From Acidiphilium sp. C61 (GTDB lineage Bacteria > Pseudomonadota > Alphaproteobacteria > Acetobacterales > Acetobacteraceae): a DNA stretch of 64,000 nt. Positions 1 through 64,000 of this stretch are shown here, one piece after another. The stretch is from contig NZ_CACTIA010000005.1 of assembly GCF_902712915.1 (NCBI RefSeq), positions 1,178,001 to 1,242,000 on the forward strand. The letters are read 5' to 3'. The position numbers and the translations under genes were made by a program. Each line of letters begins with the position of its first letter. Position 1 is the stretch's first letter. The notes beneath the pieces are model-generated. The model saw only the letters and a list, made by a program, of their open reading frames with translations, did no database searches and was not told where the DNA came from.

Positions 1-85
1 GCCGTGTGGCCAGCGACGTGACTTTCGGCTCGTCCCCGGTCAGCGCGCGTCGCCAGCGCGGATCCATAATCGAGGGGATGGACAT
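1..85 (-). CDS. 5' end of an unidentified gene, cut by the window edge
   Basis: Only the first 28 codons are inside the window, reading MSIPSIMDPRWRRALTGDEP and on to an ATR end. A strong ribosome binding site (AGGAGG) lies 7 bases upstream of the ATG at 85, which is the main reason to believe the start. A second in-frame ATG (residue 7, MDPRWRR) could also be used. No domain is recognisable in so short a piece. It lies downstream of, and in the same direction as, the TonB and TonB-receptor genes, so it may be part of the same uptake function, but a separate promoter region of about 190 bases lies in front of it. Confidence 0.5.
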   Translation of the reverse strand, partial: MSIPSIMDPRWRRALTGDEPKVTSLATR

Positions 86-152
86 GGAACAGCCTCCTGT
101 TGCGGTGCTGTTCCGACTCTAGATCCCAACGATTAACTATGACTGAGCGTTA

Positions 153-163
153 TTCGTAACGAA
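153..163. promoter_or_regulatory. 11-bp palindrome upstream of the partial minus-strand gene
   Basis: TTCGTAACGAA is a perfect palindrome with a 3-base centre, in an AT-richer stretch about 70 bases upstream of the start of the minus-strand gene at the left edge. It could be an operator, but no binding protein is identified, so this is a weak call. Confidence 0.2.
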
Positions 164-279
164 ATATTGTTCGATCACAATTCACCGGCATACGTTGATC
201 ATGTGCCTTCTGGAACATCCGAAGGGCGCTAAAGATATCCTGAATATTTCAAAACAAGAGGGCGATATCTCAGCTTGCA

Positions 280-385
280 TAGAACACTTTCCGATCCTTT
301 CGGATCGGATGCAGCGCTCTATCTTGTTGATAAAGAGAGCATCTTTATCCGATCAGATGTTTCCATCCGATCGGATGATGCTCTA
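280..385 (+). repeat. Bipartite hairpin repeat, copy A (left and right modules)
   Basis: The left module (about 281-322) has outer arms AGAAC/GCTCT and inner arms CCGATCC/GGATCGG. The right module (about 334-385) is a longer palindrome with arms AGAGCATC/GATGCTCT outside and TCCGATCAGATG/CATCCGATCGGA inside. A linker TCTTGTTGATAA joins them. The final CTCTA gives the TAG stop of the minus-strand tonB gene at 383-385. The same architecture is found at 8329, 23586, 23727 and 37095, and half copies at 20041 and 55300. Confidence 0.85.
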
Positions 386-1135
386 ACGACTGCGCAGCCG
401 GATGAAGATCGTCACCGTGATCGGGTGGTGAGGCATATCCGACGAAAAGGGCGGCAGGTGAGTCGAATGCACGGCTGCAAGGGCAGCGCGATCGATCGGC
501 GGAGCGCCTGAGGAGCGTATCACGCTGGCCGAGAGCAGATGCCCATCGGGGGCGATGCGCAAGGCGAGCTCGGTGACCCCGGAAAGCTGCATCATCTCCA
601 CGATCCGCGGCACTTTGAGATCGGCCTGGACGGCAGCATGGACCGCACCGGCATAGGATTCGAGCGCAGTTTCCTGAACGGCAGCAGGCACCGGCTGCGG
701 CTTGGGAGGCGGCGGGGCGACGGGTTTGGGCACCGTACGCGGCAGCGGCTTCGGTTTCTGATGAACCACGTGATGCGGAACCGGGCGGGGTCGCGGCTTC
801 GGCAACGGCCGAGGCGGGGGAACCGGCACGGGCGGCTTCGGCAAAGGCGGCGGCGGTGGCGTCTGCGGCTTGGGAGGCGGCGGCAGCGGCTTCGGTGGCG
901 GCGGAACCGGCTTGGGCGGTGGCGGCAGCGGCTTCGGCTTTGGCGGCGGTGCCAGCATCTTGATCCGTGTGACCTGCGGATGCGGTGCGACCGCGACATG
1001 GCTCGGCGGCATATAGGCAACGAACAGAACCAGCCCGAGTTCAAGGGCCAGCGCCACGATGAGCGCGAGAGGAAAAGAGAAGCGATCTTCAGGCAAGGGG
1101 TTCATGCCATCACCGACGCCGCGAAAAGTGTTCAT
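383..1135 (-). CDS. tonB: TonB energy-transducing protein
   Basis: 250 residues with the classic TonB layout: a single N-terminal membrane segment (about residues 21-42), a long proline/lysine-rich periplasmic spacer (about 62-150, with many PPPPKP units), and a C-terminal TonB domain (about 175-250) containing the family's VTELALRIAPDG...VIRSSGAPPIDRAAL pattern. TonB links the inner-membrane ExbB/ExbD motor to outer-membrane receptors; no exbB/exbD genes are visible here. It lies downstream of, and in line with, a TonB-dependent receptor 203 bases away. The start is uncertain: Met1 at 1135 or Met11 at 1105, neither with a clear ribosome binding site. The stop codon is formed by the end of a hairpin repeat. 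Confidence 0.88.
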   Translation of the reverse strand: MNTFRGVGDGMNPLPEDRFSFPLALIVALALELGLVLFVAYMPPSHVAVAPHPQVTRIKMLAPPPKPKPLPPPPKPVPPPPKPLPPPPKPQTPPPPPLPKPPVPVPPPRPLPKPRPRPVPHHVVHQKPKPLPRTVPKPVAPPPPKPQPVPAAVQETALESYAGAVHAAVQADLKVPRIVEMMQLSGVTELALRIAPDGHLLSASVIRSSGAPPIDRAALAAVHSTHLPPFSSDMPHHPITVTIFIRLRSR

Positions 1136-1163
1136 GAAAACTCATGGTCTGATTGGAAGACAC

Positions 1164-1189
1164 CCGGCCGGATCATCACATCCGGCCGG
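1164..1189. terminator. Perfect 10-bp stem hairpin between receptor and tonB
   Basis: CCGGCCGGAT and ATCCGGCCGG are exact inverted repeats separated by 6 bases. The hairpin lies in the 203-base gap between the TonB-dependent receptor and tonB. No U-run follows on either strand, so it may be a pause, processing or attenuation structure rather than a simple terminator. Confidence 0.45.
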
Positions 1190-1338
1190 ATCGTCTCCGC
1201 GTGGGCAGAAGGGCGAGATCTGCGATCCTGCCCTTGAGGGCCCGGACGTGTTCCAGAACATCGCCCTGGCCGATGCCCCGCCGCGGCATAGCCGACAGCG
1301 GGGAGGCGGACCGGGATGCGGCAGTGGGATCGCAGGTT

Positions 1339-3777
1339 TCAGAAGTGGAAACCGACGCTGCCATAGATGGTGAACGGCGCACCCGGATAAGCAAGACGAT
1401 ATCCGCTGGTCGGCGTTCCAAAATAACCGCCGCTCGAAATGTATTCGAAGGCGTTATACTTGTCGCCGGTGATGTTGAGAGCCGTCAGCGAAACGTCCAT
1501 GGTCTTGTGCCCGGCGTAAGGCAGGTTGACCGGGACATTCAGCTTGGCAGACATGTTGAGCGTGCCGTAGCCAGCCATTTTCTGGTTGCTCGGCCCGGGG
1601 TTACCGCCAGGGCTCGACGCGCCGGTATTGTCGAACAGATACTGCGAGCCGGTGTACTGGTACCAGATCTTCGGCGTCAGAACCATCGAGCCAATCGGGA
1701 AATTGTAATACGCGCCGATATTGAGGTTCATGTCAGGCACGTAGGGAACGTGATAGCCGTTGAAATATTGCGGCGTATTCCCGGGCCCGGGATTGGCGTT
1801 GTAGCTCTGGTATTTCGCCTGGACAAAAGAGGCGTTGCCAAAGACGAACAGGTTGTAGATCGGGTTGTCGTTCGCGAACAGATTGACGCCCTGATAGACC
1901 GACGAACCCGTTGCGAAATACCCGTTGCCATTGATCTGAACGCTGAGCGACTGCTTCGCATAGCGGAGATGGAAATAATCCACTCCGGCGAGGAAGTGAT
2001 GCAGGAACGGACGGTTGTTCACATGGAATTTCAGGCCAGCATCGAAATACTGCCCGTATTCCAGGGCGTAGGTCGTGACCGGGTTGATCTTCTGGAACAG
2101 GCCGCCACCGCCGCCCACCTGCGGTGCACGGTACACGTCCGCGACGGTGCCATAGACCGCCATCCACGGCAGGACCTGGAAATTCGCCGACAGCGACGGC
2201 TCGACACCGTTGCGGCTGACATGCGCACCGCAGACCGAGCCCTGCTCGGTAACAGTGCCGGCGGTCGAAGTGCCGTTCAGGACGCACTTGGTGCTCAGTA
2301 CTGCGCCGGGAGCGAGCCCGAAATCCTGCTGCGCCGAGTCGCCATAAGAGGTCTGGAAGCTGACGAAGCGAATACCCGGCGTGATGTGCAGGCGCTGGAT
2401 GGGATGGATGTCATCCTGCAGGAAGAAGGCCACATCGGTCTGGCTGAAATATCCCGAGCGGACCTTGCCGCCGATATTCGCAATACCCTTGTTGCCGCCG
2501 TTCGCGGTGTTATAGAAATTGTTTCTTGAGTTATAATCGTCATGGATGACGTAGGCACCGACATCGACGGTGTTGAACGGCAGCTTCTCCGTAAGCCAGA
2601 GCTTGTCGCCGATCACGTCGGTATGCGGGTTGTTGTATTCCATCTGCTGCGGCCCGGCGCTGTAAATGTCGTTGAGCCGGGAATGGACGCGGGAGAAATT
2701 CTCGAAGTAGGTCAGGTTGTGCAGGGTCGTGTTGCGGTCGAGATTGATGTTTTCGCGGCCGAACACCATCCACAACGCGTCGGTGTCGAATTTCTCGTAG
2801 TTGGTGAAGCTCGGGGTGCTGTAGAAGCCCGAGCTCTGCTGGCTGTAGAGCGTGCCGGAAGTCCCGTTGGTGTAGACACCGGGCTGCACGGCGGTCGGGA
2901 TGACCGGAGTACGGTAGCCGGCGCTGCGGGCAAAGTAACCCCCGAACGCGACATCGCCGGCAGAGAAGGTCTTCACCGTCTTGAGGTAGATCGAATAGTT
3001 CTCGCTCGGGCTCTTGAACCCGTCAGGCGCGGTACGGAAGCTGTTGCCGTCGCCGGCACCGCCAGCAAGGATGGTCGACCAGCCGTGATAGGTGCCGGTG
3101 CGCAGGTCGAACTCGATGTTCTTCTGCCCATAGCTGCCATAGGTCATGTTGATGTCGCCGCCCGGCTTCGCCGTCGGCTGCAGCGGGGTGAACTCGATTG
3201 CGCCGCCGAAATTGTTATACCAGCGGTTGGCAGCCTCACCAGGACCATAGGTGGTGCTGACGCTCTGGATCATCCCGCTCTGCGGGATCATGTTCGACTG
3301 CCAGAGATTGGTGGACGGATCGACGACGGGAACGCCATCGAGCGTCACACCGAGCAGGCCGTCGGCGCTCAGCATGCTGCCATAGCCACCCCACCCCTGG
3401 GAAACGCCGTTCAGGGTGACGGTATATTTGGTGGACCCGGTGTTGCCGTAGCCGCTGACCTGCACGCCCGGCGCGTAGGACAGCATCTGCGCGGCACCCG
3501 CGACGGGGCCGGCGGCATCGAGAATCTTGCGGTTCAGCACGCGGGTCGTGGTGCCCGACTTGAAGACCTTCTTCTGGCTCGGCGCCACGGTGGCTCCCGC
3601 GACATAGCCGGTGCCGGCAGCACTCACCTCGCCGGCGCTGACCGTCTGCGCTTGTACCGCCACCGGAATGAGGCAGCTGGAAGAGAGAAGAAGCGCCACG
3701 AGGCGACGCTGCGCGACACGGCCGCCTGACCGGGTCGGCTCACGGTCGAGCGACCGGGCCTGCTGATAAAACCGCAC
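1339..3777 (-). CDS. TonB-dependent outer-membrane receptor
   Basis: 812 residues. A signal peptide (cleavage likely near residue 43, VQA|Q) is followed by a plug domain (about 75-200, with QMLSYAPGVQVSG and a TLDGVPV segment) and a long beta-barrel ending in the aromatic GFHF typical of outer-membrane proteins. Such receptors import scarce ligands, most often ferric siderophores, powered by TonB. The ligand cannot be read from the sequence. The start is a GTG at 3777 with AAGGGA 6 bases upstream. The tonB gene follows on the same strand, suggesting a shared transcript. The divergent gene is a MacA-like adaptor about 300 bases away. Confidence 0.9.
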   Translation of the reverse strand: MRFYQQARSLDREPTRSGGRVAQRRLVALLLSSSCLIPVAVQAQTVSAGEVSAAGTGYVAGATVAPSQKKVFKSGTTTRVLNRKILDAAGPVAGAAQMLSYAPGVQVSGYGNTGSTKYTVTLNGVSQGWGGYGSMLSADGLLGVTLDGVPVVDPSTNLWQSNMIPQSGMIQSVSTTYGPGEAANRWYNNFGGAIEFTPLQPTAKPGGDINMTYGSYGQKNIEFDLRTGTYHGWSTILAGGAGDGNSFRTAPDGFKSPSENYSIYLKTVKTFSAGDVAFGGYFARSAGYRTPVIPTAVQPGVYTNGTSGTLYSQQSSGFYSTPSFTNYEKFDTDALWMVFGRENINLDRNTTLHNLTYFENFSRVHSRLNDIYSAGPQQMEYNNPHTDVIGDKLWLTEKLPFNTVDVGAYVIHDDYNSRNNFYNTANGGNKGIANIGGKVRSGYFSQTDVAFFLQDDIHPIQRLHITPGIRFVSFQTSYGDSAQQDFGLAPGAVLSTKCVLNGTSTAGTVTEQGSVCGAHVSRNGVEPSLSANFQVLPWMAVYGTVADVYRAPQVGGGGGLFQKINPVTTYALEYGQYFDAGLKFHVNNRPFLHHFLAGVDYFHLRYAKQSLSVQINGNGYFATGSSVYQGVNLFANDNPIYNLFVFGNASFVQAKYQSYNANPGPGNTPQYFNGYHVPYVPDMNLNIGAYYNFPIGSMVLTPKIWYQYTGSQYLFDNTGASSPGGNPGPSNQKMAGYGTLNMSAKLNVPVNLPYAGHKTMDVSLTALNITGDKYNAFEYISSGGYFGTPTSGYRLAYPGAPFTIYGSVGFHF

Positions 3778-4081
3778 AATGAGTCCCTTTCCGATAGTGG
3801 GTTTTTTCAGACCATCTCGCCCGCAAGCCTGGGAGCGTGCGGGGGGTCTGATTGGTTCGGCGTGTAAGCAGACCGGACGAAAGGTTACAACGCGCCTGAG
3901 CAGCCACGCCCTTTGGTTTCACGGAAACTTCGTTGAAACGACCCCGAAATGTAACATTCGCGGTCCGCCCATTTTTAAACGGTTGATATGCGTCATGGCG
4001 GTGGGCGGCCCGCGATACGCAAGCTGCGAAGCGGTTTGCCGGCGGGCCGCTCCTTCGAATACGCCGTGCAGGAGACGACGC
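3778..4081. promoter_or_regulatory. Divergent intergenic region between receptor and macA
   Basis: About 300 bases without a supported gene. It must hold the promoters for the minus-strand TonB receptor and the plus-strand export operon. I see no convincing -35/-10 pair or Fur-box-like inverted repeat by eye. The reading frame of the downstream adaptor stays open through this stretch, but it lacks a plausible start with a ribosome binding site before 4082. Confidence 0.4.
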
Positions 4082-5278
4082 ATGAGCGGGACGCCGCGCG
4101 CGGAGACGAAGGGACGTTCGGGACGACGCGCGAAACGCACGACAATTCTGCTGGCGGTCGCGGCTCTCGCGGCAGCTGCGTTGTTCGGCTGGCAGGCACT
4201 ACAACGGAGGCGGCAAGTGCCTGCCTACATCACCGCCGCCATCACCCGTGGCAACATCGTCGAGGCCGTGACCGCGACGGGAACGGTGAACCCGGTACTC
4301 AGCGTGATCGTCGGCTCCGCGGTTTCGGGGATCATCCAGTCGATCGACTGCGACTACAATACGATCGTGCGGCTCGGGCAGGTCTGCGCGCGGATCGATC
4401 CCCGCCCCTATCAGGCCGTGGTCGACCAGGATATCGCGGCGGTGGCGGTGGCGCGGGCGCAACTCTCCAAGGATGCCGCCGGGCTCGACTACGCGCGGCG
4501 CAACGCAAGCCGGCTCGCCGCACTGGCGCCGCGTCAATACGCCTCGCGCAATGCTGCCGACAGCGCGGAGGCCGCGATGCGCCAGGGCGTGGCGCAGACC
4601 GCGCTGGACCGGGCGGTGATCGCGCAGGATGAGGCCAGGCTTGCCGCCGCCCGCGCCAATCTCGGCTATACCGACATCGTCTCGCCGGTGAACGGCATCG
4701 TCGTTTCCCGCAACGTGACGATCGGGCAGACGGTGGCAGCCTCGTTCCAGACCCCCACACTCTTCCTGATCGCCACCGACCTGACGCGGATGCAGGTGGA
4801 TACCAATGTCAGCGAGGGCGACATTGCCGGCATCCGGGCCGGCGAGACGGTGCAATTCACCGTGCTGGCCTTTCCGGGAAAGATGTTCGAAGGGCGGGTG
4901 ACGCAGGTTCGCCAGTCGCCGCAGACGGTGCAGAACGTCGTGACCTACGATGTCGTGGTGGCGATCGATAACCGCGACCTCGCACTGAAGCCGGGCATGA
5001 CCGCCTCGGTCAGGATCATCACCGCATCGCGTGAAAATGTGCTGCTCGTGCCGGGCCAGGCACTGCGCTTCCTCCCCGCGGGCGCGGCCGGCGGACCGGA
5101 GGCGGGTGCGCGGGTCTGGATGCTGCGGGCTGGCCGGCCGGTTGCCGTGCCGGTGGAGACCGGGCTTGCCGGCGACAGCCAGACCGAGATTGCCGGCGGC
5201 GGGCTGCGGGCGGGCGATGCGGTGATCATCGGCGAGCGGCAGAAGCGCCCTGGCTCGCCCTGGGTGCCGCGGTTCTGA
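4082..5278 (+). CDS. MacA-like periplasmic adaptor of an ABC export system
   Basis: 398 residues from the ATG at 4082, which has GGAG 8 bases upstream. One N-terminal membrane anchor (about residues 20-38) is followed by the membrane-fusion-protein layout: lipoyl halves (GNIVEAVTATGTVNP near the start and LGYTDIVSPVNGIVVSR in the middle) around an alpha-hairpin, then a beta-barrel and membrane-proximal domain. It would bridge the inner-membrane MacB-like protein, encoded 10 bases downstream, to an outer-membrane channel. No outer-membrane factor is in this operon; the TolC-like gene at 12.5-13.9 kb belongs to another pump. Substrate unknown (macrolides, peptides and lipids are known for the family). 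Confidence 0.88.
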   Translation: MSGTPRAETKGRSGRRAKRTTILLAVAALAAAALFGWQALQRRRQVPAYITAAITRGNIVEAVTATGTVNPVLSVIVGSAVSGIIQSIDCDYNTIVRLGQVCARIDPRPYQAVVDQDIAAVAVARAQLSKDAAGLDYARRNASRLAALAPRQYASRNAADSAEAAMRQGVAQTALDRAVIAQDEARLAAARANLGYTDIVSPVNGIVVSRNVTIGQTVAASFQTPTLFLIATDLTRMQVDTNVSEGDIAGIRAGETVQFTVLAFPGKMFEGRVTQVRQSPQTVQNVVTYDVVVAIDNRDLALKPGMTASVRIITASRENVLLVPGQALRFLPAGAAGGPEAGARVWMLRAGRPVAVPVETGLAGDSQTEIAGGGLRAGDAVIIGERQKRPGSPWVPRF

Positions 5279-5288
5279 GGGCGGTGGG

Positions 5289-7382
5289 ATGACGGCGGCA
5301 CCGGTGATCCAGCTGCGCGGAATCGGCCGACTCTATGGCAGCGGCGGGTTCGCGGTACACGCGCTGCGCGATGTCGATCTTGTGATCGAACGCGGCGAAT
5401 TCGTCGCCATCATGGGGTCGTCCGGATCGGGGAAATCGACGCTGATGGCCATTCTCGGCTGTCTCGACCGTCCAAGTTGCGGCGAATACCGCTTCGAGGG
5501 CGTCGATGTCGCCGGGCTGGCCGAGCCGGCCCTTGCGGGGATCCGCAGCGCGCGGATCGGCTTCGTGTTCCAGAGCTTCAACCTCCTCGCCCGCACCAGC
5601 GCGCTCGACAATGTGGCGCTGCCGCTCGTCTACGCCGCGGCGGGGCCGGTGGATGGTGCTGCACGGCGGGCGCGGGCGCGGACGGCGCTCGGCCGCCTCG
5701 GCCTCGCCGGGCGGGAGGCCAACACGCCGGCCCAGCTTTCGGGCGGGCAACAACAGCGCGTGGCGATCGCGCGGGCGCTGATCAACGCGCCGCAGCTGCT
5801 GCTGGCCGACGAGCCGACCGGCAATCTCGATACCAGGACATCGCATGAAATCATGGCGACGCTGGCGGCGCTGAACCGCGAGCAGGGAGTCACGATCCTG
5901 GTGGTGACCCATGAGCAGGACATCGCGCGCTATGCGCGACGTGTGCTGACCATGCGCGACGGTCGGATCGTGGCGGACGAGCGGCAGGACGCACCGGCCG
6001 GACCGTCACCCTTGCCGGCGGCAGCAGAACCCGCGCCGGCCGCAGCCCCGGCCCGTGCGGGCAGTGGCGCCGCGCTCGGCTTCGTCCGCATGATTGTCGC
6101 GGCGGCACTCCAGGCGCTGGCGCGCAACCGGCTTCGGGCGGCTCTGACAATGCTGGGCGTGTGCATCGGTGTCGCCGCGCTGATCGCCATGGTCGCGGTT
6201 GGCCAGGGCGCGAATCAGGCGATCCGCAAGCAGATCGAGGGGCTCGGCACCAACCTGCTGGTCGTGCTGCCGGGTGCGACGACGGCGGGCGGCGCCCATG
6301 CCGGGTTCGGCAGCGCCTCGACGATCACGGTGGACGACGCGCGGGCGATCCTGCGCGAGGATCCGGCGGTGGGCCGGGTCGGCTACCTGATCCGCGCCGC
6401 CGCCCAGGTGCGCCATGCCAGCCGGAACTGGACCACGGCGATCCTTGGCGTCAGTCCCGACTATCCCGCGATGACCAACTGGCGGATTGCCGAAGGGCGG
6501 CCGCTCACCTCGCATGACGAGGCCGCCGGCGCACTCGTCGGGCTGATCGGGCAGACGGTGCGGCAGATGCTGTTCGCCCGCGGAGAGACGGCGCTCGGCG
6601 CCACCATGCTGGTGAAAGGCGCACCGATCCGCATCGTCGGCGTGCTCGCCGCCAAGGGGCAGACGCCTTTTGGCACCGATCAGGACGATGTCGTGATGCT
6701 GCCCTTCAGCACCGCCGAGCAGCGTGTGCTCGGCGCCGCAGCACCAAGCCGGGAGGAAACGCCGCTGAACTGGCCCTATCCGCCCTGGCCGAACCCTTAC
6801 GCACTGCAACCCCGGCTCGCCGGCTATGTGAACCAGCTCTTCGCACAGGCGACGACACCGGAGGCCGTGCCGGAGGCGATGGAACAGATCGGCCACACGC
6901 TCAGCCTTCGCCACCGGATCCAGCCGGACGGGCTTAAGGATTTCTCGGTGCGCAATCTGAGCCAGATCGCCGCAGCGGCGCAGGGATCGAGCCGGGTCAT
7001 GGCGCTGCTTCTCGCCATCGTCGCCTCGATCTCGCTGCTGGTCGGCGGCATCGGGATCATGAATATCCTGCTCGTCTCGGTCACCGAGCGGACCCGCGAA
7101 ATCGGGCTCAGAATGGCGATCGGGGCGCGGCGGCTGCATGTTCTGCTGCAGTTTCTCGCCGAATCGGTGATCCTGAGCGTGACCGGCGGGCTGGCCGGCA
7201 TCGTGCTCGGCGCCACGCTTTCGGGCGCCATCACGCTGTTCGCCGGCTGGCCCGCGCCACTCTCCCCGCTGGCGGTGGCGGGAGGTTTCCTGTTCGCCGC
7301 CGGCGTTGGCGTGGGGTTCGGCTTCTACCCCGCCCGCAAGGCATCGCGGCTCGATCCGATCGAGGCGCTGCGCTACGAGTAA
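5289..7382 (+). CDS. MacB-like ABC transporter, ATPase fused to permease
   Basis: 697 residues. The N-terminal ATPase has Walker A (GSSGSGKST, about 42-50), the signature LSGGQQQRVAIARAL (about 150-165) and Walker B LLLADEPTGNLD. The C-terminal permease has a first membrane helix near 286-306, a large periplasmic MacB-type domain (about 310-560), and three more helices from about 570 to the end, including the conserved SISLLVGGIGIMNILLVSVTERTREIG segment of the FtsX/MacB family. It follows the MacA-like gene by 10 bases and the two should form one tripartite exporter. The loop between ATPase and permease is Pro/Ala rich. The family normally acts as a dimer, transmitting ATP-driven movement to the periplasm. 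Confidence 0.93.
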   Translation: MTAAPVIQLRGIGRLYGSGGFAVHALRDVDLVIERGEFVAIMGSSGSGKSTLMAILGCLDRPSCGEYRFEGVDVAGLAEPALAGIRSARIGFVFQSFNLLARTSALDNVALPLVYAAAGPVDGAARRARARTALGRLGLAGREANTPAQLSGGQQQRVAIARALINAPQLLLADEPTGNLDTRTSHEIMATLAALNREQGVTILVVTHEQDIARYARRVLTMRDGRIVADERQDAPAGPSPLPAAAEPAPAAAPARAGSGAALGFVRMIVAAALQALARNRLRAALTMLGVCIGVAALIAMVAVGQGANQAIRKQIEGLGTNLLVVLPGATTAGGAHAGFGSASTITVDDARAILREDPAVGRVGYLIRAAAQVRHASRNWTTAILGVSPDYPAMTNWRIAEGRPLTSHDEAAGALVGLIGQTVRQMLFARGETALGATMLVKGAPIRIVGVLAAKGQTPFGTDQDDVVMLPFSTAEQRVLGAAAPSREETPLNWPYPPWPNPYALQPRLAGYVNQLFAQATTPEAVPEAMEQIGHTLSLRHRIQPDGLKDFSVRNLSQIAAAAQGSSRVMALLLAIVASISLLVGGIGIMNILLVSVTERTREIGLRMAIGARRLHVLLQFLAESVILSVTGGLAGIVLGATLSGAITLFAGWPAPLSPLAVAGGFLFAAGVGVGFGFYPARKASRLDPIEALRYE

Positions 7383-7446
7383 GCGGCGGCAGACGGATTG
7401 ACAGCGCCCGGCCTCGCATCGCAAACACGGCGCGCGCGGCCCGCCC

Positions 7447-7500
7447 GCGCCGGTGATGGGGTTCGCCGCAAACCGCCCGCGGGGCTGATGACTCCTGTTT
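7447..7500 (+). ncRNA. Fluoride riboswitch (crcB motif)
   Basis: The sequence GGTGATGGGGTTCGCC, followed by AAACCGCC, then GGCTGATGACTCCTG, reproduces the conserved core of the crcB RNA in the right order and spacing. The pieces are the GATGG strand, the UUCGCC closing arm, the AAACCGCC pseudoknot strand and the CUGAUGaCUCCU 3' element. It lies about 130 bases upstream of crcB and 65 bases after macB. In the known class, fluoride binding stabilises the pseudoknot and turns on expression of fluoride export or tolerance genes. The genes downstream (crcB, DUF190) fit exactly. Confidence 0.9.
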
Positions 7501-7533
7501 CGTTCCGTCAGTCGCGGAGGAGCAGGCGCGCCC

Positions 7534-7632
7534 ATGACCCAACCTTGCCGAACGGATTTCGCGGCCCACGCCGCCGCCGTTCCCCCTCCCCGCAATTCAA
7601 GTGTTTCGCCACGACAGGAAGGCAGTTCATGA
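7534..7632 (+). CDS. Possible 32-residue leader ORF coupled to crcB
   Basis: Between the fluoride riboswitch and crcB an ATG at 7534 (GGAGGAG about 12 bases upstream) opens a 32-codon frame starting MTQPCRTDFAAHAAAV. Its TGA stop overlaps the crcB start as ATGA. This is the arrangement expected for a translationally coupled leader peptide. It has no recognisable family, and in GC-rich DNA such a frame could be chance, so I hold it loosely. Confidence 0.25.
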   Translation: MTQPCRTDFAAHAAAVPPPRNSSVSPRQEGSS

Positions 7633-8006
7633 TCAAGACGCTTGCGTCCATCGCCGTGTTCGGCTCGCTCGGCTGCTGGGCGCGCTACGGCCAGACGATC
7701 TTCATGCAGGGCCTGTTCGGCCGCGGCTTCCCCGTCGCCGTTCTCAGCATCAACGTGCTCGGTTCGTTTGCGATCGGGTTCCTTTTCGTGCTGACGGCCG
7801 AGCGCGTCGCCATCGATCCGGCGTTGCGCACCGGCATCCTCACCGGGTTTCTCGGCGGATACACCACCTTCTCGACCTTCGAGCTCGAATCCCTCATGCT
7901 GGTCGAGAACGGCGAGATCGCGAAAGCGGGGCTCTATGTGCTGCTGTCGGTCGTGCTCGGGTTCATCGGCGCCTTTCTCGGCGTCTATCTGGCAAGGAAT
8001 GTCTGA
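7629..8006 (+). CDS. crcB: Fluoride channel CrcB/Fluc
   Basis: 125 residues with four membrane segments and the CrcB signature: GCWARYG near the N-terminus, the INVLGSFAIGFL segment with its conserved Asn, and GFLGGYTTFSTFELE with the Na+-site GGxTTFSTF motif. CrcB proteins work as antiparallel dimers that let toxic fluoride leave the cytoplasm. The start ATG has AGGAAGG upstream. A fluoride riboswitch lies in the leader and a DUF190 gene follows by one base, so regulation by fluoride is strongly implied. Fluoride tolerance is relevant to acidic habitats, where HF enters cells. Confidence 0.95.
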   Translation: MIKTLASIAVFGSLGCWARYGQTIFMQGLFGRGFPVAVLSINVLGSFAIGFLFVLTAERVAIDPALRTGILTGFLGGYTTFSTFELESLMLVENGEIAKAGLYVLLSVVLGFIGAFLGVYLARNV

Positions 8007-8007
8007 G

Positions 8008-8331
8008 ATGGAAGAACAGGCCACACTGGTGCGCATCGCCCTCGACGAATCCGATCACGGACGGCGGCGCCATCTGATGCAGACGATCCTGGAGCGGCTG
8101 CGCGATGATTTTGCGCTCGACGGGGTTTCCGTGTTCCGCGGCATTGCCGGAATGAACGGGCAGCGGATCATCCATGCCGCCGACCTGATGCATTTTGATG
8201 TCGACCTACCGCTGATGATCGAATTCTGCTGCCCGCCGGACGTTGCCCGCGCGGCCGCGGCGTCACTCACCGATCTGGTGCCGGACGGGCATGTGATTTC
8301 CTGGCCGGTTACCCGTCATCGGCCGGGGTAG
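8008..8331 (+). CDS. DUF190 family protein
   Basis: 107 residues, soluble, with the DUF190 features HGRRRHLMQTILERLRD, GVSVFRGIAGM and DLPLMIEF; the fold is PII-like. DUF190 genes are repeatedly found beside crcB. Here the gene follows crcB almost directly, downstream of the fluoride riboswitch, so a supporting or regulatory role in fluoride handling is likely but unproven. I chose ATG 8008 because AAGGA lies 9 bases upstream; an in-frame ATG at 7999 overlaps the crcB end but sits too close to that site. The TAG stop is formed by the first bases of a hairpin repeat. Confidence 0.85.
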   Translation: MEEQATLVRIALDESDHGRRRHLMQTILERLRDDFALDGVSVFRGIAGMNGQRIIHAADLMHFDVDLPLMIEFCCPPDVARAAAASLTDLVPDGHVISWPVTRHRPG

Positions 8332-8434
8332 AGCGCCTTCCGATCCTTCTCGATCGGATGTCGTGCTCTATCCTGTTGGTCATCAGAGCATCTTTATCCG
8401 ATCAGATGAGTCCATCTGATCCGATGATGTTCTG
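8329..8434 (+). repeat. Bipartite hairpin repeat, copy B, between two convergent genes
   Basis: Left module about 8330-8370 (AGAGC...CCGATCC...GATCGGATG...GTGCTCT), linker ATCCTGTTGGTCATC, right module about 8385-8433 (AGAGCATCTTTATCCGATCAGATG / CATCTGATCCGATGATGTTCT). Its left end is the TAG stop of the DUF190 gene. On the other strand the right module is translated as the last residues of the RND pump, whose TGA stop lies at 8383-8385 in the linker. It could act as a two-way terminator. Confidence 0.85.
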
Positions 8435-11400
8435 ACGAGGCACAGCAGCGCCGGCAGGGCGAACAGCACCAGCGGAAACGCAACCGCGAATCCCGAGATC
8501 ACCGCGATGGCGAGCGGCTGCTGCATGCCGCTGCCCTCGCCGATGCCGAGTGCGAGCGGCAACAGCGTCAGGATCGCGGCAAGCGTGGTCATCGCGATCG
8601 GGCGCAGCCGGTTCCGGCTTGCCGCAACCAGCGCCTCGCGGGGAGCCTGATGCGCGGCAAGGCTCTGGTATTCCGAGATGTAGAAAATCGCCATTTCGGT
8701 CGCGAGCCCGACGATCATCGTCATCCCCATCAGCGCGGTTATGTTGAGCGCCACACCCGAGAGATCGAGCCCGATGAACACCGCAAGGCTCGAGAGCAGC
8801 GCGGTGGCGACGATCGCCCCGGCGATGACGAAGCTGCGATAGAGGAACAGCAGCAGCACGAACTCGGCCAGCACGGCGGCGACGAACACGCGGGCAAGGC
8901 CGATGAATGCCTTCTGTTGCTGGCGGTAGAGCCCGCCAAGCCGGTAGCTCATGCCCGCCGGCAGCAGTCCAGGCTGCGCCAGCACGCGGCGCACCGAAGC
9001 AATCGCCGCGGAAATGCCGCCGCCGCTGATCCGCCCCGTTACCGCGACGATCTGACGCAGATTGTCGCGGGCGATCTCCGGCCGGCCCGACACCGTCTTC
9101 AGCGTCGCGAACGCCCCGAGCGGCACCAGCGCGCCGGAGGGTGCGGCGAGCGGCAGGCGCAGCAGATCGTCGGTCTGCGCGAAGGCATCGCGCGGCAGTT
9201 CCAGCCGCACGCCGGTAAACCGATCCTGGCCCGGCAGCGCGGTGACCACGCTGCCGCGCAGCGCCGTCGCCACCAGCCGCTCTACGGCGGCGGGATCGAA
9301 GCCAAACATCGCCGCCTTCGCAGGATCGACATGGATGTCGATCGAGTCCCCGGCGATCACCACGCCGTCCTGCACGCCCACCACGCCCGGAATCCGGCCG
9401 ATCGCCGCTGCCACCCGCTTCGCCGTTTCATCCAGCCGCGCCGGGTCGCCATGCAGCTCGATCTCGATCGGCTCCGGCTGGCTGACAAGATCGCCAAGCA
9501 GGTCCGACATCAGCTGCGATTCGTCGAAATCGATGCCCGGCACACGGTCGGTGATCCGCTGGCGCAGCCGGTCCATCACCGTCCAGATCGGCGGTCGCTG
9601 CCCGAGCGGGCGAAGCTGGACGAAAATGTCGCCCTGATACGGCTCGTTGAGGTCGCCGCCGAGCCCGGCGCCGAGCCGGGTCGACCATGTCGCCACCGCC
9701 GGATCGGCGCGGAGAATATCCCCCACCTGGCGGATCTCGCGCGCCCCCTCGTCCAGCGAGGTGCCAGGACGCGCCTGGTAGTTGATCACGAACCCGCCCT
9801 CGTCCATCCGCGGCATGAAGCCGGTCGGCACCGCCGAATAGGCATAGGCGCCAGCCAGCACGAAGGGCACCAGCGCCACCAGCAGCCAGGCTGGCCGCCT
9901 CACCACAAGGTCGAGCACCCACCCATGCGTCCGCGCCAGCACCGACTCACGCGCGCCGCCGCCCGCGACCGGGTCGTGCCATTTGTCGAAATCGATCAGC
10001 CAGCGCGCCAGCACCGGCACCGCGAAGGCCGAGAACAGCCAGGAGGCGATCAGCGTGGAGGCCATGGTGATCGATAGCGCCTTGAAGAAGGCGCCGGTCA
10101 CGCCGGAGAGGAAGGCAAGCGGGACGAACACGATCAGCGTCGCCAGCGACGAGCCGGCAAGCGGTGCCAGGAATTCCTGCGCCGCCGCCAGCACCGCGCC
10201 GCGCGCCGCGATCCCGCCCGCGCGCCCGGCCCGCCGCGCGACATGCTCGATCATCACGATCGCATCGTCGATCACCAGCCCCACCGCCGCGGCAAGGCCA
10301 CCCAGCGTCATGATGTTGAAACTCATCCCCAACAGCGTGAGGATCAGCACCGCGGTCGCCATCGAGGCCGGCAGCACCAGCAGCGCGATCAGCGTGACAC
10401 GCCAGCTCCGCAGGAAGCCGATCAGCACCAGCCCTGCCAGCACCACGCCGATCGCGATCGCATCGCGGACCGAGCCGGCGGCAGCGGTCACCAGCGTGCT
10501 CTGGTCGTACCATTTCACCAGCCGCACGCCCGCCGGCAGCCGGGTCTCATAGGCCGCGAGCGCGCGGCGCACCGCTGCATCCACCTGAACGGCGTTGCCG
10601 CTGGGCTGCTGGAAGACCTGCAACGTCACCGCGCGGTGATTGTTCTCGCTCACCCGGTAATAACGCGGCACCCGGCCCATCTCGACCCGTGCCACCTGCC
10701 CGAGCCGCACCACCCCGTCCGGCCCGCCGCCGACCACGATCCGCCGCACCTGCGCCATGGTTCGCAGCGTGTTCTGCTGCACCACCAGATAAAGACTGTC
10801 ATGATCGGCGAGCCGGCCGACCGAGGCGAGCACGTTCGACCGCGATACCGCCTGCTCGACACTCGTCAGCGTCACATGCATCGCGGCGAGCTTCGCCGGA
10901 TCGACGACGACATGCACCTCCGGCGTGTCGCCCCCCTGCACGCCGATCTTGGCCACACCGGGAATCCGCTCGAGTACCGGGACGATGTGATATTGCGCGA
11001 TCGTCCTGAGATCCGCCTCCGAAATGCTGTGCGAGATCAGCGCATAGGCGATGATGGGAAACACGGTCGGGTCCATCCGCCGCACCACGTAGCGCGTGCC
11101 CTTGGGCAGGTCGGGCAATTGCTGCGCCAGCGCGGCGTCGACCTCGAGCGTTGCCGCCCGCATGTTGGTTCCCCAGTCGAAATCGATGAAAGCCTGCATC
11201 GATCCGCGCGAGGTGGTCAAGCGCACACCGCGCACGCCGGGCAGCGCCCGCAACGCCTGCTCGACCGGCTGGGTCACCTGCAGCATCATCTGATGCGCCG
11301 GCCGCGCCCCTGAATCGATGTTGATCCGCACCCGCGGGAACGAGGTGCGCGGGAACAGCCCCACTGGCAGGGATACCGCGCTGACCGCCCCGGCCAGCGC

Positions 11401-11466
11401 GAGGCACGCCATCAGGAACAGGACCGCCTTCTGCTGGCGGGCGAGGAACGCGGCGAAGTCCGGCAT
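8383..11466 (-). CDS. RND family efflux pump (inner-membrane transporter)
   Basis: 1027 residues, the usual RND size. There is one N-terminal helix, two large periplasmic regions and two six-helix bundles. The proton-relay acidic pair is present in helix 4 (GLVIDDAIVMIEH, about residues 400-408). The early PRVRINIDSGARPAHQMMLQVTQPVEQALRALPGV segment resembles both heavy-metal (CusA/CzcA) and multidrug members; no metal-binding methionine cluster is obvious, so the substrate is undecided. It ends the operon outer-membrane factor-adaptor-pump and its start overlaps the adaptor's stop. The last 14 or so residues (SSDQMDSSDRIKML) come from a hairpin repeat, so the C-terminus is acquired sequence. 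Confidence 0.92.
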   Translation of the reverse strand: MPDFAAFLARQQKAVLFLMACLALAGAVSAVSLPVGLFPRTSFPRVRINIDSGARPAHQMMLQVTQPVEQALRALPGVRGVRLTTSRGSMQAFIDFDWGTNMRAATLEVDAALAQQLPDLPKGTRYVVRRMDPTVFPIIAYALISHSISEADLRTIAQYHIVPVLERIPGVAKIGVQGGDTPEVHVVVDPAKLAAMHVTLTSVEQAVSRSNVLASVGRLADHDSLYLVVQQNTLRTMAQVRRIVVGGGPDGVVRLGQVARVEMGRVPRYYRVSENNHRAVTLQVFQQPSGNAVQVDAAVRRALAAYETRLPAGVRLVKWYDQSTLVTAAAGSVRDAIAIGVVLAGLVLIGFLRSWRVTLIALLVLPASMATAVLILTLLGMSFNIMTLGGLAAAVGLVIDDAIVMIEHVARRAGRAGGIAARGAVLAAAQEFLAPLAGSSLATLIVFVPLAFLSGVTGAFFKALSITMASTLIASWLFSAFAVPVLARWLIDFDKWHDPVAGGGARESVLARTHGWVLDLVVRRPAWLLVALVPFVLAGAYAYSAVPTGFMPRMDEGGFVINYQARPGTSLDEGAREIRQVGDILRADPAVATWSTRLGAGLGGDLNEPYQGDIFVQLRPLGQRPPIWTVMDRLRQRITDRVPGIDFDESQLMSDLLGDLVSQPEPIEIELHGDPARLDETAKRVAAAIGRIPGVVGVQDGVVIAGDSIDIHVDPAKAAMFGFDPAAVERLVATALRGSVVTALPGQDRFTGVRLELPRDAFAQTDDLLRLPLAAPSGALVPLGAFATLKTVSGRPEIARDNLRQIVAVTGRISGGGISAAIASVRRVLAQPGLLPAGMSYRLGGLYRQQQKAFIGLARVFVAAVLAEFVLLLFLYRSFVIAGAIVATALLSSLAVFIGLDLSGVALNITALMGMTMIVGLATEMAIFYISEYQSLAAHQAPREALVAASRNRLRPIAMTTLAAILTLLPLALGIGEGSGMQQPLAIAVISGFAVAFPLVLFALPALLCLVRTSSDQMDSSDRIKML

Positions 11467-12512
11467 CAGTATCCCGGCTCCGCCTGCACGCGCACGGCAA
11501 TTCCGGGTTGCAGCTGGGCATTCCCCGCGACCACGACCGGCAGAGACGGGTCGACCGGGCCGGCGACGATGCTCTCGCCATGCGCGCTCGCCAGCACGTG
11601 AACGATCACCCGCACCGCGTGACCGTCCCGTATCTGCCAGATCACCTCGCGCCCCTCCGCGGGCAGCGCCGCATCACGCGGCACGATCACGCCACGCACC
11701 GTGCCGGTGTCGATACGCGCGCGGACCATGCCGCCGATCAGCGCCTGCGCGGCGCCGAGCCCGACCGTCGCATCGACCAGCCCCGTCCGCGGATCGACCT
11801 CGCCTGACACCAGATCGATCCGCCCGCGCAATACAGCACCGCCAAACACACTCACCGATGCCGGCTGCCCCGCGGCGAGGCGCCGGGCCGCCGCCGGATC
11901 GACGCCGACGACCGCGACCAGCGCCGCCCGCCGCACCACCGTCGCGATCGCCGTCCCCGGCTGCAGCGCGGCGCCGGGTGCGGTTGAAATCGCGGTCACG
12001 ATGCCGGCAAACGGCGCCTCGACCGCAGCCGTGGCCCGATCCGCACCCTCGCGCTTCAACGCATCGAGCGTCGCACGCGCCGCCTGCGCCGCCTGTTCCG
12101 CCTGCGCCAGCTGGATCCGGGTGGCGAGATGCTGCGCCAGCAGCGCCCGCGTGTGGGCGAGTATCCGCAGCGCCCCATCCCGCGCCGCGACGGCCTGTGC
12201 ATAGGCGGCTCGCGTCGCCGCCGCGGCGGCGATCCGGGCGATCACCTGCCCCTTGCGGACAGCCATGCCCGGCCGCGCGTCGATCGCCGTCACAACCGCT
12301 TCGTAAAAGGTCGTGAGCGTCCGCGCCGCACCCGCCCCTGGCGCGATGTGGCCATAGGCTGTGATCGTGTGTTTCAGCGCGCCCCTTGTTACCGGAATGG
12401 TAGTGACCAGCACGCTCGGCTCGTCCGCCAGCGCGGCATTGCCCGCGAACCCGGCAACGGCCACCAGCACCAAGGTAAGACGCCGCACACCGGAGCAGAA
12501 AAATCGTGTCAT
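11466..12512 (-). CDS. RND periplasmic adaptor (membrane fusion protein)
   Basis: 348 residues. A signal peptide (about 1-29, ending ALA|DEP) is followed by lipoyl half-motifs (VTRGALKHTITAYGHIAP near the start and VEAPFAGIVTAISTAPGAALQPG in the middle), an alanine-rich alpha-hairpin (about 95-155) and beta-barrel domains. It links the RND pump to the outer-membrane channel. It lies 4 bases after the TolC-like gene and its stop overlaps the pump start, so the three are co-translated. No metal-binding N-terminal domain is seen. Confidence 0.88.
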   Translation of the reverse strand: MTRFFCSGVRRLTLVLVAVAGFAGNAALADEPSVLVTTIPVTRGALKHTITAYGHIAPGAGAARTLTTFYEAVVTAIDARPGMAVRKGQVIARIAAAAATRAAYAQAVAARDGALRILAHTRALLAQHLATRIQLAQAEQAAQAARATLDALKREGADRATAAVEAPFAGIVTAISTAPGAALQPGTAIATVVRRAALVAVVGVDPAAARRLAAGQPASVSVFGGAVLRGRIDLVSGEVDPRTGLVDATVGLGAAQALIGGMVRARIDTGTVRGVIVPRDAALPAEGREVIWQIRDGHAVRVIVHVLASAHGESIVAGPVDPSLPVVVAGNAQLQPGIAVRVQAEPGY

Positions 12513-12516
12513 GACA

Positions 12517-13878
12517 TCAGTCCTTGGCGGGGCCAGAGAGGGAGCGAATCATCGGCAGGCCGGCGCCGAGCAGCGTGCGCAGCGATACGCGCCCGGCCGC
12601 GATCCGGCCCCGGAGGTCGATCGCCTCGGCCTGCCGGTTCGCCGCCGCATCGATCAGGTCGGCCTCGGCGCGGGCATCGACCAGCCCCGCCGCATAGGCG
12701 AGCCGCGCCGCCGCCGCATCGCGCCGGGCGATTGCCGCGCGCCGCGCCGCCTGGCGATATTCCGCGCCAAGCAACGTCAGCGCCTGTTGCGCCGCTTCCG
12801 CCTGTCCTGCCGCCTGGTCGAGTGCGGCGCGGAAGGCGGCTTTGAGTTGCCGGCGCGAGGCCCGCGCAACCGCGATCGCGCCGCGCTGGCCATCGAACAG
12901 CGGCAGGTCGAGCGTGATCGTCGGCCCCAGACTGGCCACCCGCGTCGTGTCGGTCCCGCCATTCACCGCGAGCGAGACCAGCGGGAACTGCGCGCGGATC
13001 GCAGCGCGCAGATCGGCATTCGTCGCTCGATAGCCGTAGCGCAGGGCGATCAGGTCGGGCCGCCGCCGGGCGAGATTGCCGACCAGCGCCGCCACACGCC
13101 GGGCCGGCAGCGGGGCGATGTCCGGTGCCGCGACCGGCAGGTCGGCGCCGGGTGCGAGGCCGAGCAGCGCGGCAAGGGCCGCGTGATCGGCCTGCTCCTG
13201 CTGCGCGATCGCATCCCGCGCTGTGTCGATCCCGGCGAGACTCGCCGCCGCCGTCGCCCCCGCGCCAATCGCAAGATTTCCCTGCCGGATCGCGGCGCGC
13301 GATGCGCGGTCGAGCCCGACCAGCGCGCTGCGCGCCCGGTCCAGCGCGGCCAGCCGTCGCCGCTCGTCCCAGAGGCCGATCGCCAGAATCTCCGCCTTCG
13401 CCGCCACTTGCCATTCCTGCCATTCGAACCGCGCCGCCGCCGCGGCGGTCCGCGCCCGGGCGGCGGAAAGGCGCGGGCCGCGTGTCACCAGCGCCGCGAT
13501 GTCCTGGGTGATGCCGCCGGAGATCGACGGCGCGACCGCCGGCCCGCCGAGCAGGGCGGCGAACCCGCCGCTCACCTGCGGATCGGGCAGCAGCCCGGCG
13601 GCAAATTGCCGGGCGGCAGCGAGCCGCACCCCCGCCCGCCCGGCGGCCAGCGCCGGATCGTTCAGCACGGCGAGTGCGGCATAGTCCTCGGGCGTCAGGG
13701 CACCGCGCGCCGCAATCGTCCCGCCGCCCGGCAGCGCGCGGTCGAGTGCCGCAAGCGACCCGGCGGGGGATGGGTGCAGCGCGAGCGGCTCAGGGTGAAA
13801 ACTGGCGCAGGCGGACAGGCCGAGCAGCGCGGCAAGGCCGGCGAAGCGGCGGAGAGAAGCGAGGGGAGAACCGATCAC
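12517..13878 (-). CDS. TolC-type outer-membrane efflux factor (lipoprotein)
   Basis: 453 residues. The N-terminus ends in LLGLSACASF, a lipobox with Cys about 24, so it is probably a lipoprotein of the NodT/OprM kind. Two similar alanine-rich halves with long helices (about 60-235 and 260-450) are the outer-membrane efflux protein repeats; LARRRPDLIALRYGYRATNADLRAAIRAQFP is the conserved mid-region motif. It is first in the RND operon. Divergent, 133 bases away, is a response regulator/kinase pair that probably controls it. Confidence 0.88.
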   Translation of the reverse strand: MIGSPLASLRRFAGLAALLGLSACASFHPEPLALHPSPAGSLAALDRALPGGGTIAARGALTPEDYAALAVLNDPALAAGRAGVRLAAARQFAAGLLPDPQVSGGFAALLGGPAVAPSISGGITQDIAALVTRGPRLSAARARTAAAAARFEWQEWQVAAKAEILAIGLWDERRRLAALDRARSALVGLDRASRAAIRQGNLAIGAGATAAASLAGIDTARDAIAQQEQADHAALAALLGLAPGADLPVAAPDIAPLPARRVAALVGNLARRRPDLIALRYGYRATNADLRAAIRAQFPLVSLAVNGGTDTTRVASLGPTITLDLPLFDGQRGAIAVARASRRQLKAAFRAALDQAAGQAEAAQQALTLLGAEYRQAARRAAIARRDAAAARLAYAAGLVDARAEADLIDAAANRQAEAIDLRGRIAAGRVSLRTLLGAGLPMIRSLSGPAKD

Positions 13879-14011
13879 GCGTGGTTGGATGCCGGAGCGC
13901 AGCTGCCCCGCAGCTTACATGCAGTTTGTGATTCGGTAATGTTTCCCGTCGCGGCTTGACCGGCGCGCCGGTACCATGATCCTCCGCTCCGTGCATGACC
14001 GGACCGATGCG
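13879..14011. promoter_or_regulatory. Divergent promoter region of RND operon and two-component system
   Basis: 133 bases between the divergent starts of the RND operon and the response regulator. By the usual logic of such pairs, the regulator's binding sites should be here. I could not pick out a clear direct or inverted repeat by eye. Confidence 0.35.
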
Positions 14012-14716
14012 ATGACGCAACCCAGCCTGGCCATTCTGCTGGTCGAGGACGACGACCTGACAGCGAATCTCGTGCGCGCCGCGCTTGGCGCCGAGGGGCA
14101 TCTCGTCGCTGTTGCCGGCGATGGCAGGGAAGGCCTGCTGCGCGCCGCCGCCGGCCACGCGGGCAGGGCCTGGGATCTGCTGATCGTCGATCGCATGTTG
14201 CCGGGCCTCGATGGTCTCGCTCTGATCCGCACCCTGCGCGGCGCCGGCCTGAGCATGCCGGCGCTGTTCCTCACCGCCCTCGGCGGCATCGACGACCGGG
14301 TGGAGGGCCTGCGCGCCGGCGGCGATGACTATCTCGTCAAGCCCTTCGCCGCCGCCGAACTCGCCGCCCGCGTCGCCGCCCTGGCCCGGCGCGGCGAGAT
14401 GCGCCCCTCCGGGCCGGTGCTCCGGGTCGAGGATCTCGAACTCGACCGGCTCACCCGCGCCGTCAGCCGCGCCGGCCGGCGCATCGACCTGAAGCCCCGC
14501 GAATACGAGGTGCTGGAATACATGATGCGCCATGCCGGCCGCGTGGTGACGCGGACGATGCTGCTCGAGGATGTCTGGAACTTCCATTTCGACCCGCGCA
14601 CCAGCGTGGTGGAGTCGCATGTCTCCCGGCTGCGCGCCAAGCTCGGGGCGGGCGCCGGGCGCGAGCTGCTGCACACCGTGCGCGGCGCCGGATACCGCAT
14701 CGGCGATCCCGCATGA
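14012..14716 (+). CDS. OmpR/PhoB-family response regulator
   Basis: 234 residues from ATG 14012 (MTQPSLAILLVEDDD); an upstream in-frame ATG at 13976 would add 12 residues. The receiver has acidic residues EDD at 12-14, the phosphoacceptor Asp60 (LLIVDRMLPGLDG) and Lys110 (DDYLVKPFAA). The C-terminal winged helix contains LKPREYEVLEYMMRHAGRVVTR and VVESHVSRLRAKL...VRGAGYRI. The histidine kinase gene overlaps its stop by ATGA. The position divergent from an RND operon suggests it switches that pump on in response to a metal or toxic compound. Confidence 0.93.
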   Translation: MTQPSLAILLVEDDDLTANLVRAALGAEGHLVAVAGDGREGLLRAAAGHAGRAWDLLIVDRMLPGLDGLALIRTLRGAGLSMPALFLTALGGIDDRVEGLRAGGDDYLVKPFAAAELAARVAALARRGEMRPSGPVLRVEDLELDRLTRAVSRAGRRIDLKPREYEVLEYMMRHAGRVVTRTMLLEDVWNFHFDPRTSVVESHVSRLRAKLGAGAGRELLHTVRGAGYRIGDPA

Positions 14717-16122
14717 CTCGGCTCTGGCCGGCACCCGGTCACCCCGCGATCCTGCGCACCTCCGGCGTGCGTCTCGCCGCGCTCGGCGCCGCCGTGGCGG
14801 CGATGGGCGCCGTCATCGTCTTCGTCGTCATCTATTATGGAACCCTTGGCTCCCTGCGACAGACGCTCGATGCTTCGATCACCAACGAGATCGGCGAGAT
14901 CCTGCCGCAGGGGACGGCAACGCCTGCCGCGGAGGCCGCCGGCGCCATCAACGCGGCCCTCGCGGAGAAGCCGTTCCGCATCTTCTACGCGCTTTCCGGG
15001 CCGAACGGCGCCGCCCTCGCGGGCAATCTGCGCCTCCCGCTGCCCGCGCCCGGCTGGCACACGCTGGACACGCCGGCCGGCGGCGCCTTCGCCCAAGGGG
15101 TGATGGAACTGCGCGTCCTCGTGGTCCGCCTGCGCGACGGCGCGTCGCTGCTCGTCGGCGTCGACGGCACGATGATCCGCCGGCTGAACGACCTGATCCG
15201 CCGCAGCTTCCTGATCGGCTTCGGCCTCACCCTCAGCCTTGGCCTCGCCGCCGGAATCGGTTTCGGCCGCAAGGCCCTCGCGCGGGTGAACGCGGTCAGC
15301 CTCGCCAGCCGCGAGATCATGGCCGGCGACCTCTCCCGCCGCATCCCGCTCGCCGGCAGCGGCGACGAGTTCGACCGCCTGGCCGAAACCGTGAACGCGA
15401 TGCTCGACCGCATGCAGCATCTGATGGAAAATCTCGCAGCCGTCGGCAACGAGATCGCCCATGATCTCCGCTCGCCACTCGCCCGGTTGCGCGAAACCCT
15501 CGAACTCGCGCTGCGCGACCCCGAGCCGGCGGCGACCGGGACAGCCATCGCCGAGGCGATCGCGCAGGTCGACGGCGCGCTGGCGCTCTGCGGCGCCGTC
15601 CTCCGCCTCGCCCAGATCGAAACCGGTGCCCGCCGTGCCTCCTTTTCCAACATCGATCTGACCGACCTGCTGAACCGCCTGGTCGAGACCTACGAGACCG
15701 TGGCGGAGGAGGCGGGCCACCGTCTCATCGCGCAGGTCACGCCTCGCCTCGCCATCCGCGGCGATGCCCAGCTCCTCAATCAGATGTTCGCCAACCTGAT
15801 CGAGAACGCGATGACCCATGCGGGCGGCCCGGCGCGCATCGGCCTCGTCGCCCGCGCTGAAGCGACGCGCGTGACGGTTCGCCTGACCGATGACGGCCCT
15901 GGCATTGCGCCGGACCACCGTGGTGCCGCGCTGCGCCGCTTCGGCCGGCTCGACCCGGCGCGCCATCGGCCCGGTTACGGCCTCGGCCTGCCGCTCTCCG
16001 CCGCCATCGCCGAACTGCACGATGCTGTCTTCACGCTTGACGATGCCACCCAGGGCGCGAACCGCCCGGGCCTCACCGTCACCCTCGTCTTTCCGGCGAG
16101 CAACGCCCCCAGACCGGGGTAA
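14713..16122 (+). CDS. Sensor histidine kinase, partner of the upstream regulator
   Basis: 469 residues. Two membrane helices (about 20-45 and 170-195) bound a roughly 120-residue periplasmic sensor, followed by a HAMP domain, the H box NEIAHDLRSPLARL with His250, the N box ANLIENAMTHAGG, and G boxes DDGPGIAP and GYGLGLPLS. It overlaps the response regulator by 4 bases and so is co-translated. The size and layout fit sensors such as CusS or CzcS, but the ligand-binding residues cannot be read from the sequence. Confidence 0.93.
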   Translation: MTRLWPAPGHPAILRTSGVRLAALGAAVAAMGAVIVFVVIYYGTLGSLRQTLDASITNEIGEILPQGTATPAAEAAGAINAALAEKPFRIFYALSGPNGAALAGNLRLPLPAPGWHTLDTPAGGAFAQGVMELRVLVVRLRDGASLLVGVDGTMIRRLNDLIRRSFLIGFGLTLSLGLAAGIGFGRKALARVNAVSLASREIMAGDLSRRIPLAGSGDEFDRLAETVNAMLDRMQHLMENLAAVGNEIAHDLRSPLARLRETLELALRDPEPAATGTAIAEAIAQVDGALALCGAVLRLAQIETGARRASFSNIDLTDLLNRLVETYETVAEEAGHRLIAQVTPRLAIRGDAQLLNQMFANLIENAMTHAGGPARIGLVARAEATRVTVRLTDDGPGIAPDHRGAALRRFGRLDPARHRPGYGLGLPLSAAIAELHDAVFTLDDATQGANRPGLTVTLVFPASNAPRPG

Positions 16123-16150
16123 GGGTAGCGCCGACGAGCAGGAGACGATT

Positions 16151-16624
16151 TCAGGTCAGGGGTTTTCCCTCCGCCATGCCGTTGCGCGCGGAACCGCGGA
16201 TCAGGCGCCGATACCGCTGGATGCGCGTCAGCAGGTGCCGTAACTCGGGACCGATCTGCTCCAGCTCGTCCAGATGCGTCTGCGACAGCGCGGCGAGCCT
16301 CGCCTCCCCGCTTTCGGTCAGCGCCAGCCGCACCCGCCTCCCATCCTCCGGATCGGTCGTCCGCGCCACGAAGCCGGCGGCCACCAGCCGGTCGACCAGT
16401 TCCACCGTGCTGTTGTGCTGCAGGATCAGGAACGCCGCGAGGTCGGACACGCTGGCGCTCCCCCGCCCCTGCATGGCGCGGATGCCGAGCAGCGCCTGGT
16501 GCTGGCGCGGCGTCAGCCCGTCGCGCCGGACGGCGGCCTCGCTGAAGGCGAGGAACTTCCGCAGGGCGAAGCGGAACGATGCCAGCATCTCGTAGTCCTC
16601 GTCGGTCAAACACGCATCAGCCAT
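16151..16624 (-). CDS. MarR-family transcriptional regulator
   Basis: 157 residues with the MarR winged helix: TPRQHQALLGIRAMQGRGSASVSDLAAFLILQHNSTVELVDRLVAAGFVAR and the wing DPEDGRRVRLALTESGEARL. AGAGGAG lies just upstream of the ATG at 16624. It is divergent from a ClC chloride channel gene, and a perfect 8-bp inverted repeat lies between them, the standard layout for autoregulation and control of the neighbour. The ligand is unknown. Confidence 0.92.
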   Translation of the reverse strand: MADACLTDEDYEMLASFRFALRKFLAFSEAAVRRDGLTPRQHQALLGIRAMQGRGSASVSDLAAFLILQHNSTVELVDRLVAAGFVARTTDPEDGRRVRLALTESGEARLAALSQTHLDELEQIGPELRHLLTRIQRYRRLIRGSARNGMAEGKPLT

Positions 16625-16652
16625 GCTGTCTCCTCTTCCCGGCGGGTTGTTG

Positions 16653-16671
16653 TATATCGTATTACGATATA
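16653..16671. promoter_or_regulatory. Palindromic operator between marR and clc
   Basis: TATATCGT-ATT-ACGATATA is a perfect inverted repeat of 8 bases with a 3-base centre, in an AT-rich island about 30 bases from the marR start and 36 bases from the chosen channel start. MarR dimers bind palindromes of this length, so it is a likely operator for both divergent genes. Confidence 0.7.
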
Positions 16672-16706
16672 TGGCCAGCTCTTCCCTGCCCCGGAGTCCG
16701 CGATCA

Positions 16707-18536
16707 ATGTCGTCATCGCCCCACCTTCCGTCTCCCGCCCGCCTTGGCGACTACACGACCGATCGCGGGATCTTCCGGCTGATCGGGTTCGGTGCCTGTG
16801 CCGGCCTGTTCGGCGTCATCGCCGGCTGGATCCTGCTGCGCATGATCGGGCTGATCAATAATCTCGTTTACTACGGGGTATGGTCGACCCGGATGCTCGC
16901 GGCAGGCGGCGCTGCGCCGGGCGGACATCCCGCGCTCTGGACGATCCTTGTTCCTGCCGGCGGTGCTGTGCTGATCGGCCTGATGGCCCGCTACGGATCG
17001 GAGAAAATCCGCGGTCATGGCATCCCCGAGGCGATCGAGGCGATCCTGCTCGGCGGCGCCCGGCTCGACCTGCGGGTAGCGATCCTCAAGCCGATCTCGT
17101 CAGCGATCTCGATCGGCACCGGCGGCCCATTTGGCGCCGAGGGGCCGATCATCATGACCGGCGGCGCCGCCGCCTCGCTGATGGCGCAGTGCTTCACCCT
17201 CACGGATGCCGAACGCAAGACCCTGCTCGTCGCCGGCGCCTGCGCGGGCATGACGGCGGTGTTCGGCACCCCGGTCGCCGCCCTTCTGCTCGCGGTCGAA
17301 CTTCTGCTGTTCGAGCTGAAGCCTCGCAGCATCATTCCCGTCGGCGCCGCCTGCATCACCGCCGCGATCCTCCGCCGCTTCTGCATGGCTCCGGCACCGC
17401 TGTTTCCCTATGCCGGCGGCGTGATCGTCGATCCGCTGCACGCCCTGGGCTGGCTCGGCGTCGGGCTTGCCGCCGGGTTTGGCTCCGCCTTGCTCACCGT
17501 GCTCGTCTATGCCGCCGAGGACGGGTTCGAGACACTCCCGATCCACTGGATGTGGTGGCCGGTGCTCGGCGGCCTCGTCGTCGGCATCGGCGGCGTGTTC
17601 GACCCCGCTTCCCTCGGCGTCGGCTATCCCGACATCGCGCGCCTGCTCGCCGGCACGCTGGCCGGGGGTGCCGCGATCCGCCTCGTCCTGGTCAAGGGCG
17701 TGATCTGGTCGGTGGCGCTGGGCTCGGGCACGTCGGGCGGCGTGCTGGCCCCGCTGCTGATCATCGGCGGCGCGCTCGGCGCGGTCATGGCCCCCGTGAT
17801 GCCGCACGCCGCCCCCGGCTTCTGGGTGGTGCTCGGCATGGCGGCGATGATGGGCGGCACCATGCGCGCCCCGATGACCTCGACGCTGTTCGCCGTCGAA
17901 CTCACCGGCAATCACCTCGTCCTCCTGCCGGTGCTCGCCGCCAGCATGGCCAGCATGGCGGTGACCGTCCTGCTGATGAAGCGCTCGATCCTGACCGAGA
18001 AGATCGCCCGAAGGGGCCATCACCTCACCCGCGAATACAGCATCGATCCGCTCGCCGTGACCCGCATCCGCGACATCATGGCGACCAAGGTGGACACGCT
18101 GGCCGCGGATCTGCCGGTGGGGGCGGCGATCGAGCGGTTCCTCTCGCACGCGGCAGCACACCGCGCCTTTCCGGTGACCGGGCCGGACGGCCTGGTGCTC
18201 GGCCTCGTCTCCCGCGCCGACATCCTCGACTGGATCGGCGACGAGGTGCGGCGCGACCTGCCGTTGCGCGCGATGCTCGCCGGACGCGAGGTGGCCACCG
18301 CCGCGCCCGACGAGATGGCCGACACCATCGCGGTGCGCATGCTCACCCGGAACGCCCCGCGCATCCCCGTGGTCGACACGGATGGACGCCTCCTCGGCAT
18401 CGTCTCCCGCGCCGACCTGCTGCGCGTCCACCAGCGCGTCATGCTCGCTGAAACCCGCCGCGAGCGGTTCTTCCCCTTCCGCCGCCGCGCCGCCGCACAG
18501 GAAGCGCAAAAGCCCGAGCCGCTCGCCGTGCCGTAA
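16707..18536 (+). CDS. ClC chloride channel/transporter with C-terminal CBS pair
   Basis: About 609 residues from ATG 16707 (GGAG 10 bases upstream); an earlier ATG at 16671 lies on the operator and lacks a binding site. ClC signatures are present: GHGIPEAIEAIL, GTGGPFGAEGPIIMTGGAAAS with the gating glutamate in GAEGP, and GSGTSGGVLAPLLIIGG. The last 150 or so residues are two CBS domains (RIRDIMATKVDTLAADLPVGAA... and ...VDTDGRLLGIVSRADLLRVH), which often bind nucleotides. It may carry Cl- or another anion across the inner membrane, for example in acid tolerance. Control by the divergent MarR protein is likely. Confidence 0.92.
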   Translation: MSSSPHLPSPARLGDYTTDRGIFRLIGFGACAGLFGVIAGWILLRMIGLINNLVYYGVWSTRMLAAGGAAPGGHPALWTILVPAGGAVLIGLMARYGSEKIRGHGIPEAIEAILLGGARLDLRVAILKPISSAISIGTGGPFGAEGPIIMTGGAAASLMAQCFTLTDAERKTLLVAGACAGMTAVFGTPVAALLLAVELLLFELKPRSIIPVGAACITAAILRRFCMAPAPLFPYAGGVIVDPLHALGWLGVGLAAGFGSALLTVLVYAAEDGFETLPIHWMWWPVLGGLVVGIGGVFDPASLGVGYPDIARLLAGTLAGGAAIRLVLVKGVIWSVALGSGTSGGVLAPLLIIGGALGAVMAPVMPHAAPGFWVVLGMAAMMGGTMRAPMTSTLFAVELTGNHLVLLPVLAASMASMAVTVLLMKRSILTEKIARRGHHLTREYSIDPLAVTRIRDIMATKVDTLAADLPVGAAIERFLSHAAAHRAFPVTGPDGLVLGLVSRADILDWIGDEVRRDLPLRAMLAGREVATAAPDEMADTIAVRMLTRNAPRIPVVDTDGRLLGIVSRADLLRVHQRVMLAETRRERFFPFRRRAAAQEAQKPEPLAVP

Positions 18537-18640
18537 GGCGCCCCGCCGTCCGGAGCGCGGCGGATTGGCGCGCCGCCCCGTCCCCGGCATAACGGGGGCG
18601 ACCACTTGGCCGACCCCTCGATTCCGGCGGGAGCACAAAC

Positions 18641-19846
18641 ATGCTGATCCTGAACCCCGATCCCGCCCATCGCGCGCCGCTCGACACCGCCGATGCGGCA
18701 CTGCTCGGCGCGGATGCGGCCGACGAACTCGCCCGCCACCTCGCCCACCGCCCCGATCACCGCCCGACGCCGCTCATCGCCCTGCCTTGCCTCGCAGCCC
18801 GGCTCGGCGTCGCTGCCCTCCACCTCAAGGACGAATCGTCCCGCTTCGGCCTCGGCAGTTTCAAGGCGCTCGGCGGCGCCTATGCCGTGGTCCGCCTGGT
18901 GCTGGAGGAAGCCGCCCGCCGCCTCGGCCGCCCCGTCGGCTACGCCGACATGACCACGCCGGAGGTCCGCCGCATCGCCGCCACCATGACCTTCGCCTGC
19001 GCGACCGACGGCAATCACGGCCGCTCGGTGGCGCAGGGCGCGGCGATGCTGGGCAGCCGCTGCGCGATCCTCGTGCATGCAGGCGTCAGCCCGGCGCGGG
19101 TGGCGGCGATCGCGGACCTCGGCGCCGAGATCATCCATGTCGATGGCACCTATGATGATTCGGTGGCGGAGGCCGCCCGCCTGTCCGCCGCCCGTGGCTG
19201 GACCCTCGTGTCCGACATGTCGTGGCCGGGCTACGAACGGATTCCGGGCCTCGTCATGCAGGGCTATGTCGCGATGGTGGACGAGGCGCTCGCCGCCATG
19301 CCGGCGCCGCCCACCCATGTCTTCATCCAGGCCGGCGTCGGCGGCCTCGCCGCCGCGGTCGCCGGCCATCTCGCCGAACGCTTCGGCGCGCTTCGGCCGA
19401 CCCTCATCGTCGTCGAGCCCGACCGCGCAGCCTGCGTGCTGGCGGCGGCGCGCGCCGGCAGAACCATCCGCATCGAGGCCGGCGCGCCGACGGTGATGGC
19501 CATGCTCGAATGCTACGAAACCTCGCTCGTCGCCTGGCGAATCCTCGCCCGCGCCGCCGACGCCTTCATGACGGTGAGCGAGGACGATGCCGTTGCAGCG
19601 ATGAACCGCCTCGCCCGGCCCGACTCCGGCGATGTGGCGGTGGTGGCCGGCGAAAGCGGCGGCGCTGGCCTCGCCGGACTGCTCCGCGTCACCGGCGATG
19701 CCGGGGCACGGCAGGCGCTCGGCTGCGGCGCGGAAGCGCGGATCCTGGTCTTCAACACCGAGGGCGCGACCGATCCGGCGCGCTACCGCGACCTCGTCGG
19801 CCTCGACCCGGCGCTGGTGGCCGGCGCGGGATTATGCTCGATATAG
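18641..19846 (+). CDS. dpaL: Diaminopropionate ammonia-lyase
   Basis: 401 residues of the PLP fold-type II family. The Schiff-base lysine is Lys75 in SSRFGLGSFKALGGAYAV, the substrate loop is CATDGNHGRSVAQGA, and the long QAGVGGLAAAVAGHL and ECYETSLVAWRIL segments are typical of DpaL/YgeX. The enzyme turns 2,3-diaminopropionate into pyruvate and two ammonia, and also acts on D/L-serine in some species. GGGAG lies upstream of the ATG. It stands alone on the plus strand, with a degraded stretch behind it. Confidence 0.88.
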   Translation: MLILNPDPAHRAPLDTADAALLGADAADELARHLAHRPDHRPTPLIALPCLAARLGVAALHLKDESSRFGLGSFKALGGAYAVVRLVLEEAARRLGRPVGYADMTTPEVRRIAATMTFACATDGNHGRSVAQGAAMLGSRCAILVHAGVSPARVAAIADLGAEIIHVDGTYDDSVAEAARLSAARGWTLVSDMSWPGYERIPGLVMQGYVAMVDEALAAMPAPPTHVFIQAGVGGLAAAVAGHLAERFGALRPTLIVVEPDRAACVLAAARAGRTIRIEAGAPTVMAMLECYETSLVAWRILARAADAFMTVSEDDAVAAMNRLARPDSGDVAVVAGESGGAGLAGLLRVTGDAGARQALGCGAEARILVFNTEGATDPARYRDLVGLDPALVAGAGLCSI

Positions 19847-19849
19847 ATC

Positions 19850-20169
19850 GCCGCGCCCCCTGAGCGCTTGATCGAAGCGCTTGATCGAGCGGACGAAGTC
19901 CAGCCTTTCCTGCACCTCGCTGATGGCGGGTGCCGTGGCCGGCTCGCCGAGCGACTTTCCCTCGTACACCGCCTCGAATTTCAGCGAATGCGCTCGGCGG
20001 CCCCAGGAATTGCAGAGGTCCACCGGCGCGTCGCGAATACAGAGCATTACATATCGCGCCACCGGGATCGGAAAATGCTCTGGCGCCGCCCCGAACTCGG
20101 CTGGACGCCCCCGGTCAGCACCTTGATCAGCGCCGTCTTGCCCACACCGCCGCCGCCTGATTTAACCAT
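19850..20169 (-). pseudogene. Degraded stretch with a P-loop remnant, broken by a half repeat
   Basis: On the minus strand an ATG at 20169 opens MVKSGGGGVGKTALIKVLTG, a clear Walker A motif followed by a piece resembling the start of an ABC or other P-loop ATPase (LTGGVQPSSGR). It then runs into a hairpin half repeat (20041-20082) and stops at 20047. In another frame an open stretch of about 63 codons continues to 19832 (FEAVYEGKSLGEPATAP) without a recognisable domain. I read this as remains of a gene, not a working one. The original identity is uncertain; sugar-ABC ATPases and ParA-like proteins are both possible. Confidence 0.4.
20041..20082 (-). repeat. Hairpin repeat, left module only (copy F)
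   Basis: Read on the minus strand it is AGAGCATTTTCCGATCCCGGTGG...ATGTAATGCTCT, the same outer AGAGC/GCTCT arms and CCGATCC core as the left module of the complete copies. Here the right module is missing. It lies inside the degraded P-loop stretch, just where its reading frame breaks. Confidence 0.7.
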
Positions 20170-20190
20170 GCGAAACAGGGGAGACCGACC

Positions 20191-20631
20191 ATGAACGACA
20201 TGCCGCCCGGAATCACCAGGACCGACGAGGGGATCGACGGCGTTGTCTGGAACGTCCTCGGCCAGACCTACACGCTGAAGCAGGAGTCGGACCATTCGAT
20301 GGCCTGGCACGCGGTCTTCCCGCCCGGCACCTTCGTCCCCCCGCATGTCCACCCGACGCAGGACGAATTCATCTACATGCTGGAGGGAAAATTCGATCTC
20401 TGGCTCGACGGGCAGGATCTCTCGGCCGGTCCCGGCGACCTGGTCCGCATGCCGATGGGCAAGCCGCACGGCATCTTCAACCACTCGGATGCCGACGTGA
20501 AATGCCTGTTCTGGGTCGCCCCCAGTCGCTCGCTGCGCGCCCTGTTCGAGCGGATCCACAACCTCGCCGACCCTGCGGAGGTCGTCCGCATCGCGGCCGA
20601 GCACGAGGTCCATTTCCTGCCGCCGGGCTGA
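20191..20631 (+). CDS. Single-domain cupin protein
   Basis: 146 residues with a cupin barrel: motif 1 PPGTFVPPHVHPTQDEFIYMLEGKFDL carries two His and one Glu as metal ligands, and motif 2 is GDLVRMPMGKPHGIFNHSD with the third His. It could be a metal-dependent dioxygenase, isomerase or binding protein; these look alike. It is first of four close genes (cupin, FAD monooxygenase 7 bases later, hydrolase overlapping, PqqC), which suggests a catabolic operon for an aromatic or tryptophan-related compound. Confidence 0.85.
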   Translation: MNDMPPGITRTDEGIDGVVWNVLGQTYTLKQESDHSMAWHAVFPPGTFVPPHVHPTQDEFIYMLEGKFDLWLDGQDLSAGPGDLVRMPMGKPHGIFNHSDADVKCLFWVAPSRSLRALFERIHNLADPAEVVRIAAEHEVHFLPPG

Positions 20632-20638
20632 ACCCGCC

Positions 20639-21889
20639 ATGCGCGTGCTCATCGCCGGCGGCGGCATCGGCGGACTCACCCTCGCCCTCATGCTGCACCG
20701 AAGCGGCATAGAGTGCCTCGTGCTGGAGGCCGCACCGGAAATCCGTCCGCTCGGCGTCGGCATCAACATCCTGCCGCACGCCGTCCGCGAACTCGCCTCC
20801 CTCGGCCTGCTGCCCGCGCTCGACGAAATCGGCCTGCGCACCCGCGCGCTCTCCTACCTCAACCATCGCGGCCAGGTGATCTGGACCGAGACGCGTGGCC
20901 TGCATGCCGGCCACGACGTGCCGCAATTCTCCATCCATCGCGGCCGGTTGCAGGACATGCTCTGGCGCACCGCGCGCGAGCGGCTGGGGGAGCGGGCGCT
21001 GCGCCCGGACGCACGCGTCGCCGCCGCCACCGAGGCGGACGGTGCCGTGCGGGTCACGCTCACCAACGCCGCCGGTAATCGCGAGACGATCGCAGGCGAT
21101 GTGCTGATCGGCGCTGACGGCATCCATTCCACCCTGCGCCCGCTGCTGCTCGACGCCGACCCGCCGATGCGCTGGAACGGCATCCAGATGTGGCGCGGCG
21201 CGCTCGACTGGCCGGCCTTCGGCAGCGGCGATGAAATGATCATCGCCGGCAACGCCACTGCCAAGCTCGTCTTCTACCCGATCGGCCAGCCCGCCGCCGG
21301 CGCCGCCGGCACGCGGCTGACCAACTGGGTCGTCTATGCCCGCACCGGCGCCGAGGGCACCTCGCCGCCCGCGCGCGAGAGCTGGTCGCGCCGCGGCGCC
21401 TGGGAGGAGTTCGCCCCGCTGGTCGCCGGCTTCGCGCTGCCCTTCGTCGATATCGAGCGCCTCGCCCGCACAACGCGCGAAATCTTCCTCTACCCGATGT
21501 GCGACCGCGATCCGCTGGACCGCTGGACGCGCGGGCGCATCACGCTGCTCGGCGACGCGGCGCATGCGATGTATCCGGTCGGCTCGAACGGTGCCTCGCA
21601 GGCGATCCTCGACGCCCGCTGCCTTGCCGACCGTCTGGCCGCAAGCGCCGACACCCCCGCCGCACTCGCCGCCTACGAGGCCGAGCGCCGCCCCGCGACC
21701 GCCGCCGTGGTGCGGTCCAACCGCGTCGGCGGCCCCGAGCGCGTCATCGACCTCGTCGCCGCCCGCGCCCCCGACGGCTTCGCCCGCATCGACGACGTCG
21801 CCCGCCCGGACGAGCTGGAGGCCATCGTCCGCGGCTACGCCACCCTTGCCGGCTTCGCAGCACCGCAACCTGCGAGCGGCGCGCCATGA
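20639..21889 (+). CDS. FAD-dependent aromatic-ring monooxygenase (UbiH/PHBH-like)
   Basis: 416 residues of the class A flavin monooxygenases: N-terminal dinucleotide fold GGGIGG (7-12), the DG motif VLIGADGIHSTLR (about 155-167), and the GD motif ITLLGDAAHAMYPVGSNGASQAI (about 301-323). These enzymes hydroxylate aromatic rings using NAD(P)H and O2. The substrate is not evident; sequence flavour resembles salicylate/3-hydroxybenzoate 6-hydroxylase and PhzS-like groups. The next gene, a formamidase-like hydrolase, overlaps it by 4 bases. Confidence 0.9.
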   Translation: MRVLIAGGGIGGLTLALMLHRSGIECLVLEAAPEIRPLGVGINILPHAVRELASLGLLPALDEIGLRTRALSYLNHRGQVIWTETRGLHAGHDVPQFSIHRGRLQDMLWRTARERLGERALRPDARVAAATEADGAVRVTLTNAAGNRETIAGDVLIGADGIHSTLRPLLLDADPPMRWNGIQMWRGALDWPAFGSGDEMIIAGNATAKLVFYPIGQPAAGAAGTRLTNWVVYARTGAEGTSPPARESWSRRGAWEEFAPLVAGFALPFVDIERLARTTREIFLYPMCDRDPLDRWTRGRITLLGDAAHAMYPVGSNGASQAILDARCLADRLAASADTPAALAAYEAERRPATAAVVRSNRVGGPERVIDLVAARAPDGFARIDDVARPDELEAIVRGYATLAGFAAPQPASGAP

Positions 21890-22791
21890 CCGACCCGTCC
21901 GACCCCGTCTTCCAGTATCTCGCCGGGCAGATGCGCCCCAGCCATCCGGCGCTGATCGAGGCCTTCCTGCGCGAGGGCGACGCCGCCATCGCCGCCCGCG
22001 CGCCCCGGCTCGACATCCCCTACGGCCCGCATGAGCGCGAACGCTTCGACTTCTTCGCCTCCCCCGGTGCCGCGGCGACCCTGCTCTACCTGCACGCCGG
22101 CTACTGGCAGGGGCGCGACAAGGCGCAATTCCGCTTCCTCGCGCCGCCCTTCGTCGATGCTGGCTTCAACGTCGCGCTGGTGAACTACCCGCTCTGCCCC
22201 GATGCCAGCCTCGCCGCGCTGACCGGATCGGTGCGCCGCGCCGTCCCCGCCGTCTTGAACGCTGCCGGCACCGGCGGGCTCATCGCCATCGGCCATTCCG
22301 CCGGCGCCCATCTCTCCGCCGAGCTCGCGCTGACCGACTGGGACGGTCCGAGCCCGGTCACCGCCATCATCGGTCTCAGCGGCGTCTATGATCTCGACCC
22401 GCTGCGCGCGACACCGCTGAACGACCGCCTCGGGCTCGACGCCGCCGCCGCCCGCGCCGCCTCGCCGGTGCATCGCGTGAAGCAGCTCATGCCGCCGGCG
22501 ATCTTCGCCGTCGGCGGCGACGAAACCCCCGCCTTCCGGGCGCAGACCGGCGCGATGCACGCGGCCTGGCGCGCCGCCGGCAACATCGCCCACGAGATCA
22601 TCGTCCCCGGCGCCGATCATTTTTCTCTCCTGCGCCACCTGGCCGATCCCGCGTCGCCGCTCTTCGCCGCCATCGCGCCGCTCGCCGCTCGCCGCTCGCC
22701 GCCCCGGGCCGCTGATCCGCCCCGCCGCGCAATGATCGAGATCAATGCGCCGCCGACCATCCCCTGTCGTCCTTCCGGCCTCATGCTTTAG
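21886..22791 (+). CDS. Alpha/beta-hydrolase, kynurenine formamidase/esterase-like
   Basis: 301 residues from the ATG that overlaps the monooxygenase stop (ATGA). It has the oxyanion-hole motif HAGYW (70-74), close to the HGGxW of kynurenine formamidases, the nucleophile elbow GHSAG with Ser138, a GGDETP acid loop (about 206) and the catalytic GADHFSLL histidine (about 241). It probably cleaves an ester or N-formyl amide produced in the pathway of the neighbours. The C-terminal tail (from about 265) is Arg/Pro rich and looks unstructured. Confidence 0.85.
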
Positions 22792-22802
22792 GGGAATGTC
22801 CA

Positions 22803-23570
22803 ATGATGAGAGCCGATCTCCTGGCCGAGGCGCCACCAGCCGATGACGGCCGCGCGCCCTGGTCGCACGCCGAATTCGAGGCGAAGCTGCGCGAGGCCGG
22901 CAGCGCCTACCACATCCACCATCCGTTCAACGTGATGCTCAACACCGGCAAGGCGACGCCGGAGCAGATCCGCATGTGGGTCGCCAACCGCTTCTATTAC
23001 CAGATCGCGATCCCGGTGAAGGATGCGGCGATCCTCTCCAACTGCCCCGACCGTGAGATCCGCCGCGGCTGGATCCGCCGCATCCTCGACCATGACGGCT
23101 TCGACTACGAACTGCCCGACGGCACCCATCTGCGCGACGATGGCGGCATCGAAGCCTGGCTCCGCCTCGGCATCGCCACCGGCCTTCCGCGCGAGGAGAT
23201 GCTCGACCTGCGCCACCTCCTGCCCGGCGTGCGCTTCGCGGTCGACGCCTATGTCAATTTCGCCCGCCGCGCGCCCTGGCAGGAGGCCGTCTGCTCCTCG
23301 CTGACCGAGCTTTTCGCGCCGGACATCCACCGCCAGCGCCTCGCCACCTGGCCCGGACACTATCCCTGGATCGAGAGCGAGGGGCTGGACTATTTCCGCA
23401 ACCGCACCAGCCAGGCCCCGCGCGACGTTGTCCACGGCCTGCAGATCACGCTTGCCCATTTCGCGACGAGGCCAATGCAGGAGCGCGCCCTGCAGATCCT
23501 CAAGTTCAAGCTCGATATCCTGTGGACGATGAACGACACGATGGGACGGCATTACGGCGTCACCGCCTGA
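22803..23570 (+). CDS. pqqC: Pyrroloquinoline-quinone synthase PqqC
   Basis: 255 residues matching PqqC along the whole length: YHIHHPF (36-42), WVANRFYYQ, the RRILDHDG active-site histidine, [37 protein letters not shown], and [11 protein letters not shown] with the active-site lysine. PqqC carries out the last ring closure and eight-electron oxidation to PQQ, the cofactor of membrane glucose and alcohol dehydrogenases. After HDG there is an insert of several residues ([13 protein letters not shown]) compared with the Klebsiella protein as I recall it. It lies 11 bases after the hydrolase gene, with no pqqA, B, D or E nearby, which is unusual. Confidence 0.93.
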
Positions 23571-23585
23571 GCCTGCCTGCAAGCC

Positions 23586-23689
23586 AGAGCACGGCCCGAT
23601 CCCGATGGATCGGATATGGCGCCCTATCATACTGATAAAACAGAATCTTTATCCGATCAGACAACCCCGTCTGATCGGACGATGCTCTG
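23586..23689 (+). repeat. Bipartite hairpin repeat, copy C1
   Basis: Left module AGAGCACGGCCCGATCCCGATGGATCGG..., linker ATCATACTGATAAAAC, right module AGAATCTTTATCCGATCAGAC / GTCTGATCGGACGATGCTCT. It starts 16 bases after the pqqC stop. Its arms differ at several bases from other copies, with changes on both sides of the right-module stem (GACA...GTC), so pairing is kept. Confidence 0.8.
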
Positions 23690-23726
23690 GCGCCGGGGGC
23701 CATTGCCGCGAGGCCGGGCGCATCCT

Positions 23727-23769
23727 TAGAGCACTTTCCGATCCGGCTGGATCGGATGTAGTGCTCTAG
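23727..23769 (+). repeat. Hairpin repeat copy C2, left module, interrupted by the IS element
   Basis: TAGAGCACTTTCCGATCCGGCTGGATCGGATGTAGTGCTCTAG is a complete left module. It ends in CTAG, the 4-base sequence that is repeated on the far side of the IS element at 24589-24592, where the linker and right module of the same repeat continue. Confidence 0.85.
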
Positions 23770-23782
23770 GGTTTGTGGGGAT

Positions 23783-24169
23783 TCATCGTGAGTTGATGAC
23801 GGCTGCGGCGAGGTAGATCATTGCCTGGAAGCTCTGGTCTGTTTTGCAGGCGCGCAGGGCGATGCGTTTGAACTCTTTGAGCTTGCAGAAGAAATTCTCG
23901 ACCAGATGACGCCATTTGTAGATTTCGCGGTCGATTTTCAGCTTCAGTGCCCGGGCCGGATGCTGGGAAATGACGACCCGGGCGCCTCTTTCGTTGAGTT
24001 CTGCGACCAGAGCGTTGCTGTCGAATGCCTTGTCTGCGATCAATCCACCGAATTCGACGTTGTCGATCAGTGGCGGGACCTCGATGCCGTCATGGCGATT
24101 GCCCGGCATGAGACGAAAGCGCACAAGGTTGCCCAGGGCATCCGTCAGCGCCAGGATTTTGGTTGTCAT
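23783..24169 (-). CDS. IS5-family transposase, second frame (OrfB)
   Basis: About 128 residues counting from the first internal Met (MTTKILALTDALGN); the coding frame is open back to the frameshift site near 24206. It carries the second catalytic Asp (GLIADKAFDSN) and the catalytic Glu in RHLVENFFCKLKEFKRIALR, the Y/R-x2-E-type signature of IS5 transposases. It has no ribosome binding site of its own and should be made only as a fusion with the first frame. Confidence 0.88.
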   Translation of the reverse strand: MTTKILALTDALGNLVRFRLMPGNRHDGIEVPPLIDNVEFGGLIADKAFDSNALVAELNERGARVVISQHPARALKLKIDREIYKWRHLVENFFCKLKEFKRIALRACKTDQSFQAMIYLAAAVINSR

Positions 24170-24186
24170 GCCACCTTTGGAACAGC

Positions 24187-24534
24187 CTATGGCCTGGCTT
24201 TGAGTCCCCCTTTTGCGCCCTGGCCGTGACGGTGGACCTTGACGATCGTGGCGTCGACCATGGCGTATTCCATATCGGGTTCATCAGATACCGCGTCGAA
24301 AATCCGTTTGAAAACATCAGCGCGGCGCCAGTCGTTGAACCGGCGGTAGGCCGTGCTCCAGTTGCCAAACATCGAAGGCAGATCACGCCACGGACTGCCA
24401 GTGCGGACAATCCAAAGTACCGCTTCCAGAAACAGCCGATTGTCCCGCCCGCTGCGGCCAGGGTCACTCGCCTTGCCAAGACAATGCGGTTCCATCCTCG
24501 CCCATTGGGCGTCCGTCAGTACAAATCGTTCCAT
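24187..24534 (-). CDS. IS5-family transposase, first frame (OrfA)
   Basis: 115 residues beginning MERFVLTDAQWARMEPHCLG, the standard N-terminus of IS427-group transposases. It includes RLFLEAVLWIVRTGSPWRDLP, which precedes the DDE core, and the first catalytic Asp in YAMVDATIVKVHRHGQGAKGG. The frame closes shortly after an A4G5 run (24206-24214 on this strand), where a -1 slip joins it to the second frame. Confidence 0.88.
   Translation of the reverse strand: MERFVLTDAQWARMEPHCLGKASDPGRSGRDNRLFLEAVLWIVRTGSPWRDLPSMFGNWSTAYRRFNDWRRADVFKRIFDAVSDEPDMEYAMVDATIVKVHRHGQGAKGGLKARP
24206..24214 (-). promoter_or_regulatory. Probable -1 ribosomal frameshift site in the transposase
   Basis: Read on the minus strand the run is AAAAGGGGG. 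Reading GCA AAA GGG and then slipping back one base gives GGG ACT CAA AGC, which continues in the second frame (TQSQAIG...). The position, just after HGQGAKGG, is where related two-frame IS5 transposases shift. Confidence 0.65.
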
Positions 24535-24588
24535 TCACAGCTTGAATCACAGCAACACCCAAATGGGAATCCCAAATCCCCACAAACC

Positions 24589-24655
24589 CTAGTATATTGA
24601 TAAATCGAGCATCTTTATCCGATCAGATGGTTCCATCTGATCGGATGATGCTCTA
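24589..24655 (+). repeat. Hairpin repeat copy C2, linker and right module beyond the IS
   Basis: CTAGTATATTGATAAATC (linker) followed by GAGCATCTTTATCCGATCAGATGG / CCATCTGATCGGATGATGCTCTA. Removing the 819-bp IS and one CTAG joins this to the left module at 23727-23769 and restores a full copy of about 105 bases. Confidence 0.85.
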
Positions 24656-24808
24656 GCAGCCGCACCCAATCCCGTATTCCGAACTTTCGCGCGTGAATGA
24701 ATAATTGTATGGAAAAATTAAATGCGTATAAGGAATTGATCATCTTTTGTCTGGACTTTCATATTTCCGGGCGCAAGGCGCTGCACGAAACGCAGGGATG
24801 GGGATGCT

Positions 24809-26173
24809 ATGAGCAGAATTCACATGATCGCGCGGACGATGCTCGGTGGGCTGGGTTTTGCCGTTATGATCCAGGGGGCGGCAGACGCCGCGACGCCAGA
24901 GACCGCCGCCCGAATCCGTGAACTGAACGACCGGCTGAACCATCAGGCTGCGGTGTTGCAGAAACAGAAATCGAGCCTGGTCGCGCAGATGGATGCGATC
25001 CGCACCGAACTCGAGTCGATCCGGCGTGAGCGCGCCGAACTCGCGGCACTCAACGGCGGCGCGCCGCCACCCGCCCGCCGGCGCGTCGCACAAGCCCCGG
25101 CTACTACGGTACCGGCCGCGGCGCCGCGCGAGACAACAGCCCCGGCCGCCGAGGCTGCCGCCTCGAACCAGCGCGAGCAGGCCGACGCCAACCGTAAGGC
25201 GCGGGCCAACCTCGTGCTGCAAACAAACTCGTCCCTCGCCCAGTCCGGCGGTGTGCTGACGCCGAAGGGGACGCTCGTGATCGAGCCGTCGCTGCAATAT
25301 TCCTATTACAACAGCAATCAGGTGAACGTCAGCGGGTTCACCATCGTTCCCGGCATCACCTTCGGGAACATCAACATCAACAAGGTATACGAAAATCTGC
25401 TCACCGAGCAGCTCACCCTGCGCTACGGCCTCACCGGACGGTCTGACATCTATGTGCGGATTCCCTTCGACACCGGGTATAACACCACGATCACCTCGCC
25501 GGTCCTGGTCGGCCAGAGCGTCGGGCCGCTGACCGTTTCGGCGCACGCCTTCAACCTCGGCGATGTCCAGTTCGGCGGCAGCTACCAGCTCAACAGCGGC
25601 TCGGAATCGGTGCCGACCTTCGTGGCCAACCTCAACTTCAAGACGATGACCGGAACGAGCCCGTTCAGCGTGCCGATCTTCACCACGAACTCGCCCCAGG
25701 GGATCTATCTGCAAGGCGTGGACAAGCGCCTGCCGACCGGCACTGGCTTCTATCAGCTCCAGCCGAGCCTGACGATGCTGTATCCGACCAGCCCGGTGAT
25801 CCTGTTTGCCAATCTGAAATACGTCTATAATTTCGGCCGCACCGTCAGCATCCAGAACCCCGGTGGCGGCGCACCGATAAAGGCGAAGCTGCAGCCGGGC
25901 AACGGTATCGGGCTGTCCTTCGGCATGGGCTTCTCGCTCAACAACCGCGCGTCGTTCAGCGTCGGCTACGAGGAAGACCAGTATTTCGACGAGCAGCAGA
26001 ACGGCCAGAGCATCAAGGGCACGGCGTATGACGCGGGCGCCTTCGATTTCGGCCTCGGCTACCAGATCACCCATAATGCCAGCCTCAATGTCGGGGTCAG
26101 CATCGGCGTTGGCCCCAATTCGCCCGCCGCACAGATCGTCGTCCGCCTGCCGATCAGCCTGAACATTCTCTGA
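24809..26173 (+). CDS. Outer-membrane beta-barrel protein with N-terminal coiled coil
   Basis: 454 residues. Signal peptide (about 1-28, ending ADA|A), a charged coiled coil (about 33-80, with IRELNDRLNHQAAVLQKQ), a Pro/Ala/Thr linker (about 84-135), then a barrel of alternating polar and aromatic strands from LTPKGTLVIEPSLQYSYYN to a terminal LPISLNIL. The coiled coil before the barrel recalls trimeric porins whose N-terminus forms a spacer, but the barrel looks more like the phenol/aromatic-degradation OMP group. Its job is unknown; it precedes a sugar-type ABC importer and could be its outer-membrane route. Confidence 0.75.
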   Translation: MSRIHMIARTMLGGLGFAVMIQGAADAATPETAARIRELNDRLNHQAAVLQKQKSSLVAQMDAIRTELESIRRERAELAALNGGAPPPARRRVAQAPATTVPAAAPRETTAPAAEAAASNQREQADANRKARANLVLQTNSSLAQSGGVLTPKGTLVIEPSLQYSYYNSNQVNVSGFTIVPGITFGNININKVYENLLTEQLTLRYGLTGRSDIYVRIPFDTGYNTTITSPVLVGQSVGPLTVSAHAFNLGDVQFGGSYQLNSGSESVPTFVANLNFKTMTGTSPFSVPIFTTNSPQGIYLQGVDKRLPTGTGFYQLQPSLTMLYPTSPVILFANLKYVYNFGRTVSIQNPGGGAPIKAKLQPGNGIGLSFGMGFSLNNRASFSVGYEEDQYFDEQQNGQSIKGTAYDAGAFDFGLGYQITHNASLNVGVSIGVGPNSPAAQIVVRLPISLNIL

Positions 26174-26179
26174 CCGCCG

Positions 26180-26198
26180 CCGCCGCGAAACGCGGCGG
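26180..26198 (+). terminator. GC-rich hairpin after the OMP gene
   Basis: CCGCCGCG-AAA-CGCGGCGG is a perfect 8-bp stem with a 3-base loop, 7 bases after the stop codon and followed by GGCATTTC. It is a likely terminator, though the U-run is weak. Confidence 0.6.
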
Positions 26199-26308
26199 GG
26201 CATTTCGGCTCCGGGCGGGTTAAACCCTCGCTTGACCGTGATCGGCGAATGGTGTTTGCTCCGCTGGTCTGCTGGCTGGGCCAGTGGACAAGCGGGAGGA
26301 TAACAGAC

Positions 26309-27082
26309 GTGCCGCAAGGCGCCTTTTCCGTGATCGGGCATCTGCCGGATCTGCGCGATTCCGTCATGCGGCGGACGACGCGCGAGCTGGTTGCCGAGAA
26401 GATCGCCGGGCTGATCGCTGCCGGGATCGTCAGGGTCGGGGATCCGCTGCCAAGCGAACGCGACCTTGCCTCGGCGTTTCAGGTCAGCCGCGAAACCGTT
26501 CGCGGCGGCATCCAGATCCTCGCGGCACGCGGCGTGATCGAGGTATCGCAAGGCGCGCGGACGCGGGTGATCAGCACCGAACTCGGCCCCATGGCGCCCG
26601 GCGTGACCGAAACCCGGCGGATCAACGAATACGATATCGAGACCGTTCATGCAGCGCGCATGCTGGTCGAGCGCGAAGTGGTCGCGGCGGCGGCGCGGGA
26701 AATCACGCAGGACGATCTCAACTTCCTGCGCCGCTGCCTCGAGACGCAGAAATCGGCGGAGACCGACCCGGTCCGGTTCCTGATTTCCGACCGCGAATTC
26801 CACCTCGCGATCTATCGCGCCTGCGGCAATCCCGCGCTCGCCGATTTCGTCAGCGATCTCTACACGCACATGATGGAAATCCGCCGCCGCGCGGTGGCAC
26901 AGGAGCAGGCCGTGGCCCGGAGCGTTGCCGATCACGAGGCGATCCTCGACGGGCTGACACGGCATGACGAGGCGGCGGTGGTCGCCGCCTTCGACGTGCA
27001 TCTCGACCGGATCTACCAGACCACCCGCCACGTGATCGAGGGCGGCAGGCCGCCGCCCCGCGCCCGAACGGGTAACAGCTGA
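26309..27082 (+). CDS. GntR-family (FadR/FCD type) transcriptional regulator
   Basis: 257 residues from the GTG at 26309, chosen because GGGAGGA lies 8 bases upstream; an in-frame ATG at 26249 lacks such a site. The N-terminal winged helix has KIAGLIAAGIVRVGDPLPSERDLASAFQVSRETVRGGIQILAARGVIEV, and the C-terminal all-helical FCD domain has metal- or ligand-binding histidines (FLISDREFHLAIYRACGN and VADHEAILDGL). FCD regulators sense small acids or sugars. Placed 31 bases before a ribose-type importer, it probably controls that operon. Confidence 0.9.
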   Translation: MPQGAFSVIGHLPDLRDSVMRRTTRELVAEKIAGLIAAGIVRVGDPLPSERDLASAFQVSRETVRGGIQILAARGVIEVSQGARTRVISTELGPMAPGVTETRRINEYDIETVHAARMLVEREVVAAAAREITQDDLNFLRRCLETQKSAETDPVRFLISDREFHLAIYRACGNPALADFVSDLYTHMMEIRRRAVAQEQAVARSVADHEAILDGLTRHDEAAVVAAFDVHLDRIYQTTRHVIEGGRPPPRARTGNS

Positions 27083-27113
27083 ACCGACAATCCCAAACAA
27101 ACCGGAGGAAACC

Positions 27114-28118
27114 ATGACCGACGACATCATCATCCACGCCAAACCTCGCCTGATCACGAGGCGAACCCTCGGCAAACTCGCCGCACCGACGGTCTTTGCC
27201 GCGGCAATGGCGCCCGGCCTTGCCTTCGCCAAGGGCAAGCGCCTCGCCTACATCACCCCGGGGCTCGACCTGCCCTACTGGCGCACCCTCTCCAACGGCA
27301 TCGCCGCCGAGGCAAAGAAGCACGGCGCGAGCTCGGTCACCTATGACAGCCACAACTCGGCGCAGACCCAGCTGACCAACGCGCAGGACGCGATCGCCAA
27401 GAATGTGGATGGCATCATCCTCTCGCCGACCGATACCTCGACCGCCCCCTCCGTCCTCGCCGCCGCCGCCCGCGCGCGCATCCCCGTCGTCATCGCCGAT
27501 ATCGGCACTTCGGGCGGCGAGTATCTCTCCTTCGTCATCTCCGACAACCGCAAGGGCGCCTACGGCATCGGCAAGGTGCTGGCCGCCGAACTCAAGGCGA
27601 CCGGCCGCAAGCAGAACACGGTGGGTCTGGTGACGATCTCGCTCGCCCGCCAGAACGGCAAGGACCGCACCGCCGGCTTCATGCAGGCGATGGACGAGGC
27701 CGGGATCAAGCGCGTCGCCCTCTCGCAGATGCAGACCTATACGGCCGATGAAACCTTCAAGTTCGTGCAGGACATGCTGACCGCGCATCCCGAGATGGAC
27801 GGGCTCTTCGTCGAGACCGACGAGCCGACCATCGGCGCCCTGCGCGCGATCCACGCCGCCCACCGGCAGAAGACGATGAAGGTCGCCGCGTTCGATGGCA
27901 TCCCGGAATTCATCAAGATGATCGAGGACGACACCATCGTCGGCTCCGGCATGCAGCAGCCCTACCTGTTCGGCACCGAATCGGCGAAGGCGCTGTTCCA
28001 GCATTTCGCCGGCACGACCCCGCCGAAGCGGATCGAAATCCCGATCATCGTGGTCGACAAGTCGAATGTCGCCAAGGAAGCGCCGATCGTCCGCAAGACG
28101 ACATTCGGCCTGAGCTGA
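27114..28118 (+). CDS. Sugar-type ABC importer, periplasmic binding protein (Tat signal)
   Basis: 334 residues of the RbsB/type 1 periplasmic binding family: RLAYITPGLDLPYWRTLSNGIAAEAKKHG, DAIAKNVDGIILSPTDTST, PVVIADIGTSGG, and VAAFDGIPEFIKMIEDDTIVGS with the hinge. The leader contains TRRTLGK before a hydrophobic stretch ending LAFA|KG, so export by the twin-arginine route is likely. It follows the GntR gene and precedes its ATPase by 9 bases. The ligand is not evident: a sugar, polyol or autoinducer-like compound. Confidence 0.9.
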   Translation: MTDDIIIHAKPRLITRRTLGKLAAPTVFAAAMAPGLAFAKGKRLAYITPGLDLPYWRTLSNGIAAEAKKHGASSVTYDSHNSAQTQLTNAQDAIAKNVDGIILSPTDTSTAPSVLAAAARARIPVVIADIGTSGGEYLSFVISDNRKGAYGIGKVLAAELKATGRKQNTVGLVTISLARQNGKDRTAGFMQAMDEAGIKRVALSQMQTYTADETFKFVQDMLTAHPEMDGLFVETDEPTIGALRAIHAAHRQKTMKVAAFDGIPEFIKMIEDDTIVGSGMQQPYLFGTESAKALFQHFAGTTPPKRIEIPIIVVDKSNVAKEAPIVRKTTFGLS

Positions 28119-28127
28119 GCGATCGCC

Positions 28128-30029
28128 GTGGCCCTGCTCGAACTGCGCGACATCTGGAAGCGTTTCGGGGTTACCCAGGCGCTTTCCGGTGCCGCGTTCG
28201 ATCTCCGCGCGGGAGAAATCCACGCTCTTGTCGGCGCCAACGGCGCCGGCAAGTCGACCCTTTCACGGATCATCTCGGGCCATATCAGGCCCGATTCCGG
28301 AGACATCCTGCTGAACGGGGCACGGCTGCGCCATGCCGGCGCGCGCGATGCCATCCGCGCCGGCATCACCATGGTGACGCAGGAAACCTCGCTCGCGCCC
28401 GATCTATCGGTGCTCGAAAACATCATGCTGCCGCGGATCGCGATGCCCGGCCGGCTCGACTGGCGCGCCCTGCGGCGGCAGGCGCAGGCGCTGATCGGCG
28501 AGATCGGCCAGAGCGAGGTGCTGCGGCCCGACATGAAGGTGAGCGAGCTGAGCATCGGCCAGCGCCAGCTGGTCGAAATTCTCAAGGCACTGGCGCTGGA
28601 CAGCCGGATCATCATTTTCGACGAACCGACCGCTTCACTCTCGCCACACGAGGCGGAGCAGCTGTTCGGGCTGATGCGCAGCCTCGCCACACGGGGGCAC
28701 GGGCTGATTTTCGTGTCGCACCGGCTGGAGGAGATTTTCGCCGTCACCGACCGGGTGACGGTGCTGCGCGAGGGGCGGATCGTCGCCAGCGGCCTTGCCA
28801 CCGAAACCTTGCAGCAGGGCGAGCTGGTGCGCCTGATGGTGGGGCGCGAGCTGCAGGACATCTACAACCGCGGCGGCCGGAGCCGGCGGCGCACGGATGG
28901 CGCGGTCGTCCTTCGGGTCAACCATCTGAGCTGCCCGCCGATGGTCCGCGATGTCTCCTTCGAGGTTCGCGCCGGCGAGGTGCTTGGTCTCGCCGGGCTG
29001 GTCGGCGCCGGACGCTCGGAGACGATCGAGACGATTTTCGGCCTGCGCCAGCCGGTCTCCGGCACGATCGAGCTCGACGGCAAACCATTCCGGGCTCGCT
29101 CGCCGCGGGATGCGATAAGGGCGGGTATCGGCCTCATCCCGGAAGACCGGCGAGGCCAGGCGATCGTGCCGGATTTCTCGGTGCGCGAGAACCTGCTGCT
29201 CGCGCATCTCGGCGCGCGCTCCGCCGTGACGCTCGGCTATGGCACGCGCGGCGCCGCGGTGCGCGCGCTGCTCGAACGGCTGGAACTGCCGGAACGGCGC
29301 CTGCTCGACGCCAACATGCTCAATTTCAGCGGCGGCATGCAGCAGAAGGTGATCCTGGCGCGCGGTCTCGTGCTCGCGCCACGGTTGCTACTGCTCGACG
29401 AACCGACACGCGGCGTCGATATCGGCACCCGCAGCAGCATCTACGCAATGTTGCGCCGGATCGCCGATGAGGGTGTGGCCTGCGTCGTGGTATCGTCGGA
29501 TTTCGAGGAAGTGATCGGCGTGTCGGACCGCATCGCCGTGCTCAGCGATGGCGCAAGCGTCGCGGAACTGCCCGCGGAACTGATTGATATCGAAAAGCTC
29601 GGCATGTTCGCCGCACCGCGCAGCTCGGCGGAAAAGACCCACACCGTGCTCGCGGAACTGGTGGCGCGGTATGGCGGCACGGCCTACTGGATGGCCGCCG
29701 AGGGCGGCCGGCTGTTCTGCTTCGACAGGGTGGGCGACGATCCGTCGGCCGATCCCGGCTTCGTCACCGGTGGCTTTCCGGAAATCGCGGCAACGGCAAT
29801 CGCCCATGCGGTGGGCGCGCCGGCCGGCGCACTGCACCGGGCCGCGGATGGCGCGCGCCCGACCCTGCTGGTGCCGATTTCCGGCAAGCGCGGCCACAGC
29901 CTCGGGATTGTCGGGCTGACCTTCGGGCGGGCGCCGGCCGATTTCGACGCTGCCGCGGTGACGCAACACATTCTCGCAGCGCTCGGCGAGCGGCGGGACG
30001 CTCCAAACGAGACCAGGATCGAGGCATGA
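28128..30029 (+). CDS. Ribose-type ABC ATPase with extra C-terminal GAF-like domain
   Basis: 633 residues from a GTG. The first half has Walker A GANGAGKSTLSRI, signature LSIGQRQLVEILKAL and Walker B IIIFDEPTASLSPHE. The second half has the degenerate GLVGAGRSET, NFSGGMQQKVILARGL and LLLLDEPTRGVDIGTRS of RbsA/XylG proteins, which end near residue 500. A further 130 or so residues (about 505-633, from HTVLAELVARYGGTAYWMAA) follow; the pattern of strands and a ...PTLLVPISGKRGHSLGIVGL end looks like a GAF-type sensor, though I cannot confirm it. The permease start overlaps the stop (ATGA). Confidence 0.9.
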   Translation: MALLELRDIWKRFGVTQALSGAAFDLRAGEIHALVGANGAGKSTLSRIISGHIRPDSGDILLNGARLRHAGARDAIRAGITMVTQETSLAPDLSVLENIMLPRIAMPGRLDWRALRRQAQALIGEIGQSEVLRPDMKVSELSIGQRQLVEILKALALDSRIIIFDEPTASLSPHEAEQLFGLMRSLATRGHGLIFVSHRLEEIFAVTDRVTVLREGRIVASGLATETLQQGELVRLMVGRELQDIYNRGGRSRRRTDGAVVLRVNHLSCPPMVRDVSFEVRAGEVLGLAGLVGAGRSETIETIFGLRQPVSGTIELDGKPFRARSPRDAIRAGIGLIPEDRRGQAIVPDFSVRENLLLAHLGARSAVTLGYGTRGAAVRALLERLELPERRLLDANMLNFSGGMQQKVILARGLVLAPRLLLLDEPTRGVDIGTRSSIYAMLRRIADEGVACVVVSSDFEEVIGVSDRIAVLSDGASVAELPAELIDIEKLGMFAAPRSSAEKTHTVLAELVARYGGTAYWMAAEGGRLFCFDRVGDDPSADPGFVTGGFPEIAATAIAHAVGAPAGALHRAADGARPTLLVPISGKRGHSLGIVGLTFGRAPADFDAAAVTQHILAALGERRDAPNETRIEA

Positions 30030-31033
30030 CCCCCATGAACGGACCCGCCACTTCCCTCACCGGGCAGACCGGTACCGCGCCGCGCCGCACGCTGCTCACC
30101 CTGCTCGCGACCCAGATCGAGCTGCGCATGTCGCTCGTCGTCGTCGCGGTGATGGCGGTGCTGTCGCTGATCTCGCCGTATTTCCTCACCCTCAACAACA
30201 TGCTGAACCTGCTGAGCCAGTCGGTCGTGGTCGGGCTGCTGGCACTCGGGCAGACGCTGGTGATCCTGATCGGCGGCATCGATCTGTCGGTAGGCTCCCT
30301 GGTGGGGGTGACGGGGATCGTGCTCGGCCTCTCGCTGCACCATGTCCCGATGCCGGTTGCGTTCCTGTTCTGCCTTGCGGCGGGCGCCGCGGCCGGGCTG
30401 GTCAACGGCCTGATCATCACCTACGGGCGGGTGGCCGCCTTCGTCGTCACGCTCGGAATGATGTCGATCGGGCGCAGCCTTGCCTATGTGCTGAGCGGGG
30501 CGAACTCGATCAGCGGATTGCCGGCCGGCCTCGGCGCGCTTTCGGCGGACTCGCTGTTCGACATTCCGGTGGACTTCCTTGTGCTGATCGCGTGTTACGC
30601 GCTGTGCTGGTGGTTCCTGAACCATACCAAAGGCGGGCGGACGCTGTACGCGCTCGGTTCGAACGCCGAGGCGGCGCGGGTCGCGGGGCTGCGGATCGGG
30701 ACATGGAGCGTGCTGGCCTATGTGATCTCGGGCCTGATGAGCGGGGTTGCGGCGATCTTCATGGCGTCGCGAATTCTCTCGATCGACCCGATCGGCGGCC
30801 AGGGCCTGGAACTCGACGCGATCGCAGCGGTCGTGATCGGTGGCGCCAGCCTGTTCGGCGGCCGCGGCTCGATCATCGGCACCCTGTTCGGCGTGTTCGT
30901 CATGCTGTTCATCCGCAACGGGCTGAACCTGCTCAACGTCTCGCCCTACTGGCAGGGCACAGCGATCGGATCGGTCATCATCGTCGCGGTGCTGGCGGAG
31001 CGGCTGCTGAGCGGCGCCCGCCGCCGCGGCTGA
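30026..31033 (+). CDS. Ribose-type ABC importer, permease
   Basis: 335 residues of the RbsC/BPD_transp_2 family, with 8-10 membrane helices. It has the conserved GQTLVILIGGIDLSVGSLVG motif, GLVNGLIITYGRVAAFVVTLGMMSIGRSL, GSNAEAARVAGLRI and GGASLFGGRGSIIGTLFGVF. It overlaps the ATPase by 4 bases and completes the importer (binding protein, ATPase, permease). No catabolic enzyme follows, so the substrate stays open. Confidence 0.92.
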   Translation: MTPMNGPATSLTGQTGTAPRRTLLTLLATQIELRMSLVVVAVMAVLSLISPYFLTLNNMLNLLSQSVVVGLLALGQTLVILIGGIDLSVGSLVGVTGIVLGLSLHHVPMPVAFLFCLAAGAAAGLVNGLIITYGRVAAFVVTLGMMSIGRSLAYVLSGANSISGLPAGLGALSADSLFDIPVDFLVLIACYALCWWFLNHTKGGRTLYALGSNAEAARVAGLRIGTWSVLAYVISGLMSGVAAIFMASRILSIDPIGGQGLELDAIAAVVIGGASLFGGRGSIIGTLFGVFVMLFIRNGLNLLNVSPYWQGTAIGSVIIVAVLAERLLSGARRRG

Positions 31034-31038
31034 ACCGC

Positions 31039-31515
31039 TCAGAACCGATAGTGCAGGCCCGCGGAAATCAGGTTTTCGGATTCCATGCCACCGGTGCGGT
31101 CTTCGGTTGCCGTGAAGTACGTATCCTGCAAGCGAACGAACCAGGAGCTGCCGAGCGGCAGATCGACCCCGAACCCGCCGTCAAGCCCGTATTTCCCCCA
31201 GCCGGCCACCGCGCCGAACTTGGCGAAGAGCGGATACCCCGGAAGATAGACCAGGCCGTCGAGGCTGAATTCTGGCCCCGGCCGCACCGCCCGCTCTTCC
31301 TTGCCGGTGGTGATCAGGAAAGCGTCGAGGCCGAACGTGGTCAGGCCAGGAACCGTATGGCGGTAGCCGAGCGAGACATAAGCGGAGCCAGGAATGAAAT
31401 TATACCCGGCGCCGACGTTGAGGTTCCGCGCCTGTGCGACAGAACCGAGCGACGCCGCGAGCAGGATGCCGGCAACGGAAAGCCAGCGGCAGGCTTTCGA
31501 TGCGATTGTTTGCAT
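31039..31515 (-). CDS. Small outer-membrane beta-barrel protein
   Basis: 158 residues from the ATG at 31515; the frame is open further back to 31650, but the signal peptide (MQTIASKACRWLSVAGILLAASLGSVAQA) begins here. The mature part alternates polar and aromatic residues (LNVGAGYNFIPGSAYVSLGYRH, LPLGSSWFVRLQDTYF) and ends SAGLHYRF, with the C-terminal Phe of outer-membrane barrels. It would form about 8 strands. No family is recognised. AGGAGG lies about 14 bases upstream, rather far. It ends 5 bases from the permease stop, convergently. Confidence 0.65.
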   Translation of the reverse strand: MQTIASKACRWLSVAGILLAASLGSVAQARNLNVGAGYNFIPGSAYVSLGYRHTVPGLTTFGLDAFLITTGKEERAVRPGPEFSLDGLVYLPGYPLFAKFGAVAGWGKYGLDGGFGVDLPLGSSWFVRLQDTYFTATEDRTGGMESENLISAGLHYRF

Positions 31516-32107
31516 TATCAGTCCAAGCGCCTCCTGAGCCGGATCGTTTTGCTGATGCCCGCAGCCCCGGAGCGCGGCCGGCATGCGCGGACGGGAGGCT
31601 TCGAACGGCAGGGTAACCTTGGGGACAGGCTCAATCAAGCGACCCATCAAGCGTTCCGGGATATCTTTGAGGGGCGGGCCGGCTGTCTTGCCCGGGAAGA
31701 CCCGGCATCATTATTTGCATGAACGAATATATTGTACGACGCGCGGCGCGAGGCAAATATTGCGATTAGGTAAATTTTTTGCTAACAAAAGAGCTGGTTG
31801 CTTTTTTGAGAAATTGACAGCGGAGAAATATCTTTTTGATTTAAAATTCTCAAAATAATTCTCTTGATCTTTTATTTACACAAGTCCGATGCAGTGATGG
31901 AAATACCCGCTAAACTCGCCATTAACGATTCTGATATAGTCAATCCGTAGCGGCGGCAGGTTCGTCCATGTTTCTCAGGTCGGCTGATTTTACCGGATCA
32001 TTCTCGAAGCTTTCTGATTTGTCACCGTTCAAGAATGCCATGACTGTCATCGTCCAGGCCGCGCGCTTCCGGAACGAAGCGCCTGTGCGGCAACGCGACC
32101 CGGCTTC
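31516..32107. other. Long intergenic region with an AT-rich island
   Basis: About 590 bases without a supported gene. From about 31700 to 31930 the sequence is strikingly AT-rich for this genome (runs such as TAAATTTTTTGCTAAC and TTTGATTTAAAATTCTC). A TTGACA lies near 31815, but no -10 with good spacing is certain. It may hold the promoters of the small OMP and of the GGDEF-EAL operon, and it could be a binding region for a nucleoid silencer or a scar of gene transfer. Confidence 0.5.
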
Positions 32108-34468
32108 ATGCTGAGTGCGCATCCCCTGCTGGATCTGATGAAGGCGCCGCTGCTCGGCATCGGCGCCGCAGGGGTTGTTTACGCGATTGCAGCACGCACC
32201 GGGCGGATGCCGCCGCGGGGACGAATTGTCCTCGTTGGCCTTCTCGGCACGGTGGCGGCGGTCGGTGGCTGGCTGGTGTTCCTGGTCAGTCTGCATATCT
32301 ACTTTCCGCATGTCCGCGATGCGATCCCCCTCGCGGCACGGCTCGAATCCTTCAGCTTCATGGCGGGCGGCGCGTTTATCGCACTGTTCATCACGCTGTT
32401 CCTGACGCGCAACAGCCGGAACATGGCGCTCGCCAGTTCGACGATTGCCGCGGGGGCGTCGTGCATGGTGTTTGCCGCCGTCAGCGGCATCGCGCAGCCC
32501 TTCACCCTCGCATACGAACTCAGCCGGGTCGTCGTCACGATGCTGGCCGGCGGCCTGTTTGCCGCAGTCGGAATCCGGTTTGCGAATCGCCCGGACAGTT
32601 TCCCCCTGCTCAGCATTCCCGCACTGGGATTTTCGGTCGTGGTGCCGATTTTTGGCGCGCTCTCGGCGATTCTGCCATTTGCCGACTGGGTAACGGCAAC
32701 ACGCCAGCAGAACTCCTTTGCACTGCACCCGCTGCAACTCGTGTTCGTTTCAGAACTCGTCGTGATGCTGACATTCGCATTGGCCGGCGCCGGCGTCGAC
32801 CGGCAGAACGCGCTCAGGGTCGCCAGCGAAAACACCCGCCTGCGCGAACTGACGGACAACATGTTCGAGGCGCTGCTGATTCATCGCAAGGGCGTCATCG
32901 TCGAAATCAACCAGGTATGTTCGAAGCTGTTCGGCTGGCCCGCCGAGGTGCTGGTCGGCAGCCCGATCGACCGCTTTCTGCCAGGACTCGCAACGATCGA
33001 CCGGGCCGATCTGGAGGGACCGCATGCCGGCGAGACCACGATCATGACGGCAGGCGGCGAATCCATTCCGGTCGAAACACTGTCGCAGATGATCAGTTTC
33101 GGGGGCAACAAGGCGCAGGTCACTGCGCTGCGCGACATCAGGAGCCGACGCGCCGCGGAAGAAAAAATCCGGTTTCTTGCGCATCATGACGCGTTGACGA
33201 AACTGCCGAACCGGCTGTTGCTGCAGGAGGCGCTGGCACGGGAGATCGCGGCAATTCGTGCCGGTGGCCCCGGACTTGCAATCTTCTACATCGACCTCGA
33301 TCGCTTCAAGTCGGTGAACGACACGCTAGGGCACCAGATCGGCGATAAGCTGCTCCAGATGGCCGTGGCCCGTATTCTGTCCAATATCCGGGACATCGAT
33401 CTGCTTTGCCGGATTGGCGGCGATGAATTCGTGCTCCTCCAGCCGCGCGTCGAGAATCCCGAGATCGCGGGATCGCTGGCAACGCGCATCAATCACGCGA
33501 TCAGCCAGCCCTATCAGATCGACGGTCATGCAGTGAATATCGGGGCCAGCATCGGGATCGCGCTCGGACCGCAAGATGGCACGGAAGCCGACAAGCTGAT
33601 CGGCAAGGCCGATGTCGCGCTCTACCGCGCCAAGGCAGACGGGCGAAACCGGCACTATTTCTTCCGGCCCGGCATGGACACCGTGCTGCGCCGACGGCGC
33701 GTGCTTGAACAGGAACTGTCAGCCGCAATCGAGCACGAAGATCTCACCATCAACTACCAGCCCGTGGTGACGGCAGACTGCCAACTGGTTGGGTTCGAGG
33801 CGTTGTTGCGCTGGACATCTCCGACGCGCGGCAGCATCTCGCCTGACGAGTTCATTCCGATTGCCGAAGAAACCGGACTGATCGTGAAGCTCGGCGCATG
33901 GGTTCTCGATGCCGCGTGCCAGCAGGCGGTGAGCTGGGGTGGGCGATACTGGGTGGCCGTCAACGTGTCTCCACGGCAACTCACCGAGGAGGACTTCCCT
34001 CGACTGGTGGCGGAAACCATGACCCGCGCCGGGCTAGCCGCGCATCTTCTCGAACTCGAAGTCACCGAAGGCGTGCTGCTGCATGACAACGCCCAGGCGC
34101 TCAAAGCGCTTGCGGAGCTGAAACATCTCGGACTGCGCATCTCCCTCGACGATTTCGGGACCGGGTATTCCGGACTGTCCTCCCTGCACCACTACCCGTT
34201 CGACAAAGTCAAGATTGACCGCTCCTTCATCGCCAGGATCGCGGATGGCGACCGTGCGCGGGCAATCGTGGCGGCCGTGCTGGCGATGAGCCGCCAGCTC
34301 GGCCTTACCGTGACCGCCGAGGGGATCGAGACGGCGACCGAATTCACGGTGATGCGCGACAGCGGATGCGATCTCATGCAGGGCAATTTCCTGAGCCCGC
34401 CGATCTGCGACAACGACCTCGACCTCTACATCAAAGCCCAGGGATGCCGCGATGCCGCACATGCTTGA
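32108..34468 (+). CDS. Membrane-bound GGDEF-EAL cyclic-di-GMP enzyme with PAS domain
   Basis: 786 residues. About seven N-terminal membrane helices (10-235) are followed by a PAS-like sensor (about 245-350), a GGDEF domain (about 360-520) and an EAL domain (about 535-780). The GGDEF motif is intact (RIGGDEFVLL) and an RxxD product-inhibition site (RDID) lies five residues before it. The EAL side keeps EALLRW, NVSPRQL, LELEVTEG, DDFGTGYSGL, KIDRSFI and TAEGIET, so both synthesis and breakdown of c-di-GMP look possible. A YfiR-like gene overlaps its end and a TonB-dependent receptor follows. Confidence 0.93.
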   Translation: MLSAHPLLDLMKAPLLGIGAAGVVYAIAARTGRMPPRGRIVLVGLLGTVAAVGGWLVFLVSLHIYFPHVRDAIPLAARLESFSFMAGGAFIALFITLFLTRNSRNMALASSTIAAGASCMVFAAVSGIAQPFTLAYELSRVVVTMLAGGLFAAVGIRFANRPDSFPLLSIPALGFSVVVPIFGALSAILPFADWVTATRQQNSFALHPLQLVFVSELVVMLTFALAGAGVDRQNALRVASENTRLRELTDNMFEALLIHRKGVIVEINQVCSKLFGWPAEVLVGSPIDRFLPGLATIDRADLEGPHAGETTIMTAGGESIPVETLSQMISFGGNKAQVTALRDIRSRRAAEEKIRFLAHHDALTKLPNRLLLQEALAREIAAIRAGGPGLAIFYIDLDRFKSVNDTLGHQIGDKLLQMAVARILSNIRDIDLLCRIGGDEFVLLQPRVENPEIAGSLATRINHAISQPYQIDGHAVNIGASIGIALGPQDGTEADKLIGKADVALYRAKADGRNRHYFFRPGMDTVLRRRRVLEQELSAAIEHEDLTINYQPVVTADCQLVGFEALLRWTSPTRGSISPDEFIPIAEETGLIVKLGAWVLDAACQQAVSWGGRYWVAVNVSPRQLTEEDFPRLVAETMTRAGLAAHLLELEVTEGVLLHDNAQALKALAELKHLGLRISLDDFGTGYSGLSSLHHYPFDKVKIDRSFIARIADGDRARAIVAAVLAMSRQLGLTVTAEGIETATEFTVMRDSGCDLMQGNFLSPPICDNDLDLYIKAQGCRDAAHA

Positions 34469-35048
34469 GCGCAGAGACCGGCGACCAGCACGGGACCGCA
34501 AATCTGCCGTAGCTGTGCAGCTTGTCTGCGCACTGACCCTCGGACTGGCGCTTGTTGCCGGGACTGCCCATGGCCAGACCCCATCGTCCGTGCCGTCCTT
34601 TACCGCAACGGATATCAAGGTTCTCAACAAGCTGTTGATATTCCTGCGCCCGGCAGTAAAAGCCAACGGAATCATTGCAATCGCGTATCGCTCGGGCAAT
34701 GCAGCGTCGAAAGCCGACGCTGAAGCGATCGCAGCAATGATCGGCCATGGCTTCATGACAGGCACCGCCCATCTCCGACCGGTTCCGGTCCCGGCAAACC
34801 GGCTGTTGGCAGACAAGTTCGAGATCATAATCCCGGCCGATGAAACGCCGATGCAGGAGGTGGCAGCGGCATCGGCGTCGCATCACGCGCTTTGTGTTAC
34901 CTCGCACGTTGCGCGGGTGCGGGCCGGAACATGCACGCTTGGTATCGTGTCGCAACAACGGGTGACAATCGTCCTGAACACGAAAGCCGCACATCGCGCC
35001 GGAGTGAGTTTCGCTGCCGCGTTGTTATTGATGATCGAGGAAGTATGA
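34452..35048 (+). CDS. YfiR-like (DUF4154) periplasmic protein
   Basis: 198 residues; it starts inside the end of the GGDEF-EAL gene (Met1 at 34452 or Met4 at 34461). A signal peptide ending VAGTAHGQ|T is followed by a small domain with a late CVTSHVARVRAGTCTLGIVSQQRVTIVLNTKAAHRAGVSFAAALLLM, which resembles the INLKAAKRAGLKFSSKLL ending of YfiR proteins. In the Yfi system of Pseudomonas, YfiR is a periplasmic repressor of a membrane diguanylate cyclase. The gene order cyclase-YfiR-receptor fits such a role here. Similarity is judged by eye. Confidence 0.65.
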   Translation: MPHMLERRDRRPARDRKSAVAVQLVCALTLGLALVAGTAHGQTPSSVPSFTATDIKVLNKLLIFLRPAVKANGIIAIAYRSGNAASKADAEAIAAMIGHGFMTGTAHLRPVPVPANRLLADKFEIIIPADETPMQEVAAASASHHALCVTSHVARVRAGTCTLGIVSQQRVTIVLNTKAAHRAGVSFAAALLLMIEEV

Positions 35049-37093
35049 TGCGGCAGCAACATCGCAGATCGGCTCGTGCGATCATTCAGGTAGCCCTGCT
35101 CGCCTCTCTGGCTCTCATGGGACGGGCCCATGCGCAGATCTTCCCCTATGGCCAGCTGGAACAGGTATTCGGCGCACCCGTGACCGCGGCTGCAACAGGC
35201 ACACCTCAGCTCGCGAGCGATGCTCCCGCCAATGTAGTGATTATTACCCAGCGACAGATCAGGCATTCGGGAGCGATTTCGATCCCCGGGGTTCTGAAAT
35301 ATGTCGTCGGACTCAACGTGCGCCCCTATACCATGACCTCACCCGAAATAGGGGTTCGAACCTACAACCAGCCATACAATCCGCGCCTCCTCGTGCTGCT
35401 GAATGGCCGACAGGTTTATCTCGACGATTTCGGCCACGTCGTCTGGAGTTCGATTCCGGTTCAACTCTCGGAAATCCGGCAGATCGAGGTTATCAAGGGG
35501 CCGGCGACGGCACTGTATGGGTTCAACGCCGTTGACGGCGTGATCAATATCGTGACCTACGACCCTCTCGACGATCGGGTGAACAGAGCCGACGTATACG
35601 GCGGTACCCAGAGCCAATACGGAGCCTCCCTCGTTGGTACTGCCCATGTCGGGCGAATGGGTATTCGCCTCTCGGCTGGAAGCTATCTGGCCGAACCAAA
35701 ATACAGTTCCGCCCTGCAACGTCCCGACACCGTCTCGCTGCTCAAGCCCCAGAACGAAGAGGTTCACCTTTCGACGCGCACGGCGCTCAGCCCCGGCGTC
35801 AGTCTTTATGCCAGCCTGAGCTACAGTTACGGCAAGATCCCGAGCGAGACTGTCGCGCCGATTTTCAGCACGCTCTTCCTCTATACAAATTCGCAGAGGG
35901 TCGAGCTTGATGCGGATACCAGGATCGGGCGGATCAGCCTGAATGCCTATCGCAACGGATTGCAGGCAAATATCGCAATTCCGTTATTTGTTTTGCCCAA
36001 CAATCTGATGCAGCAGCGCGTCTATGTCCTGCAAGCGACTGATTTGATCAGGGCATCCCGCAATCACGTCATCAGGCTGAGCCTCGAATATCGAAACAAC
36101 GCCGCGCATTCCCTTGGCTTTCTCGGCGGGACAGTCCGCTACCAGGACATCGCCGCCGACGCGACCTGGACATGGCACCTCGCTCCCTCAATCTCCCTGA
36201 CGAACGCGGTACGGGTTGATGATCTCTGGCTGGGATATGATGGCGTGCCAATCCCGACTTCCGGCCTGACTGCACAGCAGATCGGCCACGGCGGTTTCAC
36301 GGCACTCAGCTTCAATTCCGGCCTCGTTTACAAGCCGACGACGGTTGATACGCTCCGCCTCCTGCTCGGCCAGGGTGTACAGGCGCCAAGCCTGGTCGAT
36401 TCCGGCCTGCAAATAGGCACGGGGCCGCTAGGTCTGGTGGGAGCGACCGGCAATCCATATCTAAACCCGATGATCGTCGATAACGCCGAACTCGATTGGA
36501 CCCGGGAGCTTCCCGCCCTGCATTCGGCGCTCCATACCGCGCTTTTCATCGAGCGTGACAACAACATCATCAGTTCGCCGGCCAGCGGTGTCATTGCGCC
36601 GATATCCTCATCCTCGGTGATCCTCGCGGCCGAGAATACCGGCTGGTCCGAAGCGGGGGGTGGGGAAATCTCGCTGAAGGGCCATACGAGATCGGGCTGG
36701 CGCTGGTCGCTTGGATTCGCCTACGAAGACACGTTCGCCCGAAAGATCGGTAACTACCACATTGCATTCGCGAGCAACAGCAATCTGTTTTCGACCGTTC
36801 CACGTGACAGCGTGGTCGCCCATCTCGGGCGCACATGGGGCCGCTTCGATTTCGATGCCTACGGAAGCTGGCAGTCTTCCTATCGCGACATCACCTTAAC
36901 AACGACGATGACGCCTTTCGTCCCGGTAACGATCGGAAGCAATTTCACCTTCGACGCGCGGGTGGCCTATCATCTCACCAACCATGTCACCCTGTCGGTC
37001 GTCGGACAGCAGCTCAATGCGATCCGCATTGCCTCGACCCCGGGGCCTTACACAAACCGCCAGGTTATCGTTCAGCTGACAGCCCGTTATTAA
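35045..37093 (+). CDS. TonB-dependent receptor, colicin I receptor-like
   Basis: 682 residues from the ATG at 35045 that overlaps the YfiR-like stop; a longer frame exists upstream but runs through the preceding gene. Signal peptide to about residue 31 (GRAHA|Q). The plug has ANVVIITQRQIRHSGAISIPGVLKYVVGLNV, PRLLVLLNGRQVYLDDFG, and IRQIEVIKGPATALYGFNAVDGVINIVT, all classic. The barrel is short for the family and ends VQLTARY. The three-gene unit (c-di-GMP enzyme, YfiR-like, receptor) suggests that receptor occupancy or envelope state influences c-di-GMP. The ligand is unknown. Confidence 0.9.
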   Translation: MMRQQHRRSARAIIQVALLASLALMGRAHAQIFPYGQLEQVFGAPVTAAATGTPQLASDAPANVVIITQRQIRHSGAISIPGVLKYVVGLNVRPYTMTSPEIGVRTYNQPYNPRLLVLLNGRQVYLDDFGHVVWSSIPVQLSEIRQIEVIKGPATALYGFNAVDGVINIVTYDPLDDRVNRADVYGGTQSQYGASLVGTAHVGRMGIRLSAGSYLAEPKYSSALQRPDTVSLLKPQNEEVHLSTRTALSPGVSLYASLSYSYGKIPSETVAPIFSTLFLYTNSQRVELDADTRIGRISLNAYRNGLQANIAIPLFVLPNNLMQQRVYVLQATDLIRASRNHVIRLSLEYRNNAAHSLGFLGGTVRYQDIAADATWTWHLAPSISLTNAVRVDDLWLGYDGVPIPTSGLTAQQIGHGGFTALSFNSGLVYKPTTVDTLRLLLGQGVQAPSLVDSGLQIGTGPLGLVGATGNPYLNPMIVDNAELDWTRELPALHSALHTALFIERDNNIISSPASGVIAPISSSSVILAAENTGWSEAGGGEISLKGHTRSGWRWSLGFAYEDTFARKIGNYHIAFASNSNLFSTVPRDSVVAHLGRTWGRFDFDAYGSWQSSYRDITLTTTMTPFVPVTIGSNFTFDARVAYHLTNHVTLSVVGQQLNAIRIASTPGPYTNRQVIVQLTARY

Positions 37094-37094
37094 C

Positions 37095-37196
37095 GCTTCA
37101 TCCGATCAGATGGAGGCACCTGATCGGATAAAGATGCTTTGTTTATCGATGTGGAAGAGCACGACATCCGGCCCAGCAGGATCGGAAATTGCTCTA
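37095..37196 (-). repeat. Bipartite hairpin repeat, copy D, opposite orientation
   Basis: Read on the minus strand: AGAGCAATTTCCGATCCTGCTGGGCCGGATGTCGTGCTCT, a linker CCACATCGATAAACAA, then AGCATCTTTATCCGATCAGGTGCC / CATCTGATCGGATGAAGC. It begins 1 base after the TAA of the plus-strand receptor and lies between it and the convergent gshA. The left module has lost one arm pair (GGCCGG for GGATCGG). Confidence 0.8.
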
Positions 37197-37288
37197 ACTC
37201 CCTGCCCCCGATATTCGTTCGTGAACATCAGGGGCGGACCGGCAGAGGCAGGTCGTTTGCATGCCCCGGCCTTACTGCCGAGGCGGCG

Positions 37289-38665
37289 TCAGAGTTGAGC
37301 CTCGGCGAAAATGCGGGTGGTGTCGCCGTGCCAGGCGCCGTGATAGCGACCTAGCCAGTGTTCGGCCTGGGTCGGCCCGCCATGGGCGATCGCATCGAGC
37401 GGGGCAAGATAGATGCGCTCGTCCTCGCCCGCCGCATTGGTTCGCGCACGCGATTTCAGCCCCTCGGCGGCGATGGCGACAACGTCGCGCGCGAGGTCGC
37501 GCAGGGTGCCGGCACCGAGCGCGATATCCAATCCATGCCGAGGAACCTCGTCACGCAGATGGATCATCTGCTCGTAGGAGAGATCCCGGATCAGGGCGCA
37601 GGCCGCATCGAGTGCCGCGGCGTCGTAGAACAGGCCGGTCCAGAGCGCAGGCTGGGCCAGCAGCATCGCCGGGTTTCCGGCATCGGCACCGCGGGTCTCG
37701 ATGAAACGCTTGAGACGGACATCGGGGAAGGTGGTGGTGGTATGATCGGCAAAGTCGCCGATCGTGGCAGGCTCGGTGCCGAGCCCCTCAAGTCGCCCGG
37801 CGATGAAATCGCGGAAGGACTTGCCCGAGACGTCGATATATTTTCCATCGCGGTAGACGAAATACATCGGGATATCGAGCATGTAGTCAGCGTAGCGCTC
37901 GAAGCCGAAGCCCTCCTCGAAGACCATGCGGGGAATGCCGGCGCGGGCGTTATCGGTATCGAGCCAGACAAGGGCGCGATTGGACAGCAGGCCGTTCGGC
38001 TTGCCTTCCATGAAGGGACCATTGGCAAACAGCGCGGTGGCCAGCGGCTGTAGCGCAAGGCCGACGCGCATCTTCTTCACCATGTCGGCTTCGGAGGAAA
38101 AATCGAGATTGGCCTGAACGGTGCAGGTGCGCAGCATCATGTCGAGCCCGCGCGTGCCGACTTTCTGCATGTAGGCGCGCATGATCGCGTAGCGGCCCTT
38201 GGGCATCCAGGCAAAATCCTCGCGCCGGGCCGTCGGGTGAAAGCCGAGCGGCGCGAAACCGAGACCGAGTTTCGCACCGACACGGTGGACGCGGGCGATA
38301 TGATCGTCGATCTCGCGCTTTGTATCGTGGATCGAGGCGAGCGGCGCGCCGGACAACTCGAACTGACCGCCGGGCTCGAGGGAGATCGAGAACCCGTCGC
38401 CCTTCAGCCCGATCGGGTTGCCGGAATCGTTGATCGGCTCGATGCCCTCATCGGCGGCGATGGTCTCGAGCAGCGCGCGGATTCCGCCCGGTTCGTAGGG
38501 CGGCGGAGCAAACGTATCGCGGCGAAAGCCAAAGCTTTCATGCTCGGTACCGACGCGGAACGCATCGCGCGGCTTGCAGCCCGCGGCAAACCAGTCGGCG
38601 AGTTGCCGGGCTGCTGGCTGCGCGGGATCGATCGGGGTGGCGTCGGCCTCTCCGGGGTTGGACAA
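37289..38665 (-). CDS. gshA: Glutamate-cysteine ligase, alphaproteobacterial/plant type
   Basis: 458 residues of the GCS2-type ligase. It has FRVGTEHESFGF (glutamate-binding region), SLEPGGQFELSGAPLASIH, MPKGRYAIMRAYMQKVG, and MLRTCTVQANLDFSSEADM. It makes gamma-glutamylcysteine, the first step of glutathione synthesis. The start is TTG at 38665 with AGGAG 7 bases upstream; no ATG fits better. It follows rsmE by 15 bases on the same strand, so both are probably transcribed together. The 3' end faces the hairpin repeat. Confidence 0.93.
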   Translation of the reverse strand: MSNPGEADATPIDPAQPAARQLADWFAAGCKPRDAFRVGTEHESFGFRRDTFAPPPYEPGGIRALLETIAADEGIEPINDSGNPIGLKGDGFSISLEPGGQFELSGAPLASIHDTKREIDDHIARVHRVGAKLGLGFAPLGFHPTARREDFAWMPKGRYAIMRAYMQKVGTRGLDMMLRTCTVQANLDFSSEADMVKKMRVGLALQPLATALFANGPFMEGKPNGLLSNRALVWLDTDNARAGIPRMVFEEGFGFERYADYMLDIPMYFVYRDGKYIDVSGKSFRDFIAGRLEGLGTEPATIGDFADHTTTTFPDVRLKRFIETRGADAGNPAMLLAQPALWTGLFYDAAALDAACALIRDLSYEQMIHLRDEVPRHGLDIALGAGTLRDLARDVVAIAAEGLKSRARTNAAGEDERIYLAPLDAIAHGGPTQAEHWLGRYHGAWHGDTTRIFAEAQL

Positions 38666-38680
38666 ATTCGGCTCCTGAAC

Positions 38681-39397
38681 TCAGCTGGGCGCGGAACCCG
38701 CGAGCAGGCGCGCGAGCCCGGCGATGGCGGCAGTCTCGGCGCGCAGGATGCGCGGCCCGAGTGTTACCTGTGACACAAACGCATGGCGGGCCATCGCGTC
38801 AAGCTCTTCCGGTGCAAAGCCGCCTTCGGGACCGACCAGCAGGGCATGGGGTTGAAGCGGATCGGCCGGCCACAGGGGAGCGGCATCGCGACGCTCGGCG
38901 GCGACAAACAGGCGGCGCGCCGGCGGAAAGGCGGCGAGAAAGCCCGCGAGCGGCAGCGGCTCGGCGATTGCGGGGATGGTCAGGCGCTCGGATTGCTCGG
39001 CCGCCTCGGTCGCGATGGCGGCAAGACGGTCGCCACGCAGCCGGGCGGGCTGGGTGCGGGCGGTGAGCACCGGAACGAGGCGGGAGACGCCCAGTTCGGT
39101 GGCCTTCTCGACAACGAGTTCAGTCATGTAGCGCCGGATCGGGGCGAAGCAGAGCCAGCAATCAGGCTCGGGCGCGGGGGCGCGTATGCGCTCGCCAAGA
39201 ACGAGGTGGGCGGCGCGGCGGTCGAGCGCGTCGATCGTCGCGGCAAATTCGCCGGAATCGGCGTTGAAGACCAGCAGGGGATCGCCGGCGCGGCGGCGCA
39301 TCACGGCGCCGAGATAGTGCGCCTGAGCCGCGGATGTGGCAAGGATCGCGCCGGGCGACAAGGGCAAGGGAAGGTGCAGACGGATGAGCGAGGCCAT
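38681..39397 (-). CDS. rsmE: 16S rRNA (uracil-1498-N3)-methyltransferase
   Basis: 238 residues from ATG 39397 (MASLIRLHLPLPL), the usual RsmE length. It has HYLGAVMRRRAGDPLLVFNADSGEF (PUA-like N-domain), a SPOUT core with KATELGVSRLVPVLTART, ATEAAEQSERLTIPAI, the LLVGPEGGFAPEELD SAM-binding knot and LGPRILRAETAAIAGLARLL. It methylates U1498 in the decoding region. The start overlaps the divergent ubiA start by 14 bases, so the two promoters must lie within each other's coding regions or upstream leader. Confidence 0.93.
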   Translation of the reverse strand: MASLIRLHLPLPLSPGAILATSAAQAHYLGAVMRRRAGDPLLVFNADSGEFAATIDALDRRAAHLVLGERIRAPAPEPDCWLCFAPIRRYMTELVVEKATELGVSRLVPVLTARTQPARLRGDRLAAIATEAAEQSERLTIPAIAEPLPLAGFLAAFPPARRLFVAAERRDAAPLWPADPLQPHALLVGPEGGFAPEELDAMARHAFVSQVTLGPRILRAETAAIAGLARLLAGSAPS

Positions 39398-40313
39398 GGC
39401 TGACCCTGTAGCAGGCGGAACGGGTTTTACCGATATCCAGGCCGGGGGATGGGTCGCGCGGCTGCCGGCGCGGCTCAGACCCTTCGCGCTGCTGGCACGG
39501 CTGGACCGGCCGATCGGCGTATGGCTGCTGTTCCTGCCGGGCCTGTGGAGCATCCTGCTGGCACGGGCGGGGGTGTGGACGACACTCGGCCTCATCGTTC
39601 TGTTCGCATTTGGCGCCGTGGTAATGAGGGCCGCGGGGTGTGTCGTGAACGATTTGTGGGATCGCAAGCTCGACCGGAAGGTGGCACGGACGGCGGCGCG
39701 CCCGCTTGCCTCCGGCGCCGTGTCGGTCCCCGCAGCGCTCGGGTTTCTGTTCCTGCTGCTCCTGGCGGGGCTGGCGGTGCTGCTGATGCTGGGGCGGACG
39801 GCGCAGATCCTCGGCGTCGTCTCGCTGGTGCTGGTGGCCCTCTACCCGGCGGCGAAGCGGGTAACCTGGTGGCCGCAGGTGATGCTCGGCTTCACCTTCG
39901 GCTGGGGCGCGCCGATGGGCTATGCCGCGGCGCACGGCGCGCTCGGCTGGCCGGTGCTGCCGCTCTATGCCGGGACGATTTTGTGGATTCTCGGCTATGA
40001 CACCATCTATGCGCACCAGGACCGCGAGGACGACGCGCTGGCGGGCATCAAGTCCTCGGCACTCAGGCTTGGCGGGCGGACGCGGCTGTTCGTCGCGCTG
40101 TGGTATGCCGGGATGCTGGCGCTGCTCGCCGCCGCGATGGCGATGGCAGGGATCGGGCGGGAGGGGCTCGCCGCGCTCGCGCTGCCGGGGGCGCTGCTGG
40201 CCTGGCAGGTGGTACGGCTCGATATCGACGAGCCCGCGCGTTGCCTCGCGCTGTTCAGGCTGAACCGATGGGTCGGGCTGCTGGTGGGGCTGGCGATCCT
40301 GATCGGACGATGA
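39384..40313 (+). CDS. ubiA: 4-hydroxybenzoate polyprenyltransferase
   Basis: 309 residues from ATG 39384 (AGGGAAGG about 9 bases upstream); Met at 39396 is the alternative. About eight membrane helices, with both aspartate-rich motifs: NDLWDRKLDRKVARTAARPLASG (binds Mg-diphosphate) and YDTIYAHQDREDDALAGIKSSAL. It attaches the polyprenyl tail to 4-hydroxybenzoate for ubiquinone. It is followed, with ATGA overlap, by a methyltransferase gene and then the sdh operon, which reduces the ubiquinone it helps make. Confidence 0.93.
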   Translation: MSEAMADPVAGGTGFTDIQAGGWVARLPARLRPFALLARLDRPIGVWLLFLPGLWSILLARAGVWTTLGLIVLFAFGAVVMRAAGCVVNDLWDRKLDRKVARTAARPLASGAVSVPAALGFLFLLLLAGLAVLLMLGRTAQILGVVSLVLVALYPAAKRVTWWPQVMLGFTFGWGAPMGYAAAHGALGWPVLPLYAGTILWILGYDTIYAHQDREDDALAGIKSSALRLGGRTRLFVALWYAGMLALLAAAMAMAGIGREGLAALALPGALLAWQVVRLDIDEPARCLALFRLNRWVGLLVGLAILIGR

Positions 40314-40954
40314 AGGACGCATCCGCCTTCATCCGCGCGAGCACGGCGCGGACGACGCCGGCACTGGTGCCGGAAATCGAACTGCATCTGGCCACCGAGA
40401 TCACGCCGATCTGGCAGGCGACCGAGGCATTCCTGGCGGAAAGCGGCATCGCGCCGCCCTACTGGGCCTTTGCCTGGCCGGGCTCGATCGCGCTGGCGCG
40501 GCACGTGCTGGACCACCCGGAGAGCGTGCGCGGCAAGCGGGTGATGGATTTCGCCGCCGGGTCGGGACTGGCCGCGATCGCCGCGGCAAAGGCGGGGGCG
40601 GCGCATGTGACGGCCGTGGAGATCGACGCGATGGCCGGTGCCGCGATCCGGCTCAACGCGGCGGCGAACGACGCCGGAGTCGAGATCGTGATCGGGGATG
40701 TCACCGGCAGCCTGCCGGCACAGGATCTCATTCTCTGCGGGGATGTCTGCTATGAGAAACCGATGACCTCGCATATCTGGCCGTGGCTGCAGCGCTGCGC
40801 GACGACGGCCGAGATATGGATCGCAGATCCCGGCCGCGCCTACGTCCCGCGCGCAGGGCTGGTTGAATTCGGACGCTGCACGGTTCCGACCCTGCACGAA
40901 CTCGAAAGCAGGGCCGCGCGCGAGACCGTATTGTACCGGATCGCGAACGCTTGA
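40310..40954 (+). CDS. METTL20-like protein lysine methyltransferase (ETF-beta type)
   Basis: 214 residues, class I SAM-dependent methyltransferase. It has PYWAFAWPGSIALARHVLDHPE, the SAM loop VMDFAAGSGLAAIAAAKAG, the acidic VEIDAMA, and LILCGDVCYEKPM, which corresponds to the D-[LV]-[FC]-Y motif of the METTL20/nicotinamide-N-methyltransferase-like family. Bacterial members methylate a lysine of the electron transfer flavoprotein beta subunit. It overlaps ubiA and precedes sdh, consistent with a link to respiratory electron flow, but the substrate here is inference. Confidence 0.8.
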   Translation: MKDASAFIRASTARTTPALVPEIELHLATEITPIWQATEAFLAESGIAPPYWAFAWPGSIALARHVLDHPESVRGKRVMDFAAGSGLAAIAAAKAGAAHVTAVEIDAMAGAAIRLNAAANDAGVEIVIGDVTGSLPAQDLILCGDVCYEKPMTSHIWPWLQRCATTAEIWIADPGRAYVPRAGLVEFGRCTVPTLHELESRAARETVLYRIANA

Positions 40955-40961
40955 CAGTGAA

Positions 40962-40990
40962 TTGACCCTCGCCACCTCGGGGACTAAGCA
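40962..40990 (+). promoter_or_regulatory. Possible sigma-70 promoter of the sdh operon
   Basis: TTGACC, 17 bases, then TAAGCA, about 70 bases before the sdhC start. The -35 is good and the -10 is poor. A second TTGACA lies 11 bases earlier (40951-40956). The 105-base gap before sdhC makes a promoter here likely. Confidence 0.35.
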
Positions 40991-41059
40991 AGTGCAGCAT
41001 TTCAATTTCGTCATGTGGCGATATTCGGTTCCCGTCATGCGACGACCGTCAGAAAGGTG

Positions 41060-41500
41060 ATGACGAACATGCAGGATGTGCGTGAGGCGCTCATGCAAGG
41101 GCGCAACTCTGCAGGCGGAACGGTCCGCCGGCCCCTGTCGCCCCATCTTCAGGTCTATCGTCCGCAGATCACCTCCACCCTGTCGATCCTGCACCGGATC
41201 ACCGGAGTTGCGCTGTCCGCCGGGGCCATCCTGCTGTCGCTCTGGCTCGCGGCGGCGGCGACCTCGTCCGGCGCGTTTTCCGTGGCACAGGCGGTCGTCG
41301 GCTCGGTGCTCGGCATGATCGTGCTGTTCGGCTTCACGCTCGCCCTCTTCTACCATTTCTGCAACGGCATCCGGCATCTGCTCTGGGATGCCGGGTTCGG
41401 GTTCGATCTGCCGAGCGTGCACCGCTCGGGCACCGCCGTGATGCTGGCGGCGGCAGGGCTGACGGTTCTAGTGTGGCTGATCGGGCTGGTGGTGCTGTGA
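41060..41500 (+). CDS. sdhC: Succinate dehydrogenase cytochrome b556 subunit
   Basis: About 146 residues from ATG 41060; Met at 41069 has better spacing to AAGG and is an alternative. It has the SdhC signature RPLSPHLQVYRPQITSTLSILHRITGVALSAG and the haem-ligand region ALFYHFCNGIRHLLWD, with three membrane helices. Together with SdhD it anchors the flavoprotein and iron-sulfur subunits and binds haem b and ubiquinone. It is first of sdhCDAB. Confidence 0.93.
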   Translation: MTNMQDVREALMQGRNSAGGTVRRPLSPHLQVYRPQITSTLSILHRITGVALSAGAILLSLWLAAAATSSGAFSVAQAVVGSVLGMIVLFGFTLALFYHFCNGIRHLLWDAGFGFDLPSVHRSGTAVMLAAAGLTVLVWLIGLVVL

Positions 41501-41535
41501 GCGCCGGGGGACCTGCTGGTGAAGGAGTTTCATCG

Positions 41536-41913
41536 ATGAAGATCATGCGGTCCGCACTCGGCCGCGCCCGGGGCATGGGCGCCGCCAAGGCCGGCGTGCA
41601 TCACTGGTGGGTGCAGCGGCTCACCGCCCTGGCCCTGCTGCCGCTCGCCCTCTACGCCGTGCTCTCGGTGCTGCTGCTCAAGGGGGCAACCCAGGCCGAA
41701 ATGCTGCGCTATATGGCCGAGCCCTGGAACGGGGTATTGTTCCTCGCCCTGGTCATCGCGCTTTTCTATCACCTGCAGCTGGGTTTGCAGGTCGTGATCG
41801 AGGACTACATCCGCTCTGAAGGCAAGCGGCTCACGGTCATGCTCGCGATGCGGGCAACGGCCGGGTTCTTCGGGCTGCTGGCCGTCATCTCGGTTCTGAA
41901 ACTGTCCTTCTGA
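41536..41913 (+). CDS. sdhD: Succinate dehydrogenase hydrophobic membrane anchor
   Basis: 125 residues with three membrane helices. [18 protein letters not shown] near the start, [19 protein letters not shown] with the haem-ligand His and the quinone-site Asp-Tyr, and a last helix to LKLSF. GAAGGAG lies 8 bases before the ATG. It lies 35 bases after sdhC and 22 before sdhA. Confidence 0.93.
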
Positions 41914-41935
41914 TCCGCCTGGGGAAATCATCGTC

Positions 41936-43747
41936 ATGAATGCAATGTCGAAGCCGTCGCTCGGCGCCTACACGATCATCGATCACACCTATGACGTCAT
42001 CGTCGTCGGCGCCGGCGGCTCCGGCCTGCGGGCGACGCTCGGCATGGGCCAGGCCGGGCTCAAGACCGCCTGCATCAGCAAGGTGTTCCCGACCCGCAGC
42101 CACACCGTCGCCGCACAGGGCGGCATCGGTGCCGCACTCGGCAACATGGAGCCGGACGATTGGCGCTGGCACATGTATGACACGGTCAAGGGCTCGGACT
42201 GGCTCGGCGACCAGGATGCCATCGAATACATGTGCCGCGAGGCGATTCCGGCGATCCACGAGCTCGAGCATTTCGGCGTGCCGTTCAGCCGCACCGAGGA
42301 TGGCAAGATCTACCAGCGGCCGTTCGGCGGGCACATGAAGGATTTCGGCCAGGCTCCGGTGCGCCGCGCCTGCGCCGCGGCCGACCGCACCGGCCACGCC
42401 ATCCTGCACACGCTCTACCAGCAGAGCCTGAAGGCGGATGTGGAGTTCTTCGTCGAATATTTCGCCACCGACCTCATCATGGACGACGAGGGCGCATGCC
42501 GCGGGGTGATGGCCTGGTGCCTTGAGGACGGGACGATCCACCGCTTCCGCGCCCAGCTCGTGGTGCTGGCGACCGGCGGTTATGGCCGCGCCTATCTCTC
42601 CTGCACCTCGGCGCACACCTGCACCGGCGATGGCGGCGGCATGGCGCTGCGCGCCGGGCTGCCGATGCAGGACATGGAGTTCGTGCAGTTCCACCCGACG
42701 GGCATCTTCCCGGCCGGCTGCCTCATCACCGAGGGTGCGCGCGGCGAGGGCGGATACCTGACCAACGCCGAGGGCGAGCGCTTCATGGAACGCTACGCGC
42801 CGACGGCGAAGGACCTCGCCTCGCGTGACGTGGTGTCCCGCTCGATGACGATCGAGATCATGGAAGGGCGCGGCTGCGGGCCGAACAAGGACCACATCCT
42901 GCTCCATCTCGAAGGGCTGAAGCCGGAGCAGCTGCATGAACGGCTGCCGGGGATTTCCGAAACGGCGCGGGTGTTTGCCGGCGTCGACGTGACCAAGGCG
43001 CCGATCCCGGTGCTGCCGACCGTGCATTACAACATGGGTGGCATTCCGACGAATTATCGCGCCGAGGTGCTGCGCCCGACCAAGGACAATCCGGACGCGA
43101 CCGTGCCCGGCCTGATGGCGGTTGGCGAGGCGGCCTGCGTTTCCGTGCACGGCGCGAACCGGCTCGGCACCAACTCGCTGCTCGACCTCGTGGTGTTCGG
43201 CCGCGCGGCGGCGCATCAGGCGGCAAAGGTGGTCACACCGGGCGCCACCCAGCCGGCCCTGCCCAGCCGCGCCGGCGAGGCCTCGCTCGACCGTCTGGAC
43301 GCGACGCGCCACGCCAAGGGCGGCACCACCGTCGCCGCTCTCCGCGACCAGATGCAGCGGACGATGCAGAACCACGCCGCGGTGTTCCGCAACTCCAAGA
43401 CCCTGAAGGAAGGCGTCGCGAAGATGTCCGGCCTCTGGCAGGGGCTGAAGGACATCTCGATCGCCGATCGCGGGCTGATCTGGAATTCGGACCTGATGGA
43501 AGCGCTCGAGCTGCACAACCTCATGGGCAACGCCATCACCACCATGGCCTCGGCCGAGGCCCGGCACGAGAGCCGCGGGGCGCACGCGCATGACGACTTC
43601 CCCGAGCGTGAAGACGCCGAGTGGATGAAGCATTCGCTCGCCCATTGCACGGATGAAGGCGATGTGGCGCTCGATTATCGCCCGGTGAGGATGCAGACGC
43701 TGACCAACGACGTGTCGGTGTTCCCGCCGAAGAAGCGCGTCTACTGA
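41936..43747 (+). CDS. sdhA: Succinate dehydrogenase flavoprotein subunit
   Basis: 603 residues, full length. FAD fold [17 protein letters not shown] (about 22-38), the covalent FAD His56 in [13 protein letters not shown], the substrate-site [25 protein letters not shown], and [19 protein letters not shown]. The C-terminus [20 protein letters not shown] is standard. It oxidises succinate to fumarate in the TCA cycle and passes electrons to SdhB. Confidence 0.97.
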
Positions 43748-43763
43748 GAAAGGGTTTCGAACC

Positions 43764-44546
43764 ATGGCCGAACTGACCCTCCCGAAGAACAGCCGCGTCA
43801 CCCAGGGCAAGACCTACAAGGCCGAGCCGGGGGCGACCCGGGTGAAGAGCTTCAAGGTGTATCGCTGGAACCCCGACGAGGACGCCAATCCGCGCGCCGA
43901 CACCTATGAGATCGACCTCGACAAGTGCGGGCCGATGGTGCTGGACGCGCTGATCAAGATCAAGAACGAGGTCGACCCCACCCTCACCTTCCGCCGCTCC
44001 TGCCGCGAGGGGATCTGCGGCTCCTGCGCGATGAACATCGACGGGACCAACACGCTCGCCTGCCTCAAGCCGATCGAGGAGGTGAAGGAGGCGGTGAACA
44101 TCAACCCGCTGCCGCACATGCCGGTGGTCAAGGACCTCGTGCCCGACCTCAACCAGGCCTATGCGCAGTATCGCTCGATCGAGCCGTGGCTGCAGGCCGA
44201 AACCCCGCCGCCGCCGGATGGCGAGCGCAAGCAGAGCGTCGAGGAACGCGCGGAGCTGGACGGGCTGTGGGAGTGCATCCTGTGCTTCTGCTGCTCGACC
44301 TCCTGCCCGTCCTACTGGTGGAACGGCGACCGCTATCTCGGCCCGGCCGTGCTGATGGCGGCGTATCGGTGGATCGCGGATTCGCGCGACGAGGCGACCG
44401 GCAAGCGGCTCGATGCGCTGGAAGATCCTTTCAAGCTCTATCGCTGCCACACGATCATGAACTGCACGCAGACCTGCCCGAAGGGGCTGAACCCGGCGAA
44501 GGCGATCGGGAAGATCAAGCAGATGATGGTCGAACGCCAGGGGTGA
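43764..44546 (+). CDS. sdhB: Succinate dehydrogenase iron-sulfur subunit
   Basis: 260 residues. The [2Fe-2S] cysteines are in [12 protein letters not shown] and the following NTLACLKP, the [4Fe-4S] set in [16 protein letters not shown], and the [3Fe-4S] set in [17 protein letters not shown]. It carries electrons from SdhA to ubiquinone at the membrane anchor. It ends the operon, with a strong terminator hairpin just after. Confidence 0.97.
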
Positions 44547-44548
44547 CC

Positions 44549-44602
44549 CCGGCACGCCTTCGGATCGGAAAAGGGTCGGCATAGCGTGCCGGCCCTTTTT
44601 TA
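44549..44602 (+). terminator. Rho-independent terminator of the sdh operon
   Basis: CCGGCACGC pairs with GCGTGCCGG across a loop of about 25 bases, followed directly by CCCTTTTTT, a few bases after the sdhB stop. The kinase gene on the other strand ends about 10 bases beyond, so this is the end point of the plus-strand operon. Confidence 0.8.
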
Positions 44603-44611
44603 TGGGCGGAA

Positions 44612-46258
44612 TTATCCCCGCGGCAGGCGGATGACGAAGCGGGCGCCGATGACCGCGCCCTCGGGGTCGCGGCGGTTCTCGGCGGTGATGCGGCCCTGAT
44701 GGGCCTCGATGATCTGCCGGGAGATCGACAGGCCGAGGCCGGAATGGTTGCCGAAGCCCTCGCCCTGCGGGCGCTCGGAGTAGAAACGGTCGAAAACGTG
44801 GTCGAGCTTGGCGTCGGGGATGCCGGGGCCTTCGTCCTCGACGGCAAGTTCGACGATGCTGCCGGTGACGCGGCCGCGCAGCCAGATCTTGCCGCCCTGC
44901 GGGCTGAAGGAGATCGCGTTGCCGAGCAGGTTTCGCAGCACCTGGACAAGCCGTCCCTCGGCGCCGCGGACAACGAGGCCGGTCTTCGGCGCGTCGAGCA
45001 CCATCGCCGGCGCGTCGTCCTCGCGGGTGGACTGGTGGATCTCGGCGAGGGCGGCGAGGATGGGGGCGAGGTCGACCGGTTCCAGCGCGGTGCGCGACAT
45101 TTCGGAATCAAGGCGCGAGGAATCGCTGATGTCGGAGATCAGCCGGTCGAGCCGGCGGACATCCTGCGAAATGATGTCGAACAGGCGGGCGGCGCGGGCG
45201 GGATCGTCCATCCGGCGGACGGTCTCGACGGCGGAGCGGATCGAGGAGAGCGGGTTCTTGATCTCGTGCGCGACATCGGCGGCGAAGCGCTCGATCGCGT
45301 CCATCCGCGCCCAGAGGGCATGGGCGGATTCCTCCAGCGCGCGGGCGAGGATGCCGATCTCGTCATCGCGGGCGGCGATCGGCGGGGGCACCGGCTCGGT
45401 CATCGCGCCGCGGCCCTCGCGCAGGCGGCCGGCCGAGGCGGCAAGGCGGAGCAGCGGGGTCGCGATGGTTCGGGCGAGATAGACCGAGAGCAATACTGTC
45501 AGCACCAGGGCGAGCACGAACAGGCCGAGGATCGACACCCGCACGGCAAAGACCGCGCGGTCCACTTCGGTCGCCTCACGGGTGAGGAGTACCGCGCCAA
45601 CGGTGTTCTTGGCGCGGACGATGGGCTCGGAAACCGTGATCAGCAGCCGGCCATCGGCGGCGCGGCGGATGAAGGGCGGCGCCTCGCGCGCCGGCTGGGC
45701 GCTGGTGAGTTTCAGCACCTCCCGCACGCTCGGCTGCCAGCCAAGACCGGAAGCGCCCGGATCGTGCCCGGCGGAAGTTACCTCCGCGCTGGGGAGAAAG
45801 GCCACGAACTGGTCATAGAGAAAGCTGACGGCGCGGGCGAAATCGCCGCGCGGGCGGACCGGCGGCAGCGGTTCGGTGATGATGGCGCCGCCCGGCCCCT
45901 GGCGGATGCGCGAATTGGCGATCACCCGGCCATCCGGCCCGTAGACCAGCGCCTGTGCGTTCGGCGTCGGCTCGATCAGGCGGTAGAGCAGCGGGCGGGC
46001 GAGATCGGGCTTGAGTGCCGGCTGGTTGGCCACATCGGTTTGCACCGCCGATTCGGCGAGCGCGCCGGCATAGATCCGTGCCTGCTCGCGCAGCGCGGTC
46101 ACCTCGGCGGTCAGCAGACCGTGCTGGTATTGGTCGAGATAGAGCAGGGCGGCGACGATGAGGGCAAGCGGCAGCGCATTGACCAGCAGGATCCGGCGCA
46201 GCAGCGGCGAGATCCGCCGCCAGCCGAGCATGGCCGCACCCGGACTGGCGAGGCTCAT
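44612..46258 (-). CDS. chvG: ChvG/ExoS-type sensor histidine kinase
   Basis: 548 residues. A membrane helix (about 22-42), a large periplasmic sensor, a second helix (about 235-258), HAMP, the H box [23 protein letters not shown] with His331, the N box [14 protein letters not shown] and G boxes [10 protein letters not shown] and [14 protein letters not shown]. Its position, directly after an OmpR-type regulator and near pckA, matches the ChvG/ChvI (ExoS/BatS) acid- and envelope-sensing system of alphaproteobacteria. The start overlaps the regulator stop by 4 bases. Confidence 0.88.
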
Positions 46259-46956
46259 GCTTCCTTGTAGCGGTAGCCGATGCCGTAGAGCGTCTCGATC
46301 TGGTCGAACTCGTCATCGACGGCGCGGAACTTGCGGCGCAGGCGCTTGATGTGGCTGTCGATCGTGCGATCGTCGACATAGACGCTCTCGCCATAGGCGG
46401 CGTCGATCAGCTGGTCGCGCGACTTGACCATGCCGGGGCGGGCGGCAAGCGCCTTGACCAGCAGGAATTCGGTGACGGTGAGCTGGATATCCTGCCCCTT
46501 CCAGAGACATTGATGCTTGGTCTCATCGAGCGTGAGATCGCCCCTGCCGATGACGCCGGTGGGCGCCGCACCGGAACCTTCGGCGCGGCTCGTCTCGTTG
46601 CGACGCAGCAGGGCGCGGATGCGCTCGATCAGCAGGCGCTGGCTGAAGGGCTTGGTGATGTAGTCATCAGCGCCGAGACGCAGGCCCATAAGCTCGTCGA
46701 GCTCGTCATCCTTGCTGGTGAGGAAAATGACCGGCATCGCCGAGCGGGCACGCAGACGCTGGAGCAGTTCCATCCCGTCCATGCGCGGCATCTTGATATC
46801 GAGCACGGCAAGATCGGCCGGGCGGGTCAGCAGGCCCTGCAGGGCCGACTCCCCGTCGGTATAGGTACGAACGGCATATCCCTCCTGTTCCAGTGTCATC
46901 TGCACCGATTCGAGGATGTTCCGGTCGTCGTCGACAAGAGCGATGGTCTGTTTCAT
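46255..46956 (-). CDS. chvI: ChvI-type response regulator
   Basis: 233 residues. Receiver with DDD at 9-11, phosphoacceptor Asp53 ([13 protein letters not shown]) and [13 protein letters not shown]; the helix-turn-helix domain has [48 protein letters not shown] and [19 protein letters not shown], the ChvI pattern. It controls envelope, exopolysaccharide and acid-response genes in relatives, and sometimes pckA, which is divergent here. Confidence 0.9.
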
Positions 46957-47025
46957 GAAAATTTTTGCCTTGCAGCGGACTTCGTCGCATTATCCCGACA
47001 TGACGTGACGGGAATATGGCGCCAA

Positions 47026-47736
47026 ATGCAAGAGCACCGTGAAATCCAGAATGACATCCACCGCGATGCGCGGCTCCTGCTGCGGGCGGCGCGGTCAGCC
47101 AGCCTCGCAGTGATCGAGGATGATTACCCCGCAATCGCTCTGGTCACCCCGGCCGTGCTTCTGGATGGTGACGTGGTGGTGCTGCTCTCGCAGCTTTCCG
47201 CCCATACCAGGGCGCTCGACCGCAATCCCGCCTGCGCGTTGATGGTCAGCGGCGAGGCCACCGAGGCAAACCCGCAGACCAGCCCGCGCCTGTCGCTGGT
47301 ATGCGACGCCGAGCGGTCGGACGCGCCGGAGGACCGGGAGCGCTATCTGACCCTCCATCCCTATGCCCGCCCCTATGCCGGGTTCAGCGATTTCGGAATC
47401 TACCGGCTGACACCCGTTGCGGCGCGGTTCGTCGGCGGCTTCGCAAGGGCTGCGACGCTGGATGTCGACCGGCTGACGCCGCGCACGCCGGCGCTGCAGG
47501 ACGAACGGGCCTGTATCGAGGCAATGGCGACCGTGAACCGAACCCTCGGCGCGCGGCTGGACGAAGCGGCGTTGGCCGCGGGCGGCCAGGGCACCGGATG
47601 GACGATGGTGACGCTCGACCCGGACGGGTTCGATCTGGCGCGGGAGGACATCGTGCTGCGGATCGGCTTCGAGCGGATGCTCCGCGTCTATGCAGATGTG
47701 TTCACTGTTCTGGCCGATAGCGCGGCGCATGGTTGA
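47026..47736 (+). CDS. HugZ-like pyridoxamine 5'-phosphate oxidase-fold protein
   Basis: 236 residues. The N-terminal split-barrel FMN fold has RSASLAVIEDDYPAIALVTPAVLLDGDVVVLLSQLSAHTRALDRNPACALMV, and the C-terminal part (FGIYRLTPVAARFVGGFARAATLDVDRL onward) is the DUF2470-like extension seen in haem-utilisation HugZ/HutZ relatives. It may bind haem or flavin; the exact activity is not certain. ATG 47026 is the best available start. It lies between chvI (divergent) and pckA, a position often conserved in alphaproteobacteria. Confidence 0.78.
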   Translation: MQEHREIQNDIHRDARLLLRAARSASLAVIEDDYPAIALVTPAVLLDGDVVVLLSQLSAHTRALDRNPACALMVSGEATEANPQTSPRLSLVCDAERSDAPEDRERYLTLHPYARPYAGFSDFGIYRLTPVAARFVGGFARAATLDVDRLTPRTPALQDERACIEAMATVNRTLGARLDEAALAAGGQGTGWTMVTLDPDGFDLAREDIVLRIGFERMLRVYADVFTVLADSAAHG

Positions 47737-47845
47737 GTTTCGCTGAACGCGGTCATATTTTCGCTTTTCAGGTTTGGAAAAACCCGAAAGGGACGGCATA
47801 AGGCTTAAATCGAACATCAAAGCCGAGCCAAGAAAGATCAGAGCC

Positions 47846-49468
<1,623 letters not shown>

Positions 49469-49490
49469 CACGGCCAAATCAGGGAGCCCC

Positions 49491-49549
49491 ACCGTCTCCG
49501 AAACAACGGAGACGGTCAGCCTTACCGTCTCCCGAACAACCGAGACGGT
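49491..49549 (+). repeat. Two near-identical tandem hairpins after pckA
   Basis: ACCGTCTCCG/CGGAGACGGT (49491-49516) and ACCGTCTC/GAGACGGT (49524-49549) form two stems with similar AACAAC loops, 7 bases apart. They are almost copies of one another. They lie 22 bases after the pckA stop and could together end its transcript or protect its 3' end. Confidence 0.7.
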
Positions 49550-49564
49550 CGTGACGCAAACAAA

Positions 49565-49600
49565 ACGCCCCTGAAATTCGTGGAAGAATTTCAGGGGCGT
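49565..49600 (-). terminator. Strong terminator for the small secreted protein gene
   Basis: ACGCCCCTGAAATTC and GAATTTCAGGGGCGT are perfect 15-base arms around a 6-base loop. On the minus strand the stem is followed by TTTTGTTT, as expected of a Rho-independent terminator for the minus-strand gene ending at 49670. It can also work on the plus strand as a barrier after pckA. Confidence 0.8.
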
Positions 49601-49669
49601 CGTTCAGCTTATCGTCACCGGCCTTGCCGCCCGCCGCATGCAGCGGGGGGCAAGATCGGTCAAGTTGCC

Positions 49670-49864
49670 TCAGTTGTTATGCTGGGCCTCGGCAGGAGCC
49701 GTCTGGCCAGCCGTATGGCCGGTCTTGAACTGGGTGCCATAGGCGTTGTTGATCTTCTGCACGAGCTGGTCGTGGGTATTGCCGAAATTGGCGGCATTGG
49801 CAGCGGCCGGGGCAATGGCGCCAAGGGCGGCGATGATGGCGATGGTGCGGGTCAGCTTCGTCAT
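49670..49864 (-). CDS. Small secreted protein of unknown function
   Basis: 64 residues. A signal peptide (MTKLTRTIAIIAALGAIAPAAANA) would leave a mature peptide of about 40 residues (ANFGNTHDQLVQKINNAYGT...), hydrophilic, rich in Asn, Gln and Thr, with a QHNN end. AGAAAGGAAG lies 7 bases upstream of the ATG, and a strong terminator follows. It is a separate single-gene transcript. No family is recognised. Such short exported proteins in this group are often stress- or envelope-related, but nothing in the sequence proves this. Confidence 0.7.
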   Translation of the reverse strand: MTKLTRTIAIIAALGAIAPAAANAANFGNTHDQLVQKINNAYGTQFKTGHTAGQTAPAEAQHNN

Positions 49865-50079
49865 GGGAGTCTTCCTTTCTGATCTGGCTTTTCAGCCTTG
49901 CTATTCCGGAGCCTCGCTCCGTCTGACCCTCCATATAGACCGTTTGCTGCACCGCAATAACGGGGCGGGAACACCTATCACCCATACGTCAGGCGCATGA
50001 AACCTCTCGCCGGCGCGGGTCGGAGCGAAAATCGCGGCATGGGTGACGGCGCCGTGGTTTTGGCCTTATTCTTCCCGCC

Positions 50080-51249
50080 ATGACGATCGACGAGCAGCTC
50101 CTGGCCTGGGCGCCGGAATTCTCCGCCTGGCGACGCGACTTCCATGCCCATCCGGAACTCGGCTACCAGGAACGCCGCACCGCGGCGCTGGTGGCGGAAC
50201 GGCTGACGGCGTTCGGCCTTGACGTCACCACCGGTGTGGGCGGCACCGGGGTCGTCGGCACGCTGCGGGCGGGGTCCGGGAACCGGGCGATCGCGCTGCG
50301 CGCCGACATGGATGCACTGCCGATCGAGGAGGCGGGCGATGCGCCCTGGCGCTCGACCACGCCGGGGACGATGCATGCCTGCGGGCATGACGGGCACACC
50401 ACGATGCTGCTTGCCGCGGCGCGCTACCTCGCCGCGACACGGCGGTTTTCCGGCACCATCCATTTCATCTTCCAGCCTGCCGAGGAAGGCGGCGCCGGCG
50501 CGCGGGCAATGCTGGAGGACGGGCTGCTGGAACGCTTCCCCTTTGATTCGGTGTTCGGCGCGCATAACGACCCGCTCCTGCCGATCGGCGTGGTTTCCGC
50601 ATCCCCGGGCACGGTGAATGCGGCGTCGGACACGCTGATGATCCGGCTGAGCGGCAAGGGCGGGCACGCGGCCCGGCCGCACCAGGCGATCGATCCGATC
50701 GTCGCCGGGGCGCAGATCGTGGTCGGCCTGCAGAGCCTGGTGGCCCGGCATGTTGCACCGCTCGAATCGGCGGTCGTCTCGGTCTGTACCTTCCATGCCG
50801 GCAGCGCCACCAACGTGATTCCCGAAACGGCGACGCTCTCGGGCACTGTGCGGACGCTGACGCCGCAGGTGCAGGACCAGATGGCGCGCGAGATCCCCGT
50901 CCTGGTGCGTGGCCTTGCCGCCGCCGCCGGCGTGGGCGTGGAGGTGGGCTACGAGCGGGGCTATCCGCCGGTCGTCAACGATCCCGCCGCCGCTTCCGCC
51001 TTCGCCGAGGCCGCGCGGGCGGTGGTTGGCGCCTCGCAGGTGCGGACCACCATGCCCGCCTCGATGGGTGGAGAGGATTTCGCCTTCTACGCGCTGGAGC
51101 GGCCGGGCTGCTTCTTCCGCATCGGCCAGGCGGATGGCGCGCGCGGCGCGGTGCCGCTGCATCATCCGCGCTACGATTTCAACGATGCGATCATCCCGCT
51201 CGGCGCGGCGCTGTTCGCCGCGATCGCCGTGCGGGAACTGCCAGCTTGA
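50080..51249 (+). CDS. M20-family metal-dependent amidohydrolase (hippurate hydrolase type)
   Basis: 389 residues of the M20D/AbgB-HipO group. It has FSAWRRDFHAHPELGYQERRTAALV, the metal-site CGHDGHTTMLLAAARYL, FIFQPAEEGGAGARAMLEDGLLE, the dimerisation-domain KGGHAARPHQAIDPIVAG, and GGEDFAFYALERPGCFFRIGQ. These enzymes cleave N-acyl or N-aminoacyl amide bonds. The exact substrate is not evident. The next gene, marC-like, starts within its last codons. Confidence 0.9.
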   Translation: MTIDEQLLAWAPEFSAWRRDFHAHPELGYQERRTAALVAERLTAFGLDVTTGVGGTGVVGTLRAGSGNRAIALRADMDALPIEEAGDAPWRSTTPGTMHACGHDGHTTMLLAAARYLAATRRFSGTIHFIFQPAEEGGAGARAMLEDGLLERFPFDSVFGAHNDPLLPIGVVSASPGTVNAASDTLMIRLSGKGGHAARPHQAIDPIVAGAQIVVGLQSLVARHVAPLESAVVSVCTFHAGSATNVIPETATLSGTVRTLTPQVQDQMAREIPVLVRGLAAAAGVGVEVGYERGYPPVVNDPAAASAFAEAARAVVGASQVRTTMPASMGGEDFAFYALERPGCFFRIGQADGARGAVPLHHPRYDFNDAIIPLGAALFAAIAVRELPA

Positions 51250-51935
51250 GCCTGTTCGGGCCTGGGCTGCACGCCTTCCTGCTCGGGTTTCCGGCGCTGC
51301 TGTCGATCGTCAATCCGCTGGCCGGGGCGATCATCTTCAACGAGATCACCAGCAATGCGAGCCGGCCGGTGCGGGCGACGCTGGCGCGCAAGGTAGGGCT
51401 GAACAGCGCCGCGGTGATGCTCGTCTCGCTCTGGGCAGGCAGCTATATCCTGAATTTCTTCGGCATCACGCTGAACGCCCTGCGACTGGCCGGCGGCGCC
51501 GTGGTGGCGAGCCGGGCGTTCCAGATGCTGAACGCACCGGAAGTGACCGAGGCGCGGAAACAGGCACAGGCGGCCAGTTCCCTGCCAGCACCGGACCAGG
51601 ACCCGGACGATATCGCCTCGATGGCATTCTTTCCGCTCACCCTGCCCTTCACCACCGGGCCGGGAACCATTGCGGTCGCGGTGACGCTGGGGACGGAGCG
51701 CGGCGCCTATGGCACGCCGCTCGGCGCGTTCTTCGCCGGCATGTCGCTCGCGGCAATCGCGATCGCGGCGATCACCTGGATCAGCTATGCGGCGGCCGAC
51801 CGGCTGGACGTGATTCTCGGCGCGAACGGGCGGCGCGTGCTGTCGCGGCTCGCGGCGTTCATCCTGCTGGGAATCGGCGTACAGATCATGATGACCGGCG
51901 CCATTCCGGTGTTGCACGAAGCGCTGGCTGGGTGA
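51246..51935 (+). CDS. MarC-family (UPF0056) membrane protein
   Basis: 229 residues from a TTG at 51246 that overlaps the amidohydrolase stop. Six membrane helices, with LLSIVNPLAGAIIFNEITSN at the start, NFFGITLNALRLAGGAVVASRAF, FFPLTLPFTTGPGTIAVAVTLGT, and RLAAFILLGIGVQIMMTGA, all family hallmarks. The function of MarC proteins is not settled; a role as a small-molecule exporter has been proposed. Confidence 0.9.
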   Translation: MSLFGPGLHAFLLGFPALLSIVNPLAGAIIFNEITSNASRPVRATLARKVGLNSAAVMLVSLWAGSYILNFFGITLNALRLAGGAVVASRAFQMLNAPEVTEARKQAQAASSLPAPDQDPDDIASMAFFPLTLPFTTGPGTIAVAVTLGTERGAYGTPLGAFFAGMSLAAIAIAAITWISYAAADRLDVILGANGRRVLSRLAAFILLGIGVQIMMTGAIPVLHEALAG

Positions 51936-52051
51936 GCACCCGAACCCGGCGCGGGACGCGCAAGGGCATGAAACGGGGACCGGCCTCTGCGAAAAACGCA
52001 GAACTGCGGCAGTAGCACTTACTCGTAACGCACCTTACTATCTCAGGTGCT

Positions 52052-52597
52052 ATGTCCCAATTGCCCACCGAACCCGACCTGCTACTGCTGCTGCACGATG
52101 TGGCGCGGCTGCTGCGGCTCGAAACCGATCGCCGCGCCAGGCTGCACGGCATGAACCGCGCGCAATGGGCGATGCTGATCAAGCTGTCCCGCCATCCCGG
52201 CCTATCGCAAAAGGATCTAGCCGAATTGCTCGAGGTCGAGCCGATGAGCGTCGCGCGGCTGACCGACCGGCTGGCGGCGCGCAACCTGGTGGAGCGGCGG
52301 GCCGACCCGCGTGACCGGCGGATCTGGCGCCTGCACCTGACCGAAGCGGCGCAGCCGCTCCTCGCCGAGATCGAAACCCAGCGCGGCGCGGTCGCCGCAC
52401 TGATCGGCAACGGCATCCCGCCCGAGACGATGGACACGCTGGTTACGGGATTGCTGCGGATCAAGGCGACCCTGCTCGGCGCGGGCCGCTGCGGGGCCGC
52501 GACACATGACGAGACCGGCGCGGCAGATCACGGCACGATGGCCGGCGACGCGCCTTCCGAAAATACCACGGCAGACGCCGAACAGGAGATGGTTTGA
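52052..52597 (+). CDS. MarR-family regulator of the EmrAB operon
   Basis: 181 residues. The MarR core: LHGMNRAQWAMLIKLSRHPGLSQKDLAELLEVEPMSVARLTDRLAARNLVERRADPRDRRIWRLHLTEAAQPLL. The C-terminal 35 residues (from about 145) are a His/Thr/Glu-rich tail outside the family core. Upstream, two similar CACTTACT/CACCTTACT segments at about 52015-52036 could be operator half-sites. It is followed directly by emrA- and emrB-like genes, so it is probably their repressor, released by toxic compounds. Confidence 0.9.
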   Translation: MSQLPTEPDLLLLLHDVARLLRLETDRRARLHGMNRAQWAMLIKLSRHPGLSQKDLAELLEVEPMSVARLTDRLAARNLVERRADPRDRRIWRLHLTEAAQPLLAEIETQRGAVAALIGNGIPPETMDTLVTGLLRIKATLLGAGRCGAATHDETGAADHGTMAGDAPSENTTADAEQEMV

Positions 52598-53700
52598 TGT
52601 CCCATACGAGTACAGCCACCGGCCCTGTGGCCCGCGAGGCCGAGACCCGCGAGGGGGCGACGCGGAGTCGCCGCTCGGGCCGGATGCTGCGGCCCTTGCT
52701 CATGATCGGCGGCGTGGCGGTGATCCTCGGCGCCATCCTTGTCTACTGGCTGGTGAGCGGTGGGACGGTGAGCGTGACCGACACCTATGTCCAGGCGGGC
52801 AAGGTGGCGCTGTCCACCGACGTGTCGGGCCTGGTGGAAACCATCGATGTTCACGATAACGAGGCGGTGACGAAGGGCCAGAAGCTGTTCACCCTCGATC
52901 CCTCGCGCTTCGAGGTGGCAATCGCGCAGGCGAAGGCCAATCTCGCCGAGGTCACCCAGCAGGTCGAGGCAACGCGGGCCGGGTACAGCGCCGAGATCGC
53001 CAAGATCCGCACCCAGCAATCGGTGGTCGATAATGACAGGCTGAACTTCAAGCGCTACGCCGCGCTGGTGCATACCGGCGGCGTGACGCGCACCGCCTAT
53101 GACGATGCGAAATACAAGCTCCAGGGCGACGAGGCGACGCTGGATGCGATGACCGCGCAGGCGGGGGTCGATCTCGCGAAACTGTCGGGCAATCCGAAGA
53201 TCAAGGTGGAAGACACGCCGCAATACAAGGCGGCGAAGGCAGCTTTGGCCACCGCCGAGCTGAACTACCGCCATTCCATCGTGCGCGCGCCCTTCGCCGG
53301 GGTGGTCACCGAGACCGACAAGTTGCGTCCGGGCATGTTCCTGCCGGCCGGCACCGCCGCCTTTGCCCTGGTCTCGAACACGGATGTATGGATCCGCTCG
53401 CAGCCGAAGGAGACCTCGCTGACCTGGGTGAAGCCGGGGGACAAGGTGAGCGTGCATGTCGATACCTATCCGGGCCGGACCTGGCAGGGCGTCGTCGCCA
53501 GCATCGCGCCGGCCAGCGGATCGAGCTTCTCGATCCTGCCGGCAGAGAATTCCTCGGGCAACTGGGTGAAAGTCGTGCAGCGCATTCCGCTGCGGGTGAA
53601 CATTACCGGCGGGCCGAAGAACCTCGTGCTGCGCAACGGCATGACCGCCGAGATCACGATCCATACCGGGCATCAGAACCGGCTTGCGGACCTGTTCTGA
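52597..53700 (+). CDS. emrA: EmrA-like multidrug efflux adaptor
   Basis: 367 residues; the ATG overlaps the MarR stop by one base and AGGAGA lies 7 bases before it. One N-terminal membrane helix (about 30-50), then VSVTDTYVQAGKVALSTDVSGLVETIDVHDNEAVTKGQKLFTLDPSRFEVAI, a coiled-coil hairpin (about 105-200), and HSIVRAPFAGVVTETDKLRPGMFLPAG. HlyD/EmrA family. It couples the MFS pump to an outer-membrane channel not encoded in this operon. Confidence 0.92.
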   Translation: MSHTSTATGPVAREAETREGATRSRRSGRMLRPLLMIGGVAVILGAILVYWLVSGGTVSVTDTYVQAGKVALSTDVSGLVETIDVHDNEAVTKGQKLFTLDPSRFEVAIAQAKANLAEVTQQVEATRAGYSAEIAKIRTQQSVVDNDRLNFKRYAALVHTGGVTRTAYDDAKYKLQGDEATLDAMTAQAGVDLAKLSGNPKIKVEDTPQYKAAKAALATAELNYRHSIVRAPFAGVVTETDKLRPGMFLPAGTAAFALVSNTDVWIRSQPKETSLTWVKPGDKVSVHVDTYPGRTWQGVVASIAPASGSSFSILPAENSSGNWVKVVQRIPLRVNITGGPKNLVLRNGMTAEITIHTGHQNRLADLF

Positions 53701-53727
53701 GCCGGATTGACCGAGGAGCGCTGAACC

Positions 53728-55302
53728 ATGGCAGGGCCGGCTGCGCACGAGGAGGAAATGCAGCTCAGCGGGCTGCCACGAGCGATCGTGACGATCGGCT
53801 GCATGATCGGCACGCTGATGCAGGCGCTGGACGCGACCATCGCCAACGTCTCGCTGCCCTACATGCAGGGCTCGCTCTCGGCCTCGTATGACGAGATCAC
53901 CTGGGTTCTGACCTCCTACGTGATCGCCGCCGCGATCATGACCGCGCCGGTCGGCTGGCTCGCCGCGCAGTATGGGCGAAAGAACATCTTCCTGATCTCG
54001 CTGATCGGCTTCACCGTCAGCTCGATGATGTGCGGCGTTGCCACCTCGCTCGGCGAGATGGTACTGGACCGGCTGCTGCAGGGCATGTTCGGCGCAGCAC
54101 TGGTGCCGCTCAGCCAGTCCACCATGCTGGACATCTACCCGGTCGAGAAGCGCGGCTCGGCAATGGCGATCTGGGGCGTCGGCGTGATGATCGGGCCGAT
54201 CCTGGGGCCGACGCTGGGCGGCTATCTCACCTATTTCTATGACTGGCGCTACGTGTTCTTCGTCAACGTGCCGTTTGGCATCGCCGCCCTGCTGGCGCTC
54301 GGCGCCTTCATGCCGAAGCGGGCGAAGCGGCCGGCAAGCGGGCATTTCGACTGGACCGGCTTTGCCGTGCTGTCGCTCTTTCTCGGCTCGCTGCAGATCA
54401 TGCTTGACCGCGGGCAGGAAAAGGACTGGTTCGGCTCGCCGGAAATCGTCACCTTCGCGGTGCTGGCTGTCATCGGGCTCTACCTCTTCATCGTCCACAT
54501 GATGACGGCGAAGGCGCCGTTCATCCCGCGCGGCGTGTTCGCCGACCGCAACCTTAATGCCGGACTGATCACCATGTTCGCGGTCGGCTCGGTGCTGCTC
54601 TCCTCGGCAACATTGATGCCGCCCTTCCTGGAAAAGCTCGGCAACTACCCGGTGGAGACCGCAGGCCTCGTGATGGCGCCTCGCGGCATCGGCACGATGG
54701 GGGCGATGATGCTGGCCGGGCGGCTGGCCAACAAGATCGATCCGCGGGCGCTGATGGCGGCGGGCTTTGCGCTGCTCGTCATTTCCTTCTGGATGATGCA
54801 GCAATGGCTGCCATCATCGCCGCAGGGCTACATGATCGAAACGCTGATCGTGCAGGGAATGGGGCTCGGCTTCGTGTTCACGCCGCTTCAGGTGGTCGCC
54901 TTCTACACCCTACCGCAGGCGCTGCGCACACAGGGAACTTCGCTGCTCAGCCTGATGCGCAATATCGGCATGGCGGTCGGTATTTCCGTCACCGAGGCGG
55001 TGCAGGTGCAGATGGCGCAGGTGAACCACGCGACACTGGCCGACCACGTGACACCGTTCAGCCGCAACCTTCAGGTTGGGGGCGCGGTATCGCACATGCT
55101 CAATCCCCTCACCCATGCCGGCGCCGCGCTGCTCAACGCAACCCTTGACCAGCAGGCGCAGATCATCTCGTTCATCGACTCGTTCAAGTTCATGATGATC
55201 GTGAGCATTCCAACCATGTTCTGCCTGTTGCTGATGCGCCGCCCGCCGCGCGCCGCCATGGCCGGAACGGTGGAAAAGCCGGAAATGGCGGTCATGGAAT
55301 AG
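53728..55302 (+). CDS. emrB: EmrB-like MFS multidrug transporter (DHA2, 14 helices)
   Basis: 524 residues with about 14 membrane helices. LDATIANVSLPYMQGSLSASYDEITWVLTSYVIAAAIMTAPVGWLAAQYGRKNIF carries the DHA2 motifs, followed by the antiporter motif C region GVGVMIGPILGPTLGGYLT. GAGGAG lies upstream of the ATG. With the adaptor it should export hydrophobic drugs or fatty acids against protons. The TAG stop coincides with the start of a half hairpin repeat. Confidence 0.93.
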   Translation: MAGPAAHEEEMQLSGLPRAIVTIGCMIGTLMQALDATIANVSLPYMQGSLSASYDEITWVLTSYVIAAAIMTAPVGWLAAQYGRKNIFLISLIGFTVSSMMCGVATSLGEMVLDRLLQGMFGAALVPLSQSTMLDIYPVEKRGSAMAIWGVGVMIGPILGPTLGGYLTYFYDWRYVFFVNVPFGIAALLALGAFMPKRAKRPASGHFDWTGFAVLSLFLGSLQIMLDRGQEKDWFGSPEIVTFAVLAVIGLYLFIVHMMTAKAPFIPRGVFADRNLNAGLITMFAVGSVLLSSATLMPPFLEKLGNYPVETAGLVMAPRGIGTMGAMMLAGRLANKIDPRALMAAGFALLVISFWMMQQWLPSSPQGYMIETLIVQGMGLGFVFTPLQVVAFYTLPQALRTQGTSLLSLMRNIGMAVGISVTEAVQVQMAQVNHATLADHVTPFSRNLQVGGAVSHMLNPLTHAGAALLNATLDQQAQIISFIDSFKFMMIVSIPTMFCLLLMRRPPRAAMAGTVEKPEMAVME

Positions 55303-55356
55303 AGCAGGTTCCGATCCATCCGGATCGGATGCCGTGCTCTATCTTGCTGGTCATTT
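55300..55356 (+). repeat. Hairpin repeat, left module and linker only (copy E)
   Basis: TAGAGCAGGTTCCGATCCATCCGGATCGGATGCCGTGCTCTA, then TCTTGCTGGTCAT, matching the linker of copy B (TCCTGTTGGTCAT). The right module is absent. The first TAG is the stop of emrB and the TCA in the linker is the TGA stop of upp on the other strand, so both convergent genes end in the repeat. Confidence 0.8.
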
Positions 55357-55992
55357 CGTGCCGAACAGACGGTCCCCGGCGTCGCCAAGGCCAGGGCGGA
55401 TATAGGCATGCTCGTCGAGCTGCCGGTCGATCGCCGCAGCAAAGATCGGGACATCGGGATGGGCGGCGCGCAGCGCGGCGATGCCTTCCGGGGCTGCGAT
55501 CAGGCAGACGAACTTCATCGCCCCCGCTCCTGCCCGCTTCAGCCGTGCGAGGGCCGCCGCCGCCGAATGGCCGGTGGCGAGCATCGGGTCGACCACCACG
55601 GTCAGGCGCTGGTCCATGTCGTCCGGTACCTTGAAGTAATATTCGATCGGCTCGTGCGAGATCGGATCGCGATAGAGGCCGATATGGCCGATCCGCGCCG
55701 AGGGAACGAGATCGACCATGCCATCGAGAATGCCATTGCCGGCGCGCAGGATTGAAATGAAGCAGAGTTTCTTGCCGGAAACCTGCCGGGCCGTCATCGG
55801 TTCCAGCGGCGTTTCGATATGGACCGGCTCGGTCGGCAGATCGCGCAGCACCTCATAGCCCATCAGCAGGCTGATCTCGCGAACGAGCCGGCGAAAATCG
55901 CCGGTTGGCGTTGCCGCGGCGCGCAGCAGGGCCAGCTTGTGCGCGACCAGCGGATGGTCGATCACCATGACATCGTCAGGCTTGGCCTGCAT
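55351..55992 (-). CDS. upp: Uracil phosphoribosyltransferase
   Basis: 213 residues, the standard length. [70 protein letters not shown], and the PRPP-binding [17 protein letters not shown]. It salvages uracil to UMP. AGGAG lies 6 bases before the ATG at 55992. Downstream of the glycosyltransferase by 25 bases on the same strand, so partly co-transcription is possible. Confidence 0.95.
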
Positions 55993-56016
55993 CGCGGACT
56001 CCTGCCGCCCGGAGGT

Positions 56017-57399
56017 TCAGCGCCGGTGCGCGGCCGCCCGGGGCTTCGCGGCCGCCGCTTTCCTTACGGCGGTCGGCCTCGCTGGGGAAGCTTTCGCATC
56101 GGCTGGCTTCCCCTTGGCGACCTTCGCGACGCGCGCAGGCTTGGCGCCAGAGCGCGGCGAACGCACCTCCGGCACGATCTCACGGCCGGCGATGCGGGCC
56201 ATCTCGGCGCGGAAATCACGCAGATACTGGGCGAGATCGAGATTCGCGACCGCATAGGCATGGGCGTTTTCGCCAAGGCGCGCGGCAAGATCGCGCTCCT
56301 CCAGCATACGCAGCACACTGTCCGCCACCGAATCGGGATCTAGATTCCCGGCAACGAGGCCGGTCTGCCCGTCATCGATGAATTCGGTGATGGTTCTGGT
56401 GTCGCCGCCGATGATGGGCGCGCCGATCGCCATCGCCTCGCGCAGGCTCCAGGACGCGACGAAGGGATACGACAGATACACGTGCGCATCCGACCGGCGG
56501 AGCAGCGCGACATGATCCTCGTAGGGAACGCGACCAAGGAAATGCACCCGCGACAGGTCGATCCGGTCGCCAAGTTCGTTCATCATGACGCTGCGCCAGG
56601 TGCCCTGCTGCGGCGGCGCGCCATAGCTGATCTCGTCACCGCCGACGAGGGAAACCACCACGTCCTTGCGGGCTTCGAGGATGCGCGGCAGGGCGCGCAT
56701 GAAGGTATGATAGCCGCGATAGGGCTCGAGATTGCGGGCGACATAGGTGACGAGTTTCTGCCGTGGCGAGACGCTGAGCGGGCCGACCTTGAGCGTGCGG
56801 CGACGCTGCGCCGGATCGGGGCGGCAGATGTCGAGATCGACCCCCTCGCGCACGATGGACAACCGCCCCTGCATCCAGTCGGGGTAGGTGCTGCGCTGCC
56901 AGTCGGTCGGGGTCTGACCATGCTGGCCAAGGGCGAAGGCGAGGTGGTTCACCCCGTTTTTCGCCCGCACCATGCCGAAGCGCTCGGGCGGCATCGGGAA
57001 TTCGGGATCGTAATTCACGTCGGTCCCGTCGATCCGGTAATAGAATTCGAAATAGCCAAGAATCGGTACGCCGGGAAAGACATCGCAGAGATTGAGCATC
57101 TCCCCCCAGCCGTGATGGCCGACGATGATGTCCGGCTGGAAGCCGAGGTTGCGGATCTGCATCGCCCCGGCATAGCCGGCCTCGGCGCGGCGCATCGCCA
57201 TGTCGTATTCGCGGGCGGCGGGATGCACGATGTCCGGGCTTTGGGGCGGCAAAGCATAGGTGACCTTGCGCACGCCGGATATCTGATTCCGGTTCGGTTC
57301 GGTCATGAACACGATCTCGTGCCCGCCCTCGGCCAGGAGATCACGCACGATGTGCAGGTACTGGCCCGGAAAATTCTGGTGGACGAAAAGGAACTTCAC
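56017..57399 (-). CDS. GT4-type glycosyltransferase with basic C-terminal tail
   Basis: 460 residues from the GTG at 57399 (GGGGGAG just upstream); a longer open frame reaches 57546 but without a sensible start. N-terminal VKFLFVHQNFPGQYLHIVRDLLAEGGHEIVFMTE, a linker, then the GT-B C-domain: LVTYVARNLEPYRGYHTFMRALPRIL, VSLVGGDEISYG, VPYEDHVALLRRSDAHVYLSYPFVASWSLREAMAIGAPIIGGDTRTITEFIDDG. The last 40 residues are lysine/alanine/proline-rich (KPARVAKVAKGKPADAK...), a histone-like tail that is unusual for a glycosyltransferase. Confidence 0.88.
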   Translation of the reverse strand: MKFLFVHQNFPGQYLHIVRDLLAEGGHEIVFMTEPNRNQISGVRKVTYALPPQSPDIVHPAAREYDMAMRRAEAGYAGAMQIRNLGFQPDIIVGHHGWGEMLNLCDVFPGVPILGYFEFYYRIDGTDVNYDPEFPMPPERFGMVRAKNGVNHLAFALGQHGQTPTDWQRSTYPDWMQGRLSIVREGVDLDICRPDPAQRRRTLKVGPLSVSPRQKLVTYVARNLEPYRGYHTFMRALPRILEARKDVVVSLVGGDEISYGAPPQQGTWRSVMMNELGDRIDLSRVHFLGRVPYEDHVALLRRSDAHVYLSYPFVASWSLREAMAIGAPIIGGDTRTITEFIDDGQTGLVAGNLDPDSVADSVLRMLEERDLAARLGENAHAYAVANLDLAQYLRDFRAEMARIAGREIVPEVRSPRSGAKPARVAKVAKGKPADAKASPARPTAVRKAAAAKPRAAAHRR

Positions 57400-57412
57400 G
57401 TCACTCCCCCAG

Positions 57413-58342
57413 TCAGCGGCGGGCGCGCGTGGCTGATTTCGCCGATTGTCGGGGCAGCAGGGTGATGCGCACGGCCTCGAGGGCTGACAGGCTCTCGGCC
57501 TCGCAGGTTTCATCGCTGCCGAGCGGACCGGCTTTGGAACCGTCAACGAAGCTGGCCTCGCATTTCAGGTCGAACTGCTTGGCTGCCTCGCCCTGCAGGC
57601 GCACGCGGAAGCCGAGCAGCGGCAGAGCCATGCCGCGGCTGCCGCAATACTGGCCAGCATCGACCCAGGGCGAGAGCCAGCCGCGGCCGAGCACCGCCTG
57701 ATACGACAGATCGGCCGGATCGAATCCCTCGGGTGCCGCGATGGCGATGCCTTCGATCCAGGCGCCTGACCCCGCCTCGCCCAGCCAGTCGCCAAAGCGG
57801 GCGCCGACATCGCCGCGGGTCTGGATATGGGCGAGCAGATCCATGCGTTCCGGCGCGGCCGGCGTGGCAGGCTGGGAGGCGGCAGGCGCGGGAGCCGGCG
57901 CAGCGACGCCGCCGGCAAGGCGCAGAACCTGTAACCGGGGAGCGGAATCGGCCTGGCCGGCCTGCTGGTAGACCGTCACCATCACCTGGGCGGGGCCGCG
58001 CGACACACGGATGAGGGCAGCGTCACCCACGCCGGACAGCCAGCCATCCGGGCGAAAGGCGAGGATTTCGACGGTATCGGGTGCCTGCGGCGGCGGCGAA
58101 ATCCGCACGCCCGGCAGTCCGCCGCGCTGCGCAGCGCCGGGACTGGCCTCGTTGACGAGACAGAACAGACCGGCATCCAGCGTCATCATATGCGCGGATA
58201 CCTTGAGTTCCTCGATCCCCGCGGCACGCGCGCTGGTGGGGTCCGGGGCAGCCTGCTGCTGCGGCGCGGCTGGCGCGGCGGCGCGGGAAGGGGTTTTGCG
58301 GGCAGGCGCCAAAGGCTTGGACGGCTTGGACGGCTTGGACAT
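57413..58342 (-). CDS. Unknown protein between two glycosyltransferases
   Basis: 309 residues from ATG 58342 (GGAGAGA 8 bases upstream). The first 45 residues are low-complexity Pro/Ala/Lys. A first domain (about 45-140, HMMTLDAGLFCLVNEASPGA...AALIRVSRGPAQVMVTVYQ) and a second (about 170-290, MDLLAHIQTRGDVGARFGDWLGEAGSGAWIEGIAI...) are predicted to be beta-rich. The GDWLGEAGSGAWIEGIAI segment faintly recalls ChW-type repeats. No known enzyme motif. Located tightly between glycosyltransferase genes (13 and 17 bases), so it may be a partner in glycan or secretion work. Confidence 0.7.
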   Translation of the reverse strand: MSKPSKPSKPLAPARKTPSRAAAPAAPQQQAAPDPTSARAAGIEELKVSAHMMTLDAGLFCLVNEASPGAAQRGGLPGVRISPPPQAPDTVEILAFRPDGWLSGVGDAALIRVSRGPAQVMVTVYQQAGQADSAPRLQVLRLAGGVAAPAPAPAASQPATPAAPERMDLLAHIQTRGDVGARFGDWLGEAGSGAWIEGIAIAAPEGFDPADLSYQAVLGRGWLSPWVDAGQYCGSRGMALPLLGFRVRLQGEAAKQFDLKCEASFVDGSKAGPLGSDETCEAESLSALEAVRITLLPRQSAKSATRARR

Positions 58343-58359
58343 TCTGGGTCTCTCCATGG

Positions 58360-61260
58360 TCAGAACGGTCGGAAAAGAGGCGATGGCAGCGCCGGGGCAC
58401 CGATGGTCCGGGGCGGCGGCTGCCAGGTCAGGAGCACATCGTTGATCCGAGCCGGCGGAAGGCCGAGCGGCAACACGGCACCCCAGCCGGTGGCGCGGAT
58501 CCGATCGGCCGGGGCACCGATATCGAACCCGATGACGTTCAGGCCGGCGCGCCAGAGCTCGCCCAGGGCGAAGCACCAGGTTTCCGGCCAGATCGAGGGA
58601 AGAAAGCCCAGCACGGCACCCGAACCGCGCAGCAGCGCCTGCGCTTCGCCCTCGCGATATGTTCCGGTGATACGCACCCGGCCGGTGGCGATCAGCGCGG
58701 TGTCGTCCTCGCTTGCCCCGGCGAGCAGGAAGGAGAGCGGCAGGTCGCGGGCAGCGGCGTCACGCGCGCAGTCGATCAGCAGGTCATACCCCTTGGGCGC
58801 GCCGATCCCCCCCGCGAGCGCGACCAGGCGGGGCACGCCACGGGGCGGCGGCGCCGGCGGCGGCAGGCCGGCATCGTCTTCCCATGGGCTTATAGTGATG
58901 GCGATCCCCGGGAAATGGCGGCGCAGCCGGGCAGCGGTATCGGCGGAAGGCACGATGATCTGCCGCGCGGTGGCGAACTCCCTGGCCGATCGGGCGCGCA
59001 GGGACGCGGGTGCGATCGGGTCGTTCAGATCGCTGCCCGCGGTGGCGACACAATCGGCACAGCCCGCAGCATCGGGCTCGCCGCAATAGCGGCGATGCGG
59101 GCCGACGAGATGAACCCGCTTGCAGAAGGGGGAGTAGTCGTGAACCACATGATCGGTCGGAACGCCGAGGCGCGTTGCGAGGGTGCGGATCGCCGGTGCA
59201 TGCCCGAGCGTGTGGTGGAACTCGACGTGACGCACATCTTCCCGGCGGAGCAGGTCGACCAGCCCGGCCATTTCACGGCTGAGGTCGAACGTCAGGTTCG
59301 GATAGGCTGCGGAACTGCCATCGGCGAGGCGCGTGGGGCCGGTCTTGCTGATCGTGCCGTCAGGACCGACCAGGTCTGGGCTGAGCAGGATGGGCCGCAG
59401 CCCCGCCTCCCGCAGTGCGGCCACCCGAGCGTCGACGACACGGGCGATGCCGCCGCCATGATCATGGGTGACCAGCGCCACGGCGCCGCGTCCGCAACGC
59501 CCGGCGGCGAAGCGGGCGATATCGAGGCGCCGCCGCGCGCCGTGCAGCGGATCCGTCGTCTCATGTGCGGCGACCAGCGTGGCATAGCCAGGATGACGGC
59601 GCTCGAGCAGCGCGAGGTTACGGGCGCGCAGGCCCGCCGCACCTGGCCCGAAAGATACGCTGCCGCGATGCGCGACGAAAATTCCGGGCGCGCCGACATG
59701 ACGCCATCCCCGGCGCGCCGCGCGGCGGCACCAGTCGTTCTCCTCGCCATAGCCCTGGGCGAAAAGCGTGGCGTCAAACCCGCCGACGGCATCCAGAGCG
59801 TCATGACGGATCGCCATGCAGAAACCGATAGCGGTGGGGATGTCGATCAGGGTGCGCCCATTGGTGCGGCGGCACAGCGCGTCGAACTCAACGGTCGCGG
59901 CTTCGTCGGGTACGGGATTGCCGCCCGTACGGGCCGGATAGCTCATGATCGTCGCCTCGTTCGAGAGCGGCGTGACGCTGGCGATATCGGGGGCGCGATA
60001 CAGCGCGTCATGCAGTCGAGCTGGGGCGGATGGCGGCAGCAGGATGTCGGCGTTGAGCAGCAGGATGTCACAGCCGGCAGCAAGGCGCCGGGCAATGGCG
60101 ATGCCGGCATTGGCGGCAGCGGGAAAACCGCGGTTGCGGCGGTGGCGCCGCAGCACGATGCGTCCGGCGGCGGCCTCCCTATCCAAAAGGCAAACAAGCG
60201 CGGGTTCGGGCGATGCGTCATCCACCACAACCAGCGGGCATCGCGGAGCTGCGCGTCGGAACGTGGCAATGGCGTCGGCCGTTGCCACGGCGTCACGATA
60301 GGCCGGCATTACGGCGCAGAGCGGAGCGCGGGGTGGCAGGACGGGAGCGCGCCGGCGAGCCCGGTCCGGCTTCAGGGCAGCGAGGGCTGCGGGATCGATC
60401 GGCGTGCCGGCCAGGACGCCGCCATACTCGGTCTCGATCGTGAAGGGCGGAACAAGGCCGGCAAGGCGGGCAGGGCCGATGCGAAAGCCATGGCGCTCCC
60501 CGAACGGCATGTGCTCCGAAGGGCCGAGGCGACGACCTGGCGTGACGGTGCGGCGGGCACCGTTCCGATCCACAAGGGTGAGGCGCGGCACCCGCCACGC
60601 CGCTGCGGGATAGGCAACCCAGCCCTTGATCCCCTGCCCCGCCGGCAATGCGACGCCTTCATGGCGGCAAATCGCGACGAGGTCCGGCGCGCCGAGAAGG
60701 CCAGCACCATCCGGACCTTCGCCGACGATCTGGCCTCCGGCGGCGCCGCGCCAGCCGGCACGGCCGGCGCCAAACGCAATGCCGCGGGCAAATGCTTCGA
60801 AACTGCCCCCGTCCTTGAGGACCGGCGGCACCTCATGACGGGACAGCAGGGCGGCCAGAGCGGCGGCAGCCTCCTCATGCGCGCCTTCGGCGTAACGAAG
60901 GCGGGCCAGGGCAATCCATGCATCGGCGTGATCGAAGCGCTCGGCGATCTCGGCGAGGGCGGTGGGGGCGGCAGAATCCCCGGTCGCGGCCAGAAGGAGG
61001 GCGCGCTCAAACCGCGGCCGTCCATCATCGGGCGCCAGGCGACAGACGCGATCGAGCCAGAATGCCGCGCCAGCGGCATCCCGCGCGGCAAGGGCGAGGC
61101 CAGCCCGGCGCCACGCGTCGACCGCCTCCGCATTGCGGCGGCGGCGTATATCCGCAAGGGGGGACTTAGCCGCCTGCGGCACGGACGGAAGCGGGGTCTG
61201 ACCCGGCAGGCGTGGAGGCGTCGGAGGCGTCTGCAAGGGCTTCGAGGTCAGCGCGGGCAT
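58360..61260 (-). CDS. Bifunctional glycosyltransferase, GT2 fused to GT4
   Basis: About 966 residues. An N-terminal TPR-like helical part (about 30-150) is followed by a beta-rich segment, a GT2 domain (about 320-590: LCAVMPAYRDAVATADAIATF, VVVDDASPEPALV, ILLLNADILLPP and GYGEENDWCRRAARRGW) and a GT4-like domain (about 610-960, with ALVTHDHGGGIARVVDARVAAL, LVALAGGIGAPKGYDLLI and SIWPETWCFALGELWRAG). The start is unclear: ATG 61260, or GTG at 61284 or 61182; all overlap the upstream Sel1 gene. It probably builds a cell-surface or protein-linked glycan. Confidence 0.88.
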   Translation of the reverse strand: MPALTSKPLQTPPTPPRLPGQTPLPSVPQAAKSPLADIRRRRNAEAVDAWRRAGLALAARDAAGAAFWLDRVCRLAPDDGRPRFERALLLAATGDSAAPTALAEIAERFDHADAWIALARLRYAEGAHEEAAAALAALLSRHEVPPVLKDGGSFEAFARGIAFGAGRAGWRGAAGGQIVGEGPDGAGLLGAPDLVAICRHEGVALPAGQGIKGWVAYPAAAWRVPRLTLVDRNGARRTVTPGRRLGPSEHMPFGERHGFRIGPARLAGLVPPFTIETEYGGVLAGTPIDPAALAALKPDRARRRAPVLPPRAPLCAVMPAYRDAVATADAIATFRRAAPRCPLVVVDDASPEPALVCLLDREAAAGRIVLRRHRRNRGFPAAANAGIAIARRLAAGCDILLLNADILLPPSAPARLHDALYRAPDIASVTPLSNEATIMSYPARTGGNPVPDEAATVEFDALCRRTNGRTLIDIPTAIGFCMAIRHDALDAVGGFDATLFAQGYGEENDWCRRAARRGWRHVGAPGIFVAHRGSVSFGPGAAGLRARNLALLERRHPGYATLVAAHETTDPLHGARRRLDIARFAAGRCGRGAVALVTHDHGGGIARVVDARVAALREAGLRPILLSPDLVGPDGTISKTGPTRLADGSSAAYPNLTFDLSREMAGLVDLLRREDVRHVEFHHTLGHAPAIRTLATRLGVPTDHVVHDYSPFCKRVHLVGPHRRYCGEPDAAGCADCVATAGSDLNDPIAPASLRARSAREFATARQIIVPSADTAARLRRHFPGIAITISPWEDDAGLPPPAPPPRGVPRLVALAGGIGAPKGYDLLIDCARDAAARDLPLSFLLAGASEDDTALIATGRVRITGTYREGEAQALLRGSGAVLGFLPSIWPETWCFALGELWRAGLNVIGFDIGAPADRIRATGWGAVLPLGLPPARINDVLLTWQPPPRTIGAPALPSPLFRPF

Positions 61261-62962
61261 CCTCGATGCCCTGGGCGAGGGCACGGACCAGCCAGGCTTC
61301 GGCTTCTACCGGATCGGGCGGACCGGCCAACCCCTTGCGGAGCCAGCGGCCAAGCATCAGCTGCGCGATCGGATGGTCTGCCTCGGCGGCGCGGCGATAC
61401 CAGTACAACGCCGCCGCGCGGTCGACCGGGATGTCATGCCCGCCGCCATGCAGTGCGCCGAGCGCGAACATCGCGCCGGAATGGCCGGCTTCGGCAATCC
61501 TCAGAAAAATGTCGCGCGCGCCCTCATGGTCGCGGGAAGTGCCGCGGGCATGCAGCTTCATTTCGGCCTGCTCGGCGAGAGCATCGACCATGCCGGTGTC
61601 AGCAGCGCGGCTGATCCACTCATAGGCCGCAACCGGATCGGCGGCGACACCCCTGCCCTGAAGCAGCATCACCCCGTACAGGTACTGGGCATTGACAATA
61701 TTGTCGGCGGCACGGCGCAGCCACGTCATCCCCTTCGTGTCGTCGCGGGCGATTCCGACACCCTCGAGGAGACAGACCGCGTAGTTGAACGCGCCGATCG
61801 CGTCGCCGGAACTCGCGGCACGTTCGAACCATTCATGGATCGGCAGACCATCGACCGAGGCGTTGCGGACCTGCCGGCGCAGAACAAGACTCGCAAGATC
61901 GATCTGGGCATCGGTATCGCCGCCGCTGGCCGCGCGGGCGAGCCAGCGGGAAGCTTCATCGGCATCGCGCGCCACGCCGGCGCCGGTCAGGTAAAGCATG
62001 CCGAGGGCGCGTGCGGCGGTGCGGTGGCCGGCTTCGGCCGCGGCGTGGAACCAGATCGCGGCTTCGGCGTAGTTCGGCGGCAGATCTCCGCCGCGGGCGT
62101 AGAGGTCGCCGACGAGGGCGGCGGCTTCCGGATCGCCGGCAACGGCGGCCCGACGCAGCCAGGACTCCCCCTCGACAGGGTCCGGCGCGCAGCCCTGCCC
62201 GGACAGCAGCATCACACCCAGCTTCGCCTGCGCGTTGCGGATGCCGTGGATCGCCGCCTTGCGGTAGTGGGCCAGGGCGCGTGGCAGATCGGGCAGGATG
62301 CCGACCGCCTGCTCGTTGATGACACCGAGCAGGAAATGCGCGCTGGGCAGCCCCGCATCGGCGGCACGCTCGATCGGCCGGATCGCCTCGACCGTCTTTT
62401 CCGCCGTATCCGCGCGGTTCATCAGCAGCATGCCATAGCCGAGATGGCCGGATGGCCAGTCCTGCGCCGCGGATTTGCCATACCATTCGAGGGCGGCGTC
62501 CCGGTCGAGAATGCCATCGGGGCCGTTGGCCAGGATGAAGCCGAGGAGCGACTGGCCGTCGGCGGAGCCAGCCTCGGCCGCCTTGCGGGCCCAGACGAGT
62601 GCCGCCGGATAATCCGCAGCGGCGGTGTCCGTCGTCCAGTGATCGTCGGGGAACAGGCCGACGCCGGAAGCAGGCGCCGAAACGCCAATCAGATACAGGC
62701 TGGCAAGACGGCACATGCTCGGAACATGCCCGGCCTCGGCGGCGGCAAGAAACCAGCGCGCGGCCTCGCCGGGGTTGCGGGGAAACAGGGTGCCGGCGAG
62801 ATAGGCGTGAGCCACCTCGTGCTGCGCCTCGACAAGGCCGGCAGCTGCGGCTGCGCTGAGGAGCCGCGCAGCTCGGACGCTCTGCCCGCCGGCAGCCAGC
62901 CGGCGCGCCCGCCGCAGCGCGCGGGCCGGCGAGCGGGACACAAGGTGGTCGATGAGCTTCAT
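61166..62962 (-). CDS. Sel1-like repeat protein
   Basis: 598 residues, almost entirely Sel1/TPR-like repeats of about 36 residues. Each follows the pattern A-x-x-x-L-G-x-x-x-x-x-G-x-G-V-x-x-D-x-x-x-A-x-x-W-x-x-x-A-A (for example GRGVAADPVAAYEWISRAADTGMVDALAEQAEM); about a dozen are visible. No signal peptide is evident. Sel1 proteins are scaffolds that assemble complexes or regulate exopolysaccharide and cyclic-nucleotide systems. It lies between a type I secretion adaptor (13 bases upstream) and the GT2-GT4 gene, which it overlaps. Confidence 0.88.
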   Translation of the reverse strand: MKLIDHLVSRSPARALRRARRLAAGGQSVRAARLLSAAAAAGLVEAQHEVAHAYLAGTLFPRNPGEAARWFLAAAEAGHVPSMCRLASLYLIGVSAPASGVGLFPDDHWTTDTAAADYPAALVWARKAAEAGSADGQSLLGFILANGPDGILDRDAALEWYGKSAAQDWPSGHLGYGMLLMNRADTAEKTVEAIRPIERAADAGLPSAHFLLGVINEQAVGILPDLPRALAHYRKAAIHGIRNAQAKLGVMLLSGQGCAPDPVEGESWLRRAAVAGDPEAAALVGDLYARGGDLPPNYAEAAIWFHAAAEAGHRTAARALGMLYLTGAGVARDADEASRWLARAASGGDTDAQIDLASLVLRRQVRNASVDGLPIHEWFERAASSGDAIGAFNYAVCLLEGVGIARDDTKGMTWLRRAADNIVNAQYLYGVMLLQGRGVAADPVAAYEWISRAADTGMVDALAEQAEMKLHARGTSRDHEGARDIFLRIAEAGHSGAMFALGALHGGGHDIPVDRAAALYWYRRAAEADHPIAQLMLGRWLRKGLAGPPDPVEAEAWLVRALAQGIEDARADLEALADASDASTPAGSDPASVRAAGG

Positions 62963-62975
62963 CGCCGCAACGGCC

Positions 62976-64000
62976 TCACGGTTCGCGCATGCTGTCGGTT
63001 GCGACGGGAAGCAGCTTGGTCAGGAAATATGACAGGACGGTGCGTTTGCCGGTCTTGATGTCGGCGGTGATCGGCATCCCGGGGGTCAGCCGCAAGCCAG
63101 ACGGAACACCATGCAGCTTGAGCCGGTCGATCGAGATGCGGGCCTTGTAGTAGAGAACATGTGGCCGGTTGGGCAGAGGCGAGGTGCCTTCGGCGGGGAG
63201 CTGCTCGGGGCTGAAACTGTCCGCACTGACCGAACGCAGCGTACCAACGGCAGTGCCGTAGCGCAGATAATTGAAGGTGGCGAATTTCACCGTGACCGGA
63301 TCGCCGACATGAACATGGCCGGATTCCGTGCCGCTGATATCGGCCTCGACTTCCAGCGGTGCATCCATCGGAACCAGGGTGATGAACTTTCCGCCGGATG
63401 GCAGCACGGAGCCGACCGAAACACCGGCGATGGTCAGCACCACCGCGGCGCGCGGCGCGCGCATCACCACCAGCTGGCTTTGCAGCCGGGCCTTCGCGAG
63501 GTCCTGCTGGGCAGCAATCAGTTTGCTCGACGTCTCGACGAGTTTCTGCTCGACATCGGCAGCCCATTTCTTCTCATACGCATCGCGCTCGGCCTGCTGG
63601 GCGGCGAGGTCACGCTCGCCGGCGGCCGCGGTGGCAACGGCGCCGGACAGCGAATTCGATACGGAAAGCCGGTCGTTCATCGCCAGCAGCGAGTTGAGCT
63701 TGCTGCCGACCTGCATGTGCTGGAGCTGGTTACGCATATGCTCGACATCGGTCGCGACGCCAACCTGCTGGCGATAGATGTGGGCCGCCTGCTCGTTCTT
63801 GGCGACGACCATGCGCAGCTCGGCGATCTTCTGGTTGAAATTCTCGATCGTGTAGGTGCGCTCGGCCTTGCGGCTCGCAAAGATCGCCGCCTGCAGCCGC
63901 TGGGGCGCGTCGGGATGCGCGGGGGCGTAGGTGGTGCCACTGGCTTCGGCGGCAAGGCGGTCGCGCTGGGCGGACAGCTGCACGACCTCCGCGTTGAGGG
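62976..64000 (-). CDS. Type I secretion membrane-fusion protein (HlyD/PrtE type), 5' end cut off
   Basis: The last 340 or so residues are in the window. A long coiled coil (FASRKAERTYTIENFNQKIAELRMVVAKNEQAAHIYRQQ...) is followed by VMRAPRAAVVLTIAGVSVGSVLPSGGKFITLVPMDAPLEVEADI and GDPVTVKFATFNYLRYGTAVGTLRSVSADSF, the lipoyl and beta-barrel parts of HlyD. The end LRLTPGMPITADIKTGKRTVLSYFLTKLL is typical of the type I secretion adaptors. The frame continues past the window edge. It suggests an ABC exporter gene and a secreted protein upstream. Confidence 0.9.
   Translation of the reverse strand, partial: LNAEVVQLSAQRDRLAAEASGTTYAPAHPDAPQRLQAAIFASRKAERTYTIENFNQKIAELRMVVAKNEQAAHIYRQQVGVATDVEHMRNQLQHMQVGSKLNSLLAMNDRLSVSNSLSGAVATAAAGERDLAAQQAERDAYEKKWAADVEQKLVETSSKLIAAQQDLAKARLQSQLVVMRAPRAAVVLTIAGVSVGSVLPSGGKFITLVPMDAPLEVEADISGTESGHVHVGDPVTVKFATFNYLRYGTAVGTLRSVSADSFSPEQLPAEGTSPLPNRPHVLYYKARISIDRLKLHGVPSGLRLTPGMPITADIKTGKRTVLSYFLTKLLPVATDSMREP

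Follow-up and report, generated by a model that had tools for sequence, protein, structure and literature searches.

The window, a stretch of 64,000 nucleotides from Acidiphilium sp. C61, contains a repeat that is very probably a non-autonomous DNA transposon (a MITE), best explained by an IS630-family transposase acting on it in trans. That it is a MITE which duplicates TA is well supported by the comparison of filled and empty sites, and IS630 is its likely driver, as judged from the resemblance of the end sequences. The same two-hairpin shape, composed of different letters, occurs in other alphaproteobacteria. An unexpected feature is that the element's TAG often serves at the same time as a gene's stop codon. 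Alphaproteobacterial intergenic DNA commonly contains short palindromic repeats, which are largely unexplained; PMC2573895 speaks of dozens "of unknown function" in rhizobial genomes. With YTAR as a target rule, GAGCRNNNTCCGWTC as defined ends and a transposase family that can be named as likely, the origin of a large group of such repeats can be put to the test, and the stop-codon placement indicates how a TA-targeting element can multiply in a dense, GC-rich genome, leaving the genes unbroken and many 3' ends rewritten.

The element consists of a left hairpin of 42 bases, a linker of about 15 and a right hairpin of about 49, for a total of 106 bases; the mobile unit is about 102 bases, with TA flanking it on each side. 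This agrees with the two palindromic modules and linker described in the first-pass annotation, with the correction that the 5' arm of the right module contains a conserved 3-base T bulge. All seven locations given there were confirmed, also by cmsearch (Table 1): four copies are full, a fifth is interrupted by an IS, and the two half copies consist of the left module only. Matches to the core word TATCCGATCAGATG with up to 3 mismatches number 18, compared with a shuffle mean of 4.85 (0 of 100 shuffles reaching 18), and the copy at 280 has a fold of -44.7 kcal/mol (z -6.35), which none of 200 shuffles equaled. The description of arms that differ and yet mostly pair holds in most copies, but not in the half copy at 20041, whose fold is weak (-12.9 kcal/mol). 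An Rfam scan of the window at gathering score gave no match for the repeat and found a fluoride riboswitch alone (RF01734, 49.2 bits), which lies at 7443-7504, upstream of ORF 7398/7601-8077 and the DUF190 gene. Separately, weak covariance matches (E 0.005 and 0.05) are seen at 1126-1255 over a CCGGCCGGAT palindrome; they probably reflect chance or a very decayed copy.

Table 1. Copies of the repeat in the 64,000-nucleotide window, and the element nested in one of them
Feature	Position	Strand	Remarks
Full copy	280-385	+	Minus-strand TonB-domain ORF 383-1135 stops in right-hand TAG (complement of 383-385)
Full copy	8329-8434	+	TAG 8329-8331 is the stop of DUF190 ORF 7936-8331; site empty in relative G001, which has a single TA there
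Half copy, left module only	20041-20082	-	Weak pairing; missing from the matching place in G001 (region diverged)
Full copy, 105 bases	23585-23689	+	TA decayed on left and right
Left module of IS-split copy	23727-23768	+	
Right module of IS-split copy	about 24605-24655	+	
IS5-like element	23770-24588	-	Inverted ends GGTTTGTGGGGATT, CTAG on both sides; bounds by eye; not part of the repeat
Full copy	37091-37196	-	Overlaps and adjoins TAA stop 37091-37093 of TonB-receptor ORF 34892-37093
Half copy, left module and linker start	55300-55342	+	TAG 55300-55302 is the stop of MFS ORF 53728-55302

Insertion of the element can be read directly from sites that are filled in one genome and empty in another. 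A contig of the MAG SKS3.bin60 (G001) is collinear with most of 347-63998 of the window, in blocks that are 88-94% identical. At the copy at 8329, the window reads GGGG-TA-(element)-TG-ACGAGG and G001 reads GGGA-TA-ACAAGG; at the place matching 55300, G001 has no element and a different stop codon. A search of G236, another relative, with the joined flanks of G001 copies (six, plus part of a seventh) gave matches across the junction at six copy sites, and five of the G236 empty sites are readable, each with a single TA (L181, L183, L184, L187 and L188). (In L184, L187 and L188 the aligner placed its gap off the junction, and these were re-read by eye; L185 was unreadable and was dropped.) Together with 8329, target duplication and an empty site are therefore found at six readable sites. 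One of the two TAs has become CA or TG in three of these six comparisons; in L183 the left TA is now CA, as it is in L188, which also has a small indel beside it. In 106 copies with distinct flanks, a pyrimidine (C or T) precedes TA in 90% of cases on the left side and in 91% on the right; the target is thus symmetric, YTAR. Inside TA, both ends have G in 95-97% of copies, a figure subject to the selection of this set, which excludes matches short of both ends or more than 2 penalty points from TAGAGC/GCTCTA and so biases those six bases but not the base outside, which varies. L184, with T preceding its left TA and C its right one, fits a duplication of TA alone rather than of CTA or YTAR.

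Members of the IS5 family also target YTAR, and the repeat could accordingly be pictured as a MITE moved by an IS5-family transposase. The shared target favors this idea, as does the presence in the window of an IS5-like element at the CTAG of one copy. (The profile match of this element to NF033580 is 107.4 bits, with a cut-off of 110, and its transposase is spread over two ORFs.) However, duplication of YTAR would give the same four bases on both sides, which is not what the variable outside base and the nearly constant G inside TA indicate, and the ends of the IS5-like element differ from those of the repeat, so that such an origin is very improbable. An early reading of the ends as those of IS5/IS1031 was abandoned because the empty sites show TA alone. 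The insertion point of the IS5-like element is a CTAG that is formed at the edge of the left module; CTAG is a rare word in such genomes, and by creating it the repeat ends may attract other IS.

Insertion at TA with duplication of TA has been established for ISY100, an IS630 element, as described in PMC2170065, whose references also include work on a preference for the TA within CTAG. Read inward, the ends of the repeat give the consensus GAGCRNNNTCCGWTC, with GAGC at both ends in 36 of 59 rows and TCCG and TC conserved behind it (the 23 rows without GAGC near one end were excluded from the consensus, and L226 is misplaced). An IS630 of G236, among the PF13358 loci, has the ends TA-GAGCGTATTTCGATC and TA-GAGCGGCTTTCGACC, and a partial IS630 copy in the same genome, 99% identical, ends in GAGCGTATTCCGATC. 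TA-flanked GAGC ends are present in five of eight plasmid IS630 loci, from five genera, and were not found in the other three (L212, L213 and L217). TA-flanked ends were recovered for 10 of 42 IS630 loci, six of the ten having GAGC and four being unrelated. Mismatches to the motif at the two ends are 0 and 2 in L257, 1 and 2 in L197, 4 and 1 in L263, 1 and 3 in L270 (whose genome has no match to the repeat), 4 and 4 in L268, and 5 and 5 in L272; given GAGC, the remaining eight positions would have one mismatch or none by chance with a probability of about 0.0013 per end. Within a single genome, IS630 ends with 0-2 mismatches to the motif are seen in G236 and with 0 and 2 in G060, and most other genomes gave either no such ends or no ends to compare. 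PF13358 is present in 24 of 31 copy-bearing versus 18 of 29 copy-free genomes (Fisher p 0.26), and was not found in G001, G043 and G004, all of which are copy-rich (drafts lose IS copies). Because the presence of IS630 does not significantly track that of the repeat, its role as the driver is one that we infer. In the proposed process, an IS630-family (Tc1/mariner-like) transposase would act in trans to cut the GAGC ends, and the cut ends would then be joined to a new TA, which would become duplicated. Each of the two hairpins, placed on either side of the linker, is a palindrome of an end sequence, and every lineage carries a variant of its own whose two stems for the most part remain paired. 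The similarity of left and right ends within one element is slightly greater than in shuffles (6.64 of 12 vs 6.20, p 0.011).

The same hairpins could instead belong to a REP/REPIN-type or IS200/IS605-derived repeat, in which case a Y1 (RAYT-type) tyrosine transposase would bind them and act on single strands. Two hairpins joined by a linker resemble a shrunken IS200/IS605 element; one plasmid copy of the repeat (L036) lies 64 bases downstream of an IS200/IS605 tnpA; and, at any single site, a one-sided insertion 3' of TA would yield an identical filled sequence. However, the target of Y1 elements is one-sided and the preference seen here is symmetric, and the IS beside L036 ends, by eye, in a different hairpin. 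Its position is thus a matter of neighborhood only, and a causal tie to L036 was rejected. A RAYT-type transposase, which the first-pass annotation had suggested looking for, is absent in the form of PF01797 from 27 of the 31 copy-bearing genomes, the domain being present in the other four as weak matches and in 1 of 29 copy-free genomes. We regard a Y1 origin as extremely improbable. Of the earlier description of the repeat as REP/MITE-like, the MITE part is supported by the inverted ends, the TA on both sides and the empty sites, and the RAYT/REP part lacks such support.

As is typical of a MITE, the element is short (106 bases), without coding capacity, and dispersed, with tens of matches per genome in G001, G236 and others. 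Its novelty had been made to depend on a genome-wide count larger than a few copies, and relatives provide this: there are 96 matches in G001 and 41 in G236, with partial matches and reverse-strand matches of the palindromic model included. An exact 20-base pattern gave 35 stretches in 6 assemblies, including full bipartite copies (backed by nhmmer and alignment): 23 in SKS3.bin60, 5 in Rhodovarius lipocyclicus, 3 in Nguyenibacter vanlangensis, 2 in an Acetobacteraceae MAG, 1 in an Alphaproteobacteria MAG, and 1 in a Rhizobiaceae-group MAG, the last of these outside the acetic acid bacteria. A covariance model built from 29 copies (R1) matches 31 of 60 sampled genomes of the family to which G001 belongs, and a broader model (R2), under more stringent filtering and with the scoring of 13 candidates in each genome, matches 39 of 289 sampled genomes of the class. 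The single plasmid record with an element similar to that of the window was from A. multivorum. Also outside the acetic acid bacteria, pT173e of Ensifer canadensis has 5 matches, the anatomy being clear in L220 and L222; the seven further plasmid records in the same search gave none, as did phage records with one copy as the query and viral contigs with one exact pattern. Across lineages, TAGAGC..GCTCTA is kept on the outside and the second hairpin is kept, the linker core is TTGTTT or TTGAT in most copies, and lengths range from 100 to 138. In L241, L246 and L247, the first hairpin, the type of linker and the ends are alike and the second hairpin is of the type GAACCGG..CACTTCG, which resembles palindromes that are common in rhizobial intergenic DNA.

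The letters of the stems vary between lineages, and their pairing is mostly retained. In alignment A1, 22 cells have changed on both sides and still pair, compared with 5.5 on average in shuffles; the covariation score of 0.092 compares with 0.044 in shuffles. Such figures are inflated by the relatedness of the copies, and 25 of 500 shuffles matched the number of further pair types. No double change is seen in the inner left stem, where 80.6% of cells are paired. The suggestion that the folded form looks selected thus finds partial support, from covariation above that of shuffles, but not in the inner left stem. Pairing may be kept by selection or, alternatively, by templated correction of the palindromes. 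The 3' arm of the right hairpin in L018 and L033 reads ATAAAGATGCTCT, which fills the T bulge and gives a perfect palindrome, possibly through templated correction. Pairing that persists in many lineages, together with the paired double changes, would also fit a functional RNA or gene-end element (an mRNA 3' hairpin, a stabilizer or a processing site) that is kept by selection, its mobility being a thing of the past. However, the inner left stem fails to provide double changes, and the distribution is patchy, with matches to the R1 model in 5 of 13 genomes of the genus of G001 and with empty sites present. A transcription terminator, which the first-pass annotation had offered as an alternative, finds no support in the sequence: there is no T run 3' of the hairpin in the two copies scanned, which speaks against an intrinsic terminator, and these two copies are not among the six terminator-like sites in 1-10000 of the window, a number no greater than in shuffles.

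The placement of the element at gene ends bears on the same question. TA plus the first G of the element makes the stop codon TAG, at either end. Among 198 ends that have 700 bases or more of flank, 60 (27 left, 33 right) coincide with the end of an ORF of 200 aa or longer whose stop codon is precisely the TAG or TAA of the element, and all other offsets from -100 to +39 combined account for 57; four ORFs of the window stop in this way (Table 1). A coding-like ORF of at least 150 aa stops in the element in 22 of 49 Acidiphilium copies, in 2 of the 22 at both ends, and coding-like ORFs that reach the edge do so in frame 0 in 24 cases and in the other frames in 2 and 4. By comparison, a rough gene call places stop codons at 11 of 116 YTAR sites that lie outside coding interiors, giving a binomial P of about 1e-10 if the copies were independent, which they are not fully. 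(The ORFs in these counts are mechanical, and insertions shared by descent, such as L143/L002, are counted twice.) At 8329, L181 and L187, the relative has, by eye, a TAA or TAG at the position that the TAG of the element occupies in the filled site. This excess at stop codons would suit a functional RNA; however, the two ends are used about equally, which indicates no orientation towards genes, and when all of these observations are considered, that explanation is unlikely. For an IS630-driven MITE, TA sites within TAA or TAG would be harmless places in dense GC-rich genomes, and insertions there would for this reason be kept. More tentatively, the repeats may be portable gene ends across the class: a MITE driven by IS630 might be retained because its own TAG replaces the stop and its strong hairpins follow, for one or both of two convergent genes, such that a selfish element became a mobile 3' end whose paired shape is selected, with the rhizobial two-palindrome repeats as branches of the same family.

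The closest known systems are RUP by mechanism and RIME by shape. RIMEs (Rhizobium-specific intergenic mosaic elements, attributed to Osteras in 1995) are reportedly 108 bp long, with two large palindromes, and so resemble the repeat in size and shape, a comparison made by description and not by sequence; copies with the present anatomy lie on an Ensifer replicon (L220 and L222). The earlier statement that the repeat matches no known repeat has to be qualified in view of these same-shape elements on a rhizobial replicon and the Rhizobium RIMEs named in print. Correia/NEMIS elements of Neisseria form a long-range stem rather than two separate hairpins. According to the accessible text of PMC2229807, they are like the repeat in having about 107 bp, TA at the termini and stem-loop transcripts, and unlike it in their 24-bp inverted ends and sequence. 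RUP of Streptococcus pneumoniae, a MITE that depends on IS630-Spn1, is likewise 107 bp long, with about a hundred copies, insertion at TA, inverted ends that resemble those of an IS630 in the same genome and a folded transcript, but it has other ends, another sequence and a Firmicute host; the accessible text of the same source does not mention a two-module anatomy or stop-codon placement. GTAG/CGTC REPs are also dispersed palindromes, but are described in the available part of PMC3733652 as 20-40 bp long with a one-sided tag; their partner, a RAYT-type transposase, is mostly absent from the repeat-bearing genomes, and CGTC repeats are reported there to be missing in Acetobacteraceae. A link of RIME to IS630 or to stop codons was not found in the accessible portions of the literature citing it, nor was the element found in those of the literature on Methylobacterium, E. 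meliloti and Thiomargarita, or elsewhere in the literature search (most subscription papers lay outside its reach; accessible parts of PMC3049150, PMC2680597, PMC2245857, PMC5994717 and PMC4853749 were also drawn on).

Copies of the element also occur in arrays. In SKS3.bin60, pairs of the exact pattern are spaced 104 bases apart in L001, L010 and L020, some at contig ends; this period equals 102 plus one shared TA, as expected if a copy inserts into the TA beside another. Pairs spaced 64 bases apart (L005 and L024, same MAG) fit repeats of the linker plus right hairpin. Since the ends of the element offer new YTAR/CTAG sites, both tandem copies and the nesting of other elements alongside are accounted for. 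A second TA-flanked repeat, with the ends GTGTCC..GGACAC, is present in L150, L151 and L157 (G236), and its ends flank the element in L053, L059, L128, L134, L137, L138 and L144; at least 13 of the 106 copies, counted by eye, abut GTGTCC or GGACAC across TA. In G236 this repeat three times separates two neighboring copies of the element by about 116 bases, with a start-to-start distance of 222. Its ends match those of the IS630 in L199 (Nguyenibacter), and it is probably another IS630 MITE.
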